Of a stretch of DNA of 64,000 nucleotides, positions 1 through 64,000 are shown in pieces. The DNA is from Pelobacter propionicus DSM 2379 (GTDB lineage: Bacteria > Desulfobacterota > Desulfuromonadia > Geobacterales > Pseudopelobacteraceae). The DNA lies in NCBI RefSeq assembly GCF_000015045.1, contig NC_008609.1:3647501-3711500 (forward strand), written 5' to 3'. A program made the position numbers and the translations under genes. Every line of letters starts with the position of its first letter. Positions within the stretch are counted from its first letter, which is position 1. The notes under the pieces were generated by a model, which saw only the letters and a list, made by a program, of their open reading frames with translations, ran no database searches and was not told the origin of the DNA.

Positions 1-587
1 GATTCCACGTCCAGGTGATTGGTTGGTTCATCCAAGAGCAGCACGTCCGGCTTCTGGGTCAGGATCCTGGCCAGGGCGATGCGCATCTTCCAGCCGCCGC
101 TGAATGATTCCACCGGCTGGTTGAAGCGATCCGGCCCGATGCCCAGGCCGGTCAGCACGGTCTGGGCACGGGTGTCCAGGTTGTAGCCGTCACGGTGCTC
201 GAACTCCTCCTGGGCAATACCGTAGCGCTCCAGCAGAAGGGCCATCTCCTCGTCCGACTGGGGCAGGCACATGGCCGCCTCCATCTGCTTGAGTTCGTCG
301 GCCAGTCGCATGGTGTCGGCCGAGCCGGCCATCACCTCTTCCAGGGCCGTACGTCCGAACATGTCACCCACATCCTGGGAGAAGTAGCCGATGGTGCTCT
401 TTTTGGCGCGGGTGATCTCGCCAGCATCCAGCTCCTCTTCGCCGGTGATGATACGGAACAGGGAGCTCTTACCCGCGCCGTTGGGGCCCACCAGGCCGCT
501 GCGGCTTGCGGGCAGGATCTGGAAACCCGCCTCGCGGAAGAGAACCTGGGAGCCGTACTGCTTGCTGATATTGGTCAGATGGATCAT
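1..587 (-). CDS. ABC-F family ATPase, N-terminal part (gene runs off the window)
   Basis: This is the first nucleotide-binding domain of an ABC-F protein, a soluble duplicated ATPase family that acts on ribosomes rather than in transport. The visible 195 residues start [12 protein letters not shown] and contain a Walker A (GPNGAGKSS), an ABC signature ([13 protein letters not shown]) and a Walker B with the family-typical DEPTNHLD. The start ATG overlaps the tyrS stop as ATGA, so it is probably translationally coupled to tyrS. The linker and second ATPase domain lie beyond position 1, so the subfamily (Uup, EttA or YheS type) cannot be assigned. Confidence 0.93.
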
Positions 588-1798
588 GCGCTGACGATGA
601 TCCGGCCGAAACGGCGGCGCCCGATCTGGACGATGTACTCGCCGGCCGCATCCAGCTCCAGGTTGGGGTTGGAGATCTTCTCGCCGTTCAGCTTGACCCC
701 CCCCTGATCGATGGAACGCCGCGCCTCGCCGTTGGACTTGGTCAGCCCCGCCTCGCTCATGGCGCGGGCCAAAAGCAGGGTGCCGTCGGCCAGACAGTGA
801 CTGATCTGGGGCATGTCGTCCGGGATCTGGTTGTCGCGGAAGCGTTTGACGAAATTTTCCTCCGCATCCCTGGCCGCCGCTGCTCCGTGGAAGCGTCCCA
901 CCAGCTCACGGCCCAGGGCCTTCTTGGTTTCCATGGGGTGCAGGGAGTTGTCCGCCAGCCCCTGTTTGAGCTTCTCAAGCTCCGGGAGCGGCATGTCGGA
1001 GAGCAGTTCGTAGTAACGGACCATCAGCTCGTCGGAGATTGACATGACCTTGCCGAAGATCTCGTCGCCCGGTTCATTGATGCCGATGTAGTTGCCCAGT
1101 GACTTGGACATCTTGTTGACCCCGTCCAGCCCCTCCAGGAGCGGCATAGTCAGCACGCACTGGGGCTCCTGGCCCCACTCGCGCTGCAACTCGCGCCCCA
1201 CCAGCAGGTTGAACTTCTGGTCCGTCCCCCCCAGCTCCACGTCCGATTTCAGGGCAACCGAGTCGTACCCCTGCACCAGCGGGTAGAGGAACTCATGGAT
1301 GCTGATCGGCTGCTGGCTGGAGAAGCGTTTGTGGAAGTCGTCCCGCTCCAGCATGCGGGCCACGGTGTACTTGGATGCCAGGGCGATCAGACCGCCGCAG
1401 CCCAGGTCGTTCAGCCAGCTGGAGTTGAACACCACCTTGGTCTTGTCCGGATCCAGGATCTTGAAGACCTGCTCCTTGTAGGTCTCGGCGTTCTTGAGCA
1501 CATCCTCGCGGGTCAGGACCTTGCGGGTCTCCGATTTGCCGGTGGGGTCGCCGATCATGCCGGTGAAATCGCCGATCAGGAAGTTCACCTCGTGACCCAG
1601 CTGCTGAAACTGGCGCAGCTTGTGGATCAGCACGGTGTGTCCCAGATGCAGGTCAGGGGCGGTGGGATCGAAGCCGGCCTTGATCCTGAGCGGCACGCCG
1701 GTTTTCAGCGACTTCTCCAGTTTCGCCTCAAGCTCCTTCTCGATCAGGATCTCCACGGCGCCACGCTTGATAACGGCCATCTGTTCGGCTACGGACAT
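584..1798 (-). CDS. tyrS: Tyrosyl-tRNA synthetase
   Basis: A cytoplasmic class I aminoacyl-tRNA synthetase that charges tRNA-Tyr with tyrosine using ATP. The 404-residue product has the HIGH-type motif HLGH near residue 50, a KMSKS loop near residue 230 and a C-terminal S4 RNA-binding domain ([10 protein letters not shown]). This is the layout and size of the longer bacterial TyrRS subgroup. I chose the ATG at 1798 because AGGAG sits seven bases upstream; a further ATG at 1813 has no ribosome-binding site. The stop overlaps the start of the ABC-F gene. A large hairpin separates it from ymdB. Confidence 0.97.
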
Positions 1799-1822
1799 GT
1801 TCAGGCTCCTCATAATAATGTA

Positions 1823-1877
1823 GCCACAGCAGTCACGGCATCATGGATTCAGTCCATAATTCCGTGACCGCTGTGGC
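1823..1877. repeat. Large imperfect hairpin between ymdB and tyrS
   Basis: GCCACAGC-a-GTCACGG (1823-1838) pairs with CCGTGAC-c-GCTGTGGC (1862-1877) around a 23-base loop that itself holds a small TGGA/TCCA stem. It starts about nine bases after the ymdB stop and ends about 25 bases before the tyrS start. A run of T follows it only on the + strand (GTTGTTTTT), whereas the flanking genes are on the minus strand. It may be a leader hairpin for tyrS or a terminator; the sequence does not decide. No T-box specifier or antiterminator sequence was recognised. Confidence 0.6.
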
Positions 1878-1885
1878 GTTGTTTT

Positions 1886-2671
1886 TCAGCAGCAGACCGC
1901 GATGCGTTCGATGGCGAGCGCCTTGCCGGTGGCTTCATCAATATCGATGACGACTCCGTTAAGGCGGATATCCTTCTTGGGCACCTCGAACTTGACCGGC
2001 AGCTGGGTCAGGAACTTGCGGATGGCCTCGTCCTTGCCGATGCCGATCACCGAATCAAAGCTGCCGGTCATGCCGGCATCGGACATGTATGCCGTCCCCT
2101 GGGTCAGGATGCGTTCGTCGGCGGTCTGCACGTGGGTGTGGGTGCCGATCACCGCGCTGACCCGGCCATCCAGGTACCACCCCAGGGAGGCCTTTTCCGA
2201 GGTAGCCTCGGCGTGAAAGTCCACTAGGATGATCGGCGTCTCCTGGCGCAGACGCTCGATTTCCCGGTCGGCGGTCCTGAAGGGGCATTCTAGGTATTTC
2301 ATGAACACCCGTCCCTCAAGGTTGAGCACCCCTACCTTGACACCACCGGGCGTGGCGAGAATCATGCTCCCCTGTCCGGCAACACCCTCGGGGTAGTTGG
2401 CAGGCCTGATGATGCGCTGGCTGGCCAGCACCAGCGGGACCTGTTCCTTCTTGTCCCAGATGTGGTTGCCGCTGGTGAGGCCGCCTACCCCCAGGTCGAA
2501 CAGCTCTTTGGCGGTATCCGTCGTCAGGCCGAATCCGCCGGCCGCATTCTCGCCATTGGCAATGACCATGTCGACGCAGTAACGGTCCACCAGGCGGTCC
2601 AGCTGGCGGGAAAGCGCCTGGCGGCCCGGCTTGCCGATGATGTCGCCGATGAAAAGAATCTTAACGGGCAT
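1886..2671 (-). CDS. YmdB-family metallophosphoesterase
   Basis: A 261-residue calcineurin-like phosphoesterase of the TIGR00282/YmdB family; in Bacillus the homologue acts on 2',3'-cyclic nucleotides and affects biofilm and motility choice. Metal-binding motifs are visible in order: [10 protein letters not shown] near the N terminus, NGENAAGG near residue 40, GNHIWD near residue 68 and a [10 protein letters not shown] block near residue 175. The first eleven bases lie inside the end of rny, an overlap that implies coupled translation. The rny-ymdB pairing is conserved in many bacteria and supports a role linked to RNA turnover. Confidence 0.93.
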
Positions 2672-4226
2672 ATTCCACTGCCCGCGTTTCCCGAATGACG
2701 TTGACCTTGATCTGGCCGGGATAGGTCATCTCCGCTTCGATTTTCTTGGCGATGTCACGGGCCATGATCAGTGACTGCTCGTCGGTGACATGGTCGCTGG
2801 AGACCATTACGCGGATCTCGCGGCCGGCCTGGATGGCGAAGGAATTGGTGACGCCGCCAAAGGAGGTGGCTATGCGCTCCAGGTCATCCAGCCGCTTGAC
2901 GTAGGTCTCCATCATCTCCCGCCGTGCGCCGGGACGTGCCCCGGAGAGGGCATCGGCGGCCTGAACCAGCACGGCCAGTACGCTGTTGGGTTTTTCATCC
3001 TCGTGGTGGGCCATGATGGCGTGCACGATCTTGGCTGACTCGCCGTACTTGCGGGCCAGGTCCGCTCCGATCACGGCGTGGGAGCCCTCCACCTCATGGT
3101 CAACGGCCTTGCCCAGGTCGTGCAGCAGACCGGCGCGCTTGGCCTGTTTGACGTTGATGCCCAGCTCGGCGGCCATGATGCCGCAGATAAAGGCAACTTC
3201 CAGCGAGTGCTGGTAGATGTTCTGGGTATAGGAGGTGCGGTACTTGAGACGGCCGATCAGCTTGATGATCTCCGGATGAATGCCGTGCACTCCCAGGTCG
3301 AAGGCGGCCCGCTCTCCAGCCTCCTTGATGCCCAGGTCCACCTCTTCCGTGGCCTTGGCCACCACCTCTTCGATGCGCCCGGGATGGATGCGGCCGTCGC
3401 CGATCAGTTTTTCCAGGGACATGCGGGCCACCTCGCGCCGTACCGGGTTGAATCCGGAGAGGATCACCGCCTCGGGGGTATCGTCGATGATCAGGTCAAT
3501 GCCGGTAGCAGCCTCCAGGGCGCGGATGTTGCGTCCCTCGCGGCCGATGATGCGCCCCTTCATCTCGTCCGAGGGGAGCGGCACGACCGACACGGTTTTC
3601 TCGGCCACGTATTCGCCGGCATAGCGCTGGACCGCCAGGGATATGATCTCCTTGGCCTTCTTGTCGGCTGTTTCGCGGGCTTCCTCCTCGATGGCCTTGA
3701 TGCGCTTGGCCGCATCGTGCTTGGCCTCGTCCTCCATGCTGGTCATCAATTCTTTCTTAGCCTCGCTGGCCGACATGCCGGAGATTTCCTCCAGCTTGGC
3801 CTGCTGCACGTCGGAGGCCCTGCTCAGTTCCTCGCTTTTTGCCGCGAGGTTCTGCTCCCTGGCGACAAAGGACTGCTCCTTCTTGAGCATGTCCAGTTCC
3901 TTCTGCTCGATCAGGCCGAACTTCTTGTCCAGGTTCTCTTCCTTCTGCTGCAACCGTTTTTCCAGGATCTGCAGGTCTTTCTTCTTCTCCGTTATCTCCC
4001 GGTCATGGCCGGCCTTGGCCTCGATGATCTCGGCCCTGGCCTTCAAGTCAGCTTCCTTGGTGATGGTTTCCGCCTCGCGCCGGGCGTCGTCGATCATCTT
4101 GGCTGCCAGTTCCTCGGACTGTTTGACGATCAGGCCCGAATCCTTCTTGTTGACCCTGCTTCCCGCGAAGTAGGCCGCGACGGCCGCCAGCACGGTGATG
4201 ACCAGCATCCATATGCTTACCTGCAT
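2661..4226 (-). CDS. rny: Ribonuclease Y
   Basis: A membrane-anchored endoribonuclease that initiates mRNA decay. The 521-residue product has one N-terminal transmembrane helix (about residues 3-20), a long charged coiled coil (about 30-200), a KH RNA-binding domain ([15 protein letters not shown], about 215-270) and an HD catalytic domain with [12 protein letters not shown] and a following AHHEDE. I start at 4226, where GAGGAGGTAG precedes the ATG; the reading frame stays open another 44 codons upstream but that would put extra polar residues ahead of the membrane helix. Only one base separates it from the cyclo-ligase stop, and its 3' end overlaps ymdB. Confidence 0.96.
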
Positions 4227-4227
4227 T

Positions 4228-4842
4228 TCAACTACCTCCTCTATGTGAATCCGGGCCAGTAGGGTGGCGCCGGTTACCTCCGCAGCGAATGATCCGCTGT
4301 CCGGTGATGACGATGTCCATGCGGATATCGTGCTGGTCAGCCGGAAGATTGCCGTCAATCAGCTGGAAATCGTGACACAGCCCGACCAGCGTGCCCCTCT
4401 GGTCGGGGTGTCGCAAAAAACGGTCATAGAACCCCTTTCCGTAGCCGATGCGATGCCCGGTCGCATCAAAGGCCACACCGGGAACGACGATCAGGTCCGC
4501 CTCGTGGGCCTGGTGGGCCCTGCCGTTTCCGCAGGGTTCGAGAATCCCGAAAGCCCCCTCCTGGCTGAGCTGATCGGGATGATCGATCTGGCGAAGCACC
4601 ATCTCCCGTCCGCAGACCACGGGATACAGTGTCCGTTTGCCGGCGGCGCGGGCTGCCTGGAAGATCAGCGAGGTGTCCACCTCGTTATGAATCGGCGAGT
4701 AGAGCGCGATGCACTTCGCCTGCGAGTATTCCTCCAGGGAGATGAGGTTGCGCTGCGCCAGACCGCTGGCATTCAGCCAATCATCACGACGGAGCGCACG
4801 ACGGAGCGCCAGCATCTGCTGGCGGAGCGAGCGTTTTGGCAT
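4228..4842 (-). CDS. 5-formyltetrahydrofolate cyclo-ligase
   Basis: An ATP-dependent enzyme converting 5-formyl-THF to 5,10-methenyl-THF, returning stored folate to one-carbon metabolism. The 204-residue product has the family pattern: a basic N-terminal helix ([15 protein letters not shown]), a central [25 protein letters not shown] block that includes the ATP/Mg-binding GYGKGFYD, and a C-terminal D-IVIT segment. It sits between zapA and rny. In many proteobacteria the zapA / cyclo-ligase neighbourhood also carries 6S RNA. The final 20 residues are arginine/glycine-rich and look divergent. Confidence 0.93.
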
Positions 4843-5142
4843 GTTTCCTCATGGTTTCGAAAACACAGGTGATGCCGGGCACGGGGGAGTGATGGCGCCC
4901 GGAGAATGTCCGGGGTGGTTTATCAGGGGGGAAAAGGCGTGGAATTGGCTCGTCAGTGCCGTGGAAAAAGGTGCTGCTCTGGTTCCTGTACGCGAGGAGC
5001 GCTTCCTTCCCTTTGTTGAGGATATATTCCGCTGCGTCCGGATATCAGTAAAAGGGGCGCCGTTGTCATGCACTCCCGGGACTGATCGTTTCTGGTGCGA
5101 ATATATGATCAAGTCTCCCTGAAGAGAACTCTTTTGTATCAC
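4843..5142. other. 300-base gap between the cyclo-ligase gene and zapA
   Basis: No protein with family character was found here. A 97-codon open frame on the minus strand has low-complexity, arginine/proline/serine-rich content and looks accidental. A short stem, CCCGGA/TCCGGG, lies at about 4899-4914. The position between zapA and the cyclo-ligase gene is where 6S RNA (ssrS) sits in many proteobacteria, but the typical long, bulged 6S hairpin could not be drawn convincingly by eye. Confidence 0.4.
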
Positions 5143-5415
5143 TCAGGCCGATTCCAGCTTGTACAGCATCTCCCGCAGCCTGCCTTCGAGAGACGCGTCA
5201 GTTTCGTGTTTTTTCCGCAAATCCAGCAGCTCTTCGGCGGTGTTCAAAAGCGCCAGGGTCAGCACCAGTTGCGCGTCGCCACTCTTCAGTGCGGAGCCTA
5301 TCTCCTGCAACCTGGTGTTGACAAAGGCCTCAACCTCCTGGACCTTGGCTTGCGGCGCCGAACTTCTGACCGAGATCTCCCGGCCCAGTACCGTTACGGA
5401 GTGGGATGCCTTCAC
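5143..5415 (-). CDS. zapA: Cell division protein ZapA
   Basis: ZapA is a small cytoplasmic protein that binds FtsZ and bundles its protofilaments at the division site. The 90-residue product fits the family: an N-terminal beta region containing VTVLGREISVRS, a central helix (VEAFVNTRLQEIG), then a long amphipathic helix ending LREMLYKLES. It begins five bases after the stop of the small coiled-coil gene, forming a two-gene division unit. Confidence 0.92.
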   Translation of the reverse strand: MKASHSVTVLGREISVRSSAPQAKVQEVEAFVNTRLQEIGSALKSGDAQLVLTLALLNTAEELLDLRKKHETDASLEGRLREMLYKLESA

Positions 5416-5420
5416 CCCGG

Positions 5421-5597
5421 TCAGATCCCGTCCAGCTTACCCAGTATGGCGTCGATGCGGGACCCAAATCCCTGCCGCTCGGCCTTTAATTGCTCTATCT
5501 CATCAGACAGACGGCTGTTTTCCTCTTTCAGGGCGCGGTATTTTTCCACAAGGTTGCTGACCTTGCTGTCAAGTGACTCAAAAAGCTCGTGATTCAT
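5421..5597 (-). CDS. Small coiled-coil protein, ZapB-like
   Basis: A 58-residue protein that is almost entirely predicted coiled coil (heptad pattern from LFESLDSKVSNLVEKYRAL to DEIEQLKAE). This matches ZapB in size and character; ZapB is the Z-ring stabiliser that binds ZapA. I start at the ATG at 5597, with AGGAG nine bases upstream. Direct pairing with zapA supports the assignment, but coiled coils match many families, so the name rests mainly on context. Confidence 0.8.
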   Translation of the reverse strand: MNHELFESLDSKVSNLVEKYRALKEENSRLSDEIEQLKAERQGFGSRIDAILGKLDGI

Positions 5598-5714
5598 GGG
5601 GGCAATCTCCTTTCGGGGGAGATTACTATACTCGGGCACAGAAGTGAAGTCAAGGCCTAATTGCCCGAAATTGCGAGCTTCCCGCCCGGCGCGTCGCCCC
5701 GGACGATCCGATTT

Positions 5715-6863
5715 TCAGGCCTGGAAGAGGGCATCCGTGAACTCCTGGGGGGAGAAGTCACGCAGGTCGTCGATCGCCTCGCCAACACCGATATAGCGCA
5801 CCGGAAGGGCAAACTCGTGGCTGACAGCCACCACGACGCCCCCTTTGGCGGTTCCGTCCAGCTTGGTCAGGGCGATACCGGTTACACCGGCCGCCTCCTT
5901 GAAGAGCCGCGCCTGGGAGACAGCGTTCTGGCCGGTGGCCGCATCCACCACCAGCAGGGTCTCGTGGGGCGCGCCAGGGATCTCCCGGTCGATGACGCGG
6001 CGGATTTTCTTCATCTCCTCCATCAGGTTGACCTTGGTGTGCATGCGGCCGGCCGTATCGACGATCAGGATGTCCACGTCGCGGGCAACGGCGGCCTTGC
6101 AGGCGTCGAAAACCACCGCCGAGGGATCGGCCCCCTCCTTGTGGCGGATGACTTCAACGCCGGAACGCTCGCCCCAGACCACCAACTGCTCGGCTGCGGC
6201 GGCCCGGAAGGTGTCGGCGGCGGCCAGCAGGACCGTCTTGCCGGAACCGGTGAAGCGGGAGGCCAGCTTGCCGATGGTGGTGGTCTTGCCCACGCCGTTC
6301 ACGCCGATCACCAGCAGAACGAAGGGGCGCCGGCTGCCGATGTCCAGCTGGCCGTGGTGGGCGTTCAACCGCAGGAGAATTTCTTCCTTGAGGGCGTTCT
6401 TCAGGGCCTGGCCGTCTTTGAGCTCGTTGCGCCCCAGGCGCTGCTCCAGGGTACGGATCAGCTCCACCGTCGTCTTGACCCCCACGTCGGAAGTGATCAG
6501 GATCTCCTCCAACTCCTCCAGGGTGTCGGCATCGATCTCCTTCTTGCCCAGCACCAGGGCATCGATGCGCCCCACCAGGCCTTCTTTGGTCTTCTGCAGC
6601 CCCTGTTTCAGGCGCTCGAAGAAGCCCGGCTTGGGGGGGGGCTCGGCAGGGGCAGGCTGGGGAGGGGGGGGGACGGGTAGCGCGGCCGGGGCCGCCGGTT
6701 CCGGGCATGGTTGCGGCTCCTGGTGCGGGACCGTTTCCCGGCAAGACTCCAATTCCCGCTCCTGGGCGGGCTCGGCCGTCTCGGCGGCGGAAGGAGGGGC
6801 CGTGCCGCTCAGCTTATCGATCAATCCCCTGAAGAAGCCCTTCTTCTTGGTCTGTTCCATCAT
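5715..6863 (-). CDS. ftsY: Signal recognition particle receptor FtsY
   Basis: The membrane-associated GTPase that docks SRP-ribosome complexes at the translocon. The 382-residue product has an N-terminal proline/glutamate-rich A region (about 1-85), a four-helix N domain and a G domain with P-loop GVNGVGKTT (about 190), a DTAGR motif near 275 and [10 protein letters not shown] near 335. The C terminus ([17 protein letters not shown]) is characteristic. Its start overlaps the stop of the roadblock gene as ATGA. Confidence 0.97.
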
Positions 6864-7219
6864 ATCTCCCTCTTGAGTTCCGCGATGGTGTGGCGGAAGT
6901 GGCGTAAGGCCAACTGCAGCGGGCAGTCGCGCTGGATGCTCATCATCAGCGAATAATCATCATCGACGCAGCCGAGGATCAGATGCGCCTGGTCCGTTGT
7001 TATCACGAAATCCTGAATCCTGTTGCCAGCGTCATTCCAGGTGGCGCATTCCCTGAGGCGGTTCAAGATGATTGCCTGGTGGGCGGCCATGAAACGGATA
7101 TCGTAGGGTGTGCAGTGACAGTACTCCTGCACCGCCTCCCCTTCCCAGTCAATCAGTATCGCACCCACAGAGCGGGGCGTGCGGTTGACCAACTCTTCCA
7201 GAATAGCGCGAAACGGCAT
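6860..7219 (-). CDS. Roadblock/LC7-domain protein
   Basis: A 119-residue protein with the single-domain Roadblock/LC7 fold pattern. MglB-like members of this group regulate small Ras-like GTPases and control polarity or motility. Visible elements are an N-terminal helix ([13 protein letters not shown]), a beta strand with [16 protein letters not shown], a helical middle and a C-terminal [16 protein letters not shown] strand-helix unit. It lies between smc and ftsY and is coupled to ftsY by a 4-base overlap. No GTPase partner gene is in the window. The exact role is unknown. Confidence 0.8.
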
Positions 7220-7240
7220 ACGAACAAACTCCTTGCGTGT

Positions 7241-10200
7241 TCAGTGCAGTTTTACCGATACCACCTTTGATGAACCGGGCGACTCCATGGTGATGCCGTA
7301 GAGCGTGTCGGCCACCTGCATGGTCGCCTTGTTGTGGGTAATGATGATGAACTGGGAAACTGCGCTCATCTCGCGCACCATGTCATTGAAACGGCCGATA
7401 TTGGCGTCATCCAGCGGCGCGTCAACCTCGTCCAGCAGGCAGAAGGGGGTCAGCTTGATCAGAAAGATAGAGAAGATCAGCGCCACGGCTGTCAGGGCCT
7501 TTTCACCGCCGGACAGGAGGGTCACGTTCTGCAGCTTCTTGCCCGGCGGCTGGACAATGATGTCGATACCGGTCTCCAGCAGGTCGTCCTCGTTGGTCAG
7601 ACGCAGTTCCGCCCGCCCGCCGCAGAACAGGCGCGGGAAGACCTCCTGGAACTTGGCGTTGACCAGGTTGTACGTCTCGTGAAAACGCTGCCGGGTGGTG
7701 CGGTTGATACGCTGAATGGCCTGCTGCAGGCTGCGCAGCGACTCTTCCAGGTCATCCCTCTGGGAGGAGAGGAAGTTGAAGCGCTCTTCCATCTCGGCGT
7801 ACTCGTCGATAGCCATCAGGTTGACTTCGCCCACCTCATCCAGCAGCCGCTGCAACTCCGCCCGGCGCTCCCGGCTGGCAAGCTCGTCGAACCGAACCGC
7901 TTCCAGCCTGACCAGGGCCTCGTCCATGGCCAGGCGGTGTCGATCCCGCAGGGCCTGCTCCAGATGCTCCAGCTGCAGCGAAAGGGTCGAGAAGCGCAGG
8001 TTGAGTTCAGCCTGGTCCTGGCGGACGCTGTCGCTCTCCTCCCGTGCCCGCTTGGCCCGTGCCTCGGCAACGGCCAGTTCGTTCAGGGCTGTTTCGTGGG
8101 CCTGACGCGCCTCTTCCAGAAACCTGGCGCCTGCCTCCTGCCTGTGGAGCAGCAGTTCCAGCCGCTCCGTGGCCGAGGAGATGAATTCCTGCAGGCGGGT
8201 CCGCTCCGAGGCCCCCTGCTCCAGCTCATCCCGGTCGCTGGTCATGCGGCGCACCAGCTCACGGGACTGGCGCTCCAGGTCGTCGATCCCCCGCAGGCTG
8301 GCCTCGCGCTGCTCCCCCAGGGTGGCCACCTGGACCCTGATGGTCGTTACCCGCTCCCGCAGAGAGGCCAGCCCGGCACGGCAGGCGTCCAATTCCTCCT
8401 TGAAGCGGTTGACCTCCTGGTCAAGCCCCTGGGAGGAATCGCCAATCTCGGCCATGCGCTCCTGGCTGAGGCGCAGCTCCGCCTCCAGCGCCTCGCGCTC
8501 CTCGTTCAGCGTCTCCGCCTCCAGGGCCTGCAGCTCCCTGCGCTCCTCCGTGCGGCCGATCTCGTCGCTTGCCCGCTGGAGATCCTTGCGCAGACCGGCC
8601 AGCCTCAGTTCGGACTGGTGCAGCAGTGTGGCCATGCTCTTCAGCCCCTCGGCCACTTCCCGTGAAAGAGTGCGCAGCTGGTCCCGTTCGGCCTCCAGGA
8701 CGGAGGCCTGCTCCCCCAGTTCACTAACGCGCCCTTCCAGTTCCCGTATCTCGCGCTTCTTGTGGATGATCCCCTTCTGCACCTGTTCGCTGGAACCACC
8801 GGTGACAACCCCCCCCAGGGAAACCATGTCACCGTCGCGGGTGACGAAGGAGAGAGCGGGGAATCTTCGGGCCAGCTCCAGGGCCTGGGCAAGGGTTTCG
8901 GTGAGCATGACGCCGCCCAGGATATGACGAACCAGCCCCCCATGGGGGCCGCTCACCTGCACCAGCCGCTCCAGAGGGAGCGCCTGGTCCACGGCAACGA
9001 AAGGGGACGGTTCCACAGCCAGAGGCAGAGCCAGCCCGGCACGTCCGGCATTGCCCTTCTTGAGGAATTCCAGGGCCACGAGCGCGTCCTGCTCATCGGA
9101 GCAGAGAACGCACTGCAGCCGATCCGCCAGGGCCGCCTCCAGGGCGGCTTCCAGCTCTTGGGGTGCGGTTACGCTATCGGCCAGCATGCCGCTGAAACGG
9201 GGGCGAAGTTCAGGAGTCTGCATGAGCACCCTGACACCACGGTCGTAGCCGGCGAACTGGGCTTCCAGCTCCTGGAGGGAATGCAGGCGCGACGAGGCAC
9301 GGTTCAGCTCGTCCCGCCCTTTCTGCCAGGCCTCCTCCAGCTTGGGCAGGCGGCTCTTGAGCTCGTCCTCCCGTTGCCGAAGGGAGGAGAGCTCCATCTG
9401 CAGCTCTTCCTGCTCCTCTTCCCCGGACGCGATCTCGCCCTTGAGCTGGCTTACGTTCCGGCTGGCCAGCTCCAACCGTTCCGCCAGCTGGATTCCCTCA
9501 CGGGCCTGGCGCTCCAGGCGCTCGCCCAGTGCAGCCAGGCGCTTCCGGGCACCTTCGGCGCGGTTCTTGAACTGGGCCGACTCAGCCAAAGCAGCGAAGA
9601 GTTCCCTGCGGCGCCCCTCCAGCAGCAGCGACAGTTCCTGTTCGCTCTGCTGCTGCCCGGCCAGTGCCGCCTCTTCCCGCAGCAGGAGCAGTTGCAGCTC
9701 CTCCCCTTCACTGGATGAGGAATCGCGGCGCTGTTCCAGCGCTTCCCGCTGGGCGGCACACTCCCGCTGGCGCAGCTCCAGTTCGCCCGCCTCGGCCTCC
9801 AGCCGGCTCAGACGCCCGGTCAGACTGGAGAGTTCCTTGCGCTGGAACTCAAGCCCGCTCTCGGCCGTAGCAAACTCGCTTTTGATGCGGTAGATCTCCT
9901 CCTGGGCCATGGCCAGACGCTTTTCCGCCTCCACCTGGGAGAGACGCGCCTCTTCGATGCGCGATTCCGAGAGGGCGGTTTCCGAAAAGGCGTCACGGAT
10001 GCGCCCGTTGAGCACCGCCTGCTCGGACTCGGCTGTCCGGCGCTGCTCCGCCGTGGCGCGGTACTCGCAGGCCGTGAAGAGGAGCTCGATCTCGCGCAGT
10101 TCGTCGCGGTACTCGCGGAATTTCTCGGCCTTTTTTGCCTGACGCTGGAGAGAGGCCAGCTGCCGCCTGATCTCGCCCAGCACATCGGCCAGCCTGGCCA

Positions 10201-10771
10201 GGTTCTGCCTGGTCCCCTCGATCTTCTTCAGCGCCTGCTGCTTGCGGGACTTGAACTTAGTCACGCCGGCCGCCTCTTCGATCAGAAAGCGCCGCTCCTC
10301 GGGGCGCGAATGCAGGATCATGCCGATCTTGCCCTGTTCGATGATCGAGTAGGCCTTGGTGCCGACGCCGGTGTCCATGAACAGCTCGGTGATGTCCAAC
10401 AAACGGCAAGGGGTCCTGTTGATCAGGTAGTCGCTGTCGCCGTCCCGGTAGAGGCGCCGGGTGAGCTGTATCTCGGAATACTCCAGGTACTTTGCCGGCG
10501 CCCGGCCATCCTCGGTGGAGAACACCAGCGACACCTCGGCCATGCCCAGTGGCTTGCGCGTCTCGCTGCCGGCAAAGATCACGTCTTCCATGGCCTTGCC
10601 GCGCAGGTTCTTGGCGGACTGCTCTCCCATGCACCAGCGGATTGAGTCGACGATATTGGACTTTCCGCAGCCGTTGGGGCCGACCACGCCGGTCACCCCC
10701 TGCTGAAAATCCAGCACGACCCGATCGGCGAAAGACTTGAAGCCACAAATTTCCAGCCGTTTTATCTTCAT
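7241..10771 (-). CDS. smc: Chromosome segregation protein SMC
   Basis: The 1176-residue SMC ATPase that, with ScpA and ScpB, organises and compacts the nucleoid. The N-terminal head has Walker A GPNGCGKSN near residue 32. Two long coiled coils flank a hinge at about 510-650 (with PELRPRFSGMLADSV). The C-terminal head carries signature LLSGGEKALTAVA and Walker B CLLDEVDAPLDD near 1110-1130. Length and order are normal for bacterial SMC. ScpA/ScpB genes are not in the window. It lies 82 bases downstream of the metallo-beta-lactamase-fold gene; a ribosome-binding site ahead of the ATG is weak. Confidence 0.97.
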   Translation of the reverse strand: MKIKRLEICGFKSFADRVVLDFQQGVTGVVGPNGCGKSNIVDSIRWCMGEQSAKNLRGKAMEDVIFAGSETRKPLGMAEVSLVFSTEDGRAPAKYLEYSEIQLTRRLYRDGDSDYLINRTPCRLLDITELFMDTGVGTKAYSIIEQGKIGMILHSRPEERRFLIEEAAGVTKFKSRKQQALKKIEGTRQNLARLADVLGEIRRQLASLQRQAKKAEKFREYRDELREIELLFTACEYRATAEQRRTAESEQAVLNGRIRDAFSETALSESRIEEARLSQVEAEKRLAMAQEEIYRIKSEFATAESGLEFQRKELSSLTGRLSRLEAEAGELELRQRECAAQREALEQRRDSSSSEGEELQLLLLREEAALAGQQQSEQELSLLLEGRRRELFAALAESAQFKNRAEGARKRLAALGERLERQAREGIQLAERLELASRNVSQLKGEIASGEEEQEELQMELSSLRQREDELKSRLPKLEEAWQKGRDELNRASSRLHSLQELEAQFAGYDRGVRVLMQTPELRPRFSGMLADSVTAPQELEAALEAALADRLQCVLCSDEQDALVALEFLKKGNAGRAGLALPLAVEPSPFVAVDQALPLERLVQVSGPHGGLVRHILGGVMLTETLAQALELARRFPALSFVTRDGDMVSLGGVVTGGSSEQVQKGIIHKKREIRELEGRVSELGEQASVLEAERDQLRTLSREVAEGLKSMATLLHQSELRLAGLRKDLQRASDEIGRTEERRELQALEAETLNEEREALEAELRLSQERMAEIGDSSQGLDQEVNRFKEELDACRAGLASLRERVTTIRVQVATLGEQREASLRGIDDLERQSRELVRRMTSDRDELEQGASERTRLQEFISSATERLELLLHRQEAGARFLEEARQAHETALNELAVAEARAKRAREESDSVRQDQAELNLRFSTLSLQLEHLEQALRDRHRLAMDEALVRLEAVRFDELASRERRAELQRLLDEVGEVNLMAIDEYAEMEERFNFLSSQRDDLEESLRSLQQAIQRINRTTRQRFHETYNLVNAKFQEVFPRLFCGGRAELRLTNEDDLLETGIDIIVQPPGKKLQNVTLLSGGEKALTAVALIFSIFLIKLTPFCLLDEVDAPLDDANIGRFNDMVREMSAVSQFIIITHNKATMQVADTLYGITMESPGSSKVVSVKLH

Positions 10772-10853
10772 GAATCTGGCACTTTAGCAGAGCAGGGGAA
10801 AGCCTGTCCAGCGGGATATTGCGTTTGTACGTCCATCGAAGGCCAGGAGACGA

Positions 10854-11687
10854 TCAGACCTCCAGGGTATAACCGACATGGGCGGGCTGGAACTGTGCGG
10901 ATAGATCCCGGAACATCCGCGCCGAGGCGGCGAACCCGGTGCAGTGACTTGCCGCCAGCCTGCGGATACCGGATCGTTTCAGCGCCCTGATGGTGCCGTC
11001 GACCTGCTCTTTGCTGCAGAAACCCAGGTGCGTTCCGCCGATGATGGCGTAAATGTCATCCCTCCCCGTGCAGCGCCTCACATGGTGCAAGGTATTCACC
11101 AGCCCGGCGTGACAGCAACCCAGGAGTATCACCAGTCCCTTGCCGCTCTCCAGGACCAGCGACTGGTCGTCGGGCGCGTTGTCCGGTTGCAGGCCGGCGC
11201 GGTCAAAGAAAATACCCCTATCTCCTGCCTCGAAGGGGGTTACGCGCGGCACTTCACCGGTCAGAAACACCCCCGGTGCGATGCCGCGGAATTCCGTGGA
11301 GAGTTGGAAGATGGCTCCCGCCTCTTCCAGCTCCCGCCGGCTGTGGGGGATGCCGATGGAGATGCATTCGCCGTTGTCGTTCAGGCGATAGCGCGGAGAG
11401 AAAACTGTCGGATGGGCGCAGACATGCAGAGGATTGTGCTGCTGAAGCAGCGGTAGCAGGCCACCGCTGTGGTCGTAGTGGCCATGGGAGAGGACCACCG
11501 TTCCAACGCAGTCCAGCGCCTTGTTCATCCGGCGGGCATTGTGCAGCAGGGTCACTCCCTGCCCGGTGTCGAACAGCAGTGGCTCTCCAACGGACGGTTC
11601 GATCAGGGCGGAAAAACCGTGTTCACCCAGAGTTCCCGAGATCGGGCCGACGCCGTTTTCACAAAGGATGGTAATGCGAAATGTCAT
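10854..11687 (-). CDS. Metallo-beta-lactamase-fold hydrolase
   Basis: A 277-residue MBL-fold protein with the zinc motif HGHYDHSGG near residue 70, a downstream GCCHAGLVN (about 175) and a C-terminal ASHCTGF. These features fit the branch named after the archaeal methanopterin enzyme (7,8-dihydropterin-6-methyl-4-(beta-D-ribofuranosyl)-aminobenzene 5'-phosphate synthase-like). In bacteria such proteins are mostly uncharacterised, so no substrate is assigned. It is encoded upstream of smc on the same strand. Confidence 0.85.
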   Translation of the reverse strand: MTFRITILCENGVGPISGTLGEHGFSALIEPSVGEPLLFDTGQGVTLLHNARRMNKALDCVGTVVLSHGHYDHSGGLLPLLQQHNPLHVCAHPTVFSPRYRLNDNGECISIGIPHSRRELEEAGAIFQLSTEFRGIAPGVFLTGEVPRVTPFEAGDRGIFFDRAGLQPDNAPDDQSLVLESGKGLVILLGCCHAGLVNTLHHVRRCTGRDDIYAIIGGTHLGFCSKEQVDGTIRALKRSGIRRLAASHCTGFAASARMFRDLSAQFQPAHVGYTLEV

Positions 11688-11760
11688 GAGTCACACCTAA
11701 GAACCCTTGGAATGCCGCTCCGCTCTGGGCGGGATGTCGCAGGCCGGCCCCCATGGGCGG

Positions 11761-11874
11761 TCATGCTCCCTGTACCATGTTGACACGTTTTGCCGCAATC
11801 TCGCCGGTCAGGGTGGGACAGAAGCCCTTGGGCTGGGTCTCGCGAATGGTCCGGCACTGTTCGGCCAGATCCAT
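11761..11874 (-). CDS. Possible 37-residue protein of unknown function
   Basis: A short frame downstream of the SMR gene, reading MDLAEQCRTIRETQPKGF and then CPTLTGEIAAKRVNMVQGA. Composition looks protein-like (helical, charged). An AGGAG lies just after the SMR stop, but the only starts near it are an ATT in the same frame at 11910 and a TTG in another frame at 11909. The ATG at 11874 has only a weak GGGA upstream. It may be a conserved small protein or chance. Confidence 0.35.
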   Translation of the reverse strand: MDLAEQCRTIRETQPKGFCPTLTGEIAAKRVNMVQGA

Positions 11875-11919
11875 GGATTCCCGTGGAGATTCATCTGTGG
11901 AAAGGTCAATCTTTCTCCT

Positions 11920-12255
11920 TTACAGCCCCACACTCTTCGAAAACAGGTTGATAACGATAACGCCGCTGACGATCAGTCCGATGCCGACCAGCGCGGGGAT
12001 ATCAAGAAGCTGCCTGTGGAGAATTGCCGCAATACCGGCGATCAGTACCGTGCCGACGCCGGACCAGATGGCATAGCTGATGCCGATGGGGATCGAGCGC
12101 AGACTGAGGGTCATGAAGTAAAACGCCGAAGCGTATCCCGCGACCACGACCAGACTGGGCAACAGCTTGCTGAATTCGGCGGTTGACTTGAGGGTGCTTG
12201 TGGCGATCACTTCCGACAGAATCGCCAGTCCCAGGTGCAGATATGCCACTTTCAT
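11920..12255 (-). CDS. Small multidrug resistance (SMR) transporter, EmrE/QacE type
   Basis: A four-helix inner-membrane antiporter of about 111 residues; the family exports lipophilic cations in exchange for protons. The essential membrane glutamate is present at residue 15 (GLAILSEVIATSTLK). The family block IPIGISYAIWSGVGTVLI and the C-terminal LIVSGVIVINLFS are almost textbook EmrE. I start at the ATG at 12255, which gives the normal SMR length; the frame is open 28 codons further upstream but with no membrane character. Only one subunit gene is seen, consistent with a homodimer. Confidence 0.93.
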   Translation of the reverse strand: MKVAYLHLGLAILSEVIATSTLKSTAEFSKLLPSLVVVAGYASAFYFMTLSLRSIPIGISYAIWSGVGTVLIAGIAAILHRQLLDIPALVGIGLIVSGVIVINLFSKSVGL

Positions 12256-12341
12256 GTTCAAACTCTCCCTGCTGAACACATACCGAAATACCCTGCGGTT
12301 GCGCGGAATAGTACATGATTGCACGGGCAAGGAGAACAACG

Positions 12342-12372
12342 AAAAAACCGGAAAACGCAGGGCGCTTTCCGG
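12342..12372 (-). terminator. Rho-independent terminator after pal
   Basis: On the minus strand a seven-base stem CCGGAAA / TTTCCGG (12366-12372 with 12348-12354) with an 11-base loop is followed by six T residues (12342-12347). It lies about 30 bases past the pal stop and should end the tol-pal transcript. Confidence 0.85.
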
Positions 12373-12399
12373 CTCGATTGATACGTATGGGTTTTCGGG

Positions 12400-12957
12400 C
12401 TACTTGACGACGACGAACTCAGTCCTTCTGTTCTTTGCCCAAGCCTCTTCATTGCCGCCCTGTGCGGCCGGTTTCTCTTCGCCATAGCTGACGATGGACA
12501 AACGCTGCGACGGCACACCCAGGGTCAGCAGGTACTGCAGGGCCGACTTGGCGCGTCGCTCACCCAGAGCCATGTTGTACTCGGCCGAACCGCGCTCGTC
12601 ACAGTGACCTTCGATCTTGACGTTGGCCGCGGTGTTTGTTTTCAGCATGATATCCGCGTTCTTGGAGAGCGCGTCACGGGCATCCTGGCGCAGGTCGGAT
12701 TTATCAAAGTCAAAATACGCGACGTCAAATGCGGCTGCAACTGCTTCGGAGTCGGCCTTGGCGGTCTCTTCGACCTTGGGAGCCTCTACGGGAGCTGCCG
12801 GCGCTGCGGGCTGGGTAACTTCAACTGCAGGAGCCTCGGTCTGGGCAGGCGCCACAACCGGTTCTTCGGCCTTCACGACTTCATTGCTCGCGCATCCGGC
12901 AGACATGAGTGCCGCCATGGCCAACAGTGCCAACAGTGTCATCATCCCTCGTTTCAT
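12400..12957 (-). CDS. pal: Peptidoglycan-associated lipoprotein Pal
   Basis: An outer-membrane lipoprotein that ties the membrane to peptidoglycan and to TolB. The 185-residue product has a lipoprotein signal ending in a lipobox (LMSAGC), an alanine/proline/glutamate-rich linker (about 25-75) and an OmpA-like peptidoglycan-binding domain (IEGHCDERGSAEYNMALGERRA, about 120-145). I start at 12957, with AAGGAG seven bases upstream. It is the last gene of the tolQRAB-pal array but has its own candidate promoter at 13021-13048 and a terminator downstream. Confidence 0.96.
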   Translation of the reverse strand: MKRGMMTLLALLAMAALMSAGCASNEVVKAEEPVVAPAQTEAPAVEVTQPAAPAAPVEAPKVEETAKADSEAVAAAFDVAYFDFDKSDLRQDARDALSKNADIMLKTNTAANVKIEGHCDERGSAEYNMALGERRAKSALQYLLTLGVPSQRLSIVSYGEEKPAAQGGNEEAWAKNRRTEFVVVK

Positions 12958-13020
12958 CGTTCGTCTCCTTTTTAACACTATGAAATTAACCGCCTTGGTT
13001 GGCCTAGATCATGTTGGCAG

Positions 13021-13048
13021 AGTATACATCAGGATGTTTCTTTTGCAA
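13021..13048 (-). promoter_or_regulatory. Candidate sigma-70 promoter of pal
   Basis: On the minus strand, TTGCAA (13048-13043) and TATACT (13026-13021) are separated by 16 bases. The expected transcript start near 13014 leaves a leader of about 57 bases before the pal ATG. The -35 box is part of a 19-base palindrome. Confidence 0.55.
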
Positions 13049-13061
13049 TTGCTAATTGCAA
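13043..13061. promoter_or_regulatory. Palindromic operator-like site over the pal -35 box
   Basis: TTGCAATT-GCT-AATTGCAA is a perfect 8+8 inverted repeat with a 3-base spacer. It covers the -35 element of the pal promoter and the bases just upstream, the position expected for a repressor or activator site. No binding protein can be named. Confidence 0.45.
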
Positions 13062-13115
13062 CCCTCTTTCAAAATACGCCGAATGTTCTCCACCGAACGC
13101 CCCCCTGGAAGGAGT

Positions 13116-14423
13116 TCAGCGCGGCTGCCAGGCCGGCTGGGTACTGCGCCCCCCGACCTTGCTGACGCGGGTCTCTCCCGAGCCGTCGGCCCGCATGACG
13201 TAGATTTCGTCTCCACTTCCCCTCCTACCGCTGAACGCTATCAGGCGGCCATCGGGCGACCAGGCCGGGTTTTCGCTGCTGCCGCTGCTGGTCAACTGGG
13301 TGTCGTCGCTACCATTGACATTGATGGTATGGATCTGGAATCCACCGCCCTCCATGCGAGCATAGGCGATTTTGTCCCCCTTTGGCGACCAGCGCGGATT
13401 GACGTTGTAGCCGCCGTTGGTGGTAAGGCGCCGAACGCCGGTTCCATCGGCATTCATGATGAAAATCTGCGGTTTCCCCAGGCGGTCGGAGACGAAGGCG
13501 ATCTGGGAGCCATTGGGCGACCAGGTGGGGGAAATTTCTATGGCCGGGTGAGAGGTCAGGCGAACCGGGCTGGAACCGTCCCGGGCAATGGTATAGATTT
13601 CGGAATTTCCGTCCTTGCTCAGAGCCAGGGCGATTCGCGATCCATCGGGCGACCAGGCGCCGGTGATATTCAGACCTTCGCGATGGGAGACCGCCACCTC
13701 CACCGGACTGGAAAGGGGACGCCGGTAAAGATCCGGGTTGTGCCGCTTATAGGAGGTGAAGATGATCTCGCGGCCGTTGGGCGAGAAGTCGGGGTTGAGG
13801 TTGATGGAGTGGTTTCTGGTCAGCTGCCGGGTGTCGTGACCGTCCCAGTCCATGATGGCGATCTCCTTGTTGCCGGATCTGGTGCTGACAAATGCAATAT
13901 GGGTGGTAAAGCAGCCCCGTTCACCAGTCATGGCCAGCAGGATCTCGTCGGCAAAGGAGTGGGCGAACCTGCGCAGGTCCTTTGTCTTTCCCAGATAGCG
14001 TCGGGCGGTCATCATCTTGCGGTTGGCCAGGTCGAAGAGCCGGAACTCGACCGTCAGATCGTCTCCCTTTACGCTGTATTCGCCCCGCACCAGCAGGTCA
14101 TAGCCCCCCTTCAGCCAGGAGTTGAAGTCGGCCTCGGCAAAGAGCAGAGCGCCCGAGAGGTTAAACTGTTCCTTGATTTCAGCCAGACAGAGGCCCGACA
14201 TGTTCATGTCGAAGGCGATCACCTCCCCCATCTCCCGGGCCTTTTCGGGCGACGAGGCCGCTTCCAGACTGCGGGGAACATCCACGGCCATCCTGAGTTG
14301 GCGATTGCCCGGCGCGGTTATCTCGATATAGCCGTTCTCTGACCATGACACGGCCGGCAGCATCAGGAACAGCACGAGAAGGATCAGAAGGGTTCTCATC
14401 ATGGTGATTGTATCGACTTTCAT
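13116..14423 (-). CDS. tolB: Tol-Pal system protein TolB
   Basis: The periplasmic beta-propeller of the Tol-Pal complex, which contacts Pal and helps outer-membrane constriction during division. The 435-residue product has a cleavable signal peptide (hydrophobic residues about 9-26), an N-terminal TolB domain (about 30-180) and five propeller repeats of the PD40 type, each carrying a W/F-SP-G sequence such as FSPNGREIIFTS and WSPDGRLIAFSG. The start overlaps the tolA stop as ATGA. Confidence 0.95.
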   Translation of the reverse strand: MKVDTITMMRTLLILLVLFLMLPAVSWSENGYIEITAPGNRQLRMAVDVPRSLEAASSPEKAREMGEVIAFDMNMSGLCLAEIKEQFNLSGALLFAEADFNSWLKGGYDLLVRGEYSVKGDDLTVEFRLFDLANRKMMTARRYLGKTKDLRRFAHSFADEILLAMTGERGCFTTHIAFVSTRSGNKEIAIMDWDGHDTRQLTRNHSINLNPDFSPNGREIIFTSYKRHNPDLYRRPLSSPVEVAVSHREGLNITGAWSPDGSRIALALSKDGNSEIYTIARDGSSPVRLTSHPAIEISPTWSPNGSQIAFVSDRLGKPQIFIMNADGTGVRRLTTNGGYNVNPRWSPKGDKIAYARMEGGGFQIHTINVNGSDDTQLTSSGSSENPAWSPDGRLIAFSGRRGSGDEIYVMRADGSGETRVSKVGGRSTQPAWQPR

Positions 14424-15196
14424 GGTCTGCTGTTGGAAACGCCCTGGGGCTTGAACACAAATACTCCCTCGAAACCCCTCCTGTCGGGAGGGGCGGGAAA
14501 CTTCTCACTGGCCCTGTCTATGGCAGCGATAACGGAACGCTCAAAGGCAAGATCACCGCTGCTCCGTTCGATTTTTTTACGGGCCAGCCTGCCGCTTGAA
14601 TCAAGACTGATGCGCACAACCACCTCGGGAGCCCTGCTGGTGTAACTGATGGTCTCCCGAAAGGCGTCCTTCAGGCGGGACTGGATATAGGCGACATAGT
14701 CGCTGCCAGCCTCCTGCCCCTTGCCACCGGGCATGCCCGACCTGCCGCTGCCGCCTGAGGCGACTTTGCGACGCAGGCTCTCCACGGCGGACTCGTGCTG
14801 GCCGGATGCAACCCTTCCCTCCAGTTTGGCCATTTTCTTGGCAAAGGAATCCGAGTCCACATCCGGCAGGTTTCGGGGAGCAGTCTTCGGCGCCTTGCTC
14901 TGCTTGCCGCTGTCTGCCGGCTTCGGGGGGGAAGGGAGGGGCATGGCCTTTTCCTCCGCCTGCGGGAGGGGAGGAGCGGCCTCTGCCATGTCCCCCTGCT
15001 GGGTCGGACTGCCGGACCGGGGAGAGGCGACCGGAAGGTTGACGACATCTACGTAGTAGGTTTCCTGCAGGACCAGGGGAGGGGGCACCAGGCTCTGCCA
15101 CCACACCAGCGACACCCCGCAGAGGGCGTGGAAGATGACGGAGAGACAGAGACTGATGCCAAAGGGTCTGTCGGATGTGGCCTGTCGTGCGGTCAT
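14420..15196 (-). CDS. tolA: TolA/TonB-type energy-coupling protein
   Basis: The bridging protein that carries proton-motive energy from TolQR to the outer membrane. The 258-residue product has one N-terminal membrane helix (about residues 17-36), a proline/lysine/alanine-rich spacer (about 65-115) and a C-terminal TonB-like domain (SYTSRAPEVVVRISLDSSGRL). It is shorter than the enterobacterial protein (over 400 residues) because the helical middle is reduced. Its ATG shares one base with the tolR stop (TAATG). Confidence 0.9.
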   Translation of the reverse strand: MTARQATSDRPFGISLCLSVIFHALCGVSLVWWQSLVPPPLVLQETYYVDVVNLPVASPRSGSPTQQGDMAEAAPPLPQAEEKAMPLPSPPKPADSGKQSKAPKTAPRNLPDVDSDSFAKKMAKLEGRVASGQHESAVESLRRKVASGGSGRSGMPGGKGQEAGSDYVAYIQSRLKDAFRETISYTSRAPEVVVRISLDSSGRLARKKIERSSGDLAFERSVIAAIDRASEKFPAPPDRRGFEGVFVFKPQGVSNSRP

Positions 15197-15609
15197 TACT
15201 TCTGGGCCGGTTCCGTCACCATGCCCAGGCGCTCGATGCCGGCACCCTTGATGTCGGCCATGGCCCTGACCACCTCGCCGTAGGGGACGCCGGCATCGGC
15301 CTTGAGGAAGATCTCCTTCTTCTCACGGTTGGCGAACATCTCCGAGAGACGGGAACGCAGGTCCCCGGCAGGCACTTCGTCCTTGTTGATGAAAATCCTG
15401 CCCTTTCCATCCACCGTGACGATCACCGTCTCCTCGGCCTGGGTCATGGCCTTGGTGTCCGCCTTGGGCAGGTTGACCTGCACCCCCTGCTGCATCATGG
15501 GAGCGGTAACCATGAAGATCACCAGGAGCACCAGCATGACGTCCACCAGCGGCGTGACGTTGATATCGGCCATGGCAGCGCGGTTGTTTCCCTGTCCTCC
15601 CATGGCCAT
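15196..15609 (-). CDS. tolR: TolR/ExbD proton-channel protein
   Basis: A 137-residue inner-membrane protein that forms the proton channel with TolQ. It has the family hallmark ADINVTPLVDVMLVLLVIF, whose aspartate in the membrane helix (about residue 25) is needed for proton flow, followed by a periplasmic domain ending IERLGMVTEPAQK. Two bases separate it from tolQ and it overlaps tolA. Confidence 0.95.
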   Translation of the reverse strand: MAMGGQGNNRAAMADINVTPLVDVMLVLLVIFMVTAPMMQQGVQVNLPKADTKAMTQAEETVIVTVDGKGRIFINKDEVPAGDLRSRLSEMFANREKKEIFLKADAGVPYGEVVRAMADIKGAGIERLGMVTEPAQK

Positions 15610-15611
15610 GG

Positions 15612-16283
15612 CTATCTCCCCGCCACGGTGCGCTGCACGATGTTGAGGAACTCAGTGGAGAAGCTGTCCATATCGTTGGTCAGGACGCGGATCTTGTGCT
15701 GAAAATGGTTGTAGGCCATAACCGCCGGAATGGCGGCAACCAGGCCGATGGCGGTGGCGATCAACGCCTCAGCGATGCCCGGGGCAACGACAGCCAGGGA
15801 GGCGGAACCGGTCCTGCCGATCCCCTCGAAGGCGGTCATGATGCCCCACACCGTGCCGAACAGGCCGATGAAGGGGGAGGTGGAGCCGGTGGTGGCCAGA
15901 AAGGTCAGGTAGCGCTCCAGGCGGGTCAGCTCCGAGTTGGTGGCCCGGCGCAGGGCGCGGGAGACGTTCTCGATGCCGCCCAGGTCGGTGCTCAAGCCCC
16001 CGCCGTTGCTTGTGGCCCCTTTGTCCATCAGCTTGTTGAGCTCGGCGTAAGCCTCGTTGAACAGAACGGAGAGGGGGGAGCTGGAGAAGCGGTCAAGCTG
16101 GGAGGCGATGGTGTCGAAGCGGGACGATTTCCAGAACAGGTCCATGAAGCGCTCCGATTCCCTGTTGGCGCGGTGTACCTGAAAGAGTTTGAAGAGGATG
16201 ATTGCCCAGGAAACCACCGAGAAGAACAAAAGCAGAATCAGGACCAGTTTGACGACGATACCGGCGTTAAGCAGCAGGGCCAC
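15612..16283 (-). CDS. tolQ: TolQ/ExbB proton-channel protein
   Basis: A three-helix inner-membrane protein that energises TolA with TolR. Helices are seen near residues 6-28, 125-150 and 160-185; the last two contain TSPFIGLFGTVWGIMTAFEGI and IAEALIATAIGLVAAIPAV. I prefer the GTG at 16283 because GGAGG lies eight bases upstream; an in-frame GTG at 16292 lies right against that site. Upstream on the minus strand is a possible weak promoter (TTGACT, 17 bases, TAGCTT), which would begin the tol operon. Confidence 0.93.
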   Translation of the reverse strand: MALLLNAGIVVKLVLILLLFFSVVSWAIILFKLFQVHRANRESERFMDLFWKSSRFDTIASQLDRFSSSPLSVLFNEAYAELNKLMDKGATSNGGGLSTDLGGIENVSRALRRATNSELTRLERYLTFLATTGSTSPFIGLFGTVWGIMTAFEGIGRTGSASLAVVAPGIAEALIATAIGLVAAIPAVMAYNHFQHKIRVLTNDMDSFSTEFLNIVQRTVAGR

Positions 16284-16352
16284 AACGAGCACCTCCGGAG
16301 GATGAAATATGTGGGAAAGCTAGTCCGAACGGATAATCAAGTCAAGTCAAAA

Positions 16353-17123
16353 TCAGTACAATTCCGGCCTGCGATCTTTGAAGCAGGGGATTTGAGCACG
16401 CCACTCGGCCATATCCCGCATATCAAGGCCGGCAACGATCTCCGTTTCCCGATCTCCCGCCTCCGCAAGCACGTCCCCCCGGGGGCCGATTATCATGCTC
16501 ATGCCGAAGAAATCCAGTTTGCCCACCATGCCGCAGGTGTTGGATGCAACAACGAAGAACTGGTTCTCTATGGCCCGGGCCTGCAGCAGTGTTCGCCACT
16601 GTTCGTTTCGTGGCTTGGGCCATTGGGCCGGGATGCAGAGGATCTGAGCGCCCTCGAGGGCAAGACGTCGTGACAACTCGGGAAAACGCAGGTCATAGCA
16701 GATGATGACACCGATTTTCCCGATCGATGTATCCGCCAGCAGACAGCCGTCTCCAGCGGCAAAAACGCGATCTTCCCCCAGCAGGGAAAACAGGTGGACC
16801 TTGCGGTAGATTCCTGCAAGCCTGCCGTTGTCGATCAGATGGATTGTGTTGAACACCCTGTCCCCGTTTGGTTCGGGCATGCTTCCCACAACCACTAAAC
16901 CCAGCCTGCGGGAAAGATCCTGCAATTCCTCGGCAATAGCCGCGGTATGCATGGCAAGACCAGCCAGGCTTTTGCCGCAAAAACCGCAGGACCACATTTC
17001 GGGCAGCACGACCAGTTGAGCCCCCCGGTCGGAGGCGCGCCCGAGGGCGTCCCGCGCATGGGCGAGGTTTGCATCCACATTGCCAGGCTTGATAGTAAAC
17101 TGGATGGCGGCAGCGGTTATCAT
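16353..17123 (-). CDS. Carbon-nitrogen hydrolase, NIT2/YafV (omega-amidase) type
   Basis: A 256-residue nitrilase-superfamily enzyme. The catalytic triad is visible: Glu in VLPEMW (about 45), Lys in YRKVHLF (about 110) and Cys in IICYDLRFPE (about 145). The CYDLRFPE form and length match omega-amidases, which hydrolyse alpha-keto-glutaramate or alpha-keto-succinamate; the substrate is inferred from the family. I start at the ATG at 17123, preceded by AAGGAAG. It lies downstream of trxB and the small acidic gene. Confidence 0.9.
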   Translation of the reverse strand: MITAAAIQFTIKPGNVDANLAHARDALGRASDRGAQLVVLPEMWSCGFCGKSLAGLAMHTAAIAEELQDLSRRLGLVVVGSMPEPNGDRVFNTIHLIDNGRLAGIYRKVHLFSLLGEDRVFAAGDGCLLADTSIGKIGVIICYDLRFPELSRRLALEGAQILCIPAQWPKPRNEQWRTLLQARAIENQFFVVASNTCGMVGKLDFFGMSMIIGPRGDVLAEAGDRETEIVAGLDMRDMAEWRAQIPCFKDRRPELY

Positions 17124-17210
17124 TCTGGAGCTTCCTTTCTGGTCCTGTTTTTGGGGCACGCCACGGGAGAGAACACAGCGCCGTAGCCGCATGCCGTCAG
17201 GATGCATACG

Positions 17211-17239
17211 CAAAAGAGCCCTGGAGAATCCCCCGGGGC
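17211..17239 (-). terminator. Weak terminator-like hairpin after the trxB unit
   Basis: On the minus strand GCCC-c-GG (17239-17233) can pair with CC-a-GGGC (17224-17218), followed by TCTTTT. One internal mismatch makes it weak. It lies about 35 bases past the stop of the small acidic gene. Confidence 0.4.
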
Positions 17240-17273
17240 CCTGTTGTTACGGCACAGTTATGAGCATACGTTC

Positions 17274-17453
17274 TCACAATTCTTCAAAATCCTCTTCACT
17301 GCCCTCTTCTTTGCCGGACAATTCCTCTTCGGTCTCCAGGTCGGCATCATCCTCTTTCAATCTCCCGAGAAAACGCTGGTTGTCGCAGATCGTTTGCCGA
17401 ACCTCGGCCAACAGTTTCTGGATATCGTCGTTTTCCGTGACTCGCAGGGACAT
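17274..17453 (-). CDS. Small acidic protein of unknown function, downstream of trxB
   Basis: A 59-residue product with a helical N-terminal half (DDIQKLLAEVRQTICDNQRF) and a very acidic tail ending SEEDFEEL. It starts three bases after the trxB stop on the same strand, so it is almost certainly co-transcribed. The helix plus acidic tail and tight linkage suggest a genuine gene. Similar small proteins next to trxB are, from memory, found in related genomes, but no function is known to me. Confidence 0.75.
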   Translation of the reverse strand: MSLRVTENDDIQKLLAEVRQTICDNQRFLGRLKEDDADLETEEELSGKEEGSEEDFEEL

Positions 17454-17456
17454 GAC

Positions 17457-18751
<1,295 letters not shown>

Positions 18752-18798
18752 AATAAAACACGCGGGGCAACGAATCAATCAAGCGTCCGTTGCCCCGC
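18752..18798 (-). terminator. Rho-independent terminator after the TPR gene
   Basis: An 11-base perfect stem GCGGGGCAACG / CGTTGCCCCGC (18788-18798 with 18762-18772) has a 15-base loop and is followed on the minus strand by GTGTTTTATTTG. It begins 28 bases after the TPR gene stop. Confidence 0.8.
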
Positions 18799-18825
18799 AT
18801 TGGCCATGAATCGCTGTTACAGGAT

Positions 18826-20019
18826 TTAGAAGGCCTTCTTAGCGAAACCGTTGTACTGATCAGCGGAAGAGTCAATCTTCTTGCCGTTCGCGTCGGTTCC
18901 CTTGAACGTGAACGTCAAACGGCTTGTGTCTATGGTCCCGTTCCCGTCGCTGTTCTGGGATATGGGGAAGTAAACGGTAGCCTCTTTGGTGGTCGGATTG
19001 TAGGTGACCTTGGTTGCCATGACAGCGGAGCTCCGGTCAGTGGCGCGGTAGAGGCCGTTATCGTACAACCCGGCAATGGCCCCTGAAGAGCGTCCCACCT
19101 TCCAGTTGGCAATATTGGTAACGGAATCAATATCCATTTCGGAATCAAACTTGAATGTCATGGAAAAGCGCACGCTCGAAGACGGCGTGACAAAGCTTGG
19201 GTCAAGCGCCAGTAGTGAAACAATTCCCATAGAGGTATTGAATGTACTCTGTTTTTGGTTTATGCCGATAATTTTGGGCTGATTGATGAGAACTTGCAGA
19301 TCACCGGCCAGATTACTGCCTTCACTGGTACCCAAAGCCTTCAGTTTCTTGATCATATCCTTTGTGGAGTCGGTCTTGCCCAAAGAGGCATAGGCGTTGC
19401 CCAGTTCGTACATCGTGGCTGCCGAATTCCTTTTCAGGGACAGGGCCTTGTTCAACTGCGTGACCGCCCCGCTGTAGTCTCCCTGCTTGTTAAGAGCAGC
19501 TCCCAGTCCATAATAGGCATTTCCATCATTGGGTGCGATTCTGATGGTCTTGCGAAACGACTCTTCAGCCTCTTTCGGCTTGTTCAGGTTGTTGAGCTGT
19601 AAAAGGCCGAGGGTATAAATGGGCAGGGAATTGGTGGGATCCGACTTGCTTCCTTTTTTCAGAACCTTCTCGGCCTCGGTGTAGTTCTTGTTATCGATGT
19701 ATATGCTGGCAAGATCGACATAGGTATCCCCCTGACTGCTGTCAATCTCAAGGGATATCTTGTAGGCTTTGATTGCCTCCGTTGATTTTCCCAGCTTGAG
19801 GTCAGCCTTGGCAAGATAGTTATATGCATTGATATTATCGGTATCGTATGCGGTAGCAAGGCGGAACGATGCGGCGGCAGCCTTGTAATTACCGTTCTGG
19901 TACTGGGTCAGGCCAGCGGACAGGGCATTATTGGCCGCGCTGTCTCGATAGGTAGTCTGGTTTATGGACAGGGCAGAAAACAGCTTTTCGGTACTGCTTG
20001 AAAGATAATCCCAATTCAT
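18826..20019 (-). CDS. TPR protein with C-terminal Ig-like domain
   Basis: A 397-residue protein with no signal peptide. Residues about 30-225 are tandem tetratricopeptide repeats (for example AYNYLAKADLKLGKSTEAIK and AYYGLGAALNKQGDYSGAV). The C-terminal part (about 255-390) is beta-rich, with a PSSSVRFSMTFKFDSEMD segment resembling bacterial Ig-like domains. A GGGAG precedes the ATG. A sigma-28-like sequence upstream and the nearby flagellin gene suggest a flagellum-linked role, perhaps as a scaffold for glycosylation; this is inference. Confidence 0.8.
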   Translation of the reverse strand: MNWDYLSSSTEKLFSALSINQTTYRDSAANNALSAGLTQYQNGNYKAAAASFRLATAYDTDNINAYNYLAKADLKLGKSTEAIKAYKISLEIDSSQGDTYVDLASIYIDNKNYTEAEKVLKKGSKSDPTNSLPIYTLGLLQLNNLNKPKEAEESFRKTIRIAPNDGNAYYGLGAALNKQGDYSGAVTQLNKALSLKRNSAATMYELGNAYASLGKTDSTKDMIKKLKALGTSEGSNLAGDLQVLINQPKIIGINQKQSTFNTSMGIVSLLALDPSFVTPSSSVRFSMTFKFDSEMDIDSVTNIANWKVGRSSGAIAGLYDNGLYRATDRSSAVMATKVTYNPTTKEATVYFPISQNSDGNGTIDTSRLTFTFKGTDANGKKIDSSADQYNGFAKKAF

Positions 20020-20075
20020 GGCAGGATCTCCCTATGAATTTGGTCGTCATACGGATTACTCGTATGGTACTGTTG

Positions 20076-20103
20076 CTATCGGTAGAAACAGCGCATCACT
20101 TGA
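20076..20103 (-). promoter_or_regulatory. Possible sigma-28 promoter of the TPR gene
   Basis: On the minus strand TCAAGT (from 20103) and ACCGATAG (20083-20076) resemble the flagellar consensus TAAAG and GCCGATAA, with 16 rather than 15 bases between. It lies about 57 bases upstream of the ATG, a similar distance to the flagellin promoter. Two mismatches make it tentative. Confidence 0.3.
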
Positions 20104-20161
20104 GCATTCTTTGTACCTGAATTTACAGGAAAATACCAAAAGAACCCCGGAAAGAACAACA

Positions 20162-23134
20162 ATGAATATCAGTTTGCATGAAACGTCTCGGGAAAACGAG
20201 AGTCATTTCAGCAGGGGGCTGCGACTGCACCGGATGGGGCGACTTCAGGATGCCCTGGCATGCTACGAACTGGCGCTTCAGGAGAGCTTTCGTCCCGACA
20301 TTCTGCTCAATATAGGGGCATTGCTTCATGACCTGGAGTTACACACCGAGGCTCTCCGTGTGTATGGGCGTGTTCTCGAACTCGCCCCAGACTCCGCCCC
20401 GACATACCATAACAGAGCAAACACGCTGCTTGCCCTGAACCGGTGCGAGGAGGCGATACAGGACTACCAGCGGGCGGCGGAGCTGATTCCGGACAATCCG
20501 GAACCGTTGGTCCCCATGGGTATGGCCTTTGAGCGACTGCTGAGTCACGACGAGGCAATGGCATGCTACGATGCTGCCCTGAGACGCGATCCAAATTGCG
20601 CCGAGGCACACTGGAACAGGGCACTTCTGCATTTGAAACTCGGCCGTTATGAAGAGGGATGGGAGGAATTCGAATGGCGCTGGAAGAAGAGGGGCTATAC
20701 GACGGCTTCGCGTGATTTCGACGTGCCTGCCTGGGGAGGCGAATCCCTTGAGCAACAGACCATCCTAGTGCATGCCGAACAGGCCTTTGGCGACACTATC
20801 CAGTTCGCCCGCTATCTTCCGCTCGTGGCGGAGCGGTGCGGGCGTCTCATTCTTGAGGTTCCTCTCCCTCTCTGCGAGCTCCTGCGTACGGTTTCCGGTG
20901 TGTCGGACGTGCTCCCGGTCGGTTCTCCGCTGCCTCCCTGTGACCGGCATGTACCGTTGATGAGTCTTCCCGGTGTGTTTAGTACAACCATAAAAACAAT
21001 TCCCCGCACTGTTCCCTATCTGTCTCCACCTTCGGAACGCATAAAGGCTTGGCAGAAATTGCTCGAACCGTATTCAACGTTCAAGGCCGGCGTTGTCTGG
21101 GCCGGGCGCAAGACACCCGACCCCCTGCGCTCGTGTCGACTGACAGACATTGCCCCTTTGGCAAGCATTCGGGGAATCACCTTTTTCTCCCTTCAAATGG
21201 ACGACGCGGCTTCCCAGTTCGCGTCACCTCCACCGGGAATGACTTGTGTCGACCTGACTGTCCATATCCACGATTTTGCCGATACGGCAGCCTTCATCGC
21301 TCAACTGGATCTAGTTATCACGATTGATACATCGGTGGCCCACCTGTCCGGCGCCCTGGGAAAACCGACGTTTGTACTCTTGCCATACGTCGCGGATTGG
21401 CGTTGGATGCTGAGACGCTCCGACTCTCCCTGGTATCCCACCATGCGACTGTTCCGTCAGAGCACGCGCGGCGACTGGCGTGAACCGATACAGAAATTGG
21501 TTGCCGCACTGGAAGAATCGCTGACTGAGTCAGGCAGATATGCACACAGCCGTGATACCGCTGTGCCACCCGGCGTCATGGAGAGTTACCATCGGGGAGT
21601 CGCCTTGCTGGATAGGCAACGATTTAAGGAGGCACATGCGCTGCTTTCGCAGGCTGTCCAGGAATCCCCCCGATGGAGCCCCCCCCTTGCTGCCCTGGGC
21701 TTATGCTGCTACCACCAGGGCAGTGCTGCCCGGGCGGAAGAACGGTTCCGTCAAGCTATAGGCTACGATGAAAACAACGTGGATGCCTACCGCTGTCTCG
21801 GGCTCCTACTAAACGAGCAGGAACGATATGAGGAAGCAGCCTTTCTGTTCGCGACGGCTCTCTCACTTGCCCCGAACGACTGCGATCTCAGGCGATTCCT
21901 AGGTGATGCGCACTTTGGTTTGGGCAATTATGCTGATGCCGCCCATTGGTACAACAATGCCCTTTCCAGACGCCCCGATGATGTGGAGGTTTTGCTGAAC
22001 CTTGGTGCGGCAAGTGAAGTATTGAACCGCTTTGACGTGGCGGAATGCTCGCTTCTGAGAGCAATCGAGTTATCCCCTGGGGATCACCGTGCGTATCTGA
22101 ACCTGGGAGGAGTCTTTCTCTCGCAGAACCGTCTGGAGCAGGCTGAACGGTACTTTCAAAAAGCTTTGGAATGCAAGCCGAACGATCCGACCGTGCGATG
22201 GAATTTGGCGCAGGTGTCATTAATCCGTGGAAACTACCAAAAGGGTTTTGAGGAGTTTGAAACGCGTTTCGACAAGAAGGGCCCGGTCAGGGTTGACCTG
22301 TGTGGTCTGCCGCTTTGGGACGGCTCTTCGCTTTCAGGAAAGACGTTGCTTGTCGTGACCGAGCAGGCCTTTGGAGATGCCCTGCAGTTCTGTCGCTTTT
22401 TGCCACTACTGGCCCAACAGGGAGGAAGGATTTTTCTGCGCAACAGCTTGAAACCGCTTGAAACGTTGCTGGCGACGCTGCCGTTTCTGGAACAAATGGT
22501 TCACCCCGGAGAAACAGTGCCCCATTGTGATTGGGCTGTGCCGATGATGTCGATTCCACGCCTCCTGGGCACCACCCTGGAAACGGTGCCGAGAAAGGTT
22601 CCCTATCTTTTTCCCGACAGTGGGAGGTGCAGTTGGTGGCGGGAGTCTCTGCGAGACGATCCCGGCTTCAAGGTCGGCATTACCTGGAAAGGACGGAGCA
22701 AGCCCGACCCCCGGCGCTCGGCCGACACGCACTGTTTTTCCCTTTTGCAGGACATCCGTGGGGTTTCCTGGTATTCGTTGCAGGTTGCGGAGCGAGGGGA
22801 ACAACAACCGACATTACCGACTGGTATACCACTGAGGGATTCGGCTCATCTGCTCAAGGATTTTTCCGACACGGCTGCGCTGATTACTCAGCTGGATCTG
22901 GTGATATCCATTGACAGCGCCGTTGCACACCTGGCAGGTTCCCTCGGCAGGCCGACCTGGCTCTTATTGCCCTTTTCTCCAGACTGGCGCTGGATGCTGG
23001 AGCGGGCCGACTCTCCCTGGTACCCCACCATGCGACTGTTCCGCCAGCCTTCCCCTGGAACATGGCATGCCGTATTCAGCGACCTGGCCTCGGCACTGAG
23101 GCAGGTGCTAACAACTCAGCAACGGAACTGTTGA
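20162..23134 (+). CDS. Internally duplicated TPR / GT9-like glycosyltransferase protein
   Basis: A 990-residue cytoplasmic protein made of two copies of one unit. Each copy has TPR repeats (about 15-185 and 510-690) followed by a glycosyltransferase-like domain of the ADP-heptose transferase (GT9/GT-B) kind (about 200-480 and 715-985). Matching landmarks are HAEQAFGDTIQFARYLPL with VTEQAFGDALQFCRFLPL, and WYPTMRLFRQ at the end of both. I start at 20162 because the TPR region begins there and GGAAAG lies upstream; 48 more in-frame codons are non-TPR. It overlaps the convergent GT41 gene by 19 bases. Probable role: adding sugars to flagellin or a glycan; acceptor unknown. Confidence 0.82.
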   Translation: MNISLHETSRENESHFSRGLRLHRMGRLQDALACYELALQESFRPDILLNIGALLHDLELHTEALRVYGRVLELAPDSAPTYHNRANTLLALNRCEEAIQDYQRAAELIPDNPEPLVPMGMAFERLLSHDEAMACYDAALRRDPNCAEAHWNRALLHLKLGRYEEGWEEFEWRWKKRGYTTASRDFDVPAWGGESLEQQTILVHAEQAFGDTIQFARYLPLVAERCGRLILEVPLPLCELLRTVSGVSDVLPVGSPLPPCDRHVPLMSLPGVFSTTIKTIPRTVPYLSPPSERIKAWQKLLEPYSTFKAGVVWAGRKTPDPLRSCRLTDIAPLASIRGITFFSLQMDDAASQFASPPPGMTCVDLTVHIHDFADTAAFIAQLDLVITIDTSVAHLSGALGKPTFVLLPYVADWRWMLRRSDSPWYPTMRLFRQSTRGDWREPIQKLVAALEESLTESGRYAHSRDTAVPPGVMESYHRGVALLDRQRFKEAHALLSQAVQESPRWSPPLAALGLCCYHQGSAARAEERFRQAIGYDENNVDAYRCLGLLLNEQERYEEAAFLFATALSLAPNDCDLRRFLGDAHFGLGNYADAAHWYNNALSRRPDDVEVLLNLGAASEVLNRFDVAECSLLRAIELSPGDHRAYLNLGGVFLSQNRLEQAERYFQKALECKPNDPTVRWNLAQVSLIRGNYQKGFEEFETRFDKKGPVRVDLCGLPLWDGSSLSGKTLLVVTEQAFGDALQFCRFLPLLAQQGGRIFLRNSLKPLETLLATLPFLEQMVHPGETVPHCDWAVPMMSIPRLLGTTLETVPRKVPYLFPDSGRCSWWRESLRDDPGFKVGITWKGRSKPDPRRSADTHCFSLLQDIRGVSWYSLQVAERGEQQPTLPTGIPLRDSAHLLKDFSDTAALITQLDLVISIDSAVAHLAGSLGRPTWLLLPFSPDWRWMLERADSPWYPTMRLFRQPSPGTWHAVFSDLASALRQVLTTQQRNC

Positions 23135-25017
23135 CACCATTTCCTCCACATCTGACGATAAGCACTCTCCATCTGGCGGGCAAAGCCCTGAAGATCCATC
23201 AGCGATGAATTCAGCATCATCTCCCGCAAATTCCATCGGTAGTGTTGCAGACGATCCGTATCTTTTGCCAGGGCAACGGCAATGGCCACAAAGTCATCAT
23301 CGCTTTCAGCAACCAACTCGGGAACCCCCACACTGGTCAGCAGACTGGCGCTGACCCGTGACGCATGGGTCCCCCCAGCCAGCGTGACAACCGGCACTCC
23401 CATCCAGAGAGACTCGCAGGTCGTGGTCGTGCCGCTGTAGGGATGCGAGTCGAGAGCTATGTCCCCCTCGGCCAAAGCATCAAGATGAGCGTGAACCGTC
23501 TCCGTCCTGTCCCTGATGATCAGGCGATCCGCCGTGATACCCCGCTGTGCAAACAAATCCAGCATCTCCATCCTGAATTCCACGTCATTGGCCAGGGCAC
23601 GATCCTTCAGGGCCAGGCGGGAGCCGGGAATCATCCGCAGCACCCTGCACCAGAGATCCAGAAGAGGACAGTTCAGTTTGGCAAAATTGTTGTAGGCGAC
23701 AAAGGTCACCGCTCCCCGCTCCAGCAAGGGAAGGGGCGAGAGCCCCGGTGAGTCGAGCGGAGGGTGGTAACAGATGAAACTTCCCGGCAACCGGAAAAGC
23801 TGTTCTGAGTACTGGCTTTCGGTCATGCCGGGGGGGTCAGCCACAGCATCGGTGATGCGGTAATCCATGGTAGGGAGACCGGTGGTGTTGGCGTACCCCA
23901 GCCAGGTCACCTGGACAGGGGCTGGTTTCTTGGCAAAGATCGGCAAACGGTTGCGGCGAGTGTGGCCTCCCAGGTCCACCAGGATGTCGATACGCTCCTC
24001 GCGGATCATCCTACAGACATCCATGTTATTTACGCCTCGGATCTGCCGCCAGGTACAAGAGCGTTGCCGGAACTGTTCCGTGATGTAATCCTCTTTTTCG
24101 ACATTTGAAAAGATATACACATCGACATCGTGCTGATCATGAAGCGTGAGTAGCGGTTCGATGAAGAAGGCTACCGGGTGGCTATAGAAGTCAGAGGAAA
24201 CATAGGCGATACGCAGCCTGCGTTCCGGATCTGGCTCGTTTTCAAACTGGCACCATGGCTCCCCCGCAGCACGACAGCACTTTTCAGCCCAGCGAAGATG
24301 CTCGCGGGATACGAAATCTGGGGGGTAACCTGTTGTACAGAGAAAATTCATCAGATAGTTGGAAAAATATGCTTCGTTCTGATCGGACAGAGTCAATGCC
24401 TGCAGATACCAGTCTACAGCCTCATCCGCTCTGCCAAGTCCCTTGAGAAAACCGGCAAGCCAGTTGCAATAATGATGCGACTGTGGGTCAAGCTGAACAG
24501 CGTTTCGCAGCGAACGCTCCGCCTCGGCCATGTGACAGCAGTCATTATGATACATCGCAAGCTGATAGTGGGCCTTGGCATCGTCAGGCTTCAAGCGTGT
24601 TGCACGCAACAACGCCTGACCTGCCTGTGCCTTGTCACCCATGTCAAGGCATGCCTGACCGAGATATAACCAAGCGGCACAATCCCGCGGATCATCTCCG
24701 ACCCGCTTGCGAAAGAAAGCCGTAACAGCATTCAGTCGATCCGCCTTGACATGGAAGGTAACAAGATCCGGATACAGCGTTTCGCAAGGCGTCTCATTAC
24801 AGAGTTCCATCATAATAGCCGCAGCCGCTGCAAAATCCCCCCGAGCAGCCAAAACATGAGCCAACATATAGCGAGCTTCCCTGTTTTCCGGCTCGAACAT
24901 AATGACTTTCTGGCAAATCTGCTCAGTTTCGCCCCATCGCCCGGCTTCAAGGTGAAAACGTGCCATATCAAGCAGTTTATACAGATATAAAACATTTGGT
25001 TCGGCTTGATTCCGCAT
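23116..25017 (-). CDS. TPR / O-GlcNAc-transferase-like glycosyltransferase (GT41)
   Basis: A 633-residue protein related to eukaryotic OGT and SPINDLY, which glycosylate serine and threonine. TPR repeats fill about residues 15-230. The catalytic region (about 265-620) has RIAYVSSDFYSHPVAFFIEP, DILVDLGGHTRRNRLPIFAKKPAP, VTWLGYANTTG, TFVAYNNFAKLNC and HPYSGTTTTCESLWMGVPVV, the hallmark UDP-sugar-site segments. It is divergent from fliC, so flagellin is the most likely acceptor (inference). AAGGAGG lies about eleven bases before the ATG. Confidence 0.9.
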   Translation of the reverse strand: MRNQAEPNVLYLYKLLDMARFHLEAGRWGETEQICQKVIMFEPENREARYMLAHVLAARGDFAAAAAIMMELCNETPCETLYPDLVTFHVKADRLNAVTAFFRKRVGDDPRDCAAWLYLGQACLDMGDKAQAGQALLRATRLKPDDAKAHYQLAMYHNDCCHMAEAERSLRNAVQLDPQSHHYCNWLAGFLKGLGRADEAVDWYLQALTLSDQNEAYFSNYLMNFLCTTGYPPDFVSREHLRWAEKCCRAAGEPWCQFENEPDPERRLRIAYVSSDFYSHPVAFFIEPLLTLHDQHDVDVYIFSNVEKEDYITEQFRQRSCTWRQIRGVNNMDVCRMIREERIDILVDLGGHTRRNRLPIFAKKPAPVQVTWLGYANTTGLPTMDYRITDAVADPPGMTESQYSEQLFRLPGSFICYHPPLDSPGLSPLPLLERGAVTFVAYNNFAKLNCPLLDLWCRVLRMIPGSRLALKDRALANDVEFRMEMLDLFAQRGITADRLIIRDRTETVHAHLDALAEGDIALDSHPYSGTTTTCESLWMGVPVVTLAGGTHASRVSASLLTSVGVPELVAESDDDFVAIAVALAKDTDRLQHYRWNLREMMLNSSLMDLQGFARQMESAYRQMWRKWCQQFRC

Positions 25018-25067
25018 GTGGATATATGCCTCCTTCTGTACCGGTTCAGATAAATCGCAAAAAAAAC

Positions 25068-25094
25068 TAAAGCCCTATGCTAACTGGCCGATAG
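25068..25094 (+). promoter_or_regulatory. Sigma-28 (FliA) promoter of the flagellin gene
   Basis: TAAAG (25068-25072) and GCCGATAG (25087-25094) are separated by the canonical 15 bases between TAAA and GCCGATA. This matches the FliA consensus at nearly every position. Transcription should start near 25100, giving a leader of about 50 bases before the flagellin ATG. Confidence 0.88.
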
Positions 25095-25152
25095 CCTAAA
25101 TAACAAAATACAGTGGCAAGAATGCCACAAAAATCCAGAAAGGAGCAACACA

Positions 25153-26055
25153 ATGGCAAACTCAATTTCTCTCACCGCGGGCATGAGGAACAACCTGTTG
25201 GCTCTGCAGAACACCAACAAGCTGATGACCCAGACCCAGAACCGCCTTTCCACGGGCAAAAAAGTCAATTCGGCACTGGACAATCCGACCAACTTCTTTG
25301 CCGCCCAGGCACACACCAACCGTGCCAGCGACCTGACCAACCGTAAGGACGCCATGTCGGAGGCAGTACAGGGAGTAAACGCCGCTGATGCCGGTATTAC
25401 CGCCATCACCGCCCTGATCGAATCCGCACAGGGTATCGCTTCCGCCGCACTTGCCTCCGCCAGCACGACCGACCGCGCCAACTACGCCGTCACCTACAAT
25501 GAGTTGATGGGCCAGATCAACAAGCTGGCCAGCGACTCCGGTTATCGTGGTACCAACTTCCTGACCAATGATGACCTGACCGTGGAATTTGCCCCCGGTA
25601 CGGGCGATGCCACCCTCAAGATCCAAGGCTTCACCGCTACCTCAGTCGGTCTTTCTCTGCAGACGGTAGGTGTGGGAAGTACACATGGCACCGAATCTGC
25701 TGCTGCGACTAGTGCTGTCAACGACACTTATGGAACCGACACTGATTGGGATACCTCCACGATCGGCGACGGCAACAACGCTATCAAGAGCTCCTCAAAG
25801 CAGCTGGAAGACGCACTTTCCACTCTGCGCTCTGAGTCGTCCAAACTGTCCGCCAACCTGAGCATCGTCACCACCCGTCAGGACTTCACCGACAACATGA
25901 TCAACACCCTCAAGACCGGTGCCGACAACCTGACCCTGGCCGACACCAACGAAGAAGGCGCCAACATGCTGATGTTGCAGACACGCCAGAGCTTGGGTAC
26001 AACTTCTTTGAGCCTCGCTTCACAGGCGGCTCAGGCTGTGCTCCAGCTGTTCTAA
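25153..26055 (+). CDS. fliC: Flagellin
   Basis: The filament subunit, 300 residues. The conserved N-terminal D0/D1 region (about 1-140) has the typical MTQTQNRLSTGKKVNSALDNP and the C-terminal D1/D0 (about 215-300) ends ANMLMLQTRQSLGTTSLSLASQAAQAVLQLF in family style. The central variable region is short, which is common for filaments with a simple outer surface, and is rich in Ser/Thr/Gly, offering glycosylation sites. GGAG lies ahead of the ATG. It is driven by sigma-28 and followed by a hairpin. No fliW, csrA or fliD gene is in the window. Confidence 0.96.
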   Translation: MANSISLTAGMRNNLLALQNTNKLMTQTQNRLSTGKKVNSALDNPTNFFAAQAHTNRASDLTNRKDAMSEAVQGVNAADAGITAITALIESAQGIASAALASASTTDRANYAVTYNELMGQINKLASDSGYRGTNFLTNDDLTVEFAPGTGDATLKIQGFTATSVGLSLQTVGVGSTHGTESAAATSAVNDTYGTDTDWDTSTIGDGNNAIKSSSKQLEDALSTLRSESSKLSANLSIVTTRQDFTDNMINTLKTGADNLTLADTNEEGANMLMLQTRQSLGTTSLSLASQAAQAVLQLF

Positions 26056-26089
26056 TCCTACACCAGATAATTACTGCCCTACCGAATGG

Positions 26090-26119
26090 AATGGGGGAAG
26101 AACTTTTTCTTCCCCCATT
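26090..26119 (+). terminator. Hairpin terminator/attenuator after fliC
   Basis: An 11-base perfect stem AATGGGGGAAG / CTTCCCCCATT (26090-26100 and 26109-26119) with an 8-base loop lies 35 bases past the flagellin stop. The following TTTATG is only weakly T-rich, so part of the transcription may read into the three genes downstream. Confidence 0.7.
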
Positions 26120-26142
26120 TATGTATGTCATGGAGGTGGCCT

Positions 26143-26745
26143 ATGAGTTCGGATAGTCTTTCCACGATACAACAGGCCGTACATATCGGCACGCACAACC
26201 TCAGCCAAACACAGGTTCAAACCCATAATCAGATTTCATCCCAGACTGAAACCGAAGCTGCTTCTGGCCATGATAAGGTTTCGTTTGATATTGACTCTTC
26301 TCGCCAGAACCTTGATACTTTAAAGCGCATTGGACAAATTGCCGGCGTTCTCAATGCAACCGCCATGCATATCAGGGAAACGAGCGACGGCTTGACATCT
26401 TCTGCCGATATCGTTTCCAGAATGACCGGAGAGTTGAACAGAATAGTCAAGAACTATCCTCCTTTTTCCCTGGAGGACGAAGAACGGAAGAAGATCCTGA
26501 TGAGCTATATCTCCATCAGGAAGCAGATCGAGAAATTGACCATTCCTACGCTACCGCCTCCCATCAATGAAAAAGTCGAGGGCATGTGGCAGGAACTGTT
26601 CGCTCAAACCGATGGACGGATCGAGACTCCTGCCTTGTCGGAAAAGGCATCAGACAGCGTTGTGCAGGCAGCGGCAAACCAGCTTTCCACTACCGGAGCT
26701 ACAATTAACCGAATGCTTGAAACCATACAAGCTTCTTTGGCATAA
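26143..26745 (+). CDS. Unrecognised 200-residue protein in the flagellin-flbT-flaF unit
   Basis: No family was recognised. The product is hydrophilic with no signal peptide. The N-terminal 45 residues are Gln/Thr/Ser-rich and probably disordered. The middle and C-terminal parts are helical, with a motif region around NRIVKNYPPFSLEDEERKK and a proline cluster (IPTLPPPI). It is preceded by GGAGG and lies nine bases upstream of flbT. Position between fliC and flbT suggests an export chaperone or filament-related role; this is inference only. Confidence 0.7.
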   Translation: MSSDSLSTIQQAVHIGTHNLSQTQVQTHNQISSQTETEAASGHDKVSFDIDSSRQNLDTLKRIGQIAGVLNATAMHIRETSDGLTSSADIVSRMTGELNRIVKNYPPFSLEDEERKKILMSYISIRKQIEKLTIPTLPPPINEKVEGMWQELFAQTDGRIETPALSEKASDSVVQAAANQLSTTGATINRMLETIQASLA

Positions 26746-26754
26746 GGTATCCCC

Positions 26755-27141
26755 ATGTCCCTGAAAATAGTCCTGAAAGCGCAGGAAAAGATTATCATCG
26801 GCAATGCTGTACTGCGTAACGGGAACCGGAATGCGGAACTGTATGTCGAGAATACCGTCCCGATTCTTCGACAGAAGGACATCTTGAAGGAGTGTGACGC
26901 GAATTCACCGGCGCGACGCGTTTACTTTGCCATACAATTGATGTATATTGACCCGGAAAAACGCCAGGCTCATGTGGAAGCTTTTTTTCAGCAGATTCAT
27001 GATATCATTGAGGCAGCGCCAAGCACGCGCAAATTCATAGTAAAACTGTGTGAGCAGGTTGCCGCAGCCCGGTTTTATCAGGCACTCAAGACGGCACGGG
27101 AACTTATCGATTACGAAGAGGAGATAACTGCACATGTCTGA
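26755..27141 (+). CDS. flbT: Flagellin regulator FlbT
   Basis: A 128-residue protein of the FlbT family, which in Caulobacter binds the 5' region of flagellin mRNA and limits its translation or stability until secretion is ready. The family pattern is visible: N-terminal MSLKIVLKAQEKIIIGNAVL, then ILRQKDIL, RRVYFAIQLMYID and a helical tail. It overlaps flaF by eight bases. AAGG lies before the ATG. Confidence 0.85.
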   Translation: MSLKIVLKAQEKIIIGNAVLRNGNRNAELYVENTVPILRQKDILKECDANSPARRVYFAIQLMYIDPEKRQAHVEAFFQQIHDIIEAAPSTRKFIVKLCEQVAAARFYQALKTARELIDYEEEITAHV

Positions 27142-27517
27142 TCCCCGCACAGCGTACGAACAGCAGAGCAAACAATTCATGTCACCCAGGGAGTTGGAGG
27201 CTTCGGTACTGACCAAGGCGGGATTAAAGCTGAAACAGTGTCAGGAGAAGTGGAATACGCCTGAGCGGAATGCCCTGCTTGATGAAGCGATACGCTACAA
27301 CCAGAAGGTGTGGAGTTTTTTTCAGTCGGAGCTCTCCATGCCGGACAACCCGCTCCCCCAAAAGCTACGGGAAGACATCCTGAATTTAAGCCTGTTTATC
27401 GACAAGCGCCTCTTCGAGGTACTGGCATTCCCCAATGCCCCTGAAAGACTCACTATTGTAATCGACATTAACTTCAACATCGCCGCCGGTCTGCGCACAA
27501 AGCCGCCGGAGGAGTAG
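27134..27517 (+). CDS. flaF: Flagellin synthesis regulator FlaF
   Basis: A 127-residue mostly helical protein of the FlaF family, the antagonist partner of FlbT needed for flagellin production or export. Visible matches are an early AYEQQ, an ELEASVLTKAGLKLKQCQ helix, a RNALLDEAIRYNQKVWSFFQ core and LSLFIDKRLFEVLAF. GAGGAG lies ten bases before the ATG, inside flbT. It ends six bases before the convergent glycosyltransferase gene. Confidence 0.85.
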   Translation: MSDPRTAYEQQSKQFMSPRELEASVLTKAGLKLKQCQEKWNTPERNALLDEAIRYNQKVWSFFQSELSMPDNPLPQKLREDILNLSLFIDKRLFEVLAFPNAPERLTIVIDINFNIAAGLRTKPPEE

Positions 27518-27523
27518 CCTTTT

Positions 27524-30500
27524 TCAGCCATTCCTTTTTTCACTATTGATAAGCAGTACCGTTTCCTCCTTACAGATCCCAAGCTTCTGGGAGACGGCTA
27601 CAAGGTTTTTCGCATAGCTCCGTTGTCCCGCCTGTAGCAGTTTACCGGTGACGTCATGAATGAAATGGGAAAACTCAACTTGATTATTCTGAAGCGCCCT
27701 GAATTCATGGATTGCTTTTTCACCGTTTCCCACTGTAGCCCATAGAATCCCACGCATAAGCAGCAGGACAGGATAGTCAGGGTTCTTCGCCAGGAACTGC
27801 TCGACTTCCGAAAGAGCTCCGTCAATGTTTCCCAGACAGAGCTGGCAGAGCAGGTAATTCACCTGAGCCTCCCGGTAGTCCTGTTTCAACTCCATGGCCC
27901 GCTTTTCAGCGTCACGCCCTTCCTTGAACATGCCCATCTGCAGGCAGACATGCCCCAGGTTGAAATATGCCAGCGGAGAAGCAGGATCAATCTGCAATGC
28001 GCGCTGCCATAGAGACATGGCTTCGTCGTACTTTTTCACACCGGCAGCCTGGATGGCAAGCTCAACGATTGCCTTCGGAGAACCACCGGTTTCAACCATC
28101 TTGCGCTTCCCCAGTTCATAATACTGCTGCAACTTTCGTTGTTGCCGATCATCATCCAGATAACCGTAGTGGTGCACCACAAAGGGAACCAGAAGAGAGG
28201 GAATTCCCTGCCTTTCAAGCGAGGGCTCAACCATCTCATGCAGTGGATTCTCGAAACGGATTACAGACAGATTGGGGAACAGGCGTGCCTTGTCGCTGGG
28301 CATCCAGCCTCTCCCGGCCTCTTCCGATGGGTACTCTCCCCGGTTGGCGCACCATTTTTCCAGATCGACCCGGTTCGTGTAATTGCGGCTGGTAACCGAA
28401 TAAGCAACCTTATTCAGCGGTGATGAACTGACCAGGGAGCGAATCGCTTCATAATCCTGTGACGAGATCACCTCGTCTGCATCCATGACCAGAATCCAGT
28501 CGCCATTTGCCTCTTGCAGCGTGGCATTTCGAGCAGCGGAAAAATTTCCGCTCCAGGGAACATTGATGACACGGGCCCCAAAAATGGCGGAGATTTCTCG
28601 AGTCCTGTCGGTCGAACCGGTATCGGCAACAACCATCTCATCAACGATTGGCAGCAGGCTCTTGAGGCACCGGGGCAGATTCCTTTCTTCGTTCTTGACG
28701 ATCATGCAGAGCGAGATTGTACTGCCCTGGTTCTTCCGTTCGCGAGAAATGGTGAGAGGGCCTAACCTGTCGCGAACCGCCTGGGCTGCATCCAGGAACC
28801 CCTCTCCCCATTTGCAGGTTACCAAAACGTGCTCAACAACCGCCATCGCCTCCCGGAACCGCTCACAACGCAGCAGGACGTCTATATGAATGTACGCCAG
28901 GGTATCGCTGTCAGGATAGAAATGCCGTGCCTCCGCCACGGCACGTTCGGATCCGTCAAGATGCTCCTGATCCGCGATACTGGCATGGTAACGTGTTGCG
29001 ATACTTATGCTGGACGGATCAAGGCGGAATGCTCTTTCCAACAGCAATGCAGCCAACGCTCCATCCCCCGATAGGCGCGCTATTTCGGCAAGCCCCACAA
29101 AACCATGTGCATTTGTCGGACACTGCTTACAGAACTTCTCGAAACAACCCGTGGCGGCCGAGAGATCCCCCTTCGCTAGCAGGATGTGGCCCCGGAGAAG
29201 AATGGCATCATTCTGCTCCACATCAGACTCGGGTATGCTCTTAGCAATACACTCAGCCTCATTCACCCGCCCCAACCCAAGAAGCGCTTGGACGTGCAAA
29301 CACTGTGTCGATGGAGGGAGCTCTGTCGGGCACTCTTGCAGTACGGATACCACTTCCTGATGCATTCCCGCGCTCATAAAAACAGACGCCAGGGCATGGT
29401 AAAAAAGCGGTTCTCCCGGCAATTGCCTGATTCCCTGGTTGAGAAGCAATTCCACCGCATCATCAGCAAACCCACGCTGGTTAAGATTCATTGTCTTTTC
29501 AATCGTTTTGATGCGGATAACCCGGTGTGCCAGCGACTCGTCAGTAACCGGTTTGCTCCATTTCTGGTTAAAGAGCTGCTGATTACGCAACAGCGCTTCG
29601 CGATAGTCAATATTATTGCCCTGAAACGTGGCACTGCCCACATGGTGAATAAACACATCAACGGCGATCCTGTTCTGGAATCCCTCAAGGGCTGCTCGCA
29701 GACAGTAGTCGTCGTCCTCGAAGTTACCAGAACCGAACTGTTCATCCAGCAGACCAATCCTGTCAACGAGTTCACGTCGGAACAGCATGCAGAAACCGAC
29801 TACCCGCCTGGTCGCTATGCGCTGATACCGCTTGGCACGACGAAACGCTCTCGCAAAGTCGTCGAGATCGTCCATCCCTCGGTAGTCAGGCCATGGCCAG
29901 CGCTGAGGGCCGCTGATGTTGTTCGTCATCGGTCCGACGATCCCCACGCCCTCTTCGTCAAAACACTCGAACAATCCAGAAAGCCATTCGGGCGTCACCA
30001 CAACATCGTTATTCAACAAAAGAACGAAGCTGCCACGGGCCGCCCGTATCCCCTGGTTGCACCCTGCTGAAAACCCGAGGTTATCGTGATTCTCAATCAG
30101 ACGGTATTCAGCGCTGTTGACAACCAGCTCTTTCAGCCAGTCAAGCGTGCCGTCCGTCGAGCCATTGTCCACGAAGACAATTTCATGGGATTCTGGCGTA
30201 TGTTTCCGTATGCTCGCAATACACGCTTTGGTGACATCCAACCGGTTGCGGGTCAAAATAATGATTGATACCAAAGGCATACGATTTCCTTTCAGGTGAG
30301 CATCAGTCTGCCATCGGCTGTTCTCCACCGACAAAGCCAATTCGGCTGGCGTGGCATCGCTCAGGGCTTCACTCAGCGGCACTCCATCCTGCTGGCAGTA
30401 GATGTAGTCATCACGTTTGACAACAGAGCCCCATTTTCCCCAAAAAACACTGCGATTACGGTCAAATTTATCTCTCAGACGGAGCAGTTCAGCCTCCATG

Positions 30501-31369
30501 GCTTGAAAGGTTGCCTGAACCTGTCGTGCCAACTGGATTTGCTCCGCGGTTGCCACTCTATTTTTAATGAGCTGGTCAAGTTCGCGCAACCGTCCGGGTC
30601 CAGGAAGCTGCCCCTTAAGCTCATCCATACGTTCGTTGAGTGTTTTGTTCTGGTGGTGGATCACCACGCTTTCGGCACAGTAGTAGATCTGTTTACCGGT
30701 CGCGGTAATGGCATAGCAGAGGTCGTCATCCTCCCAGCCGTTTTCATAACGTTCGTCGAAACAGCCCACCGAGCGAAAATCCGCAGTGCGGATCAGGATA
30801 CAGGCTCCAGTTACCGTTCTGTATGCCCGGCTTTTGTTCACCGCGGGATGATCAGCGGGAAAGCGGTAATAGATGTGATGGGGGTGGGAGGCGGGAAGAC
30901 TCGGATTAGCCCAGACCTTGCCGCAATGCTGTATCGTGCCGTCGGAAAGGAGAAGTTTCGGGACAACTATGCCAATCTCGTCGTTGGAAGATATCAGCGC
31001 GTACAGGGGGGGGAACCAGCCGGGCTGCACTTCCGTATCGTTGTTCAGAAAAAGCAGAAGATGGCCCCGAGCAACATCCGCCCCCCGATTGCACGCCGCA
31101 GCGAAACCATGGGCATAATCATTGCGGACAATACGAAAATGACTGGAGGTTGCGGCGAGTTGCGCAAGAACCTGCGGAGTGCTGTCACTGGAGCCATCAT
31201 CGACAATGATGATTTCATGGTCTATATCTGGCGGAGAGGCATGCAGTGCCTTCAGACAGGCCTGTGTGTAGACGACCTGGTTATGTACAGGAATAACGAT
31301 CGAAAGAGAGTACGTCCTAGAGTCCTGCAAGAAAATTCCTCGCCTCGGTGTTCCAGGGTTCCAACTCAA
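27524..31369 (-). CDS. Multidomain protein with three GT2 domains and two TPR blocks
   Basis: A protein of up to 1281 residues. Order: GT2 domain 1 (SLSIVIPVHNQ, about 20-290), GT2 domain 2 (PLVSIIILTRNR, about 365-600), TPR block (about 630-850), GT2 domain 3 of the SPASM-adjacent kind (SLCMIVKNEERNLPRCLKSL, about 870-1080) and a second TPR block (about 1110-1240). GT-A metal motifs of the LNNDTE and MDADE types are present. The ATG at 31369 would overlap the upstream TPR gene by 53 bases. A TTG at 31330, with AGGAA ahead of it, is a good alternative. Likely assembles a glycan; acceptor and donor unknown. Confidence 0.87.
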   Translation of the reverse strand: MSWNPGTPRRGIFLQDSRTYSLSIVIPVHNQVVYTQACLKALHASPPDIDHEIIIVDDGSSDSTPQVLAQLAATSSHFRIVRNDYAHGFAAACNRGADVARGHLLLFLNNDTEVQPGWFPPLYALISSNDEIGIVVPKLLLSDGTIQHCGKVWANPSLPASHPHHIYYRFPADHPAVNKSRAYRTVTGACILIRTADFRSVGCFDERYENGWEDDDLCYAITATGKQIYYCAESVVIHHQNKTLNERMDELKGQLPGPGRLRELDQLIKNRVATAEQIQLARQVQATFQAMEAELLRLRDKFDRNRSVFWGKWGSVVKRDDYIYCQQDGVPLSEALSDATPAELALSVENSRWQTDAHLKGNRMPLVSIIILTRNRLDVTKACIASIRKHTPESHEIVFVDNGSTDGTLDWLKELVVNSAEYRLIENHDNLGFSAGCNQGIRAARGSFVLLLNNDVVVTPEWLSGLFECFDEEGVGIVGPMTNNISGPQRWPWPDYRGMDDLDDFARAFRRAKRYQRIATRRVVGFCMLFRRELVDRIGLLDEQFGSGNFEDDDYCLRAALEGFQNRIAVDVFIHHVGSATFQGNNIDYREALLRNQQLFNQKWSKPVTDESLAHRVIRIKTIEKTMNLNQRGFADDAVELLLNQGIRQLPGEPLFYHALASVFMSAGMHQEVVSVLQECPTELPPSTQCLHVQALLGLGRVNEAECIAKSIPESDVEQNDAILLRGHILLAKGDLSAATGCFEKFCKQCPTNAHGFVGLAEIARLSGDGALAALLLERAFRLDPSSISIATRYHASIADQEHLDGSERAVAEARHFYPDSDTLAYIHIDVLLRCERFREAMAVVEHVLVTCKWGEGFLDAAQAVRDRLGPLTISRERKNQGSTISLCMIVKNEERNLPRCLKSLLPIVDEMVVADTGSTDRTREISAIFGARVINVPWSGNFSAARNATLQEANGDWILVMDADEVISSQDYEAIRSLVSSSPLNKVAYSVTSRNYTNRVDLEKWCANRGEYPSEEAGRGWMPSDKARLFPNLSVIRFENPLHEMVEPSLERQGIPSLLVPFVVHHYGYLDDDRQQRKLQQYYELGKRKMVETGGSPKAIVELAIQAAGVKKYDEAMSLWQRALQIDPASPLAYFNLGHVCLQMGMFKEGRDAEKRAMELKQDYREAQVNYLLCQLCLGNIDGALSEVEQFLAKNPDYPVLLLMRGILWATVGNGEKAIHEFRALQNNQVEFSHFIHDVTGKLLQAGQRSYAKNLVAVSQKLGICKEETVLLINSEKRNG

Positions 31370-32402
31370 TTACCCGTCCGATAAACAGCCGCGCCTGTTC
31401 GCCAAGTCTGTTGGCGGCGGAAATAATAGCCAGTGCTGTCAAGACTTCCACGTCATCTGGGTATTCACGGAGCAAGCGGGTGTAGATCGTGATCGCCTCG
31501 TCCGTTCGTCCAAGGCAGCTGTAATACAGGGCGGCCAGGTTCTTCTGGAAGGTCGTGTTGGCAGGATTGTTTCTGACGGCGGTTTCGTGGTGGAGGAGTG
31601 CCTGTTCCAGGTCTCCCCGTCGCGTGTGAAGAACTCCCAAGTCATTGTGTGCGAGGGCGTTGTCAGGTTCCTGGGTGACAAGCTGCTCCAGGGTCAAGAG
31701 CGCCTGATCGTCGTCCCTGGCAGACAACTGTTCCTGAGCCCTGCGGTACAACTCATCCGCAGCAAGAGATGGCTGCCGTGCCACATCCGTGGTCTCTTGA
31801 CTGAGTGTCTGCCTGATTCTGGCCAGAATATCCTCTAGGTTGTCCGTCACCGGAGCTGATTCGGTAGTTGTCTCCTCGCGTGCCACATCGGGTCTGCCAG
31901 AAACTGGCGATGCTGCCGGAGACACATCGCAGACATGAACGTCAGTGATGGCAGAGTCCTTCTGCTCCAACTCCGAGAGGCGCTGGCTGAAGAGCTGCGC
32001 CTCCTGCTCGCGCCCCACTCGCCTGCTTATATCCACCATCAGGCGAAGCAGGTCGGTGTCATCGGGAAACGAGTTAAGGAGTTGCGTCAGCATCATGATC
32101 GCATCGTCAACCCAGCCAAGCTCGACAAAGTAAAATTCCGCCAAATTTTTTATTATGCTGGGATTACCCGGCTGAATTCTATTCGCCTTCTCGTAACAGG
32201 CCAGAGACAAGAGTTTTTCTCCCACGCGACTGTAGAGGACACCCAAGTCGTTATAGGGCAGGGCCACTTCGGGGTACATTTTCAGAAATGTCTTGATCTC
32301 CACTATGGTCGTGGCGGGATCACCCATGTTCATCTGGCACTGAAGCCGTCTATAGGCATTTTGCGCCTCATACAGCGTCGCGGGGACTATCTGATAGCTC
32401 AT
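31317..32402 (-). CDS. TPR-repeat protein
   Basis: A 361-residue soluble protein with two TPR blocks (about 10-160 and 220-355; for example LPYNDLGVLYSRVGEKLLSLACYEKA and AHNDLGVLHTRRGDLEQALL) joined by a disordered Ser/Thr/Pro-rich linker (about 160-215). There is no catalytic domain. I start at 32402 with AAGGAG nine bases upstream. It overlaps the start of the three-GT2 gene, so the two are probably made together and may act as scaffold and enzyme. Confidence 0.82.
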   Translation of the reverse strand: MSYQIVPATLYEAQNAYRRLQCQMNMGDPATTIVEIKTFLKMYPEVALPYNDLGVLYSRVGEKLLSLACYEKANRIQPGNPSIIKNLAEFYFVELGWVDDAIMMLTQLLNSFPDDTDLLRLMVDISRRVGREQEAQLFSQRLSELEQKDSAITDVHVCDVSPAASPVSGRPDVAREETTTESAPVTDNLEDILARIRQTLSQETTDVARQPSLAADELYRRAQEQLSARDDDQALLTLEQLVTQEPDNALAHNDLGVLHTRRGDLEQALLHHETAVRNNPANTTFQKNLAALYYSCLGRTDEAITIYTRLLREYPDDVEVLTALAIISAANRLGEQARLFIGRVIELEPWNTEARNFLAGL

Positions 32403-32519
32403 GCGCGTGTTCTCCTTAGTCCAAGCAATATTTCTGTAATCCTTGTACATCAGGATATCTTTGTGAACAACAAAAAAGACTGCACCAGGCAGCCAAACAA
32501 ACAACACTTGACTTAAAGG

Positions 32520-32567
32520 ACTTAACAGCTACCGGCAAGTTATGCCTCAAGCGGGTAGTTGTTGAGT
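32520..32567 (+). repeat. Intergenic inverted repeat with 14-base stem
   Basis: ACTTAACAGCTACC (32520-32533) pairs with GGTAGTTGTTGAGT (32554-32567). On + strand RNA all 14 positions pair (two G-U wobbles); on minus strand RNA two positions mismatch. The 20-base loop begins GGCAAGTTATGCC, itself a small stem. No T run follows. Function unknown. Confidence 0.5.
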
Positions 32568-32667
32568 ATCCCCTCATCTGCTTGCACATACAGGGCTCCA
32601 CAACGTTCACAACCCGCTTCAGGTGACAGGGCCGTCATCTGGTGGAGAGAACCCTACTCATAGCATC

Positions 32668-35600
32668 CTATCTGGTGCCCTGCGGCAAAGTCCCCCTAAT
32701 CGCTTGCAACAGCGTATCACGGGTTGCAGTGAAAAACACTTCCTGTGGATTGACTTCGGCAAGGTATTCGATATGTCTCAGCGCATCAATATATTGTCCT
32801 GCCCTCATATAACGTTCACAAAGCGCCACTCTTGCCGGATGATTCTCTCTGTCAACTACAAGTGCGATTTCAAGCAAGGGGATTGCCGTGCCGTCATTCA
32901 GGGCAACGGCTCTCTTCCAGATCAGAGCTGATTTTATCTGGGAAAAACTGGCCCCACTCGGAGCTAAATCTGCAAGCATTTCAGCAGTTACGCTACTATT
33001 GGTAAGGTATGACTGCAGACGTTCACCAATGAACTGAAATGTATTGAATGCTCCATTGAACATCGTCGCCGTTCTCCGCGCCTGAACGAGAGGCTTTTCT
33101 TTGACGAAGTCATCATATTTCCCACATACGGCTTTGTACGTTTCGAAAAACAGAGGTGCGCTGCTACTCGTCATACTGGAACCATCCGGCCGATAGGTAT
33201 ACTCGCAGGTCACTGTTTTGATATGAGCAAAGCGCTCGTGGCGGGACATCCTGATCCAGAGATCCCAATCTTCGTGGCGAGACAGGTATTCGTCAAACAT
33301 ACCGCTCAGGGAGAGACAAGCCTTTTCGTGAATAATGCAGAGAACCGGTATGAAGTTGACATACAGGATGGCATCATAATCAAAATCCCGGGAGTAGACC
33401 ACCTCCTTCTTGACGGTCACAAAACCGTTTGCGGCCTTTTGCTGGATGGCGCAGTTGGCATCGGTATAAGCGACCCGGCAGTCGTTTGACTCCAGATAAC
33501 CGACGAGCGTCTCCAGATGATTGGGGTAATAGGTATCATCGTCGTCCAGGTAGGCGATATATTTTCCTCTGGCGGCATTGATTCCTGTATTCCTAGCCGC
33601 TGCGAGGCCGCGGTTGGTTTCGTGCGCCAGATGCCTGATATTTTCCCGGTCACCAAAACGTTCGAGAACCGGCCGAACATCTGTTCCGGCATCGTTGACT
33701 ACGATAATCTCGAAGGACTGCATGGTCTGCGCAAGGATGCTCGAGATTGCGGTCGCAAGCATGTCCGGGCGGTTGTGCGTCGGAACGATAACTGAAACCA
33801 ATGGGGCTATAGGTGTCGCAGGAACCAGTTTAGCAGCATTGCAGACAGGAGATCCTCGTCGCTTCGATGCTGCGCTTCGCGCCATTTCCGCGAAATAGTC
33901 CTGCTGCGCTTTTTTTCGTGCCGAAATACCGTGAGGCGATTCTCTCCAGCAATAGAGCGGTTCGGTCACGTTAGCGAGCTTGTAGCGTTCTGACAAACGG
34001 AGAAATAAGTCGTAATCCTGTGCATAGATGAAGCGCTCATCATATCCGCCGACTATCTCAAAGCAGCTTTTACGCATCATCACACTGCCGTGCCCAAACC
34101 AGTTCTGTCGCAGCAGTTCTCGTTGAATCAACTCCGGACGATCAAGTACGTCAATTATGCCGGTCACCGCACCATGTTCGTCCATGGTGTAATAGGAGCT
34201 GCCGACAACAGCGATTTCCGGGTTGTTTTCGAGAGACTCCACCTGCCTCGCAAGGCGATGGGGAACAGAGATGTCATCCGCGTCCATACGGGCAACATAC
34301 TTTCCACGGGCAGCCCGTATACCAATATTGAGGGAAGCCGTCAGGCCCAGGTTCCCAGTGTTCCGGATGATCGCCAGCCGGGGATCTTTGAATTGCAGGA
34401 GAATGTCCGGGGTAGCATCCGTGGAGGCATCATCGATGATGATAAATTCGTAGTTGAGAAAACTCTGACAAAAAATACTCTGAATTGCCTGCCTGAGATA
34501 GCACTCTCCATTGTGCACCGACATGACGACAGAAACGAGCGGAGATGCAATCTTCCCATTTTCAAACGTTACGGGGACTTTCGCATCCCAGGCTGAGCCG
34601 TAAAACAGTTCCACGCTACGGTTATGACCTTTCATATAGGCCAGTCCCCGGTCATCAATAAATTCGACGTAGTCGTGTTTCTGGGCATAGCGGAGCAGTT
34701 CGCTGTCCGGTATACCGACAAAAATATTGAACCACGTTACCGTCGGCTTGATCTCCTCCAGAAGAGACGCCGTCATGCGCAGGTCGTCTTCGGTCTCGGT
34801 TGGAACACCCACAATAACACTTGCCGCGGTTTTTATGCCAAGCTCATGACACCACAGGAAGGCATTCCGTATCTGTTGAACGTTTATTCCCTTCTTCATG
34901 AAGTCCAGCAGCCGCTGCGATCCGCTTTCCACTCCGAAATAGAATCCCACCGCGCCGGCCCGGGCCATCAGTTCCACGAGATCTCGGTCCAGGTTCGAGA
35001 CTCGCGATTCACATACCCAGGGTATGCGGATGTTCCGTTCCATCAGCAGATTGCAGAAGCGTATCAGACGGTCCCGCTTCAGGGTAAAATTGTCTTCCCG
35101 GAAATAGATGCCCCTGGCGCCGAAATTTTTCACTACATGCTCGATATCGGCCACAATCCGTTCGGCACTGAAATACGTATAATGTTTTCCCCAGATGGAG
35201 CAGACCGAGCAGAAGGTGCAGCTGAACGGGCACCCTCGGCTGGTGTTCATGGTGAACACCGGAGCTTCGGGAAGCCAGTTGCCCCCCCAGTTGTAAGGGA
35301 GTTCGGAGAAGTAGTCCCAGGCCGGCATGGGGAGTTCATCCAGGTTTTCAATGGATGGATAGTGAACTATACGCTCTGTTACCTTTCCGGAGACAATATC
35401 GCGGACGGCATACTCTCCCTCACCGATGACAATATGATCGACAAAAGGAGGGATAGTTTCAGGACAGACCGAAGCATGAGGGCCACCAGCAATAATCTTT
35501 CCGTTCCAGAAACCTCTCTGCCTCAATTCCTCAAGGAGATAGAACATCCTCAGAGAGTCTCTGAAGCAGATTGTGTTGGTATAAATGCCGACAAAATCAA

Positions 35601-36690
35601 TCCGATGACGTTTGAGATAGTCAGTTTCAAGAAAACTGCTGGGACTGAGGTAGTTGTCGATGAAGAAAACGTTGTGTCCCGCTTCACGCAGGGTAGAAAT
35701 GAGGAACCCCACACCGATGGGGGGGCGTTTCTCGCCGGTGGAAAAGGGGGTCTGGTTAGGTGCAGCGGAGGTGGCCAGCAGTACATTTTTCCCTTCGCTC
35801 TTCAGCTCCGGGGGGACGACCTCATTCCACCGGACGCCGTACCGACGGGCAAAGCATTTTCGGACTTCATCCTTACAGGTAAGCTTTTCGGGCATGGACA
35901 GATCGGAGCGACTGATGACCTGCAGAGTTGCCTCTCCCATCTGCTGCCAGAGCTCCGGCATGGACATATTGAGCATCCTCTGACTATTACTCGGAACATA
36001 ATCAAACGGCACGCTATCCTTTCTGGCTTCTACGCTTTCATTATCGGTTACCCTCCAATAAAAGAGAGGTTCGGGGATATGGGCAATAGTCCCTTGCAGG
36101 ACAAAATAAGCAAGGCTCACCTGATCCAGCCCCCAAACAAATCCAAAACCCAGCTTGAAAAACGACTTTAAATGGTCAAGCTGTACTAAGCCATAACAGG
36201 GGTCGCCTCCAGAGATATTGTTGACAAGATACGTTATTCGACTTGTCGCTGGCATTCCTCGGAGGTCCCAGTTGTTAGGCGCCAACCCCAGGACCTCGTT
36301 GCTGGTATCAATACGAATCGTTCTTGCATAGCAAAGAATGATGTCTGAATCTGCTTCCATAATGCTAACAGCTTTGAAAATGAACGTTGGATGCCACAAA
36401 TCGTGACCTGCAGCATACATGAAATACTTTCCTTTCGATTTTTCGATAACCGAACGCCCATTTACATCAGCCCCCAAATTTTTATCAGACCTATAATAGC
36501 GAATATGAGAGTATTGACTTTGAAAATATTTGCAAATTTCTCCTGTACTGTCTGTGGATGCGTTATCGCTAATAATTATTTCAATATTAGGGTAGTTTTG
36601 CGACACTAGTGATTCCAAAGCAGCTCGCAAAAACCGTTCTTCATTGTATATAGCTACCCCAATACTTACCAATGGAACTGATTCTATCAT
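32668..36690 (-). CDS. Giant fusion: GT2 - B12-binding radical SAM - GT2 - GT2
   Basis: A 1340-residue protein. Domain order: GT2 domain 1 (PLVSIGVAIYNEERFL, about 6-230); B12-binding region (about 305-440, LLATSAAPNQTPFSTGEKRP to GEGEYAVRDI); radical SAM core with the cluster motif CPFSCTFC near 487 (about 480-690); GT2 domain 2 (PLVSVVMSVHNGE, about 715-930); GT2 domain 3 (PLVSVIVPTHNRPDML, about 960-1190); helical TPR-like tail. I start at 36690 because GGGGA lies seven bases upstream; another 37 codons are open upstream. B12 radical SAM enzymes often methylate or rearrange unreactive carbons, so this may build and modify a glycan in one chain (inference). Confidence 0.88.
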   Translation of the reverse strand: MIESVPLVSIGVAIYNEERFLRAALESLVSQNYPNIEIIISDNASTDSTGEICKYFQSQYSHIRYYRSDKNLGADVNGRSVIEKSKGKYFMYAAGHDLWHPTFIFKAVSIMEADSDIILCYARTIRIDTSNEVLGLAPNNWDLRGMPATSRITYLVNNISGGDPCYGLVQLDHLKSFFKLGFGFVWGLDQVSLAYFVLQGTIAHIPEPLFYWRVTDNESVEARKDSVPFDYVPSNSQRMLNMSMPELWQQMGEATLQVISRSDLSMPEKLTCKDEVRKCFARRYGVRWNEVVPPELKSEGKNVLLATSAAPNQTPFSTGEKRPPIGVGFLISTLREAGHNVFFIDNYLSPSSFLETDYLKRHRIDFVGIYTNTICFRDSLRMFYLLEELRQRGFWNGKIIAGGPHASVCPETIPPFVDHIVIGEGEYAVRDIVSGKVTERIVHYPSIENLDELPMPAWDYFSELPYNWGGNWLPEAPVFTMNTSRGCPFSCTFCSVCSIWGKHYTYFSAERIVADIEHVVKNFGARGIYFREDNFTLKRDRLIRFCNLLMERNIRIPWVCESRVSNLDRDLVELMARAGAVGFYFGVESGSQRLLDFMKKGINVQQIRNAFLWCHELGIKTAASVIVGVPTETEDDLRMTASLLEEIKPTVTWFNIFVGIPDSELLRYAQKHDYVEFIDDRGLAYMKGHNRSVELFYGSAWDAKVPVTFENGKIASPLVSVVMSVHNGECYLRQAIQSIFCQSFLNYEFIIIDDASTDATPDILLQFKDPRLAIIRNTGNLGLTASLNIGIRAARGKYVARMDADDISVPHRLARQVESLENNPEIAVVGSSYYTMDEHGAVTGIIDVLDRPELIQRELLRQNWFGHGSVMMRKSCFEIVGGYDERFIYAQDYDLFLRLSERYKLANVTEPLYCWRESPHGISARKKAQQDYFAEMARSAASKRRGSPVCNAAKLVPATPIAPLVSVIVPTHNRPDMLATAISSILAQTMQSFEIIVVNDAGTDVRPVLERFGDRENIRHLAHETNRGLAAARNTGINAARGKYIAYLDDDDTYYPNHLETLVGYLESNDCRVAYTDANCAIQQKAANGFVTVKKEVVYSRDFDYDAILYVNFIPVLCIIHEKACLSLSGMFDEYLSRHEDWDLWIRMSRHERFAHIKTVTCEYTYRPDGSSMTSSSAPLFFETYKAVCGKYDDFVKEKPLVQARRTATMFNGAFNTFQFIGERLQSYLTNSSVTAEMLADLAPSGASFSQIKSALIWKRAVALNDGTAIPLLEIALVVDRENHPARVALCERYMRAGQYIDALRHIEYLAEVNPQEVFFTATRDTLLQAIRGTLPQGTR

Positions 36691-36828
36691 GTACATATCC
36701 CCACGTAATCCATAATTACTTAAAAATATTACTTGCGTGTTAAATATAAAAACACAGCCTTTCATGCCACTAAATAGAAGCAGATATTGATTTAAATACA
36801 AAAAACAGCTGGCTTTGCTAAATTACTG

Positions 36829-38454
36829 TTAAACGTCATTTGAAATTATATTGAATTTTTTTGCGTGTTCTTGCCAAAACATGTCGCTACTAATGATTGT
36901 ATTAAAAATAGCAAGATGTTTGCTAGAACGTTCAACATCTCCAAAACGTTCGAGTGATTTTGATAGATAATAGTGTCCGAATGCGTGCCCTGGATATTTA
37001 TTTGTTACATTTTCAAAATATTTTATTGCTGTACTATAGTTGCCGGATTTTAAGTTAAAATTATTGACAAAATTAACATTCAAATTCATATCGTAAGCAA
37101 TTTTACTTATTTCTTCAGGATTGACTCCCGGAGCCGTAATCAGACACTTTGTTTCCATGTGTTCCATGAAACTCTTCTTTTCGATATAGCCATTTTCAAG
37201 ACAAATATCATATAACCGGCTGCCAAATATCGGATCAGCACACCCTATATGCGTCCAATCAAAGCCAATATTTAGTAGCAAATCGAGGGTTTCCTCCCTG
37301 TGTTCAGGCATTTCACCGGGCAATCCAATTACAATAAATGCGTGGCACTGAATATCGTGTTTTCTGAGTAAGTATACTTTATTTTTTACCATCGATGTTT
37401 TCAGAGGCTTACCAATTAATTCCTTAAGCACATAATCAGATCCAGATTCTACAGCAAGTGCAACAGTAGTAGTTCCTGCTGCTGAAAGTAAAGCAGCTAT
37501 TTCTTCATCAATAGAATAAACTGCAATTCCATTTGGGAATTCTATTCGTATATCAAGACGAGAGAGTTCATTAAGTATTTTTTTTGCTCGACGCTTATCA
37601 AAAAAAAAGTGATCATCTTCTATCAGCAGCACTGTCATGGCGTGTTGATATTTCATTGCTTTTACTTCACTAATTACTCGGTCTACACTATAGGCCCGGA
37701 CTTTTTTTCCGTGCAAGGAAGGATTTGAGCAAAAAACACAAGAAAACGGACATCCACGCGATGTATGAATAGACATTTCTCGTTTTTGGTGGTTAGCAAA
37801 CCGCTTATCTATAGAGCGCGAGTTATAGTCATCTAGACATATCAGGCTATAGTCAAATGTAGGAATTTCATCAAGATTTTCAACGAACGTAAGAGAAGGA
37901 ACCTTTCCTTGCGTCAAACCATTATACGTTAGCCATGAGGGGTGGGATTCTAGCAGTTGTCTGCTGCCGCCTGAACCAACCAGATCGGACAAAGGAATCT
38001 CGCCTTCACCTTTGCAGATGGCATCCAGTGAAGGACAGTGTTCAAGAACCTCCCGATAACCTGAAGACGGGAGGCCACCGCCTGCAACAACCAGTGACGA
38101 ACTCGATTCACGCTTGATTACATATGCAAATCTTTCTATATAGCGGAAAGATGTATTAAATAACGCTGAAATACTGACTATTTCGGGATTGAATTCCTTG
38201 ATACGTTCCGACAACAGATGTTCCAGGTGTGCGCCGATATCAAGAACTGAAGTAACTTCAACAACTCTCTTCAAGGCTATATTCAGATCGAGAATTTCAA
38301 CGGATACTAAACCACTATGAATCTTATTGAGGTAGGCGATAAGAGACAGCACACCGTAGGGTACTGTAAAGGGCGGCAGAACACTGGATTTTGAAGAATA
38401 ATCCTTTGGACTAAAGTATGGGGGAATCAAAAATAGTATTCGCTCAACGTTCAT
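36829..38454 (-). CDS. B12-binding radical SAM protein
   Basis: A 541-residue protein. The N-terminal cobalamin-binding-like region (about 1-170) begins ERILFLIPPYF; the radical SAM core (about 195-400) has the 4Fe-4S motif CPFSCVFC and the conserved VESGSDYVLK. The C-terminal 100 residues resemble a TPR pair (YSTAIKYFENVTNKYPGHAFGHYYLSKSLERFGDV). The gene is clearly AT-rich compared with the core genome. GAGG lies about nine bases before the ATG. Substrate unknown; by position it probably acts on a sugar or glycan intermediate. Confidence 0.88.
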   Translation of the reverse strand: MNVERILFLIPPYFSPKDYSSKSSVLPPFTVPYGVLSLIAYLNKIHSGLVSVEILDLNIALKRVVEVTSVLDIGAHLEHLLSERIKEFNPEIVSISALFNTSFRYIERFAYVIKRESSSSLVVAGGGLPSSGYREVLEHCPSLDAICKGEGEIPLSDLVGSGGSRQLLESHPSWLTYNGLTQGKVPSLTFVENLDEIPTFDYSLICLDDYNSRSIDKRFANHQKREMSIHTSRGCPFSCVFCSNPSLHGKKVRAYSVDRVISEVKAMKYQHAMTVLLIEDDHFFFDKRRAKKILNELSRLDIRIEFPNGIAVYSIDEEIAALLSAAGTTTVALAVESGSDYVLKELIGKPLKTSMVKNKVYLLRKHDIQCHAFIVIGLPGEMPEHREETLDLLLNIGFDWTHIGCADPIFGSRLYDICLENGYIEKKSFMEHMETKCLITAPGVNPEEISKIAYDMNLNVNFVNNFNLKSGNYSTAIKYFENVTNKYPGHAFGHYYLSKSLERFGDVERSSKHLAIFNTIISSDMFWQEHAKKFNIISNDV

Positions 38455-38534
38455 TATTGCCGACCTCTGGCTTAACAGGATAAAGGAATCCTGCAACTTT
38501 GCTGACCGTCAGAAACATACAGAAAAACAACCTA

Positions 38535-40715
38535 TTATTCCCAAATCTTTTTTTCATTAACTACTCCGAAAAGTTCGTCGATATGGAATGAATTCTTAAT
38601 TTCATCGGAAATCAGACACGTTCCACTCATGGGAAGCCCAAAAAGCTCGTCAACAAGATCGGGGGAGGCAGGCTTACCTAGCCTGTATCCGTTACTGGCA
38701 AGCATGTCGAAAACGAAAGCCTCTATGCCTGCGTGTATTTCGGCTTTATATTCAAAGTGTAGCTGGTTATAAAAGTGTGGGCCATGTACGAAAGTACCAT
38801 CTTCGTTAGCCCTGATGTACATCCCCTCAGGGGCCACGAGAGTCGATTCGAGCATAAGGTGATATTTGAAGACATTGCTTGATTTACGTTTGTCAAATAG
38901 GGGCTCTGGGTAAAGCGCCTTGATGTTTTTTCCAAGGCAATAAGGGTTGTCAGGGCCAGTAAGTGCGGTCATGTAATAGCCGACCAGTTCAGATTCTATT
39001 ATCTTGCCAAGATAGTACTGAATGGAACCTTTGATACCTATGTCGGCAACAGCCATACTTCTACTTGTGATGACTCCGGATCTATTCATGTAATTTAAAT
39101 AGTTGGAACGTTCAACTGCGGCATTACGCAAAATGATGTCGGAATACTTACGAACCAAGAATACAATCTTTGAGTCAGTCTGTACGAGTATCTCACTCGA
39201 ATCTTCGTTTGTACCATCTATTCCAAACCTATTCTCCAGGAACTCCCTTGCTGTGCCGGAAAAACTGTCGTTCAATGTGGCGAAAATATCATCTTCGCTC
39301 ATTATGGAAGCGACCGATGCCATGCGACGTGATGTTCTGAAATACACTCCTTCCGGATGGCCGGTCAGGCCTAGCGAATCGGTCAACTTGTCGTAAATTC
39401 GTTTCAGTAGGTATCCCTCTCTTGCAAGAAACAAAACCTTATTGTAAACCCCACTCGCAAGTTCTGGAATAAGCCATGAAAAATAATTGTATATCAGCGG
39501 ACCCAAAAAAACATAACCAAACGTTTTCAAGGTGACAATCTCAGGATACCCTTTATTTGCGCCGAGAGAAAACGGACTGTTAAAGAGGTGATGTTGTATC
39601 AAGCCCACAATCTTACTGTCCTGTAGCCCACGAACGAGAATCCCTATTTGTCTGAGGGAAGACGCAAAAAGCATGTCATTGCAGCTCATGATCTTACATG
39701 GTTGGATACCATGAAGAACAGGATTTGATATGTCGGCAATATCGTTATCACCAATATGCAAGGCTTTGCCGTTGCCTATAAGGTTCCTATAATATTCCCA
39801 CAACGCACCACTTAACTTTGACTTTTTCACTTCACAGGATACAAGCAATCCTGTGGGAAGAGCTATACCGGATTTGAAAAAGATACGCTTAAGAATATCT
39901 GACGGCATATGATAATCGCTGATCAGATAAACTCGCTTGTTCAAACGGTTAGCAAGGTGATACAGAGCTATCACCTCGTTTCTGGGTTCCGAGAACTCAA
40001 TCTCCACATCAATTTCCAATTGTTTCAGCCTTTCGGCACGCTCCTTAGCGATACCGAAATGGGCTGTCATAAAAGCGTAAAGTTCGTGAATAGAGAAGAC
40101 AGGATCCCCTGATTTTTGAAACAAATCGACCGCTTCCATCCGGATCTGGAAAAAGTTCTCTTCTAAGAGCACATCCATATTCGCTCGCTCTTCGACAATT
40201 GAGTAGATATCTTCTGGTCGTGATATTTTTCTACAAATCAATGTATCGAAGACATCGAACGAGATGACTTCATGGTGTTCGATTTCTGACAAGATTACGT
40301 CATGGGTGGTATCCCAGTATGGATGCATCTGGGTCTCACGCTCTGCCAACACAAAGTCAGCAATATCACCATTTGTAAAAAAAATTTGCTTGCCGTAATC
40401 GGATTTCATGAAAGAAATCCTTCTAAAAATGGTATCCCAGTAAACCTCGCTCGCCGCTATAACAATTGCATCAGCCTTTGAAATCGCCACCTCGGTTGAC
40501 AGCACCTCGTAACCATAAATACACCTTCCAATGTTACCCGGATCCTTGTCCATGAGCCCTACGATGTTTGCCTCCGTCAGTTGAGAAGCAATCGATTTCG
40601 CCACAGCACCGATCCCGTAAATGACAATATTTTTACGGTCGTATCCGGCAACAGCAAGCTGTTCGACAAGCCTACGTATCTTATTGTTGTTCACATAACT
40701 CGTTGAATTCGCCAC
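38535..40715 (-). CDS. HAD-superfamily protein with N-terminal Rossmann-like module
   Basis: A 726-residue protein. Residues about 28-120 look like a nucleotide-binding Rossmann-like module (NIVIYGIGAVAKSIASQL, LMDKDPGNIG). A HAD domain (about 145-340) has nucleophile motif ISFDVFDTLICRK, later YLISDYHMPSD and LHIGDNDIAD. The residue two after the nucleophile is Phe, not the usual phosphatase Asp. The C-terminal 370 residues are a helical domain without a recognised family. Such large HAD proteins occur in polysaccharide clusters; the reaction is unknown. AT-rich. Confidence 0.78.
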   Translation of the reverse strand: MANSTSYVNNNKIRRLVEQLAVAGYDRKNIVIYGIGAVAKSIASQLTEANIVGLMDKDPGNIGRCIYGYEVLSTEVAISKADAIVIAASEVYWDTIFRRISFMKSDYGKQIFFTNGDIADFVLAERETQMHPYWDTTHDVILSEIEHHEVISFDVFDTLICRKISRPEDIYSIVEERANMDVLLEENFFQIRMEAVDLFQKSGDPVFSIHELYAFMTAHFGIAKERAERLKQLEIDVEIEFSEPRNEVIALYHLANRLNKRVYLISDYHMPSDILKRIFFKSGIALPTGLLVSCEVKKSKLSGALWEYYRNLIGNGKALHIGDNDIADISNPVLHGIQPCKIMSCNDMLFASSLRQIGILVRGLQDSKIVGLIQHHLFNSPFSLGANKGYPEIVTLKTFGYVFLGPLIYNYFSWLIPELASGVYNKVLFLAREGYLLKRIYDKLTDSLGLTGHPEGVYFRTSRRMASVASIMSEDDIFATLNDSFSGTAREFLENRFGIDGTNEDSSEILVQTDSKIVFLVRKYSDIILRNAAVERSNYLNYMNRSGVITSRSMAVADIGIKGSIQYYLGKIIESELVGYYMTALTGPDNPYCLGKNIKALYPEPLFDKRKSSNVFKYHLMLESTLVAPEGMYIRANEDGTFVHGPHFYNQLHFEYKAEIHAGIEAFVFDMLASNGYRLGKPASPDLVDELFGLPMSGTCLISDEIKNSFHIDELFGVVNEKKIWE

Positions 40716-40780
40716 GTCATCACACTCTGTTCTGGGTTAATCCTGAACTATAATTACGAAAAGCAGCTTGATATTCCTAC

Positions 40781-42052
40781 TTAGTAGCCGTATTTAGCTC
40801 TCAAACACTTCAGCTCTGTCAGAGAGTACTGTTCAGCAGCAACCACTATACGACCTTTTCCGTTACAGTAGTTGCAATATGGTATGTGATCAAGTTGATA
40901 AAGCGCTGAAATTTTTTTTCTCAACTCTGTGCTTGTAAAACTTAATACATCAATACATTCAGAATCATCTGGAGAATAGTAGCCAAGGTTAGAGGCATTT
41001 GCTACACGGTGACAGTCATACATTTTTTTGTCCAGTATTATCTTGTATCTGTTGTCGAGACAGCTTGAATAAGTAACGTTAAGCTCAGCTTCTGATCTGT
41101 TTCTAAAACAATGATCGCCTAGGTCATCCCAGCCGTATCCTTGAGCCTGTATCCTGTACTTGATGTCACGCGACGCAAATATGTCAGACAATCTACTTAT
41201 TTCTGTAGAGATTTTTCCATAATCGCTTACAGTTACGTACAATTTCTCCCCTTTCAGGACCTTAACTACCTCTTGCTTCGGACAAACTGTGCCGTTTGTC
41301 GCAATCTCAACCCGTCTAACCTTATTATGTTTTTGCAATTTATGTATAATATCAGCCAGATCGGGGTGAAGAAACGGCTCTCCGCCGACGATGGACAATT
41401 CGTTTACTACGTCAACGCTTTGAAGAATTTTCTCAACAGTTGACACAAGATCATCAACGGGAAAATGCCGGAGTTTGCACTTACCTTCGGGAATGAAATA
41501 GTAGTGGGAGTTCATGTGAGCACAATGCTTGCATCTCAGGGTACACAATGTCGTGACAACAAGTTCCAGATGCTGAATAGTCAGACCTCTTTCTAATTGC
41601 CGGAACGGCTTCATGTCGGCTAACTCAGCACTGTAATTGATTCGCATCGTTCGGACACTTTCTTGCAAGGCATGAAAGTGCATGCAGCCATCAAAGATGT
41701 CCGCAGGATTGAAATTGTTGGCCTCAATATCGTTAATAATTTCATTGAATGATTTCCTGCTTGCCGCAATAAGCAGTGTGCAATTTTCTTTGTTACGTAA
41801 TATGTCAGGCGTATAGACGGGTAACCCGAAAATGGGATCGATTGAATCTGCATTTCTGTCAATAAAACAATGCACAGTTATTCCAAGGCTCAACAGCAAC
41901 TCTCCGTAAAATTTGCCTGTGCCAGCACCTCCCCATATAATGACATCCTTACCAAAGAGACAGGACTTAACTTCGCCAAGAAGGCTTTGTGCATACTCAC
42001 AGCTTATTTCAGCCTCAATATCATGATCAATAAGCTTTTTTACTACAATCAT
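40781..42052 (-). CDS. Radical SAM protein with N-terminal Rossmann-like module
   Basis: A 423-residue protein. An N-terminal module (about 34-120) has DVIIWGGAGTGKFYGELLL and FIDRNAD, similar to those in the HAD and FkbM genes nearby. The radical SAM core (about 160-360) has the cluster motif CTLRCKHC and the SAM-binding ELSIVGGEPFLHPDL. The C terminus contains a CNYCNGKGR cysteine cluster that may hold a second iron-sulfur centre. Its ATG overlaps the stop of the preceding radical SAM gene (ATGA). AT-rich. Confidence 0.85.
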   Translation of the reverse strand: MIVVKKLIDHDIEAEISCEYAQSLLGEVKSCLFGKDVIIWGGAGTGKFYGELLLSLGITVHCFIDRNADSIDPIFGLPVYTPDILRNKENCTLLIAASRKSFNEIINDIEANNFNPADIFDGCMHFHALQESVRTMRINYSAELADMKPFRQLERGLTIQHLELVVTTLCTLRCKHCAHMNSHYYFIPEGKCKLRHFPVDDLVSTVEKILQSVDVVNELSIVGGEPFLHPDLADIIHKLQKHNKVRRVEIATNGTVCPKQEVVKVLKGEKLYVTVSDYGKISTEISRLSDIFASRDIKYRIQAQGYGWDDLGDHCFRNRSEAELNVTYSSCLDNRYKIILDKKMYDCHRVANASNLGYYSPDDSECIDVLSFTSTELRKKISALYQLDHIPYCNYCNGKGRIVVAAEQYSLTELKCLRAKYGY

Positions 42053-43083
42053 TTTGAAACCTCTCGAATGTAGTAGTTTTTAAGTCTATCAACCTCAGAA
42101 TCTATATTGTCATCAGAGTAACAGTTAATTTTTACCGAGAGACAGGAAGCGCAAACTTCGTTTACCTGTTTCATGCCATCAAGCATCCTTAACCTGAAAT
42201 TGGTTAAAATATCACCATTCCAAATATCTACGACGGATGTATCTCTGATATTACCACAAGAAAACGGGAATCTTGGTTCTGCGCAGGGAGCAACTTCACC
42301 ATCCACTAAAATGAGTAATCTGAAAAATGGTTGTGAACAGCATTTAGCTGTAGAGGAATTTTCTCCTCTGTGATTCAAGTTTGTGCTTTTCAACCTGTCA
42401 CGTCCTTTTGTACCAAGAAAGCACTCGTTATAATATTCTATAGATATAACATCGCATATAGGTTCAAACGTTCTGAAAAACATTTTCTTTTTTTGCGGGG
42501 ATGACACCATAAAATCAAATATTTTCAAATAAATTTTTGTTTTTTTTCTGTTTTCATAAAGGTATTTCAGATTTTTTACATACTTTTCAAAATCAACTTC
42601 TGTTCCGGTGTATTCAAGAAAGTCTTCCCTCGAAAGTCCATTAAGTGAAATCCTGATAAAATCAACTCCACTATCGATCAAATCATCGGCAACATTTTTC
42701 GTCAAAAGAACCCCGTTCGTGCTGATATCGATTTTTTCCGAAATGTCTGCCTCTTTCGCATATTTGATCATTTTGGCTATGTCTTTATGAATAAGAGGTT
42801 CTCCCAGTCCGCAAAAATGAAGCGCCTTCAACTTGTCCGGGAATTTTCTGATGTCATCGACGGCCTTAAGAGCAAGTTCGGTATTGAGTGTTTTGCCAAA
42901 TATTTTCCTGTATTCGGGGTAATCGGATGAGTGTGCGCAAAATATGCATTTCAAATTACAGAAGGTAGTTGGAGCAATATCCATGGAGTAAGGGGTCGCA
43001 AGGGGCACCTTATCCGCAAGCCGCTGTCTTTCGTATGTTTTGTCATTCGACAATGATATACCTTTAAGTTTTTTATCTGTCAC
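42049..43083 (-). CDS. Radical SAM/SPASM protein
   Basis: A 344-residue protein with a radical SAM motif CNLKCIFC near residue 50, LHFCGLGEPLIH and a C-terminal SPASM-type cysteine set (CCSQPF, GEVAPCAEPRFPFSCGN, CASCLSVKINC) for auxiliary clusters. I choose a GTG start at 43083 because GGAGG lies nine bases upstream; an ATG at 43128 has no good site. It overlaps the next radical SAM gene by four bases. Family members modify peptides or small molecules; the substrate here is unknown. Confidence 0.85.
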   Translation of the reverse strand: MTDKKLKGISLSNDKTYERQRLADKVPLATPYSMDIAPTTFCNLKCIFCAHSSDYPEYRKIFGKTLNTELALKAVDDIRKFPDKLKALHFCGLGEPLIHKDIAKMIKYAKEADISEKIDISTNGVLLTKNVADDLIDSGVDFIRISLNGLSREDFLEYTGTEVDFEKYVKNLKYLYENRKKTKIYLKIFDFMVSSPQKKKMFFRTFEPICDVISIEYYNECFLGTKGRDRLKSTNLNHRGENSSTAKCCSQPFFRLLILVDGEVAPCAEPRFPFSCGNIRDTSVVDIWNGDILTNFRLRMLDGMKQVNEVCASCLSVKINCYSDDNIDSEVDRLKNYYIREVSK

Positions 43084-43153
43084 TGTGTCGTGCCTCCATG
43101 CTTGCGCAAAAACCGGCCAATAAGCCATTTCTCGGAACTATCAATGATTCGAG

Positions 43154-44341
43154 TCATCGGTCGGGCAATGCATATATTACCAAGCCGGTACCACACCAGC
43201 CATGCATTCTCGTAAAAAATCGGTAGTTAGGAAGTGAGTTCATGCACCAGACCGGCAGTTCCCATATGCCTTGGCGGTTATGGTAGGCTGTAATTGCCAC
43301 TATGGGGCGACATCTCCTGAGAGTGTTTAAGCCTCCTCTCAAAGCGAAAAGCTCCCATCCTTCTACATGAACTTTCAAAAAAGTAGGAGATAGTTGTAGA
43401 TCATCAATGGAAACCGTAACCACCCCCTTTTCTCCCAAAGAAGAAAGTTGTGATGTGTAACCATGGCCCTCAAAGAAATGTTCTGAACACCTGCCATCAG
43501 AAATCACGACATCCAACACGTTTATTCTTCCCCGTACCGAATCCGGAAAATGTTTTAGAAATACCTTACTCAGTTCAGTCAAATTCTGACTGTCAGGTTC
43601 CACCGCGACAATGCTTTTGAATCTGCCATGAACGATATCGGCAAAAGAGACACAAACTTCACCATGATGGGCGCCGATATCGAGAAATGATTCGTTGCCA
43701 GTGAATTGGCCAACCACCTGCGGGATAAAATAACGATCCGCAGTTGTTACTGGCGCATCCGCAAAAACCCATTCTTGTCGCAGGCATCGCCAAGCAAGAA
43801 ATTGAAGGTGGTGTGCACGGGAAATATCATCCGCCCACCCAGAAAGGGCTTCATTTGTTCCCCTCATGTCCTTGTCAGTCAAGGCACCAGAAAACCATCC
43901 GTTTTTCAAGGGGTGCCGTCCCTGAAATACTTCAGTAATGTCGTAAAAGGGAACGATACATTCCCATCCCTGGGCCTGAAGGGATTGGAAAAGGGGGTTG
44001 AAGGGTATCGTCGAGATACACACAGCCAATAGCGAGTTTTTTTTGTCCGAGTTTGACACCTCACTGGGGGAGAGGACAGGAATGCCGGACCATTCGATAT
44101 CGTTCTCGTACATTTTCGAATTAGCATCTACGACATACAGGAAGGGAATACCGATGAAACGGAGATATTTCCCCGCCATTTTCCCAAGGTTGCCGGCCCC
44201 ATAAAGGATGAGAGGCCTGTCAAGTTCACGCCACGGTGCTGCGGGGACTTCTGCTGCTATTTCTTTCAAGAGAGAACAGGCGGTTGCTGTATCTGGGGGC
44301 CTTTCGAATGTAATGCCAATGCGTCCAACCGATTTATCCAT
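43154..44341 (-). CDS. FkbM-family methyltransferase with N-terminal Rossmann-like module
   Basis: A 395-residue protein. Residues about 42-125 form a nucleotide-binding-like module (LILYGAGNLGKMAGKYLRF, VVDANS). The FkbM methyltransferase domain (about 205-385) has the SAM-binding FLDIGAHHGEVCVSFA and VAVEPDSQNLTEL, then LKVHVEGWELFALRGG. FkbM enzymes often O-methylate sugars. The ATG at 44341 has GAGG eight bases upstream, although it overlaps the GT4 gene by 76 bases; a TTG at 44269 would reduce this to four. Confidence 0.85.
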   Translation of the reverse strand: MDKSVGRIGITFERPPDTATACSLLKEIAAEVPAAPWRELDRPLILYGAGNLGKMAGKYLRFIGIPFLYVVDANSKMYENDIEWSGIPVLSPSEVSNSDKKNSLLAVCISTIPFNPLFQSLQAQGWECIVPFYDITEVFQGRHPLKNGWFSGALTDKDMRGTNEALSGWADDISRAHHLQFLAWRCLRQEWVFADAPVTTADRYFIPQVVGQFTGNESFLDIGAHHGEVCVSFADIVHGRFKSIVAVEPDSQNLTELSKVFLKHFPDSVRGRINVLDVVISDGRCSEHFFEGHGYTSQLSSLGEKGVVTVSIDDLQLSPTFLKVHVEGWELFALRGGLNTLRRCRPIVAITAYHNRQGIWELPVWCMNSLPNYRFFTRMHGWCGTGLVIYALPDR

Positions 44342-45603
44342 CGGGAAAACCTCGTATCTGCGGGAAATAAATTTCGATAGTGGAAAATAGAACCTTTCGT
44401 TTTTTCCAGCATCCCGGGCAGGGCGAACTCATCTATCGCACAATCCGTCAATGCGTCCGTGAAATATCCCGGGGTTCGCTGTATGGAGAGAAACCATTCA
44501 GAAGGAGCGTACCCGAAAATATCGCCAAACCGAACGACAGATTTGTCGGTCGACTTGATCGCATCGTATTGAACGGCAAATGCGTCCGTCATCTTACTGG
44601 CAGTGAAACGACGGCGTACCATCGTTTGCGCGTTCATGGATAGCCTTGCCCTTTCAGCGGGATTGTCTGCAAGCCATTCGATTGCGTTGGCGAATTGCCT
44701 TGGGTTTCCAACGATTAGCCCAGTTATATTGTCATCTACCAGGCACTTTTCCGCAAGATTGTCCAGCACTACTGGAACGACCCCCATTGCCATAGCCTCC
44801 AGCAGTGCATTTTCGGTAGTACCGTAGTGTAGGGGATTCAGAATATATGGAAACACATTTATTTCCGAAAGTTCCCGAGCTATATCGGTTACATAACCGC
44901 GAAATTCGAGCATGTCGGGCCGGTTTGCACGTCGGGACTGTTCCTCAAGCATTTCCCGGTTTACCATGTCGCCGACCAACCTTACTGTGAACCCACGAAG
45001 AGAGACAGCCGCGAGAAACTCCACAAAGCGGGGGTGAAGTTTCGCGAAATTCAGGCTGCCAATCATTCCAGCCCTCAAGGGTTCGCAAGGGGAGCGCACG
45101 GGAGCAGTCAAATCATCGAACCCACCGCAGCTGTATATGACCCCCAGTCGTTTAACCGCCTTTAAGGGGAGTGTCGAGGTCTCGACTGATTCAAGAGAAC
45201 AGGGAGATGTAAAAACACAAGAATGGGCGGCCGTCATAAGTTTTTGCGGTATGACTGGAGTATAAAGACCAGATACATGGCACCAGACGAGCAGCCGCAT
45301 GGGGGGGAGCGGCCCACGGCAGAGCGCAGCAGGAATTGCTGGGTGCCCCCACCATTCGAGCTGGACAATGTCGGCGTTCCTGATTCTTTCCGAAAGCGTC
45401 TCAGGTGTGGGGTTAATTATCACCGGACATCCGGCGTCTAAAAGCTTCTCTAGGAACTGGGACTTTTCTGGTATCTCCAGGCAGACGATTTCATGACAGA
45501 TGCCCGAATCAGGCGGCGTGTTGAGGATCAAACCGTTCAAGGCCTTGCCGATGCCGCCGCCCAGATGTGCGGTCAGGTGGAGTACGGTCAGGGAGTCGCT
45601 CAT
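44266..45603 (-). CDS. GT4-type glycosyltransferase
   Basis: A 445-residue GT-B glycosyltransferase of the group 1 (GT4) kind. The N-terminal domain starts LTVLHLTAHLGGGIGKALNGL. The C-terminal donor domain has VRLVGDMVNRE, LEFRGYVTD and the nucleotide-sugar motif region YGTTENALLEAMAMGVVPVVLDN with the expected glutamates. The ATG at 45603 overlaps the upstream radical SAM stop (ATGA), which fixes the start. The last 90 residues are poorly conserved. Donor unknown. Confidence 0.85.
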   Translation of the reverse strand: MSDSLTVLHLTAHLGGGIGKALNGLILNTPPDSGICHEIVCLEIPEKSQFLEKLLDAGCPVIINPTPETLSERIRNADIVQLEWWGHPAIPAALCRGPLPPMRLLVWCHVSGLYTPVIPQKLMTAAHSCVFTSPCSLESVETSTLPLKAVKRLGVIYSCGGFDDLTAPVRSPCEPLRAGMIGSLNFAKLHPRFVEFLAAVSLRGFTVRLVGDMVNREMLEEQSRRANRPDMLEFRGYVTDIARELSEINVFPYILNPLHYGTTENALLEAMAMGVVPVVLDNLAEKCLVDDNITGLIVGNPRQFANAIEWLADNPAERARLSMNAQTMVRRRFTASKMTDAFAVQYDAIKSTDKSVVRFGDIFGYAPSEWFLSIQRTPGYFTDALTDCAIDEFALPGMLEKTKGSIFHYRNLFPADTRFSRWINRLDALALHSKGPQIQQPPVLS

Positions 45604-46616
45604 ATCCGTTCCGCCAACAGCCGTTTGAGAAGTACCGCCGCATAGGGGTCGATATCGTCCGGGAGACAATGGGTGAGTTGGCCACAGGCGCCACATACCA
45701 GATTGCTTTTGCGCTTGCCTTCAAGATGTTCCACGCGGTGGCGGAACAATTGATCCCCCTGCCAGGTCTCCTTGAGACTCTCGCGCCTCAGGTCTCCCAC
45801 AACCAGTTTACGCGCCCAGTCAAGAAAGCAGAGACTCACTGTTCCATCGGAATTGACCGACAGGGAATAGAAGATGTAAGGGCAGGTCACTACTTCGCCG
45901 AGGGGTTGGTCATAGATGCCCCGGTCAAGAGCGACGTTCAGCCGGTCCGCTACGTCGAACTCCGGCCAGCAGGGTGCCACGTTCTCAATGAAGATTCGGT
46001 CGGCGTAATCGCCGAAGATTCGGAAGAACCTCTCCTTGTCCTCTTCTGAAAGGAAATCTCCGGCTATCTTGACGAGAACCTCGCACTGCCCCTTCATCTC
46101 GTAGAGCTTCCGTATATTGTCAACAAAAGTATCGAAGTGGACCCTGACACCGGTGAACTCGAAAAATTGATCATCAGAGAGCCCGTTTACGGAGATATTA
46201 ATGCGGTCGATACCAGCGTCCAACACCGGTTTCATCCGTTCAGGGTCCAACAGGGAGCCGTTGGTTGTGGTGTCAACGGAACGGGCCACGCCGCTCTCTT
46301 TTGCAATGCGTACCATGTCAGCGAAGTTCGGGTTCAGGAGGGGTTCGCCGTCCTTGTATAGCCGGAGCACCTTGAGCGGCTCATCGAATTCCTTCAGGTC
46401 GTCGATGATTTTTCGGTACAGGCCGAGATCCATGGTCCCCTGCCAGCGCCCCGATTCACGGATCAGCGTGGCGTCACCGCTGGGGCAGAACTTGCATCGG
46501 AAGTTGCAGGCACTGGACGGGTCGACGAACAGTACAAAGGGGGTGGCAAGGGGAATAACTTCTTCGAGCCTGATTCGGCCTTCCTGATTGATGCGGGGTT
46601 TTATCTGTGCTTTCAT
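45600..46616 (-). CDS. Radical SAM/SPASM protein
   Basis: A 338-residue protein closely similar in layout to the 42-43 kb gene. It has CNFRCKFC near residue 38, LRLYKDGEPLLNPNF, then INISVNGLSDDQFFEFTG (the other protein has IRISLNGLSREDFLEYTG), and C-terminal cysteines in VTCPY, VSLCFLD and LVCGACGQLTHC. The ATG at 46616 has only a weak GGA site. The two look like paralogues and may act on related substrates. Confidence 0.83.
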   Translation of the reverse strand: MKAQIKPRINQEGRIRLEEVIPLATPFVLFVDPSSACNFRCKFCPSGDATLIRESGRWQGTMDLGLYRKIIDDLKEFDEPLKVLRLYKDGEPLLNPNFADMVRIAKESGVARSVDTTTNGSLLDPERMKPVLDAGIDRINISVNGLSDDQFFEFTGVRVHFDTFVDNIRKLYEMKGQCEVLVKIAGDFLSEEDKERFFRIFGDYADRIFIENVAPCWPEFDVADRLNVALDRGIYDQPLGEVVTCPYIFYSLSVNSDGTVSLCFLDWARKLVVGDLRRESLKETWQGDQLFRHRVEHLEGKRKSNLVCGACGQLTHCLPDDIDPYAAVLLKRLLAERI

Positions 46617-46647
46617 GTTTATTGTCCAAGTGACAACGGTTGTCTGC

Positions 46648-47502
46648 TCAATGAGAAGAAGGAGCAAGGGTTTTTGACATTTTTGTGGCATCTCCCCAGA
46701 AAGCCATCGGCTCATGGGCGGGATAGGGATAGTGGCCGAGGTTAAGGCGAATAGCGGCGCCACGTACGGAAATACGTTCCTCCACAAGCCGTCTGACCGA
46801 TATGGGGGTACCGCTGCAGATATTCAGTATGCCGTCAAACTGCGGACGTTCCACAAGTTCGGCAAGATGCCCGGCAACGGTTTCTACCGCCAAGTAATCC
46901 CGTAACTGTTCTCCGTCTGACATATTGAAGACCTTATCGCCTCTTTCGATTGAAGCGTCAAGTTGCGCCAGGAGACTGCAGGGATTTTGCCCCGTGCCGT
47001 ACATATAAAAAGGCCTTGCCCATTGGAGAGTAAACTGAATATCTTTTTGCAGCATTTCCAGTGCACGGCGGAGAATATCCTTTGAGAGGGCGTAGGGCGT
47101 TACGGGATGGGTATCCATCTCCTCAGACAGAGGACCGTTGCGCAAGCCGTATTCAAAGCAGGTGCCCGTAACCAGCACCTGCCGTACACCCAATTGAATG
47201 AGCAGCTTGAGAAACTGAAAGCTGGCGGGGAAGGCTGCTTCCAGGTGCCTCATGGAATAATAGTCGGGCAGGTACGGCCATGCCAAGTGCATGACAGCGT
47301 CGAAGGAGTCGGGAGGTACTTTGAGAACGAACGCCGGCTCGAGAATATCGCCGCATATGATATCTGTATCGCGAAGCAGTGGACATGATAGGATTTTCGT
47401 CTGATCGCGGACGACAACAGTGACATTGTGCCCCCTCTCAATGAGGCGGCGGATTACATGGCTTCCCACGAAACCGGTTGCGCCGGTCAGGAGTATCTTC
47501 AT
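46648..47502 (-). CDS. NAD-dependent epimerase/reductase (AscF-like 4-ketoreductase candidate)
   Basis: A 284-residue extended short-chain dehydrogenase. It has the NAD(P)-binding GATGFVGSHVIRRL at the N terminus and the catalytic YALSK near residue 140. The start at 47502 is fixed by an ATGA overlap with the 3,5-epimerase gene. By position in a CDP-dideoxyhexose operon it could be the final 4-keto reductase, as AscF is in the ascarylose pathway; that role is inferred from context. An NDP-sugar 4-epimerase is the alternative. Confidence 0.82.
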   Translation of the reverse strand: MKILLTGATGFVGSHVIRRLIERGHNVTVVVRDQTKILSCPLLRDTDIICGDILEPAFVLKVPPDSFDAVMHLAWPYLPDYYSMRHLEAAFPASFQFLKLLIQLGVRQVLVTGTCFEYGLRNGPLSEEMDTHPVTPYALSKDILRRALEMLQKDIQFTLQWARPFYMYGTGQNPCSLLAQLDASIERGDKVFNMSDGEQLRDYLAVETVAGHLAELVERPQFDGILNICSGTPISVRRLVEERISVRGAAIRLNLGHYPYPAHEPMAFWGDATKMSKTLAPSSH

Positions 47503-48062
47503 TGTCTTTTCGCACAATCGTCAAAGGAAAAAGGAGATGAAAAGTCAATAAGAGGCGGGAGGAGGCCATCCTTTGTGGATATGATCGGCGTGCTGGCGGG
47601 CCAGGCAATTCCGGCAGAGTCCCAGCGGATTCCGGCATCATGGTCAGGAGCGTAGACAGAAGAAACCTTGTACATCATTGTGGCTGACTCGCTGGTGACG
47701 TAAAACCCATGGGCGAGCCCCCGGGGGATGTAGAGCATGTTTCCTTTTTCGGCACTCAGTTCGAGCATAATATGATCCCCATATGTGGGAGAGCCTTTTC
47801 GTAGGTCCACGACCGCATCCAGTACCGTGCCCGCGGTGCAGTATACCAACTTGTCGTGCTGATGGGGGGGGAGTTGGAAGTGCAACCCTCGAAGCACTCC
47901 CCGCCTGGAAACTGAGTAGAATTCTTCTTTCCAGTCGGTGCAACAGCCGTGCGACTCGAACGTTTTTTCGTTGTAGGTTTTGACGAACCTGCCACGTTCG
48001 TCCTGGAAACAAACAGGAACGATCTCGAGGCAACCTGAAATTCTTGTATGTATAAAAGTCAT
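47499..48062 (-). CDS. dTDP-4-dehydrorhamnose 3,5-epimerase-like protein (RmlC/AscE type)
   Basis: A 187-residue cupin sugar epimerase. Family motifs are clear: ETDERGRF-type opening ([18 protein letters not shown]), the catalytic-histidine segment [17 protein letters not shown] and [18 protein letters not shown], which carries the active-site tyrosine. It overlaps genes on both sides by four bases. No dTDP-sugar synthesis genes are present, and it sits after rfbH, so it more likely acts as the CDP-sugar 5-epimerase (AscE-like) than in rhamnose synthesis (inference). Confidence 0.88.
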
Positions 48063-49420
48063 GTCGATCCGCCACGCTTGATGAATGCCCGGATGGTATC
48101 AAGCATATACGCAATCATTTCCTCTGTCATACCCGGATAGACCCCAATCCAAAATGTATCGCGCATGATGCGTTCGGTTATCGCCAGTTCCCCAACAACC
48201 CTGTATCCCGTTCCGCCTGCGCGCATCTCATCAAAACAGGGATGCTTGATCAGATTACCGGCAAACAGCATCCGTGTTTGGATACCCCTTGACTCCAGGT
48301 AATTGACCAGTTCATCTCGATTGAAGGCCGTATTTTCACGGATTGTCAGCAGAAAACCGAACCAGGAGGGATCAGAGTCTCTTGTGGTGCCGGGGAGGAT
48401 CAGGCTGTCTTCCATGTCGCTGAGCCCCTCACGCAGTTTGCACCAGTTCTTTTTGCGCGCATCGATGAACGTGGGAAGTTTTTCAAGCTGTGCACAACCA
48501 ATGGCGGCCTGCATATCGGTTAACTTAAGATTATAACCGAAATGGGAATAGACATACTTGTGATCGTAGCCCGGAGGAAGCTCTCCGTACTGTTTCGCAA
48601 AACGTTTACCACAGGTATTGTCTTGGCCAGAGGGACACCAGCAATCGCGTCCCCAATCGCGGAACGATTCCACCAAGCGCTTCAGGTGCGGGTCATTGGT
48701 GTAGACGGCTCCTCCCTCACCCATGGTCATGTGGTGCGGAGGGTAGAAACTGGATGTGGCAAGGTCGCCGAAACTCCCTGTGAAGCCCCAGACGCCATCG
48801 AGGCAGTATCGTGACCCTAGTGCGTCGCAGTTGTCTTCGATCAGCCAGAGTCCGTGCCGGACGCAGAACCCGCTGACCTTCGCTATGTCAAACGGATTAC
48901 CCAAAGTATGGGCTACCATGACCGCCTTGGTTCTGGAAGAAAGAGCGGCTTCGAGCATAGCCGTATCTATGTTGTATTCGGGCAGGGTTACGTCGACGAA
49001 TACAGGTACTGCCCCGTATTGGATGATTGGCGAAACTGTGGTGGGAAAACCAGCGGCCACTGTTACAATCTCGTCTCCCGGCCTGATGCGCCGCTCTTTC
49101 AGGCTTGGTGAGGTAAGGGCCATGAACGCCAGCAGGTTTGCCGATGAGCCAGAGTTGGTCAGCATGGTGTGCCTGACGCCGACGAAAGAGGAAAATTCCC
49201 GTTCAAATCGTGCGGCGAATCGTCCGCTGGTCAGCCAGAAATCCAGCGCAGAGTCAACCAGATTGGCAATTTCCTTTTCATCAAAGACGCGTGCGGCGTA
49301 AGGAATGCGCTCGCCGGGACGGTACGATTTTAGTGCAGCATGGGCGTGACTGTAGTGGGCAATGGCAGCACGAATCGCTTCGCTTCGCAATGCCTGTTCC
49401 TGTGTATCGTTGCTGTTCAC
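48059..49420 (-). CDS. rfbH: CDP-4-dehydro-6-deoxyglucose 3-dehydratase (E1)
   Basis: The iron-sulfur, PMP-dependent enzyme that removes the C3 hydroxyl in 3,6-dideoxyhexose synthesis. The 453-residue product has the aminotransferase fold, with the internal-aldimine lysine replaced by histidine in [15 protein letters not shown], as is diagnostic for E1. The cluster cysteines are visible as [11 protein letters not shown] and in EDNCDALG. Start is a GTG with GGGGAG just upstream. It needs a partner reductase (E3), which is not encoded in this window. Confidence 0.95.
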
Positions 49421-49447
49421 ATGGCTCCCCTTCTGTGGAAAATGGTG

Positions 49448-50524
49448 CTACAGAAAGGCCTGGATCTGTTCAAGGCTTTTTGACCGCATATCGTGTCCCG
49501 AACGATAGGCACGGGTCCAGTCGACTATGGATTGCAGCGCCTGCTCTAGGCTCCAGGATGGTTTCCAGTTCAATCTGATTTTAGCCTTGGAACAGTCCAG
49601 CTTCAGATAGCAAGCTTCGTGGGGGCACTGTGAACTTTCCCGGGACTCATAGAGCGCATTGTTACCCCAAAGGTCGCAGAGTCGATCCACGACCCATGCA
49701 ACTGGTCTGGCATCGGAGTCGAGCGGGCCGAAGTTCCAACTCTCGGAAAATGCGAGGCCGTCTACGTAAAGCCGCTGCGCAAGCATCAGGTAGCCTCGCA
49801 GTGGCTCCAGCACGTGCTGCCAGGGGCGGATGGCATGGGGGTTGCGGATGTTAATCGGTTCACCGGCAAAAAGGGAACGCATGCAGTCGGGGATCAGCCT
49901 GTCTTTTGCCCAGTCTCCACCGCCGATGACGTTGCCTGCTCGTACGGTGGCAATTGCCACTCCATGCTGGGAATACGTGTTGAGATTAAAAAAGGAGGAG
50001 CGGTAGGCGGACGTGACTAGTTCGGAGCAGGCTTTGCTGCTGGAATAGGGGTCGTATCCTCCCAGTGAATCGTTTTCACGGTATCCCCACACCCATTCCC
50101 GGTTCTCATAGCATTTGTCGGTGGTTACATTTACGACGGCCCTGACCGAGGGGGTCTGGCGAACCGCCTCAAGCAGGTGCACCGTCCCCATGATGTTTGT
50201 GGAATAGGTTTCCACGGGATTGCTGTATGAATCAAGCACCAGCGGCTGTGCTGCCAAGTGGAAGACAATTTCGGGACGTGCGGTCTGCATGGCCGATACG
50301 AGTCGCTCGTAATCGCGCACATCCGCGCTATGGGAAGTCAGTAACTCCCCAATTCGGGCCAGGTCATAGAGATTGGGTGTGGTTGTAGGAGGGAGTGCGT
50401 AACCGGTCACCTGGGCCCCCATGCTGGTGAGCCAGAGACTGAACCAGCTTCCCTTGAAGCCGGTGTGGCCGGTCAAAAAAACCGATTTGCCATTCCAGAA
50501 CTCTCGGTTCACCAGATTTTCCAT
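49448..50524 (-). CDS. rfbG: CDP-glucose 4,6-dehydratase
   Basis: A 358-residue extended SDR enzyme that forms CDP-4-keto-6-deoxyglucose from CDP-glucose. The NAD-binding motif is GHTGFKGSWFSLWL near residue 15, with NVTTDKCYENREW near 130 and the catalytic Tyr-Lys pair in YDPYSSSK near 155. The C terminus matches RfbG (CHEACYLKLDCSKA-type end). I start at 50524 by length and by the short overlap with rfbF (16 bases); the frame stays open 46 codons upstream inside rfbF. Confidence 0.95.
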   Translation of the reverse strand: MENLVNREFWNGKSVFLTGHTGFKGSWFSLWLTSMGAQVTGYALPPTTTPNLYDLARIGELLTSHSADVRDYERLVSAMQTARPEIVFHLAAQPLVLDSYSNPVETYSTNIMGTVHLLEAVRQTPSVRAVVNVTTDKCYENREWVWGYRENDSLGGYDPYSSSKACSELVTSAYRSSFFNLNTYSQHGVAIATVRAGNVIGGGDWAKDRLIPDCMRSLFAGEPINIRNPHAIRPWQHVLEPLRGYLMLAQRLYVDGLAFSESWNFGPLDSDARPVAWVVDRLCDLWGNNALYESRESSQCPHEACYLKLDCSKAKIRLNWKPSWSLEQALQSIVDWTRAYRSGHDMRSKSLEQIQAFL

Positions 50525-51282
50525 TGCGCCTGCCCCGACTGCCAAAGCCTTTCCAACTCTTCCTTGTCGCGCAGAGCGTCCATGCACTTCCAGAATCCAT
50601 GGTGCCTGTAGGCCATCAGTTGCGAATCGCGAGCCAGGTTTTCGATCGGGTCCTGTTCCCACATCTTGTGATCTGCATCATCCGGCAAGTACGAGAACAC
50701 CTCAGGTTTCAAGACAAAGAAACCACCGTTGATCCAGCCACCATTGTCCGGCTTTTCCTGGAAACTGTTGACTAGTCCGTTGTTGTCGAGCCCCAAGAGG
50801 CCGAATCTGCCGGCCGGCTGAACCGAAGTCATGGTTGCGATTTTTCCATGGGAATGGTGGAAGGAGATCAAATCATGCAGGTTAACATCCGCAAGACCAT
50901 CGCCATAGGTGAGCATAAAATCCTCTTTTCCAATATACTGTTCAGCCCGTTTAAGGCGGCCGGCAGTCAGGGTGTTCAGGCCGGTTTCAACAAGCGTAAC
51001 ACGGAACTTTTCAGAATTTGACTGGTGCACTTCATAGCTGTTGGTCTGAAGGTTAAAAGTTACATCTGAATTGTACATATAGTAGTGCATGAAATACTGC
51101 TTGATAAGGAAACTTTTATAACCCAGGCATATTACGAAGTCGTTAAACCCTTGCGTCTCAAATATCTTCATCAAATGCCAGAGTATTGGCTTTTCGCCAA
51201 TTTCAATCATCGGTTTTGGCTTGAGATATGATTCTTCGGAAATCCGCGTTCCCATGCCCCCAGCAAAAATGACGACTTTCAT
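50509..51282 (-). CDS. rfbF: Glucose-1-phosphate cytidylyltransferase
   Basis: A 257-residue nucleotidyltransferase making CDP-glucose from glucose-1-phosphate and CTP, the first step to 3,6-dideoxyhexoses. The signature GGMGTRISEESYLKPKPM is at the N terminus, with GEKPILWHLMKIF following and LTYGDGLADVNL near 130. AAAGG lies six bases before the ATG at 51282. It is the first gene of the sugar operon, which runs rfbF-rfbG-rfbH-epimerase-reductase. Confidence 0.96.
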   Translation of the reverse strand: MKVVIFAGGMGTRISEESYLKPKPMIEIGEKPILWHLMKIFETQGFNDFVICLGYKSFLIKQYFMHYYMYNSDVTFNLQTNSYEVHQSNSEKFRVTLVETGLNTLTAGRLKRAEQYIGKEDFMLTYGDGLADVNLHDLISFHHSHGKIATMTSVQPAGRFGLLGLDNNGLVNSFQEKPDNGGWINGGFFVLKPEVFSYLPDDADHKMWEQDPIENLARDSQLMAYRHHGFWKCMDALRDKEELERLWQSGQAQWKIW

Positions 51283-51610
51283 TGTGAACCTTTCCGCTGT
51301 CAAAGAAATGACAAAACAGCTTCTCACACAAAAAATAAAAACAATGTTAAACAGTTAAACCTTAACACAAAAAACTAGGTCGAACGCTTTGCCAGCAGTG
51401 CCTGGCGGACGGATCGCACTTTCACCGAAAAAATTCAAGAGTTCAAGTACTGTGATTAGAATAAATTCACAAAAAGGAACCGCACTCGTTGCCGCTTTCC
51501 CTTTACGCCAAGACCTGTTAGCAGCCGAAAAGTATCTACACCTGGGTAGAAGCGCTGTACTTTCTTTTTGGCCGACAGAGCCCAAGGGCAAGAAAACACG
51601 CCATGACTGA
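51283..51610. other. Promoter-containing gap between rfbF and the NtrC-like gene
   Basis: An AT-rich gap of about 330 bases that marks the edge of the glycan island. A GTTAAAC direct repeat (51346-51352 and 51354-51360, eight-base period), followed by TTAAC, lies about 65-80 bases upstream of rfbF and could be an operator. Short frames on both strands lack protein character. No convincing -10/-35 pair was identified. Confidence 0.45.
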
Positions 51611-53008
51611 CTAATTCCTCTGCCTCCTGTCCGGCCGTTCGATGGCAAATTTCTCCAACCGGTACTGCAGGGTCTTGTAGCTCATGCCCAGGAGCGGAGC
51701 TGCCTTGCCGATGACCCAGTCGGCACGCTCCATGGCTTTGATGATCAGATTCTTCTCCAGGGTTTCCATGTCGATCCCCTCTGGCGGCAGGTCGAAGGGG
51801 ACGACGCCGGCCAGAAGCGACGTCGAGGTGATCTCTGCCGGCAAATCTCCCGGCTCGATGACACTGCTCTCGGCCATCAGCACCGCACGCTCGATGACCG
51901 ATTCCAGCTGGCGCACGTTTCCGGGCCAGGAATAGTTCATCAGCAGCTTGAGAGCCGGCCGGGAGATGCCTTCCACGTCAATGCCGGTGGCAAGGCTGTA
52001 TTTTTTGACAAAGAATTCTGCCAATGTTTTGACATCGCTTCCCCGCTCCCGCAGGGGAGGCAGGTTGATGCGGATGACGTTGAGGCGGTAGTAGAGATCC
52101 TCGCGAAAACTGCCCCGCCTGATTTCCTGTTCCAGTTCCTTGTTGGTTGCCGAGATGATGCGCACGTCCAGCGGGATGTTGACCCTGCCCCCCACCCGGC
52201 GGACCTCCTTCTCCTGGATGGCCCGCAGCAACTTGGCCTGCATGGAGACATTCATCTCGCCGATCTCGTCCAGAAAGACCGTGCCGCCGTTGGCCGCCTC
52301 GAATACGCCCAGTTCCCGGGCATGTGCTCCGGTGAAGCTCCCTTTTTCGTGACCGAACAGTTCGCTTTCGATCAGGGTTTCCGGTATGGCGGCACAGTTA
52401 ATGGCCATGAACGGATTGTCCCGGCGCTGGCTTCCCTCGTGAATCGCCCGGGCAACCAGTTCCTTGCCGGTACCCGATTCCCCCACGATCAGCACCGTGG
52501 ATGTGGTGGCAGCAATCTTGGCGACAACCCGGAAAACTTCCGCCATCCTAGGGTGGTCGCCCAGCATGCTGGGTATGGGCGTGGTCGAGGCGACCCGCTT
52601 CTGTAGCACCCGGTTTTCGCGCACCAGACCGATACGTTCGAATGCACGCTGCAAGGTAAGTACCAGATTATCACGCTCCAGCGGTTTTTCCAGGTAGTCG
52701 AAGGCCCCCATGCGCATGGCCTCCACCGCCGAGTCCACCGAACCGTGGGCGGTCATCAGGATCACGCACTGCTGCGGGTCGTCGGAGAGCACCCTTTCCA
52801 GCAGGTCCAGGCCGCTCTGACCCTGCATCTTCAGGTCGGTCAGGATCAGGTCGAACTCGCGCCTGTCCAGCTGCTCCAGCGCCTCGCCTACTCCGGGAAC
52901 ATCCACGATGTCGTAACCCTCTTTCCTGAGGATCAGCTTGAGGATATCCCGCTGCCCCCGTTCGTCGTCAACGATCAGTATGCTTCCCGATTTCCGCTGG
53001 TTGTTCAT
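51611..53008 (-). CDS. NtrC-family sigma-54 response regulator
   Basis: A 465-residue regulator. The receiver domain (about 10-125) has the phospho-acceptor Asp in LILTDLKM (about 57). The AAA+ domain (about 150-380) has GESGTGKE, the sigma-54 contact loop as GSFTGA (Ser in place of the usual Ala), and the Walker B FLDEIGEM. A Fis-type helix-turn-helix is at the C terminus (GKAAPLLGMSYKTLQYRLEKF). It follows the histidine kinase by 25 bases, so the two form a pair. Targets unknown. Confidence 0.94.
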   Translation of the reverse strand: MNNQRKSGSILIVDDERGQRDILKLILRKEGYDIVDVPGVGEALEQLDRREFDLILTDLKMQGQSGLDLLERVLSDDPQQCVILMTAHGSVDSAVEAMRMGAFDYLEKPLERDNLVLTLQRAFERIGLVRENRVLQKRVASTTPIPSMLGDHPRMAEVFRVVAKIAATTSTVLIVGESGTGKELVARAIHEGSQRRDNPFMAINCAAIPETLIESELFGHEKGSFTGAHARELGVFEAANGGTVFLDEIGEMNVSMQAKLLRAIQEKEVRRVGGRVNIPLDVRIISATNKELEQEIRRGSFREDLYYRLNVIRINLPPLRERGSDVKTLAEFFVKKYSLATGIDVEGISRPALKLLMNYSWPGNVRQLESVIERAVLMAESSVIEPGDLPAEITSTSLLAGVVPFDLPPEGIDMETLEKNLIIKAMERADWVIGKAAPLLGMSYKTLQYRLEKFAIERPDRRQRN

Positions 53009-53033
53009 ACTTCAAGCCCCGTATCGTATTGTC

Positions 53034-54476
53034 TCATGGTTCGTGCGTTTCAAGGTTTCCCTCATGTGGCCCCCGTTCCAGCGGCAGCAGGAGCGTAAAG
53101 GTCGTTCCGCTACCCAGCGTGCTGTCGACCTGTATGGAGCCGCCATGTTCCCTGACGATCCGTTCGGTGATCGCCAGCCCCAGGCCGATGCCCACCTCCC
53201 TGGTGGTGAAGTAGGGCTGGAATATCTTGCCCAGGTCTTCGGCGCGTATACCCTTGCCTTGGTCGGAAAAGGTCAGCCGCACCTGGTCATGATCCCGTTC
53301 GGCGCCCAAGGTGATGAGACCGCCACCGGGCATGGCCTGGACCGCGTTTCCGACCAGGTTCAGGATGCAGGTGCGCAGCATCTCCTGGTCGACCCACAGA
53401 GGCGGAAAATCGTCTGGAATCCGCTGCTCAAGCCTTATGCGCTGTTCCGTCAGGCGGTCATGCAGCACCGGCAGCGCCTTGGCCAGCACATCGCTGTAGG
53501 GGACCAATGCGTGTCGCAGCTTGAGCGGGCGGCCATAGCTCATGAAGTTGACAACCATGTAGTTTGCGCGGCGCACTTCTTCCTTGATCTTATCGGCCAG
53601 CTCTTCCATTTCCGCTCGCTGCGCTCCGGCGCAGTGGGGGAGCATCTCTTCCTTAAGGTGATCGATGGCCAGGCTGATGTAGTTGAGCGGATTGCGGATT
53701 TCGTGGGCAATGCCCGATGCCAGCTGGCCAACCCGCGAGAGATGCTCGGCTTCGTAGAGCCGTTTCTCCAGCGCCTCACGCTCGCGGAGCTTTTCCACCA
53801 TGTTGTTGAAACCCTTGGCCAGTTCGCCGATCTCATCCTTGCTGTCCACCGGAATGGTAACGGACAGGTCGCCCGCCGAGACGCGCTTGAAGTCTTCCAC
53901 CAGGCTGTTGATCGGCTCGGTATAGCGTCGCGCCAGAAAAATGGTCAGGGCGATACCGATCATGAAGACCATACCGGTGGCGAATAGGCGGCGCATGAAG
54001 TTGGCGTGCTGCAGATTATTGATGTTGTCCAGCAACATGTTGATCTGCACATATCCCAGGTGCTCGTCACCCACGATGACCGGCACCACGACCTCGTATG
54101 GCTTCTGGGAGAGGATGCTGGCGCCGTTATGTCGAGGAGCTGCGTGGACCCCCTTTTCCAGCTTGTTCAGTTCATGCCTCTTGCCGATTTTATCAGGGTC
54201 GGAGGAGTCGACGATCTCACCCTCGATGTTGATGATGTTGATTTCGTTGATCCCCTTCTTCCTTGCCTTGTGCAGGTAATCGTTCAGGCGTGAGAACTCG
54301 GCATCGGAGGTGAGATCCTCGATACTCATCTGAACAGCCTTGGAAATCTCCTGGGAACTCTCCTGGATCTCGTTGACCAGGTCGTTCTGGGAGTACTGGT
54401 TGAGGGTGAAGAGGGTCATCATGGTCAGGACCAGCAGGGAGAGCATGATAATGACGAGCTTGGTGTTCAGCTTCAT
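53034..54476 (-). CDS. Membrane sensor histidine kinase
   Basis: A 480-residue kinase. There is a membrane helix at about 8-26, a periplasmic sensing region (about 27-160), a second helix (about 165-185), HAMP domain (about 185-240), HisKA with IAHEIRNPLNYI (H box near 263) and a HATPase domain with NLVGNAVQAM (N box) and DQGKGIRAEDLGKIFQPYFTT. This is the NtrB/ZraS-like class. It is partner of the NtrC-like gene and divergent from an outer-membrane protein gene. Confidence 0.93.
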   Translation of the reverse strand: MKLNTKLVIIMLSLLVLTMMTLFTLNQYSQNDLVNEIQESSQEISKAVQMSIEDLTSDAEFSRLNDYLHKARKKGINEINIINIEGEIVDSSDPDKIGKRHELNKLEKGVHAAPRHNGASILSQKPYEVVVPVIVGDEHLGYVQINMLLDNINNLQHANFMRRLFATGMVFMIGIALTIFLARRYTEPINSLVEDFKRVSAGDLSVTIPVDSKDEIGELAKGFNNMVEKLREREALEKRLYEAEHLSRVGQLASGIAHEIRNPLNYISLAIDHLKEEMLPHCAGAQRAEMEELADKIKEEVRRANYMVVNFMSYGRPLKLRHALVPYSDVLAKALPVLHDRLTEQRIRLEQRIPDDFPPLWVDQEMLRTCILNLVGNAVQAMPGGGLITLGAERDHDQVRLTFSDQGKGIRAEDLGKIFQPYFTTREVGIGLGLAITERIVREHGGSIQVDSTLGSGTTFTLLLPLERGPHEGNLETHEP

Positions 54477-54571
54477 GGCCGCCTTGAAAAAGCGAATGGG
54501 GTATAAGTGGCAATCTCCGCACTATAACGTAGGAAAGTGACTGAAACAAGCGCGATCCGTCACGCAGGTTG

Positions 54572-54600
54572 TTGACACCTGGCGGCATTGAATGCTACAT
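54572..54600 (+). promoter_or_regulatory. Candidate sigma-70 promoter of the outer-membrane protein gene
   Basis: TTGACA (54572-54577) and CTACAT (54595-54600) are separated by 17 bases. The consensus -35 and 4/6 -10 match give a start near 54607, which supports a translation start after that position. Confidence 0.5.
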
Positions 54601-54624
54601 ACATCCGCTATGCTCCGTATTCAT

Positions 54625-55875
54625 ATGCGCAAAATGCTGAAAACGATGGCCATAGCCGCCATCATGTCTTTCGGGCTTCTGGCCGGCTGCACCAGCTACA
54701 TCCCCCGTGAAGACCTGTCACTCGTACCCTGCGAATCCTGCGGAGAAAAGGTTAAGCTGGTGACCATCCCCCTGCCGGTCATCGCCTCCAGCCCCAACGA
54801 GGGCATAACCGCCGGCGCCCTGTCCGCCTTGCTGTTCCACAACACGAACGACGAAATATCGACCCTGCTGGCCCCCCAGGTAAACTACAACAGCAGTTTC
54901 GGAGTCACCGCATCGTTGTACGGCGCTCATTACGTGTCGCCGGACCGGAACATGGAATTCAACCTCTCCCAGTCCACCAAGGTCAACCACGATTACGAAT
55001 TCAAGATTCGCGACACCACGATGCTTGACAAGAAACTGGAACTCAACGCCTTCGTCTTCAAGCTATCCGACGGATCTTCCCGTTTTTTCGGCTTTCAGGC
55101 CAAGAGCCCTGAGCAGCAGGAAACCAACTATGCCAATGACGAGGTGGGGTTCAACATCTCTGCTGGTTACCAGTTTGCCCGACATTTCCAGGTTCTCCTG
55201 GGGGACCGCTTCCGTGATGTCAATGTCAGGCATGGCGCGGTCAGTGGCGTCCCCTACATAAAGGACAGATTCTCGGAAGACGAGATTCCGGGCATCAACG
55301 GATTCACAGCCCACACGCCGCGACTGGCTATCATTCACAATACGCTGGACAACAAGGACACCCCCACCTTCGGCGGCTATGTCAAACTCTCCATTGAGCA
55401 GAGCCTCAAGGCGCTGGGAAGCTCTGCCGACTACCGCCACTACGAAGCCGAGATCAAGGGATTCTTTCCCCTGGACAATGCCCGCTACATCAGCGTGTTC
55501 CGGTTCGTCTACAACCAGACACTGGGGCACAAGGTGCCCTTCCTGGAGCGGAGTATCCTGGGGGGGGAGACGACCCTGCGCGGCTACGGCCGTAACCGCT
55601 TCATCGACAACAGCTATTTCCTCTGCAACCTGGAGGAGCGCATCAGGTTCTTCCGCTGGGAGGTATTCAACGTCACCGCCGACTGGGAGGTCGCCCCCTT
55701 CGTGGATATGGGAGCGGTGATGGAATCACTGGACAAGGCTGAGTTCAAAAACTACGAGGTAAACCCCGGAATCGGCTTCCGCGCCATCGTCCGTCCCAAC
55801 ATCGTCGGCCGGGTTGACCTGGGTATCGGCAAGGATGGACCGGCCATCTTTGTCGGACTGGGATACCCCTTCTGA
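54625..55875 (+). CDS. Lipoprotein with BamA/Omp85-type (surface antigen) beta barrel
   Basis: A protein of about 416 residues. An N-terminal lipoprotein signal with a lipobox ending AGC (MSFGLLAGC) precedes a segment containing IPREDLSLVPCESCG and a C-terminal bacterial surface-antigen (D15-type) barrel. The barrel shows alternating strand patterns, the GGETTLRGYGRNRF region typical of Omp85 L6 loops and a terminal Phe (VGLGYPF), the usual BAM-recognised ending. No POTRA domains are seen, so it is not BamA itself. The start is uncertain (54625 or 54634); a promoter upstream excludes an earlier start at 54592. Confidence 0.85.
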   Translation: MRKMLKTMAIAAIMSFGLLAGCTSYIPREDLSLVPCESCGEKVKLVTIPLPVIASSPNEGITAGALSALLFHNTNDEISTLLAPQVNYNSSFGVTASLYGAHYVSPDRNMEFNLSQSTKVNHDYEFKIRDTTMLDKKLELNAFVFKLSDGSSRFFGFQAKSPEQQETNYANDEVGFNISAGYQFARHFQVLLGDRFRDVNVRHGAVSGVPYIKDRFSEDEIPGINGFTAHTPRLAIIHNTLDNKDTPTFGGYVKLSIEQSLKALGSSADYRHYEAEIKGFFPLDNARYISVFRFVYNQTLGHKVPFLERSILGGETTLRGYGRNRFIDNSYFLCNLEERIRFFRWEVFNVTADWEVAPFVDMGAVMESLDKAEFKNYEVNPGIGFRAIVRPNIVGRVDLGIGKDGPAIFVGLGYPF

Positions 55876-55882
55876 CGAAATC

Positions 55883-55919
55883 AAAAACGCGCAATGCCAA
55901 CCTGGCACTGCGCGTTTTT
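55883..55919 (+). terminator. Strong terminator, probably bidirectional
   Basis: A 17-base stem (55883-55899 with 55903-55919, one mismatch) begins AAAAACGCGCA and ends GCGCGTTTTT, with a 3-base loop. T runs exist on both strands. It lies eight bases after the outer-membrane protein gene and 30 bases downstream of the convergent Smr gene. Confidence 0.9.
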
Positions 55920-55949
55920 CGTACTATATGACGAGTCGGAAGTGCGGAA

Positions 55950-56651
55950 CTATCGTCGCAGAAACACCACGAACGCCCCACTCCCCCCCATCTCCCGCGG
56001 GGCGGGAGCAAACTCCACCACCAACTTCCTGCCCGCATCCCGCAGCCATCCCAGCACCGCCTGTTGCAGCACCGGTTCGACGGGGGAGTTGTTCCCCTTG
56101 CCGGTGATTACCAGCACCGCCTTTTCGCCGTGTGCGGCGGCGCTCGCCAGGAAGCGGGGCAATGCCTCCAGCGCCTCCTCGCGGGTAAGGCCGTGCAGGT
56201 CCAGCTGGCGCTCCACCGAAACCACCCCCCGCTTCAACTGGCGCAGGCGATTGGCTCCCAGGGGTTTCAACTCCTCGTCCTCGGGGGTCTGGTCGCTGAA
56301 AGTCACATCGAGTTTCAGCTGTCCGATGGCTTTGCTGAAGGCCTCCCGTTCGCCGCGGTCGAGCTCAGGCTGCCGCTTTTCCGCAGCGGCTCGCCCCGGG
56401 GCCGGTTTCACCTGCTGGGTCTGGGTCGCGGCCCTGGCGGGAGCATCGCGACGGCCCAGGCGTTTGACGTCATCCATGGCCCGCAGAAACAGCTCGCTAT
56501 CATCCTCGACAGGTTCCGGACGAGTGATTGGGCGGTTCGGTTCCACTGCCTGCGACGTTACCGCAACAGCCACCCCCTTGAGGGCGCTGAAGGGGGTGGT
56601 GTGAAACTCGGACGGTTTCGGTTCAGTATGTCGGGATTTCTTCTTTGCCAT
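55950..56651 (-). CDS. Smr-domain protein
   Basis: A 233-residue protein whose N-terminal 140 residues are basic and likely disordered. The C-terminal Smr (MutS2-like) domain (about 145-233) has LDLHGLTREEALEALPRF, the VLVITGKGNNS loop and the family ending GGSGAFVVFLRR. Smr domains are nicking or ribosome-collision-linked nucleases, but single-domain bacterial forms are of unclear function. The ATG shares bases with the OmpA-like stop (TGATG), implying coupling. Confidence 0.93.
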   Translation of the reverse strand: MAKKKSRHTEPKPSEFHTTPFSALKGVAVAVTSQAVEPNRPITRPEPVEDDSELFLRAMDDVKRLGRRDAPARAATQTQQVKPAPGRAAAEKRQPELDRGEREAFSKAIGQLKLDVTFSDQTPEDEELKPLGANRLRQLKRGVVSVERQLDLHGLTREEALEALPRFLASAAAHGEKAVLVITGKGNNSPVEPVLQQAVLGWLRDAGRKLVVEFAPAPREMGGSGAFVVFLRR

Positions 56652-57451
56652 CAGTCCCTGGCCACCAGTGTGATTTCGATACGACGGTTCCTGGCCCGCC
56701 CCTCCCGCGTGGCGTTATCCGCCACAGGACGGTATTCGCCGCAGGCAACGGCCGACAGGAGCGAGGGATCCACCCCCTGGCGCTGCAGATACCTGGCCAC
56801 ATTGACGGCACGGGCTCCGGAGAGTTCCCAGTTTGAGGGAAACAGGCGGCTCAAAGCGCCGCTTGGGGCCAGGTTGTCCGTATGCCCCTCGACGCGGATC
56901 GCCCTATCCCTGTTCGCTTTAAGCGTTTCCACCAGCTTGAACAGTATCAGCTGCCCCTCCGGCTTCACGTCGACCCTGCCGGAATCGAAGAGTATGGCGG
57001 CTTCCATGGTGACGGTCAGCGCCCCCTTGAGTTCGGAAATGACAACCTGCCCCTGGGCGATCTCGCTCTTCAAGTTCTGCAGCAGCTTCTCGTAGGTGGT
57101 GCCAAGCTGGCTGGTTTTTTCTTCTCTGGCCTTTCTCAGCTCCCTGTTTTCATCTTCAAGAGCGGCAATCTTCTGGCGCAGGTCGTTGACGTTCTGGGAA
57201 AGGGTATCGGTTTTCGACGCGAGTAACTGCTCCAGGGCCTGTTTCTGCCTGGCCTGGTCCGCCAGTTCCGTCTTGAGGCCGCTGTTTTCCGCGGTTAGTT
57301 GCTCCTGACCCCGCTTCAGGTCGGCAAACTCCCGGGACAGGTACTCCGCCTCCTCCACCTTTTTCAGGTACGTGCTCTGCGCCACCATGCAACCGCCCAA
57401 TGAGAGCGTCGCCACACCGGCCACGATCAGGCCAACGATCCGCTTCAGCAA
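56651..57451 (-). CDS. OmpA-like lipoprotein (peptidoglycan-associated)
   Basis: A 266-residue outer-membrane lipoprotein: signal with lipobox LGGC, long coiled coil (about 25-135) and an OmpA/MotB peptidoglycan-binding domain (about 145-262) with ILFDSGRVDVKPEG, RVEGHTDNLAPSGAL and AGRARNRRIEI-type ends. A TTG at 57451 is preceded by AGGAGG, so that is chosen as the start. Upstream, an IS element has replaced its former operon neighbour's 3' end, which must have cut it from its earlier promoter. Confidence 0.9.
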   Translation of the reverse strand: MLKRIVGLIVAGVATLSLGGCMVAQSTYLKKVEEAEYLSREFADLKRGQEQLTAENSGLKTELADQARQKQALEQLLASKTDTLSQNVNDLRQKIAALEDENRELRKAREEKTSQLGTTYEKLLQNLKSEIAQGQVVISELKGALTVTMEAAILFDSGRVDVKPEGQLILFKLVETLKANRDRAIRVEGHTDNLAPSGALSRLFPSNWELSGARAVNVARYLQRQGVDPSLLSAVACGEYRPVADNATREGRARNRRIEITLVARD

Positions 57452-57521
57452 GATTCCTCCTTCTGCGAGCCCATGCCTACAACCCCCCCGCTTTTTTGTG
57501 GAGAGAGCCAGCGTCGTCCGG

Positions 57522-57536
57522 TTAGGTCTTTGCATG
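57522..57536 (+). repeat. Left terminal inverted repeat of the IS element
   Basis: The sequence TTAGGTCTTTGCATG has a perfect inverted partner at 58818-58832. The outer flank is CCGG. Confidence 0.88.
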
Positions 57537-57656
57537 GTTCTTTGAGAATGTAAAAAAGTAACAAAATCAGCGTGATGCCACATTTTTTTTGCTTGACTTT
57601 TAGTAAAAAATTGGCGGGCCACCATCGTAACTACTTAATATTACACGAGTTACGAC

Positions 57657-58832
57657 ATGCGACCTTTCAAGCGACTGAAACAACGACGAAAAGCACGTGC
57701 TTTCAAATTGCTTCTTACCCCGGTTTTTGAGAGATTCAAGTCCGATAAACAACTTGAATCCAGGGGGTACCGCCCGTTGCAAATGACCTTTGATGATCAG
57801 CTAAAGGCCCTGATTTTCTATCACCTTGAAGAGTTTTCTTCCGGGAGCGAACTGCTGCAGGCTCTGGAACAGAATGACTTTGCCAAGGAGTGCGTTGCTC
57901 CCCCCAAGGGGATCAAAAAGAGCGCCTTCTTCGAGGCGATCAATAACCGTGGCCTTGAGCAGCTAAGTGAGGTATTCGGACATCTGGTCAAGCAAGCAGG
58001 CAAAGTGCTTCCGGCCGAATACGCTCACCTTGGCAACCTGGTATCCATAGATGGCTCTTTGATTGATGCTGTGCTGTCCATGGAATGGGCTGATTACCGA
58101 AGCGGCTCAAAGAAGGCCAAGGCTCATGTCGGCTTCGATATCAACCGGGGCATTCCCAGGAAGATATACCTCAGCGACGGTAAAGAGGGTGAGCGCCCCT
58201 TTGTTGACAAGATCATCGACAAAGGCGAAACCGGCGTTATGGATCGCGGGTATCAGTCCCATGACCACTTTGACAAGTGGCAGGCCGCCGAGAAGTTCTT
58301 TGTCTGTCGTATCAGGGAGAATACGATCAAGATAGTCATCAGAGAGAATGCCGTCAATCCTGACAGTATTATCTTCTATGACCGGATCGTAATGCTCGGC
58401 ACCAAAGGCGTAAACCAGACTGAGAAAGAACTGCGCCTTGTTGGTTACCGTGTTGACGGTAAAGATTACTGGATCGCTACCAACAGGTACGACCTGACCG
58501 CTGAACAAGTCGCCGAAGTCTATAAGCTCCGCTGGAACATCGAGACCTTCTTTGGCTGGTGGAAACGCCATCTCAAGGTGTACCACCTGATCGCCAGGAG
58601 CAAGTACGGGCTGATGGTCCAGCTTCTTGGCGGCCTTATAACCTATCTGCTTCTTGCTATTTACTGCCGGGAGCAGCACAACGAACCAGTCAGCATCACT
58701 CGGGTACGGGAATTACGCAACCAAATCGCCAATGAGGCAGCAGAAGAACTAGAGCAAAAACGGATGCGAACACAGCAAAAATCCCACAAAAACAAACTTT
58801 TAAAGAAAAAACGACGACATGCAAAGACCTAA
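57657..58832 (+). CDS. IS4-family transposase (DDE)
   Basis: A 391-residue transposase with a basic N terminus, a DDE catalytic core and a lysine-rich tail. Candidate catalytic residues lie in LVSIDGS (first Asp), VMDRGYQSHDHF (second Asp) and the YREK signature YKLRWNIETFFGWWK (Tyr, Arg, Glu, Lys spaced as usual). This is diagnostic for the IS4 family. It is full length with no frameshift. The stop codon TAA lies in the right inverted repeat. Confidence 0.93.
   Translation: MRPFKRLKQRRKARAFKLLLTPVFERFKSDKQLESRGYRPLQMTFDDQLKALIFYHLEEFSSGSELLQALEQNDFAKECVAPPKGIKKSAFFEAINNRGLEQLSEVFGHLVKQAGKVLPAEYAHLGNLVSIDGSLIDAVLSMEWADYRSGSKKAKAHVGFDINRGIPRKIYLSDGKEGERPFVDKIIDKGETGVMDRGYQSHDHFDKWQAAEKFFVCRIRENTIKIVIRENAVNPDSIIFYDRIVMLGTKGVNQTEKELRLVGYRVDGKDYWIATNRYDLTAEQVAEVYKLRWNIETFFGWWKRHLKVYHLIARSKYGLMVQLLGGLITYLLLAIYCREQHNEPVSITRVRELRNQIANEAAEELEQKRMRTQQKSHKNKLLKKKRRHAKT
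58818..58832 (+). repeat. Right terminal inverted repeat of the IS element
   Basis: CATGCAAAGACCTAA is the exact inverted complement of the left end. It contains the transposase stop and supplies a TAG stop to the receiver gene on the other strand. Confidence 0.88.
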
Positions 58833-59209
58833 CCGGAAATTACTGGGAGAGAGCTGAAAATCATGTCCAGAACAGCCTTCTGGCGGGCCTCGAACTTGTT
58901 CAGCACCGCCAGGCAGGTGCCCATGGGACAGATGTCGTGCAGCACGTTGGCGTCACGTCCGGAGAGGATAACGATGCGGTTCTTGTCCATGCCGGTGCGG
59001 GTGGCGAACATCAGCAGCTTGAGTCCATCCATGGAGGGCATCTCCAGATCGATCAGCAGCAGGTCGTAACCGCCGGCCTTGATGCGCTGCAGGGCGGCCA
59101 CGGGGTTGTTGCAGATTTCCACCTGTAACAGGGGATAAGTGTCACGGATATAGCCGGAGAGAAAGTCGGTAAAGCCCCGGTCGTCGTCGATCAGCAGTAT
59201 TCGGCCCAT
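58829..59209 (-). CDS. Response-regulator receiver protein, 3' end replaced by an IS
   Basis: A 126-residue single receiver domain. It has the acidic pocket IDDDRG near residue 7, the phospho-acceptor Asp in LLLIDLEMP near 55 and an ILSGRD segment near 80. The usual C-terminal Lys is in LNKFEA (about 104). The final codon GGT and stop TAG come partly from the IS right end. Without the IS the frame would run 23 codons further and stop in the OmpA-like start, so the protein has lost its last residues. The receiver fold itself looks complete. Confidence 0.85.
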   Translation of the reverse strand: MGRILLIDDDRGFTDFLSGYIRDTYPLLQVEICNNPVAALQRIKAGGYDLLLIDLEMPSMDGLKLLMFATRTGMDKNRIVILSGRDANVLHDICPMGTCLAVLNKFEARQKAVLDMIFSSLPVISG

Positions 59210-59247
59210 GGGGCGATACTATAGCCGATTTTGCGGGAGCCTTAAAC

Positions 59248-59273
59248 AAAAAAACCGGAGACGGAAAACCGGG
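59248..59273 (-). terminator. Weak terminator after the small membrane protein gene
   Basis: On the minus strand CCGG (59272-59269) can pair with CCGG (59258-59255), followed by seven T residues (59254-59248). The stem is only 4-5 bases long. Confidence 0.35.
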
Positions 59274-59313
59274 GGAGGACAGGCAGGCTGTAATGAGGGG
59301 ATGGCTCCGCGGG

Positions 59314-59430
59314 TCAGGGGGGAGGGGCGGTTTTCTTTTTCTGAACAAAAGCGCTGGCAGCGACGCAGACGGCAATGACGCCCAGGATGAAGACGCAAAA
59401 AATCCAGTCAGCCGTGCTGAAACCAAACAT
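59314..59430 (-). CDS. Small single-helix membrane protein
   Basis: A 38-residue protein: short N terminus MFGFSTADW, a hydrophobic helix (about residues 9-29, IFCVFILGVIAVCVAASAF) and a basic, proline-ended tail (QKKKTAPPP). GAGGAG lies seven bases before the ATG. The shape and ribosome-binding site suggest a real gene. It stands alone between the receiver gene and cysM. Function unknown. Confidence 0.65.
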   Translation of the reverse strand: MFGFSTADWIFCVFILGVIAVCVAASAFVQKKKTAPPP

Positions 59431-59483
59431 GAACAAACTCCTCTCGAATCCTATGCTCGCTCGCAGGTCTTCCCGCAACAACG

Positions 59484-59506
59484 AAAAACAGCGGCCATCA
59501 GGCCGC
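59484..59506 (-). terminator. Rho-independent terminator after cysM
   Basis: On the minus strand a stem GCGGCC-TGAT-GGCCGC (59506-59491) is followed by TGTTTTT (59490-59484). It lies about 160 bases past the cysM stop. Confidence 0.75.
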
Positions 59507-59663
59507 AGCTTTGCCGTGGGGCAGAAACGCCACGGCAGTGTGCACTATTTTCCTGAATTCGTCCATGAAGAATGCGTGCTTCACGCCCCTGGAGAGAACG
59601 CACAGGCACACCGGGGCCCTCGGCCACAAACGACTGAAAAGCCCCGGTTTGACCGCCGGTTCG
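59507..59663. other. Short gap between cysM stop and its terminator
   Basis: About 160 bases that should be the 3' part of the cysM transcript. A TGCCGTGG/CCACGGCA inverted repeat at about 59512-59537 is visible. No gene was recognised. Confidence 0.35.
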
Positions 59664-60581
59664 CTATGGTGGACAGTGGGCGCACATGGAGGTGAAGAGG
59701 TTGGTGCTCAGGTAGCGGTCTCCCCGGTCGGGAAGGATGACCACGATCACACCGGATTCCAGCTCCCCGGCCAGACGGAGGGCACCGGACATGGCGGCTC
59801 CACCGGACATGCCGCAGAAGACCCCCTCGTGGCTGGCCAGCAGGCGGGCAGTCTCAAAGGCGGGATCGTCTTCAATGACGATCTTGCGGTCAAGGGCATT
59901 CTCGTTATAAATGGGAGGAACGATGGCCTCCTGCATGTTTTTCAGTCCCTGGATCCTGTGCCCCGGCATCGGTTCGATACCGATAACCTTCACGTTCGGG
60001 CTTACCTCACGGAAATAGCGTGCAATCCCCATCAACGTGCCGCCGGTGCCCATGCCGGCAACCACGTGGGTGACGCCCCCTTCGGTCTGGCTCATGATTT
60101 CCGGTGCGGTTGTCTCGTAGTGCGCCAGGGCGTTGTGGGGGTTGGCGTACTGGTTGGGCATGAAATAGGTCTCAGGCGCATCGTCGTGAATCTTGTGGGC
60201 CAGGCGTATGGCGCCGTCGGTAGCCTCGCATCCGGGTGAGAGGACGATCTCCGCGCCATAGGCCTCCAGAACACCCCGGCGTTCAACGCTGACGCAGGCG
60301 GGCATAACCAGCTTGATACGGTAGCCCCGGGCGGCGGCGATCATGGCCAGGGCAATGCCGGTGTTGCCCGAGGTGGGCTCCAGGATGATTTTTTCGCGTG
60401 TCAGCTCACCACTCGCCTCGGCTGCCAGGATCATCTGGCGCGCCGGACGGTCCTTTACCGAACCTCCGGGGTTGTTGCCCTCAAGCTTGGCCAGAATGGT
60501 AACCTTCGGGTTGGGGTTGATGCTGATGATTTCAACCATCGGCGTCGAACCGATGGCGTTGATGAGACTCTGACCCTTCAT
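59664..60581 (-). CDS. Cysteine synthase (CysM/CysK family)
   Basis: A 305-residue PLP enzyme forming cysteine from O-acetylserine and sulfide or thiosulfate. The PLP lysine is in NNPGGSVKDRPA (about 43), the substrate loop TSGNTG near 72 and the phosphate-binding GMGTGGTLMG near 178. The short length and SVKDRPA form fit CysM (type B). I start at 60581 with AGAGG upstream. It is divergent from the adenylating enzyme and has a candidate promoter 65-90 bases upstream. Confidence 0.94.
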   Translation of the reverse strand: MKGQSLINAIGSTPMVEIISINPNPKVTILAKLEGNNPGGSVKDRPARQMILAAEASGELTREKIILEPTSGNTGIALAMIAAARGYRIKLVMPACVSVERRGVLEAYGAEIVLSPGCEATDGAIRLAHKIHDDAPETYFMPNQYANPHNALAHYETTAPEIMSQTEGGVTHVVAGMGTGGTLMGIARYFREVSPNVKVIGIEPMPGHRIQGLKNMQEAIVPPIYNENALDRKIVIEDDPAFETARLLASHEGVFCGMSGGAAMSGALRLAGELESGVIVVILPDRGDRYLSTNLFTSMCAHCPP

Positions 60582-60644
60582 ATCTGTTCCTCTGTGTGGT
60601 GGGAATGGGGGCAACGACGGCCACGGCCTGTGGCATTGGGGGTG

Positions 60645-60673
60645 AATATACCCGTTTCCGCGTCAGTTGCGAA
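60645..60673 (-). promoter_or_regulatory. Candidate sigma-70 promoter of the cysteine synthase gene
   Basis: On the minus strand TTCGCA (60673-60668) and TATATT (60650-60645) have a 17-base spacer. The -10 is strong and the -35 moderate. Confidence 0.45.
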
Positions 60674-60791
60674 AACATTTTAATTTTTTTAATGCGATTG
60701 TCCCTTGTTGCGGCCGCGTAACCTATTGTATTGTGTTGTGCCGTGCCGTATGGCGCCGTGCGCGCAATCCACGAATCACCAGGGAGATGAC

Positions 60792-62309
60792 TTGAGTACG
60801 CCAAATGCGGCAGTGGAGCTGATCAGGCAGAGCATTGAACGCCATCCCGATAAGGTGGCCTATTTCTGCGGGGAGCGGGCGCTCAGCTATGCCGAGCTCA
60901 ACCTGGCCAGCCGTCGCTTCGCCCTGCTCCTGCGGGAGCGGGGGATCGTCGCTGGCGAGCGTGTCGTGGTGGCCCTTCCCGATTGTCTCTCCTTTCCGGT
61001 TGCCTTTCTGGGGTGCCTGCTGGCAGGGACGGTGGCCGTGGCCGCCGGTTCAGCACTGGCGGATGACGACCTGGCCCACGTGATTGCCGACAGTGGCGCT
61101 CGCCTGCTGGTCAGCCACGCCGAGCATGCCTCACGCCATGCCGCCCTGTGTCCCGGACTAGCCCAGGTCGTCTGTGACGATCTCGGCCCGACCCAGGAGG
61201 CTCCTTCATGCGTAGATGGCTTCCTCCCCTATCACCCCTCGGCCGAGGATTTCGCCTACATGCTCTACACGTCCGGCTCCACCGGAAGGCCCAAGGGGAT
61301 TCCCCATCGCCACACGAGCCTGCTTGTGCCCTGCGACCTGATGGGGCGGAGCGTGCTGGGTATCACGGGCGATGACGTCATCTTCTCCACCAGCAAGCTC
61401 TCCTTCTGCTACGGCCTGCTCAACAGCCTCTCGTTCGCGCTCCGTTTCGGGGCCACTGCCGTCCTCCTTCCGGGCAAGCCGGATGTCCTCTCCATTCTCC
61501 ACGTCATAGAACAGCGCAGCCCCTCCATCTTCTTCTCCGTGCCGACCGTATTCCGGCAGATCATCCTCTCCTGCGCAGAACCAAAGCTGAAATTCCCCAT
61601 GCGGCTCTGCTGCTCGGCCGGCGAGGCGCTCCCCCCGCTCCTGTTCCACGAGTGGCTACGGCTGACCGGCATGGAGATCATCGACGGCATCGGCGCTTCC
61701 GAACTCTCCCACCACTTCATCTGCAACCCGCCGGGGCGGGCGGTGGCCGGATCGGCGGGGATGGTGGTGCCCGGCTACCGGGTTCGCCTGGTGGACGACG
61801 CTGACAACGACGTTCCTTCCGGGAGCGAGGGCAACCTGCTGGTGAGCGGCGAAACCGGAGCCCCCTTTTACTGGAACCTGCCCGAACTGAGCCGCACGAC
61901 CATGCGGCCGGACGGCTTCATCCGCACCGGCGACATCTTCCTGGAGAAGGATGGATACTACTTCCATCGCGGCAGGAGCGACGACATGATCAAGGTGGAT
62001 GCCCAGTGGGTTTCACCGCTTGTGGTGGAGGATGTGCTACGTGGCCACCCCGCGGTGGCTGATTGCGCCGTTGCCGCCGTGACTATCGGCGCCCTGGCCA
62101 GGCCGGGGGCCTTTATCGTACCCGCCGCCGGATTCGAGTCTTCTCCCGAGCTGGTACGGGAGTTGAAGGAACTGGTCAGATCGCGCCTGCCGGATCATAT
62201 GTGCCCGGCCCGCTTCCGTTTCATGACCAACCTGCCGCGCACCTCCACCGGAAAAGTCCGGCGCTGCTGCCTGAGGGAGCAGACACCCTCCCCGACCAAG
62301 CCGGAGTGA
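60792..62309 (+). CDS. Adenylating enzyme of the acyl/aryl-CoA ligase superfamily
   Basis: A 505-residue ANL-family enzyme that would activate a carboxylic acid as its adenylate. Motifs are intact: YTSGSTGRPKG (A3 loop), GIGASELSHHF (A5), RTGDIFLEKDGYYFHRGRSDDMIKV (A7-A8) and catalytic Lys in RTSTGKVRR (A10). Overall it resembles the benzoate-CoA ligase branch. I choose the TTG at 60792, preceded by AGGGAGA, since family similarity begins just after it. A carrier protein gene follows after 28 bases, so the acid is probably loaded on that carrier; the acid is not known. Confidence 0.88.
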   Translation: MSTPNAAVELIRQSIERHPDKVAYFCGERALSYAELNLASRRFALLLRERGIVAGERVVVALPDCLSFPVAFLGCLLAGTVAVAAGSALADDDLAHVIADSGARLLVSHAEHASRHAALCPGLAQVVCDDLGPTQEAPSCVDGFLPYHPSAEDFAYMLYTSGSTGRPKGIPHRHTSLLVPCDLMGRSVLGITGDDVIFSTSKLSFCYGLLNSLSFALRFGATAVLLPGKPDVLSILHVIEQRSPSIFFSVPTVFRQIILSCAEPKLKFPMRLCCSAGEALPPLLFHEWLRLTGMEIIDGIGASELSHHFICNPPGRAVAGSAGMVVPGYRVRLVDDADNDVPSGSEGNLLVSGETGAPFYWNLPELSRTTMRPDGFIRTGDIFLEKDGYYFHRGRSDDMIKVDAQWVSPLVVEDVLRGHPAVADCAVAAVTIGALARPGAFIVPAAGFESSPELVRELKELVRSRLPDHMCPARFRFMTNLPRTSTGKVRRCCLREQTPSPTKPE

Positions 62310-62337
62310 ACGTACACCTTACACAAAGGAGACCAAG

Positions 62338-62574
62338 ATGGATCTGATTGACGAGATGAAAGAGATTCTGCTGAAAGTCGGGGTAGAGGAGAGTGTTGTC
62401 AAGGAATTGAGCCAGTATCTGCCGCTTGCCGGCCATGTCCTGGATTCCATGGCCTATACCGAGTTCATGGTTGCCCTGGAAGAGCGTTACGGGATCAAGC
62501 TCCTCGATCCGGAGGCAGCCTTCATCAAATCCTTAAGCGATATCAAGAAGGAGATCCTCGAAAAGAGGTCATGA
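62338..62574 (+). CDS. Acyl carrier protein
   Basis: A 78-residue acidic carrier protein. The phosphopantetheine-attachment serine is in GHVLDSMAY (about residue 39), matching the D-S-L/M motif. Helices I-IV are recognisable around it. AAGGAG lies seven bases before the ATG. It is encoded with the adenylating enzyme and not with fatty-acid genes, so it is likely a dedicated carrier. Its stop touches the stop of the convergent diguanylate cyclase gene. Confidence 0.9.
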   Translation: MDLIDEMKEILLKVGVEESVVKELSQYLPLAGHVLDSMAYTEFMVALEERYGIKLLDPEAAFIKSLSDIKKEILEKRS

Positions 62575-63717
62575 TTACGGCAGGGGGGCACGGAGCGCGG
62601 CAACCACCCGGTTTCTGCCCCCCTCTTTTGCTTCGTACAGCCGCGTATCAGCCTGCTTGAGCAGTTCCTCAAGCCCGATATCGTCCGGCAGCAGGTCATA
62701 ACCAGCCACACCGATGCTGATGGTGATCCGGATGGAACGGCCTGCCCCCAGGGCAAGCGCCTTCTCGGCGATGGTGCGGCGAACAGACTCAGCTACCCCG
62801 ACCGCCGCATGGGGGGGAGTTTCGGGCAGGATCACGACAAACTCCTCGCCTCCATAGCGGGCCAGCAGGTCGGTATTGCGCAGCTTTGTCCGCATGGAAT
62901 CGGCGACGAGGCGGATGACCTCGTCCCCCTCCGGGTGTCCGTACCTGTCATTGATCTGTTTGAAATGGTCGATATCGACCATGAATGCACTGATGGGATG
63001 CTCGTGCCGGCGGCAGAGCTCCAGCAGAACCGGTGCGGCCTCGCTGAAATGAAAGCGGTTGGCGATGCCGGTCAGGGTATCGATGCGTGCCGTATGTTCG
63101 ATGCTCCGGCGATAGCGGAACAGGCGGCGGTAGAGCCTGTCCAGCGCCAGATTGCCGAACATGGCGATCAGGCAGGTGGGCCAGACCAGGGCATTGTACA
63201 GGGGGAGTTCCAGCTGGGGCGCCAGGCCAAGACGAACCAGGATGTTGGGCAGAACAGCAATGGCAACCACCGTCAGCAGGGTGGGGGCCAGGTTGAAGGA
63301 GAGTCCGGTGAATACGGATATCATGAACCAGAACATGAAGCCGGATACGCCGTAGACCAGCCCCCCCTCGAGCAGGGTCAGGTGGTAGAGGAAGAGGGTC
63401 TCCATTGACAGGACAATCAGCGCCAGCAGCCAGGGGAGAACGGCGCGACGCACACCTGCTGCCAGAGCGATGGGGTAGAGTATCTCGATCACGCCCAGGA
63501 GTATCCTGGTCGGCAGCGCATCCATGGCGTGCGGGGGATCAATCGTCCAGTCCCATACCCAGAGGCCGATGATGAGAAAGAACGTGGCTATGGTGACGCT
63601 GATGACCACGCCCCGTGAGTCGTTGAACTTGAAGTCCAGATAGGACTCCTCAGTGGCAGTATCGAACCGATCGTCAACACCGATTTGCTGCAGTATGGAC
63701 TTCAGCTTGCGTAACAA
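62575..63717 (-). CDS. Membrane-bound diguanylate cyclase (GGDEF)
   Basis: A 380-residue protein that would make cyclic di-GMP. The first 200 residues carry about six membrane helices (for example VVISVTIATFFLIIGLWVW). The GGDEF domain (about 215-370) has an active-site GGEEF (near 295) and an RNTD inhibitory-site motif five residues upstream of it, so product feedback is expected. It ends directly against the acyl carrier protein gene. In this window it is the only cyclic-di-GMP gene. Confidence 0.93.
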   Translation of the reverse strand: MLRKLKSILQQIGVDDRFDTATEESYLDFKFNDSRGVVISVTIATFFLIIGLWVWDWTIDPPHAMDALPTRILLGVIEILYPIALAAGVRRAVLPWLLALIVLSMETLFLYHLTLLEGGLVYGVSGFMFWFMISVFTGLSFNLAPTLLTVVAIAVLPNILVRLGLAPQLELPLYNALVWPTCLIAMFGNLALDRLYRRLFRYRRSIEHTARIDTLTGIANRFHFSEAAPVLLELCRRHEHPISAFMVDIDHFKQINDRYGHPEGDEVIRLVADSMRTKLRNTDLLARYGGEEFVVILPETPPHAAVGVAESVRRTIAEKALALGAGRSIRITISIGVAGYDLLPDDIGLEELLKQADTRLYEAKEGGRNRVVAALRAPLP

Positions 63718-63752
63718 AGATGCTACCTCTCGAAACCGTTTATGGGCCAGGA

Positions 63753-64000
63753 TTAGTCCTTCCGGATATATTTCTTGACCGTTCGGCGGTCAAGGTTCGT
63801 GATTCGCGCCACCTCTTCGTAGGTGCCGTGACGTTGGTAGAGCACGCTACAGTAGCCTGCCAACAGCGATTCGGCGTCCAGTGATTCGCTCCTGATGGCA
63901 TCAAGAAGATTGTTGTCGTCATTCTCCTGATTCGGCGGGGTTCTGTCACCCCTGTAATGGCGGGTAATGATGATTCTACGCACCGCCTGTTCCAGCTCCC
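63753..64000 (-). CDS. C-terminal part of a Fis-type regulator (gene runs off the window)
   Basis: The last 82 residues of a regulator whose N terminus lies beyond 64000. The visible part opens ELEQAVRRIIITRHYRG, the end of an AAA+ sigma-54 activator domain, and closes with a Fis-like helix-turn-helix (EEVARITNLDRRTVKKYI). It is therefore probably a sigma-54-dependent activator. It lies 35 bases upstream of the diguanylate cyclase gene on the same strand. Confidence 0.8.
   Translation of the reverse strand, partial: ELEQAVRRIIITRHYRGDRTPPNQENDDNNLLDAIRSESLDAESLLAGYCSVLYQRHGTYEEVARITNLDRRTVKKYIRKD

What the first reader, a model, noticed from the sequence alone, without database searches (positions are those of the whole stretch)
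18826..51282. Flagellin-centred glycan island: candidate new glycosylation system
One continuous region joins a sigma-28 flagellin gene, GT41, GT9-like, GT2 and GT4 enzymes, TPR scaffolds, five radical SAM proteins, FkbM methyltransferase, HAD protein and a CDP-dideoxyhexose pathway. The two directions and the FlbT/FlaF unit suggest that flagellin is one acceptor. The combination of OGT-like transfer with cobalamin and SPASM radical chemistry is not a described flagellin pathway.
Basis: inference. Interest (0 to 1): 0.75.

Follow-up and report, generated by a model that had tools for sequence, protein, structure and literature searches.

The report
Flagellin sugar-coating locus, mixed cassette
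A bacterium's only detected flagellin gene sits among unusual repeat-fused sugar-attaching enzymes that recur beside flagellin genes in related bacteria, joined here to a probably acquired sugar-making cassette with five radical enzymes whose link to flagellin is suggestive but unproven.

Summary
In detail: every named gene type is present and the flagellin has an exact sigma-28-type site. Two parts must be kept apart. (1) The left module (18.8-32.5 kb: TPR proteins, TPR-GT9-like, TPR-GT41, flagellin-ORF219-FlbT-FlaF, giant GT2x3-TPR) is flagellin-linked. A strong GT2x3-TPR match occurs in 16 of 22 FlbT-bearing genomes but 2 of 373 others, and within 15 kb of FlbT in 15 of those 16. In the family, 22-23 of 25 other FlbT loci carry a TPR-glycosyltransferase within 10 kb, against 0 of 30 control regions. 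(2) The right cassette (32.7-51.3 kb: five radical SAM proteins, FkbM, HAD-like, GT4, CDP-3,6-dideoxyhexose genes) is variable and partly AT-rich. Its largest radical SAM protein has a close orthologue in no other of 60 family genomes; elsewhere it occurs in five genomes with no flagellin match, once in an O-antigen-type cluster. Yet parts of the cassette lie at the flagellin loci of G404 and G423, and glycosyltransferase-radical SAM fusions recur at flagellin loci. GT41, FkbM and CDP-deoxysugar genes in flagellin islands are published; my searches found no report of radical SAM there. Verdict: new variant of a known kind; flagellin acceptor likely, radical chemistry on its glycan possible.

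The parts
18826..20019 (-). TPR protein with a conserved C-terminal domain without Pfam match; relatives at several FlbT loci
   Evidence: >=150 bits at 8 of 25 other family FlbT loci, 0 of 30 controls
20018..23134 (+). TPR protein with two GT9-like units (1038 aa)
   Evidence: >=200 bits near FlbT in 17 of 25 other family loci, 0 of 30 controls
23116..25017 (-). TPR-GT41 (SPINDLY-like) glycosyltransferase
   Evidence: PF13844 197 bits; SPINDLY 7y4i 374 bits; only GT41 found in the genome
25068..25093 (+). sigma-28-type promoter, TAAA-N15-GCCGATA
25153..26055 (+). flagellin, the only one found in the genome
26086..26745 (+). ORF219: conserved unnamed protein, possibly a flagellin D1-like paralogue without D0
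26755..27141 (+). FlbT
   Evidence: PF07378 152 bits
27134..27517 (+). FlaF, flagellin chaperone type
   Evidence: PF07309 119 bits
27524..31369 (-). giant GT2 x3 + TPR protein (1281 aa), convergent with the flagellin operon
31317..32507 (-). TPR protein (396 aa)
   Evidence: >=150 bits at 9 of 25 other family FlbT loci, 0 of 30 controls
32668..36801 (-). GT2 - B12-radical SAM - GT2 - GT2 fusion (1377 aa)
   Evidence: orthologues
36829..38496 (-). B12-binding radical SAM protein
   Evidence: 33% identical relative at the flagellin locus of G404
38535..40715 (-). HAD-like protein (726 aa), no Pfam match
40781..42052 (-). radical SAM protein whose N-terminal domain resembles that of the FkbM protein
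42049..43128 (-). radical SAM-SPASM protein
   Evidence: relatives at flagellin loci of G404 and G423
43154..44341 (-). FkbM methyltransferase
44266..45696 (-). GT4 glycosyltransferase
   Evidence: 56% identical relative at the flagellin locus of G423
45600..46787 (-). radical SAM-SPASM protein
46648..47517 (-). NAD-dependent epimerase/reductase
   Evidence: 56% identical relative at the flagellin locus of G423
47499..48062 (-). RmlC-type epimerase
   Evidence: TIGR01221 175 bits, cut-off 156
48059..49420 (-). RfbH, CDP-4-keto-6-deoxyglucose 3-dehydrase
   Evidence: 728 bits, cut-off 423; solved E1 3bcx 517 bits
49448..50662 (-). CDP-glucose 4,6-dehydratase (real start probably about 50524)
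   Evidence: TIGR02622 511 bits, cut-off 278
50509..51327 (-). glucose-1-phosphate cytidylyltransferase (likely ATG at 51282)
   Evidence: TIGR02623 374 bits, cut-off 300

Best explanation
This is the flagellin locus of a Geobacterales-type bacterium, organised as a flagellin glycosylation island. Sigma-28 reads the single flagellin gene with ORF219, FlbT and FlaF (site shown; transcription inferred). FlaF and FlbT escort and regulate flagellin as in Caulobacter, since no FliS was found (inferred from family and precedent). In the cytoplasm the TPR parts of the GT41, GT9-like and giant GT2 proteins grip flagellin, and their catalytic parts place and extend sugars on it before export (inferred from FlmG and from linkage). 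The right-hand run of 13 co-directional genes is an exchangeable cassette: it makes a CDP-3,6-dideoxyhexose (pathway read from family matches; RmlC plus reductase suggest an L-sugar such as ascarylose; no E3 reductase seen in the island), which GT4 and GT2 units add, while FkbM, HAD-like and radical SAM enzymes tailor the sugar. That the cassette serves flagellin rather than another surface glycan is the weakest step.
For: GT2x3-TPR: strong match (>=229 bits, a cut-off I set at the gap after seeing the scores) in 16 of 22 FlbT+ and 2 of 373 FlbT- genomes (Fisher 9e-22, not corrected for kinship); within 15 kb of FlbT in 15 of 16; one of the two FlbT- cases, G129, also has flagellin beside it. 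GT41: in 11 of 22 FlbT+ and 28 of 373 FlbT- genomes; on the FlbT contig within 10 kb in 8 of the 11. Family test: with equal 20-kb windows, 22 of 25 other FlbT loci have a TPR-GT match of >=200 bits (23 at >=190), 0 of 30 control regions even at >=100 bits; NDP-sugar genes within 20 kb in 9 of 25 against 0 of 30. 19 of the 80 best GT2x3-TPR relatives in named genomes have a flagellin-locus gene in the held flank; the 10 of these checked are true flagellins by Pfam, in several phyla. No FliS. None of the island proteins is a flippase, polymerase or initiating transferase, whereas a separate cluster at C3:3736-3755 kb has Bac_transf, Wzy_C, Wzx and Wzz. G423 and G404 hold parts of the right cassette at their flagellin loci.
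Against: No glycan was observed. 61 of the 80 GT2x3-TPR relatives show no flagellin in the held flank; many flanks are short and my flagellin model scores ordinary flagellins low. At E <= 1e-10, 251 of 395 genomes have some match to the GT2-TPR query, so the association holds only for the strong group. 6 of 22 FlbT+ genomes lack the strong match. The orthologue group of the 1377-aa radical SAM protein lies partly in genomes without a flagellin match, G125 in an O-antigen-type cluster, and in no other family genome of 60, same-genus G396 included. Radical SAM enrichment at family flagellin loci is weak: 17 genes in 947 kb against 3 in 590 kb, p 0.02, with models trained partly on flagellin-locus proteins. 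G425 and G445 have no TPR-GT match near FlbT.
Confidence: 0.62

Rival explanations
1. Two unrelated neighbours: the left module glycosylates flagellin, while the right cassette (CDP-dideoxyhexose, radical SAM, FkbM, GT4) makes a surface polysaccharide or LPS sugar and merely landed beside it.
For: Orthologues of the 1377-aa protein in five genomes with no PF00669 match; O-antigen-type setting in G125; only 1 of 60 family genomes, the own one, has it; lower G+C; the genome's own O-antigen cluster also holds a B12-radical SAM gene.
Against: The genome has a separate Wzx/Wzy cluster; the 13 cassette genes run in one direction with gaps of at most 65 bases or overlaps, then 160 bases to TPR396 and GT2x3-TPR (coordinates); related GT4, epimerase, SPASM and FkbM genes lie at the flagellin locus of G423, RfbG, RfbH, B12-radical SAM and SPASM relatives at that of G404.
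Confidence: 0.3
2. The radical SAM-SPASM enzymes modify the flagellin polypeptide itself (for example C-methylation or a crosslink), not its sugars.
For: SPASM proteins often act on peptides (recalled); many NCBIfam hits are maturase-type models, all far below cut-off.
Against: Relatives at the loci of G404 and G423 lie among nucleotide-sugar and glycosyltransferase genes, and five radical SAM proteins at other flagellin loci are fused to glycosyltransferases and/or TPR; peptide-maturase resemblance is generic for SPASM.
Confidence: 0.08
3. The TPR-glycosyltransferases act on another acceptor and sit beside flagellin only because the locus is an insertion hotspot.
For: No biochemical link; the family's GT content at the locus varies greatly.
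Against: Specific co-occurrence with FlbT across the phylum and, in many genomes, convergent placement right after FlaF; 0 of 30 control regions; FlmG precedent (PMC7591256).
Confidence: 0.1

Closest known systems
Flagellin glycosylation islands of Enterobacteriaceae (PMC4875605, passages read)
   Same: SPINDLY-family GT41 or GT2, FkbM methyltransferases and nucleotide-sugar genes, in some CDP-4-keto-6-deoxyglucose genes, beside flagellin
   Different: There each strain's island is said to hold glycosyltransferases of a single family, and the text does not contain the word 'radical'; here GT41, GT9-like, GT2 and GT4 occur together with TPR scaffolds, FlbT/FlaF and five radical SAM proteins
Caulobacter FlmG (PMC7591256, passages and section 10 read)
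   Same: N-terminal TPR plus C-terminal GT-B transferase, flagellin with FlaF and FlbT
   Different: FlmG needs pseudaminic acid; no NeuB-type match among the island proteins; FlmG sequence not compared here
SPINDLY / O-GlcNAc transferase (GT41)
   Same: The GT41 catalytic region aligns with that of SPINDLY; K447 aligns with SPY K665 and H280 is in the conserved SDFxSH stretch (residue roles recalled)
   Different: Donor and acceptor unknown
Geobacillus flagellin glycosylation islands (PMC5109656, passages read)
   Same: Variable sugar cassettes with FkbM at the flagellin locus
   Different: Text has no 'radical', 'TPR' or 'tetratricopeptide'

Membership tests
Flagellin glycosylation island | glycosyltransferase and sugar genes at the flagellin gene | tested here: met
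Flagellin glycosylation island | linkage to flagellin conserved in relatives | tested here: met
   left module; right cassette only in part
Flagellin glycosylation island | flagellin carries glycan | not testable with these tools
   needs mass spectrometry
GT41 / SPINDLY | GT41 domain over the curated cut-off, TPR in front | tested here: met
   PF13844 197 bits against 25
FlmG class | TPR N-terminal part plus GT-B C-terminal part beside a FlaF/FlbT flagellin system | tested here: met
   architecture only, FlmG sequence not compared
FlmG class | pseudaminic-acid donor genes nearby | tested here: not met
   no NeuB-type match among island proteins; rest of genome not searched
O-antigen Wzx/Wzy cluster | flippase, polymerase and initiating transferase in the cluster | tested here: not met
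   none; present elsewhere, C3:3736-3755 kb
CDP-3,6-dideoxyhexose pathway | cytidylyltransferase, 4,6-dehydratase and 3-dehydrase | tested here: met
   RfbH has [14 protein letters not shown] like the solved E1
CDP-3,6-dideoxyhexose pathway | E3 reductase | not tested
   none seen in the island; genome not searched for it

The most novel reading that the evidence does not exclude
FlbT/FlaF-type flagellins of Desulfobacterota, and other flagellins of several phyla, are glycosylated by a so far unnamed set of giant TPR-glycosyltransferases, and radical SAM enzymes, repeatedly fused to these transferases or TPR scaffolds in different orders (window, G362, G122, G411, a Nitrospinae and a Desulfarculales genome), rework the flagellin glycan in place: radical chemistry as a normal part of filament glycosylation in anaerobes.
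Probability: 0.3. Interest if true: 0.68.

Novelty: new variant of a known kind. Interest (0 to 1): 0.5.

Why it matters
It gives a testable case for how TPR-borne transferases choose flagellin, in a chaperone system (FlaF/FlbT) outside Alphaproteobacteria, and points to an enzyme family, GT2x3-TPR, that tracks this flagellin type across a phylum. If the radical SAM part acts on the same glycan, radical chemistry would be a new route to diversity of filament sugars in anaerobes.

Tried and rejected
Rejected: a second flagellin (it is FlgL). Rejected: mere presence of radical SAM genes as proof of linkage; 5 of the first 20 control regions also hold one, and the family test gives only p 0.02. 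Rejected: a strict OGT label; SPINDLY is nearer. Not proof of homology: the Geobacterales-only ORF219 subset scores 15.9 against the flagellin profile, inside the range of 30 shuffles; the wider family without the flagellin-like L090 member scores 39.0 against a shuffle maximum of 21.5 and 20.1 and 17.7 for reversed profiles. A profile search of ORF219 against PDB sequences listed no flagellin. Foldseek gave no ORF219 match at E <= 0.001, and Z about 10 for helical bundles may mean only a common arrangement. The N-terminal domain shared by the radical SAM protein 40781-42052 and the FkbM protein (blastp E 2e-7 in a three-sequence search) was not significant for the HAD-like protein; the follow-up HMM in that script failed on empty input. 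No structure was predicted for the HAD-like or 18826-20019 proteins. Paper searches that returned no paper; one search matched 1,229 papers, and none of the 12 listed holds 'flagellin glycosylation'.

Limits of the controls: the 25 family loci are 5 from the phylum sample and 20 that I chose from the FlbT hits, mainly for room on the contig, not at random; flagellin windows were up to 40 kb and controls 20 kb, which evens out. The first 20 control regions come from 13 of the 22 FlbT genomes; one gave a 24-bit hit to the GT41 protein. Control places were picked by me.
Full report
What is there. The window is G000:C3:3647501-3711500 of a 4,241,119-base genome in three contigs; C3 is 4,008,000 bases. 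These sizes match those I recall for Pelobacter propionicus DSM 2379; the name comes from no call. ORFs and domain scans confirm every item in the finding. From left to right: TPR protein; TPR-GT9-like double unit; TPR-GT41; flagellin, ORF219, FlbT, FlaF; then, all on the minus strand, GT2x3-TPR, TPR396, a GT2-B12-radical-SAM-GT2-GT2 fusion, B12-radical SAM, HAD-like, radical SAM, radical SAM-SPASM, FkbM, GT4, radical SAM-SPASM, epimerase, RmlC, RfbH, CDP-glucose dehydratase, cytidylyltransferase. The flagellin has an exact TAAA-N15-GCCGATA site that ends 60 bases before its start (expected 0.01 per window), and a FliA gene is present elsewhere. The other Flagellin_N hit in the genome is FlgL beside FlgK, so this is the only flagellin found. 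No FliS was found, and the only FliD_N hit is below cut-off (22.2 against 24.8 bits); Caulobacter, one of the 14 control genomes, does not ring in those two searches either.

The left module follows flagellin. FlbT occurs in 22 of 395 genomes sampled across the phylum and GT41 in 39 of 395; 11 hold both, and in 8 of these the GT41 lies on the FlbT contig within 10 kb (in G046, G122 and G320 it is on another contig). The GT2-TPR part of the 1281-aa protein matches something in 251 of 395 genomes at E <= 1e-10, but a top group stands apart (>=229 bits in 18 genomes; the next rows are 204 and 165, in two genomes of that group, then 161). Of the 18 genomes, 16 are FlbT-positive and 2 FlbT-negative (Fisher 9e-22, cut-off set after seeing the scores, kinship not corrected). 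In 15 of the 16 it is within 15 kb of FlbT; G098 is the exception. In G129 (no FlbT) an ordinary flagellin lies beside it; in G070 flagellin is on another contig. Twenty control regions from 13 of the 22 FlbT genomes held no GT2x3-TPR, TPR-GT9, TPR396 or 18826-type match. Within the family, FlbT occurs in 45 of 60 genomes. I examined 25 of the 44 others (5, 20 chosen by me and fetched). Within 20 kb of FlbT: TPR-GT9 in 17, GT41 in 14, GT2x3-TPR in 11 (each >=200 bits), NDP-sugar genes in 9; all 0 of 30 in family control regions of 20 kb (10 regions, 20). With equal 20-kb windows, any TPR-GT occurs in 22 of 25 at >=200 bits and 23 at >=190, and in 0 of 30 controls even at >=100. G425 and G445 had none. 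In named genomes, 19 of the 80 best GT2x3-TPR relatives had a flagellin-locus gene in the held flank. I checked 10 of these by Pfam and all 10 are flagellins over cut-off, among them Nitrospinae, Neomarinimicrobiota, Bacteroidetes, Gemmatimonadetes, Eremiobacterota, Krumholzibacteriota and Sericytochromatia records; 61 of the 80 showed none, many on short contigs.

The right cassette is another matter. The B12-radical-SAM domain of the 1377-aa protein has close orthologues (54-72% identity, >=445 bits, then a fall to 176) in 11 other genomes of 395 (372 of 395 have some match at E <= 1e-10). Five of these (G274, G185, G135, G125, G247) have no Flagellin_N match. In G125 it sits in an O-antigen-type cluster with RfbF, RfbG, RmlC and what I read as a Wzt-like ATPase (that label is from sequence inspection). 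In G032 it is a 2769-aa fusion beside RfbF, RfbG, RmlC and an epimerase, with Flagellin_N hits on other contigs. In the family only the own genome of 60 has it at E <= 1e-60, and the same-genus G396 has flagellin, GT41, GT2x3-TPR and four proteins like the FkbM protein, but no radical SAM hit in the 40 kb examined. Its neighbours at 36.8-43.1 kb have 41% G+C. So this part looks like an acquired surface-sugar cassette.

Yet it is not a random neighbour. At the flagellin locus of G423 lie a GT4 (56% identity over 424 residues), an epimerase (56%), three SPASM proteins (30-36%) and an FkbM protein (26%); at that of G404, RfbG (57% over 230, cut by the stretch end), RfbH (69%), B12-radical SAM (33%) and SPASM (36%) relatives, with NeuB- and TPP-enzyme genes and four radical SAM genes in all. 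Radical SAM domains fused to glycosyltransferases and/or TPR occur within about 10 kb of flagellin in G362 (1684 aa, SPASM), G122 (1192 aa, B12), G411 (1288 aa, B12), Nitrospinae L123 (1840 aa) and Desulfarculales L167 (934 aa), in different domain orders; no radical SAM ORF over 700 aa was seen in the 20 first or the 30 family control regions (10 regions are in both sets). Against this, fused orthologues of the window protein also occur away from flagellin (G044, G139, G257, G270), and the rate of radical SAM genes at family flagellin loci is only modestly raised (17 in 947 kb against 3 in 590 kb, p 0.02, own genome left out, models trained partly on flagellin-locus proteins). The genome has a separate cluster with initiating transferase, Wzx, Wzy and Wzz at C3:3736-3755 kb, itself with a B12-radical SAM gene, and a second Wzy_C gene at C3:2653805.

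Mechanism. Shown: gene content, promoter motif, family membership, linkage. Inferred: cytoplasmic O-glycosylation of flagellin by TPR-GTs, with TPR as acceptor reader as shown for FlmG in Caulobacter (PMC7591256); donor sugars from the CDP route, ending in a 3,6-dideoxyhexose (RfbH aligned with the solved E1 enzyme at 517 bits), perhaps ascarylose-like given RmlC and a reductase (recalled pathway); tailoring by FkbM and radical SAM enzymes. The GT41 keeps K447 and H280 in the donor-site region (roles recalled).

Known or new. GT41 (SPINDLY), FkbM and CDP-4-keto-6-deoxyglucose genes in flagellin islands are in print (PMC4875605, passages). In the open PMC library I found no paper joining flagellin glycosylation islands with radical SAM (one search gave two papers, one checked by passages, one seen in the listing), nor FlbT and FlaF with Deltaproteobacteria. 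The locus is therefore a new variant of a known kind, with an open and testable extra claim.

Noticed in passing
26086-26745: ORF219: unnamed protein with a relative at 17 of 22 FlbT loci (own included), plus G271 where the gene at the same place resembles flagellin; the model resembles flagellin D1 and the FliS co-chaperone HP1076, at a level that helical bundles can reach by chance. Possibly a flagellin mimic that works with FlbT or FlaF.
   Followed up: partly
18826-20019: TPR protein with a conserved C-terminal domain; in G098, G246 and G407 a FlaF gene follows its relative, in G098 as a second FlaF. With FliD not detected over cut-off, a filament-associated role is conceivable.
   Followed up: partly
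G000:C3 (genome): No FliS, and FliD only below cut-off: the filament module resembles the Caulobacter type, inside a Geobacterales-type genome.
   Followed up: partly
L230:2078-5409: At the flagellin locus of G404, a NeuB-type synthase and a TPP enzyme lie with RfbH and four radical SAM genes: a different sugar cassette at the same place.
   Followed up: no
40781-42052 and 43154-44341: The radical SAM protein and the FkbM methyltransferase share a similar N-terminal domain, perhaps a common docking or substrate part.
   Followed up: partly
57657-58832: IS4-family transposase (233 bits, cut-off 115) about 6 kb beyond the cassette.
   Followed up: no
L219:1416-19834: Separate Wzx/Wzy-type cluster about 25-43 kb beyond the window end, with its own B12-radical SAM gene.
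   Followed up: partly
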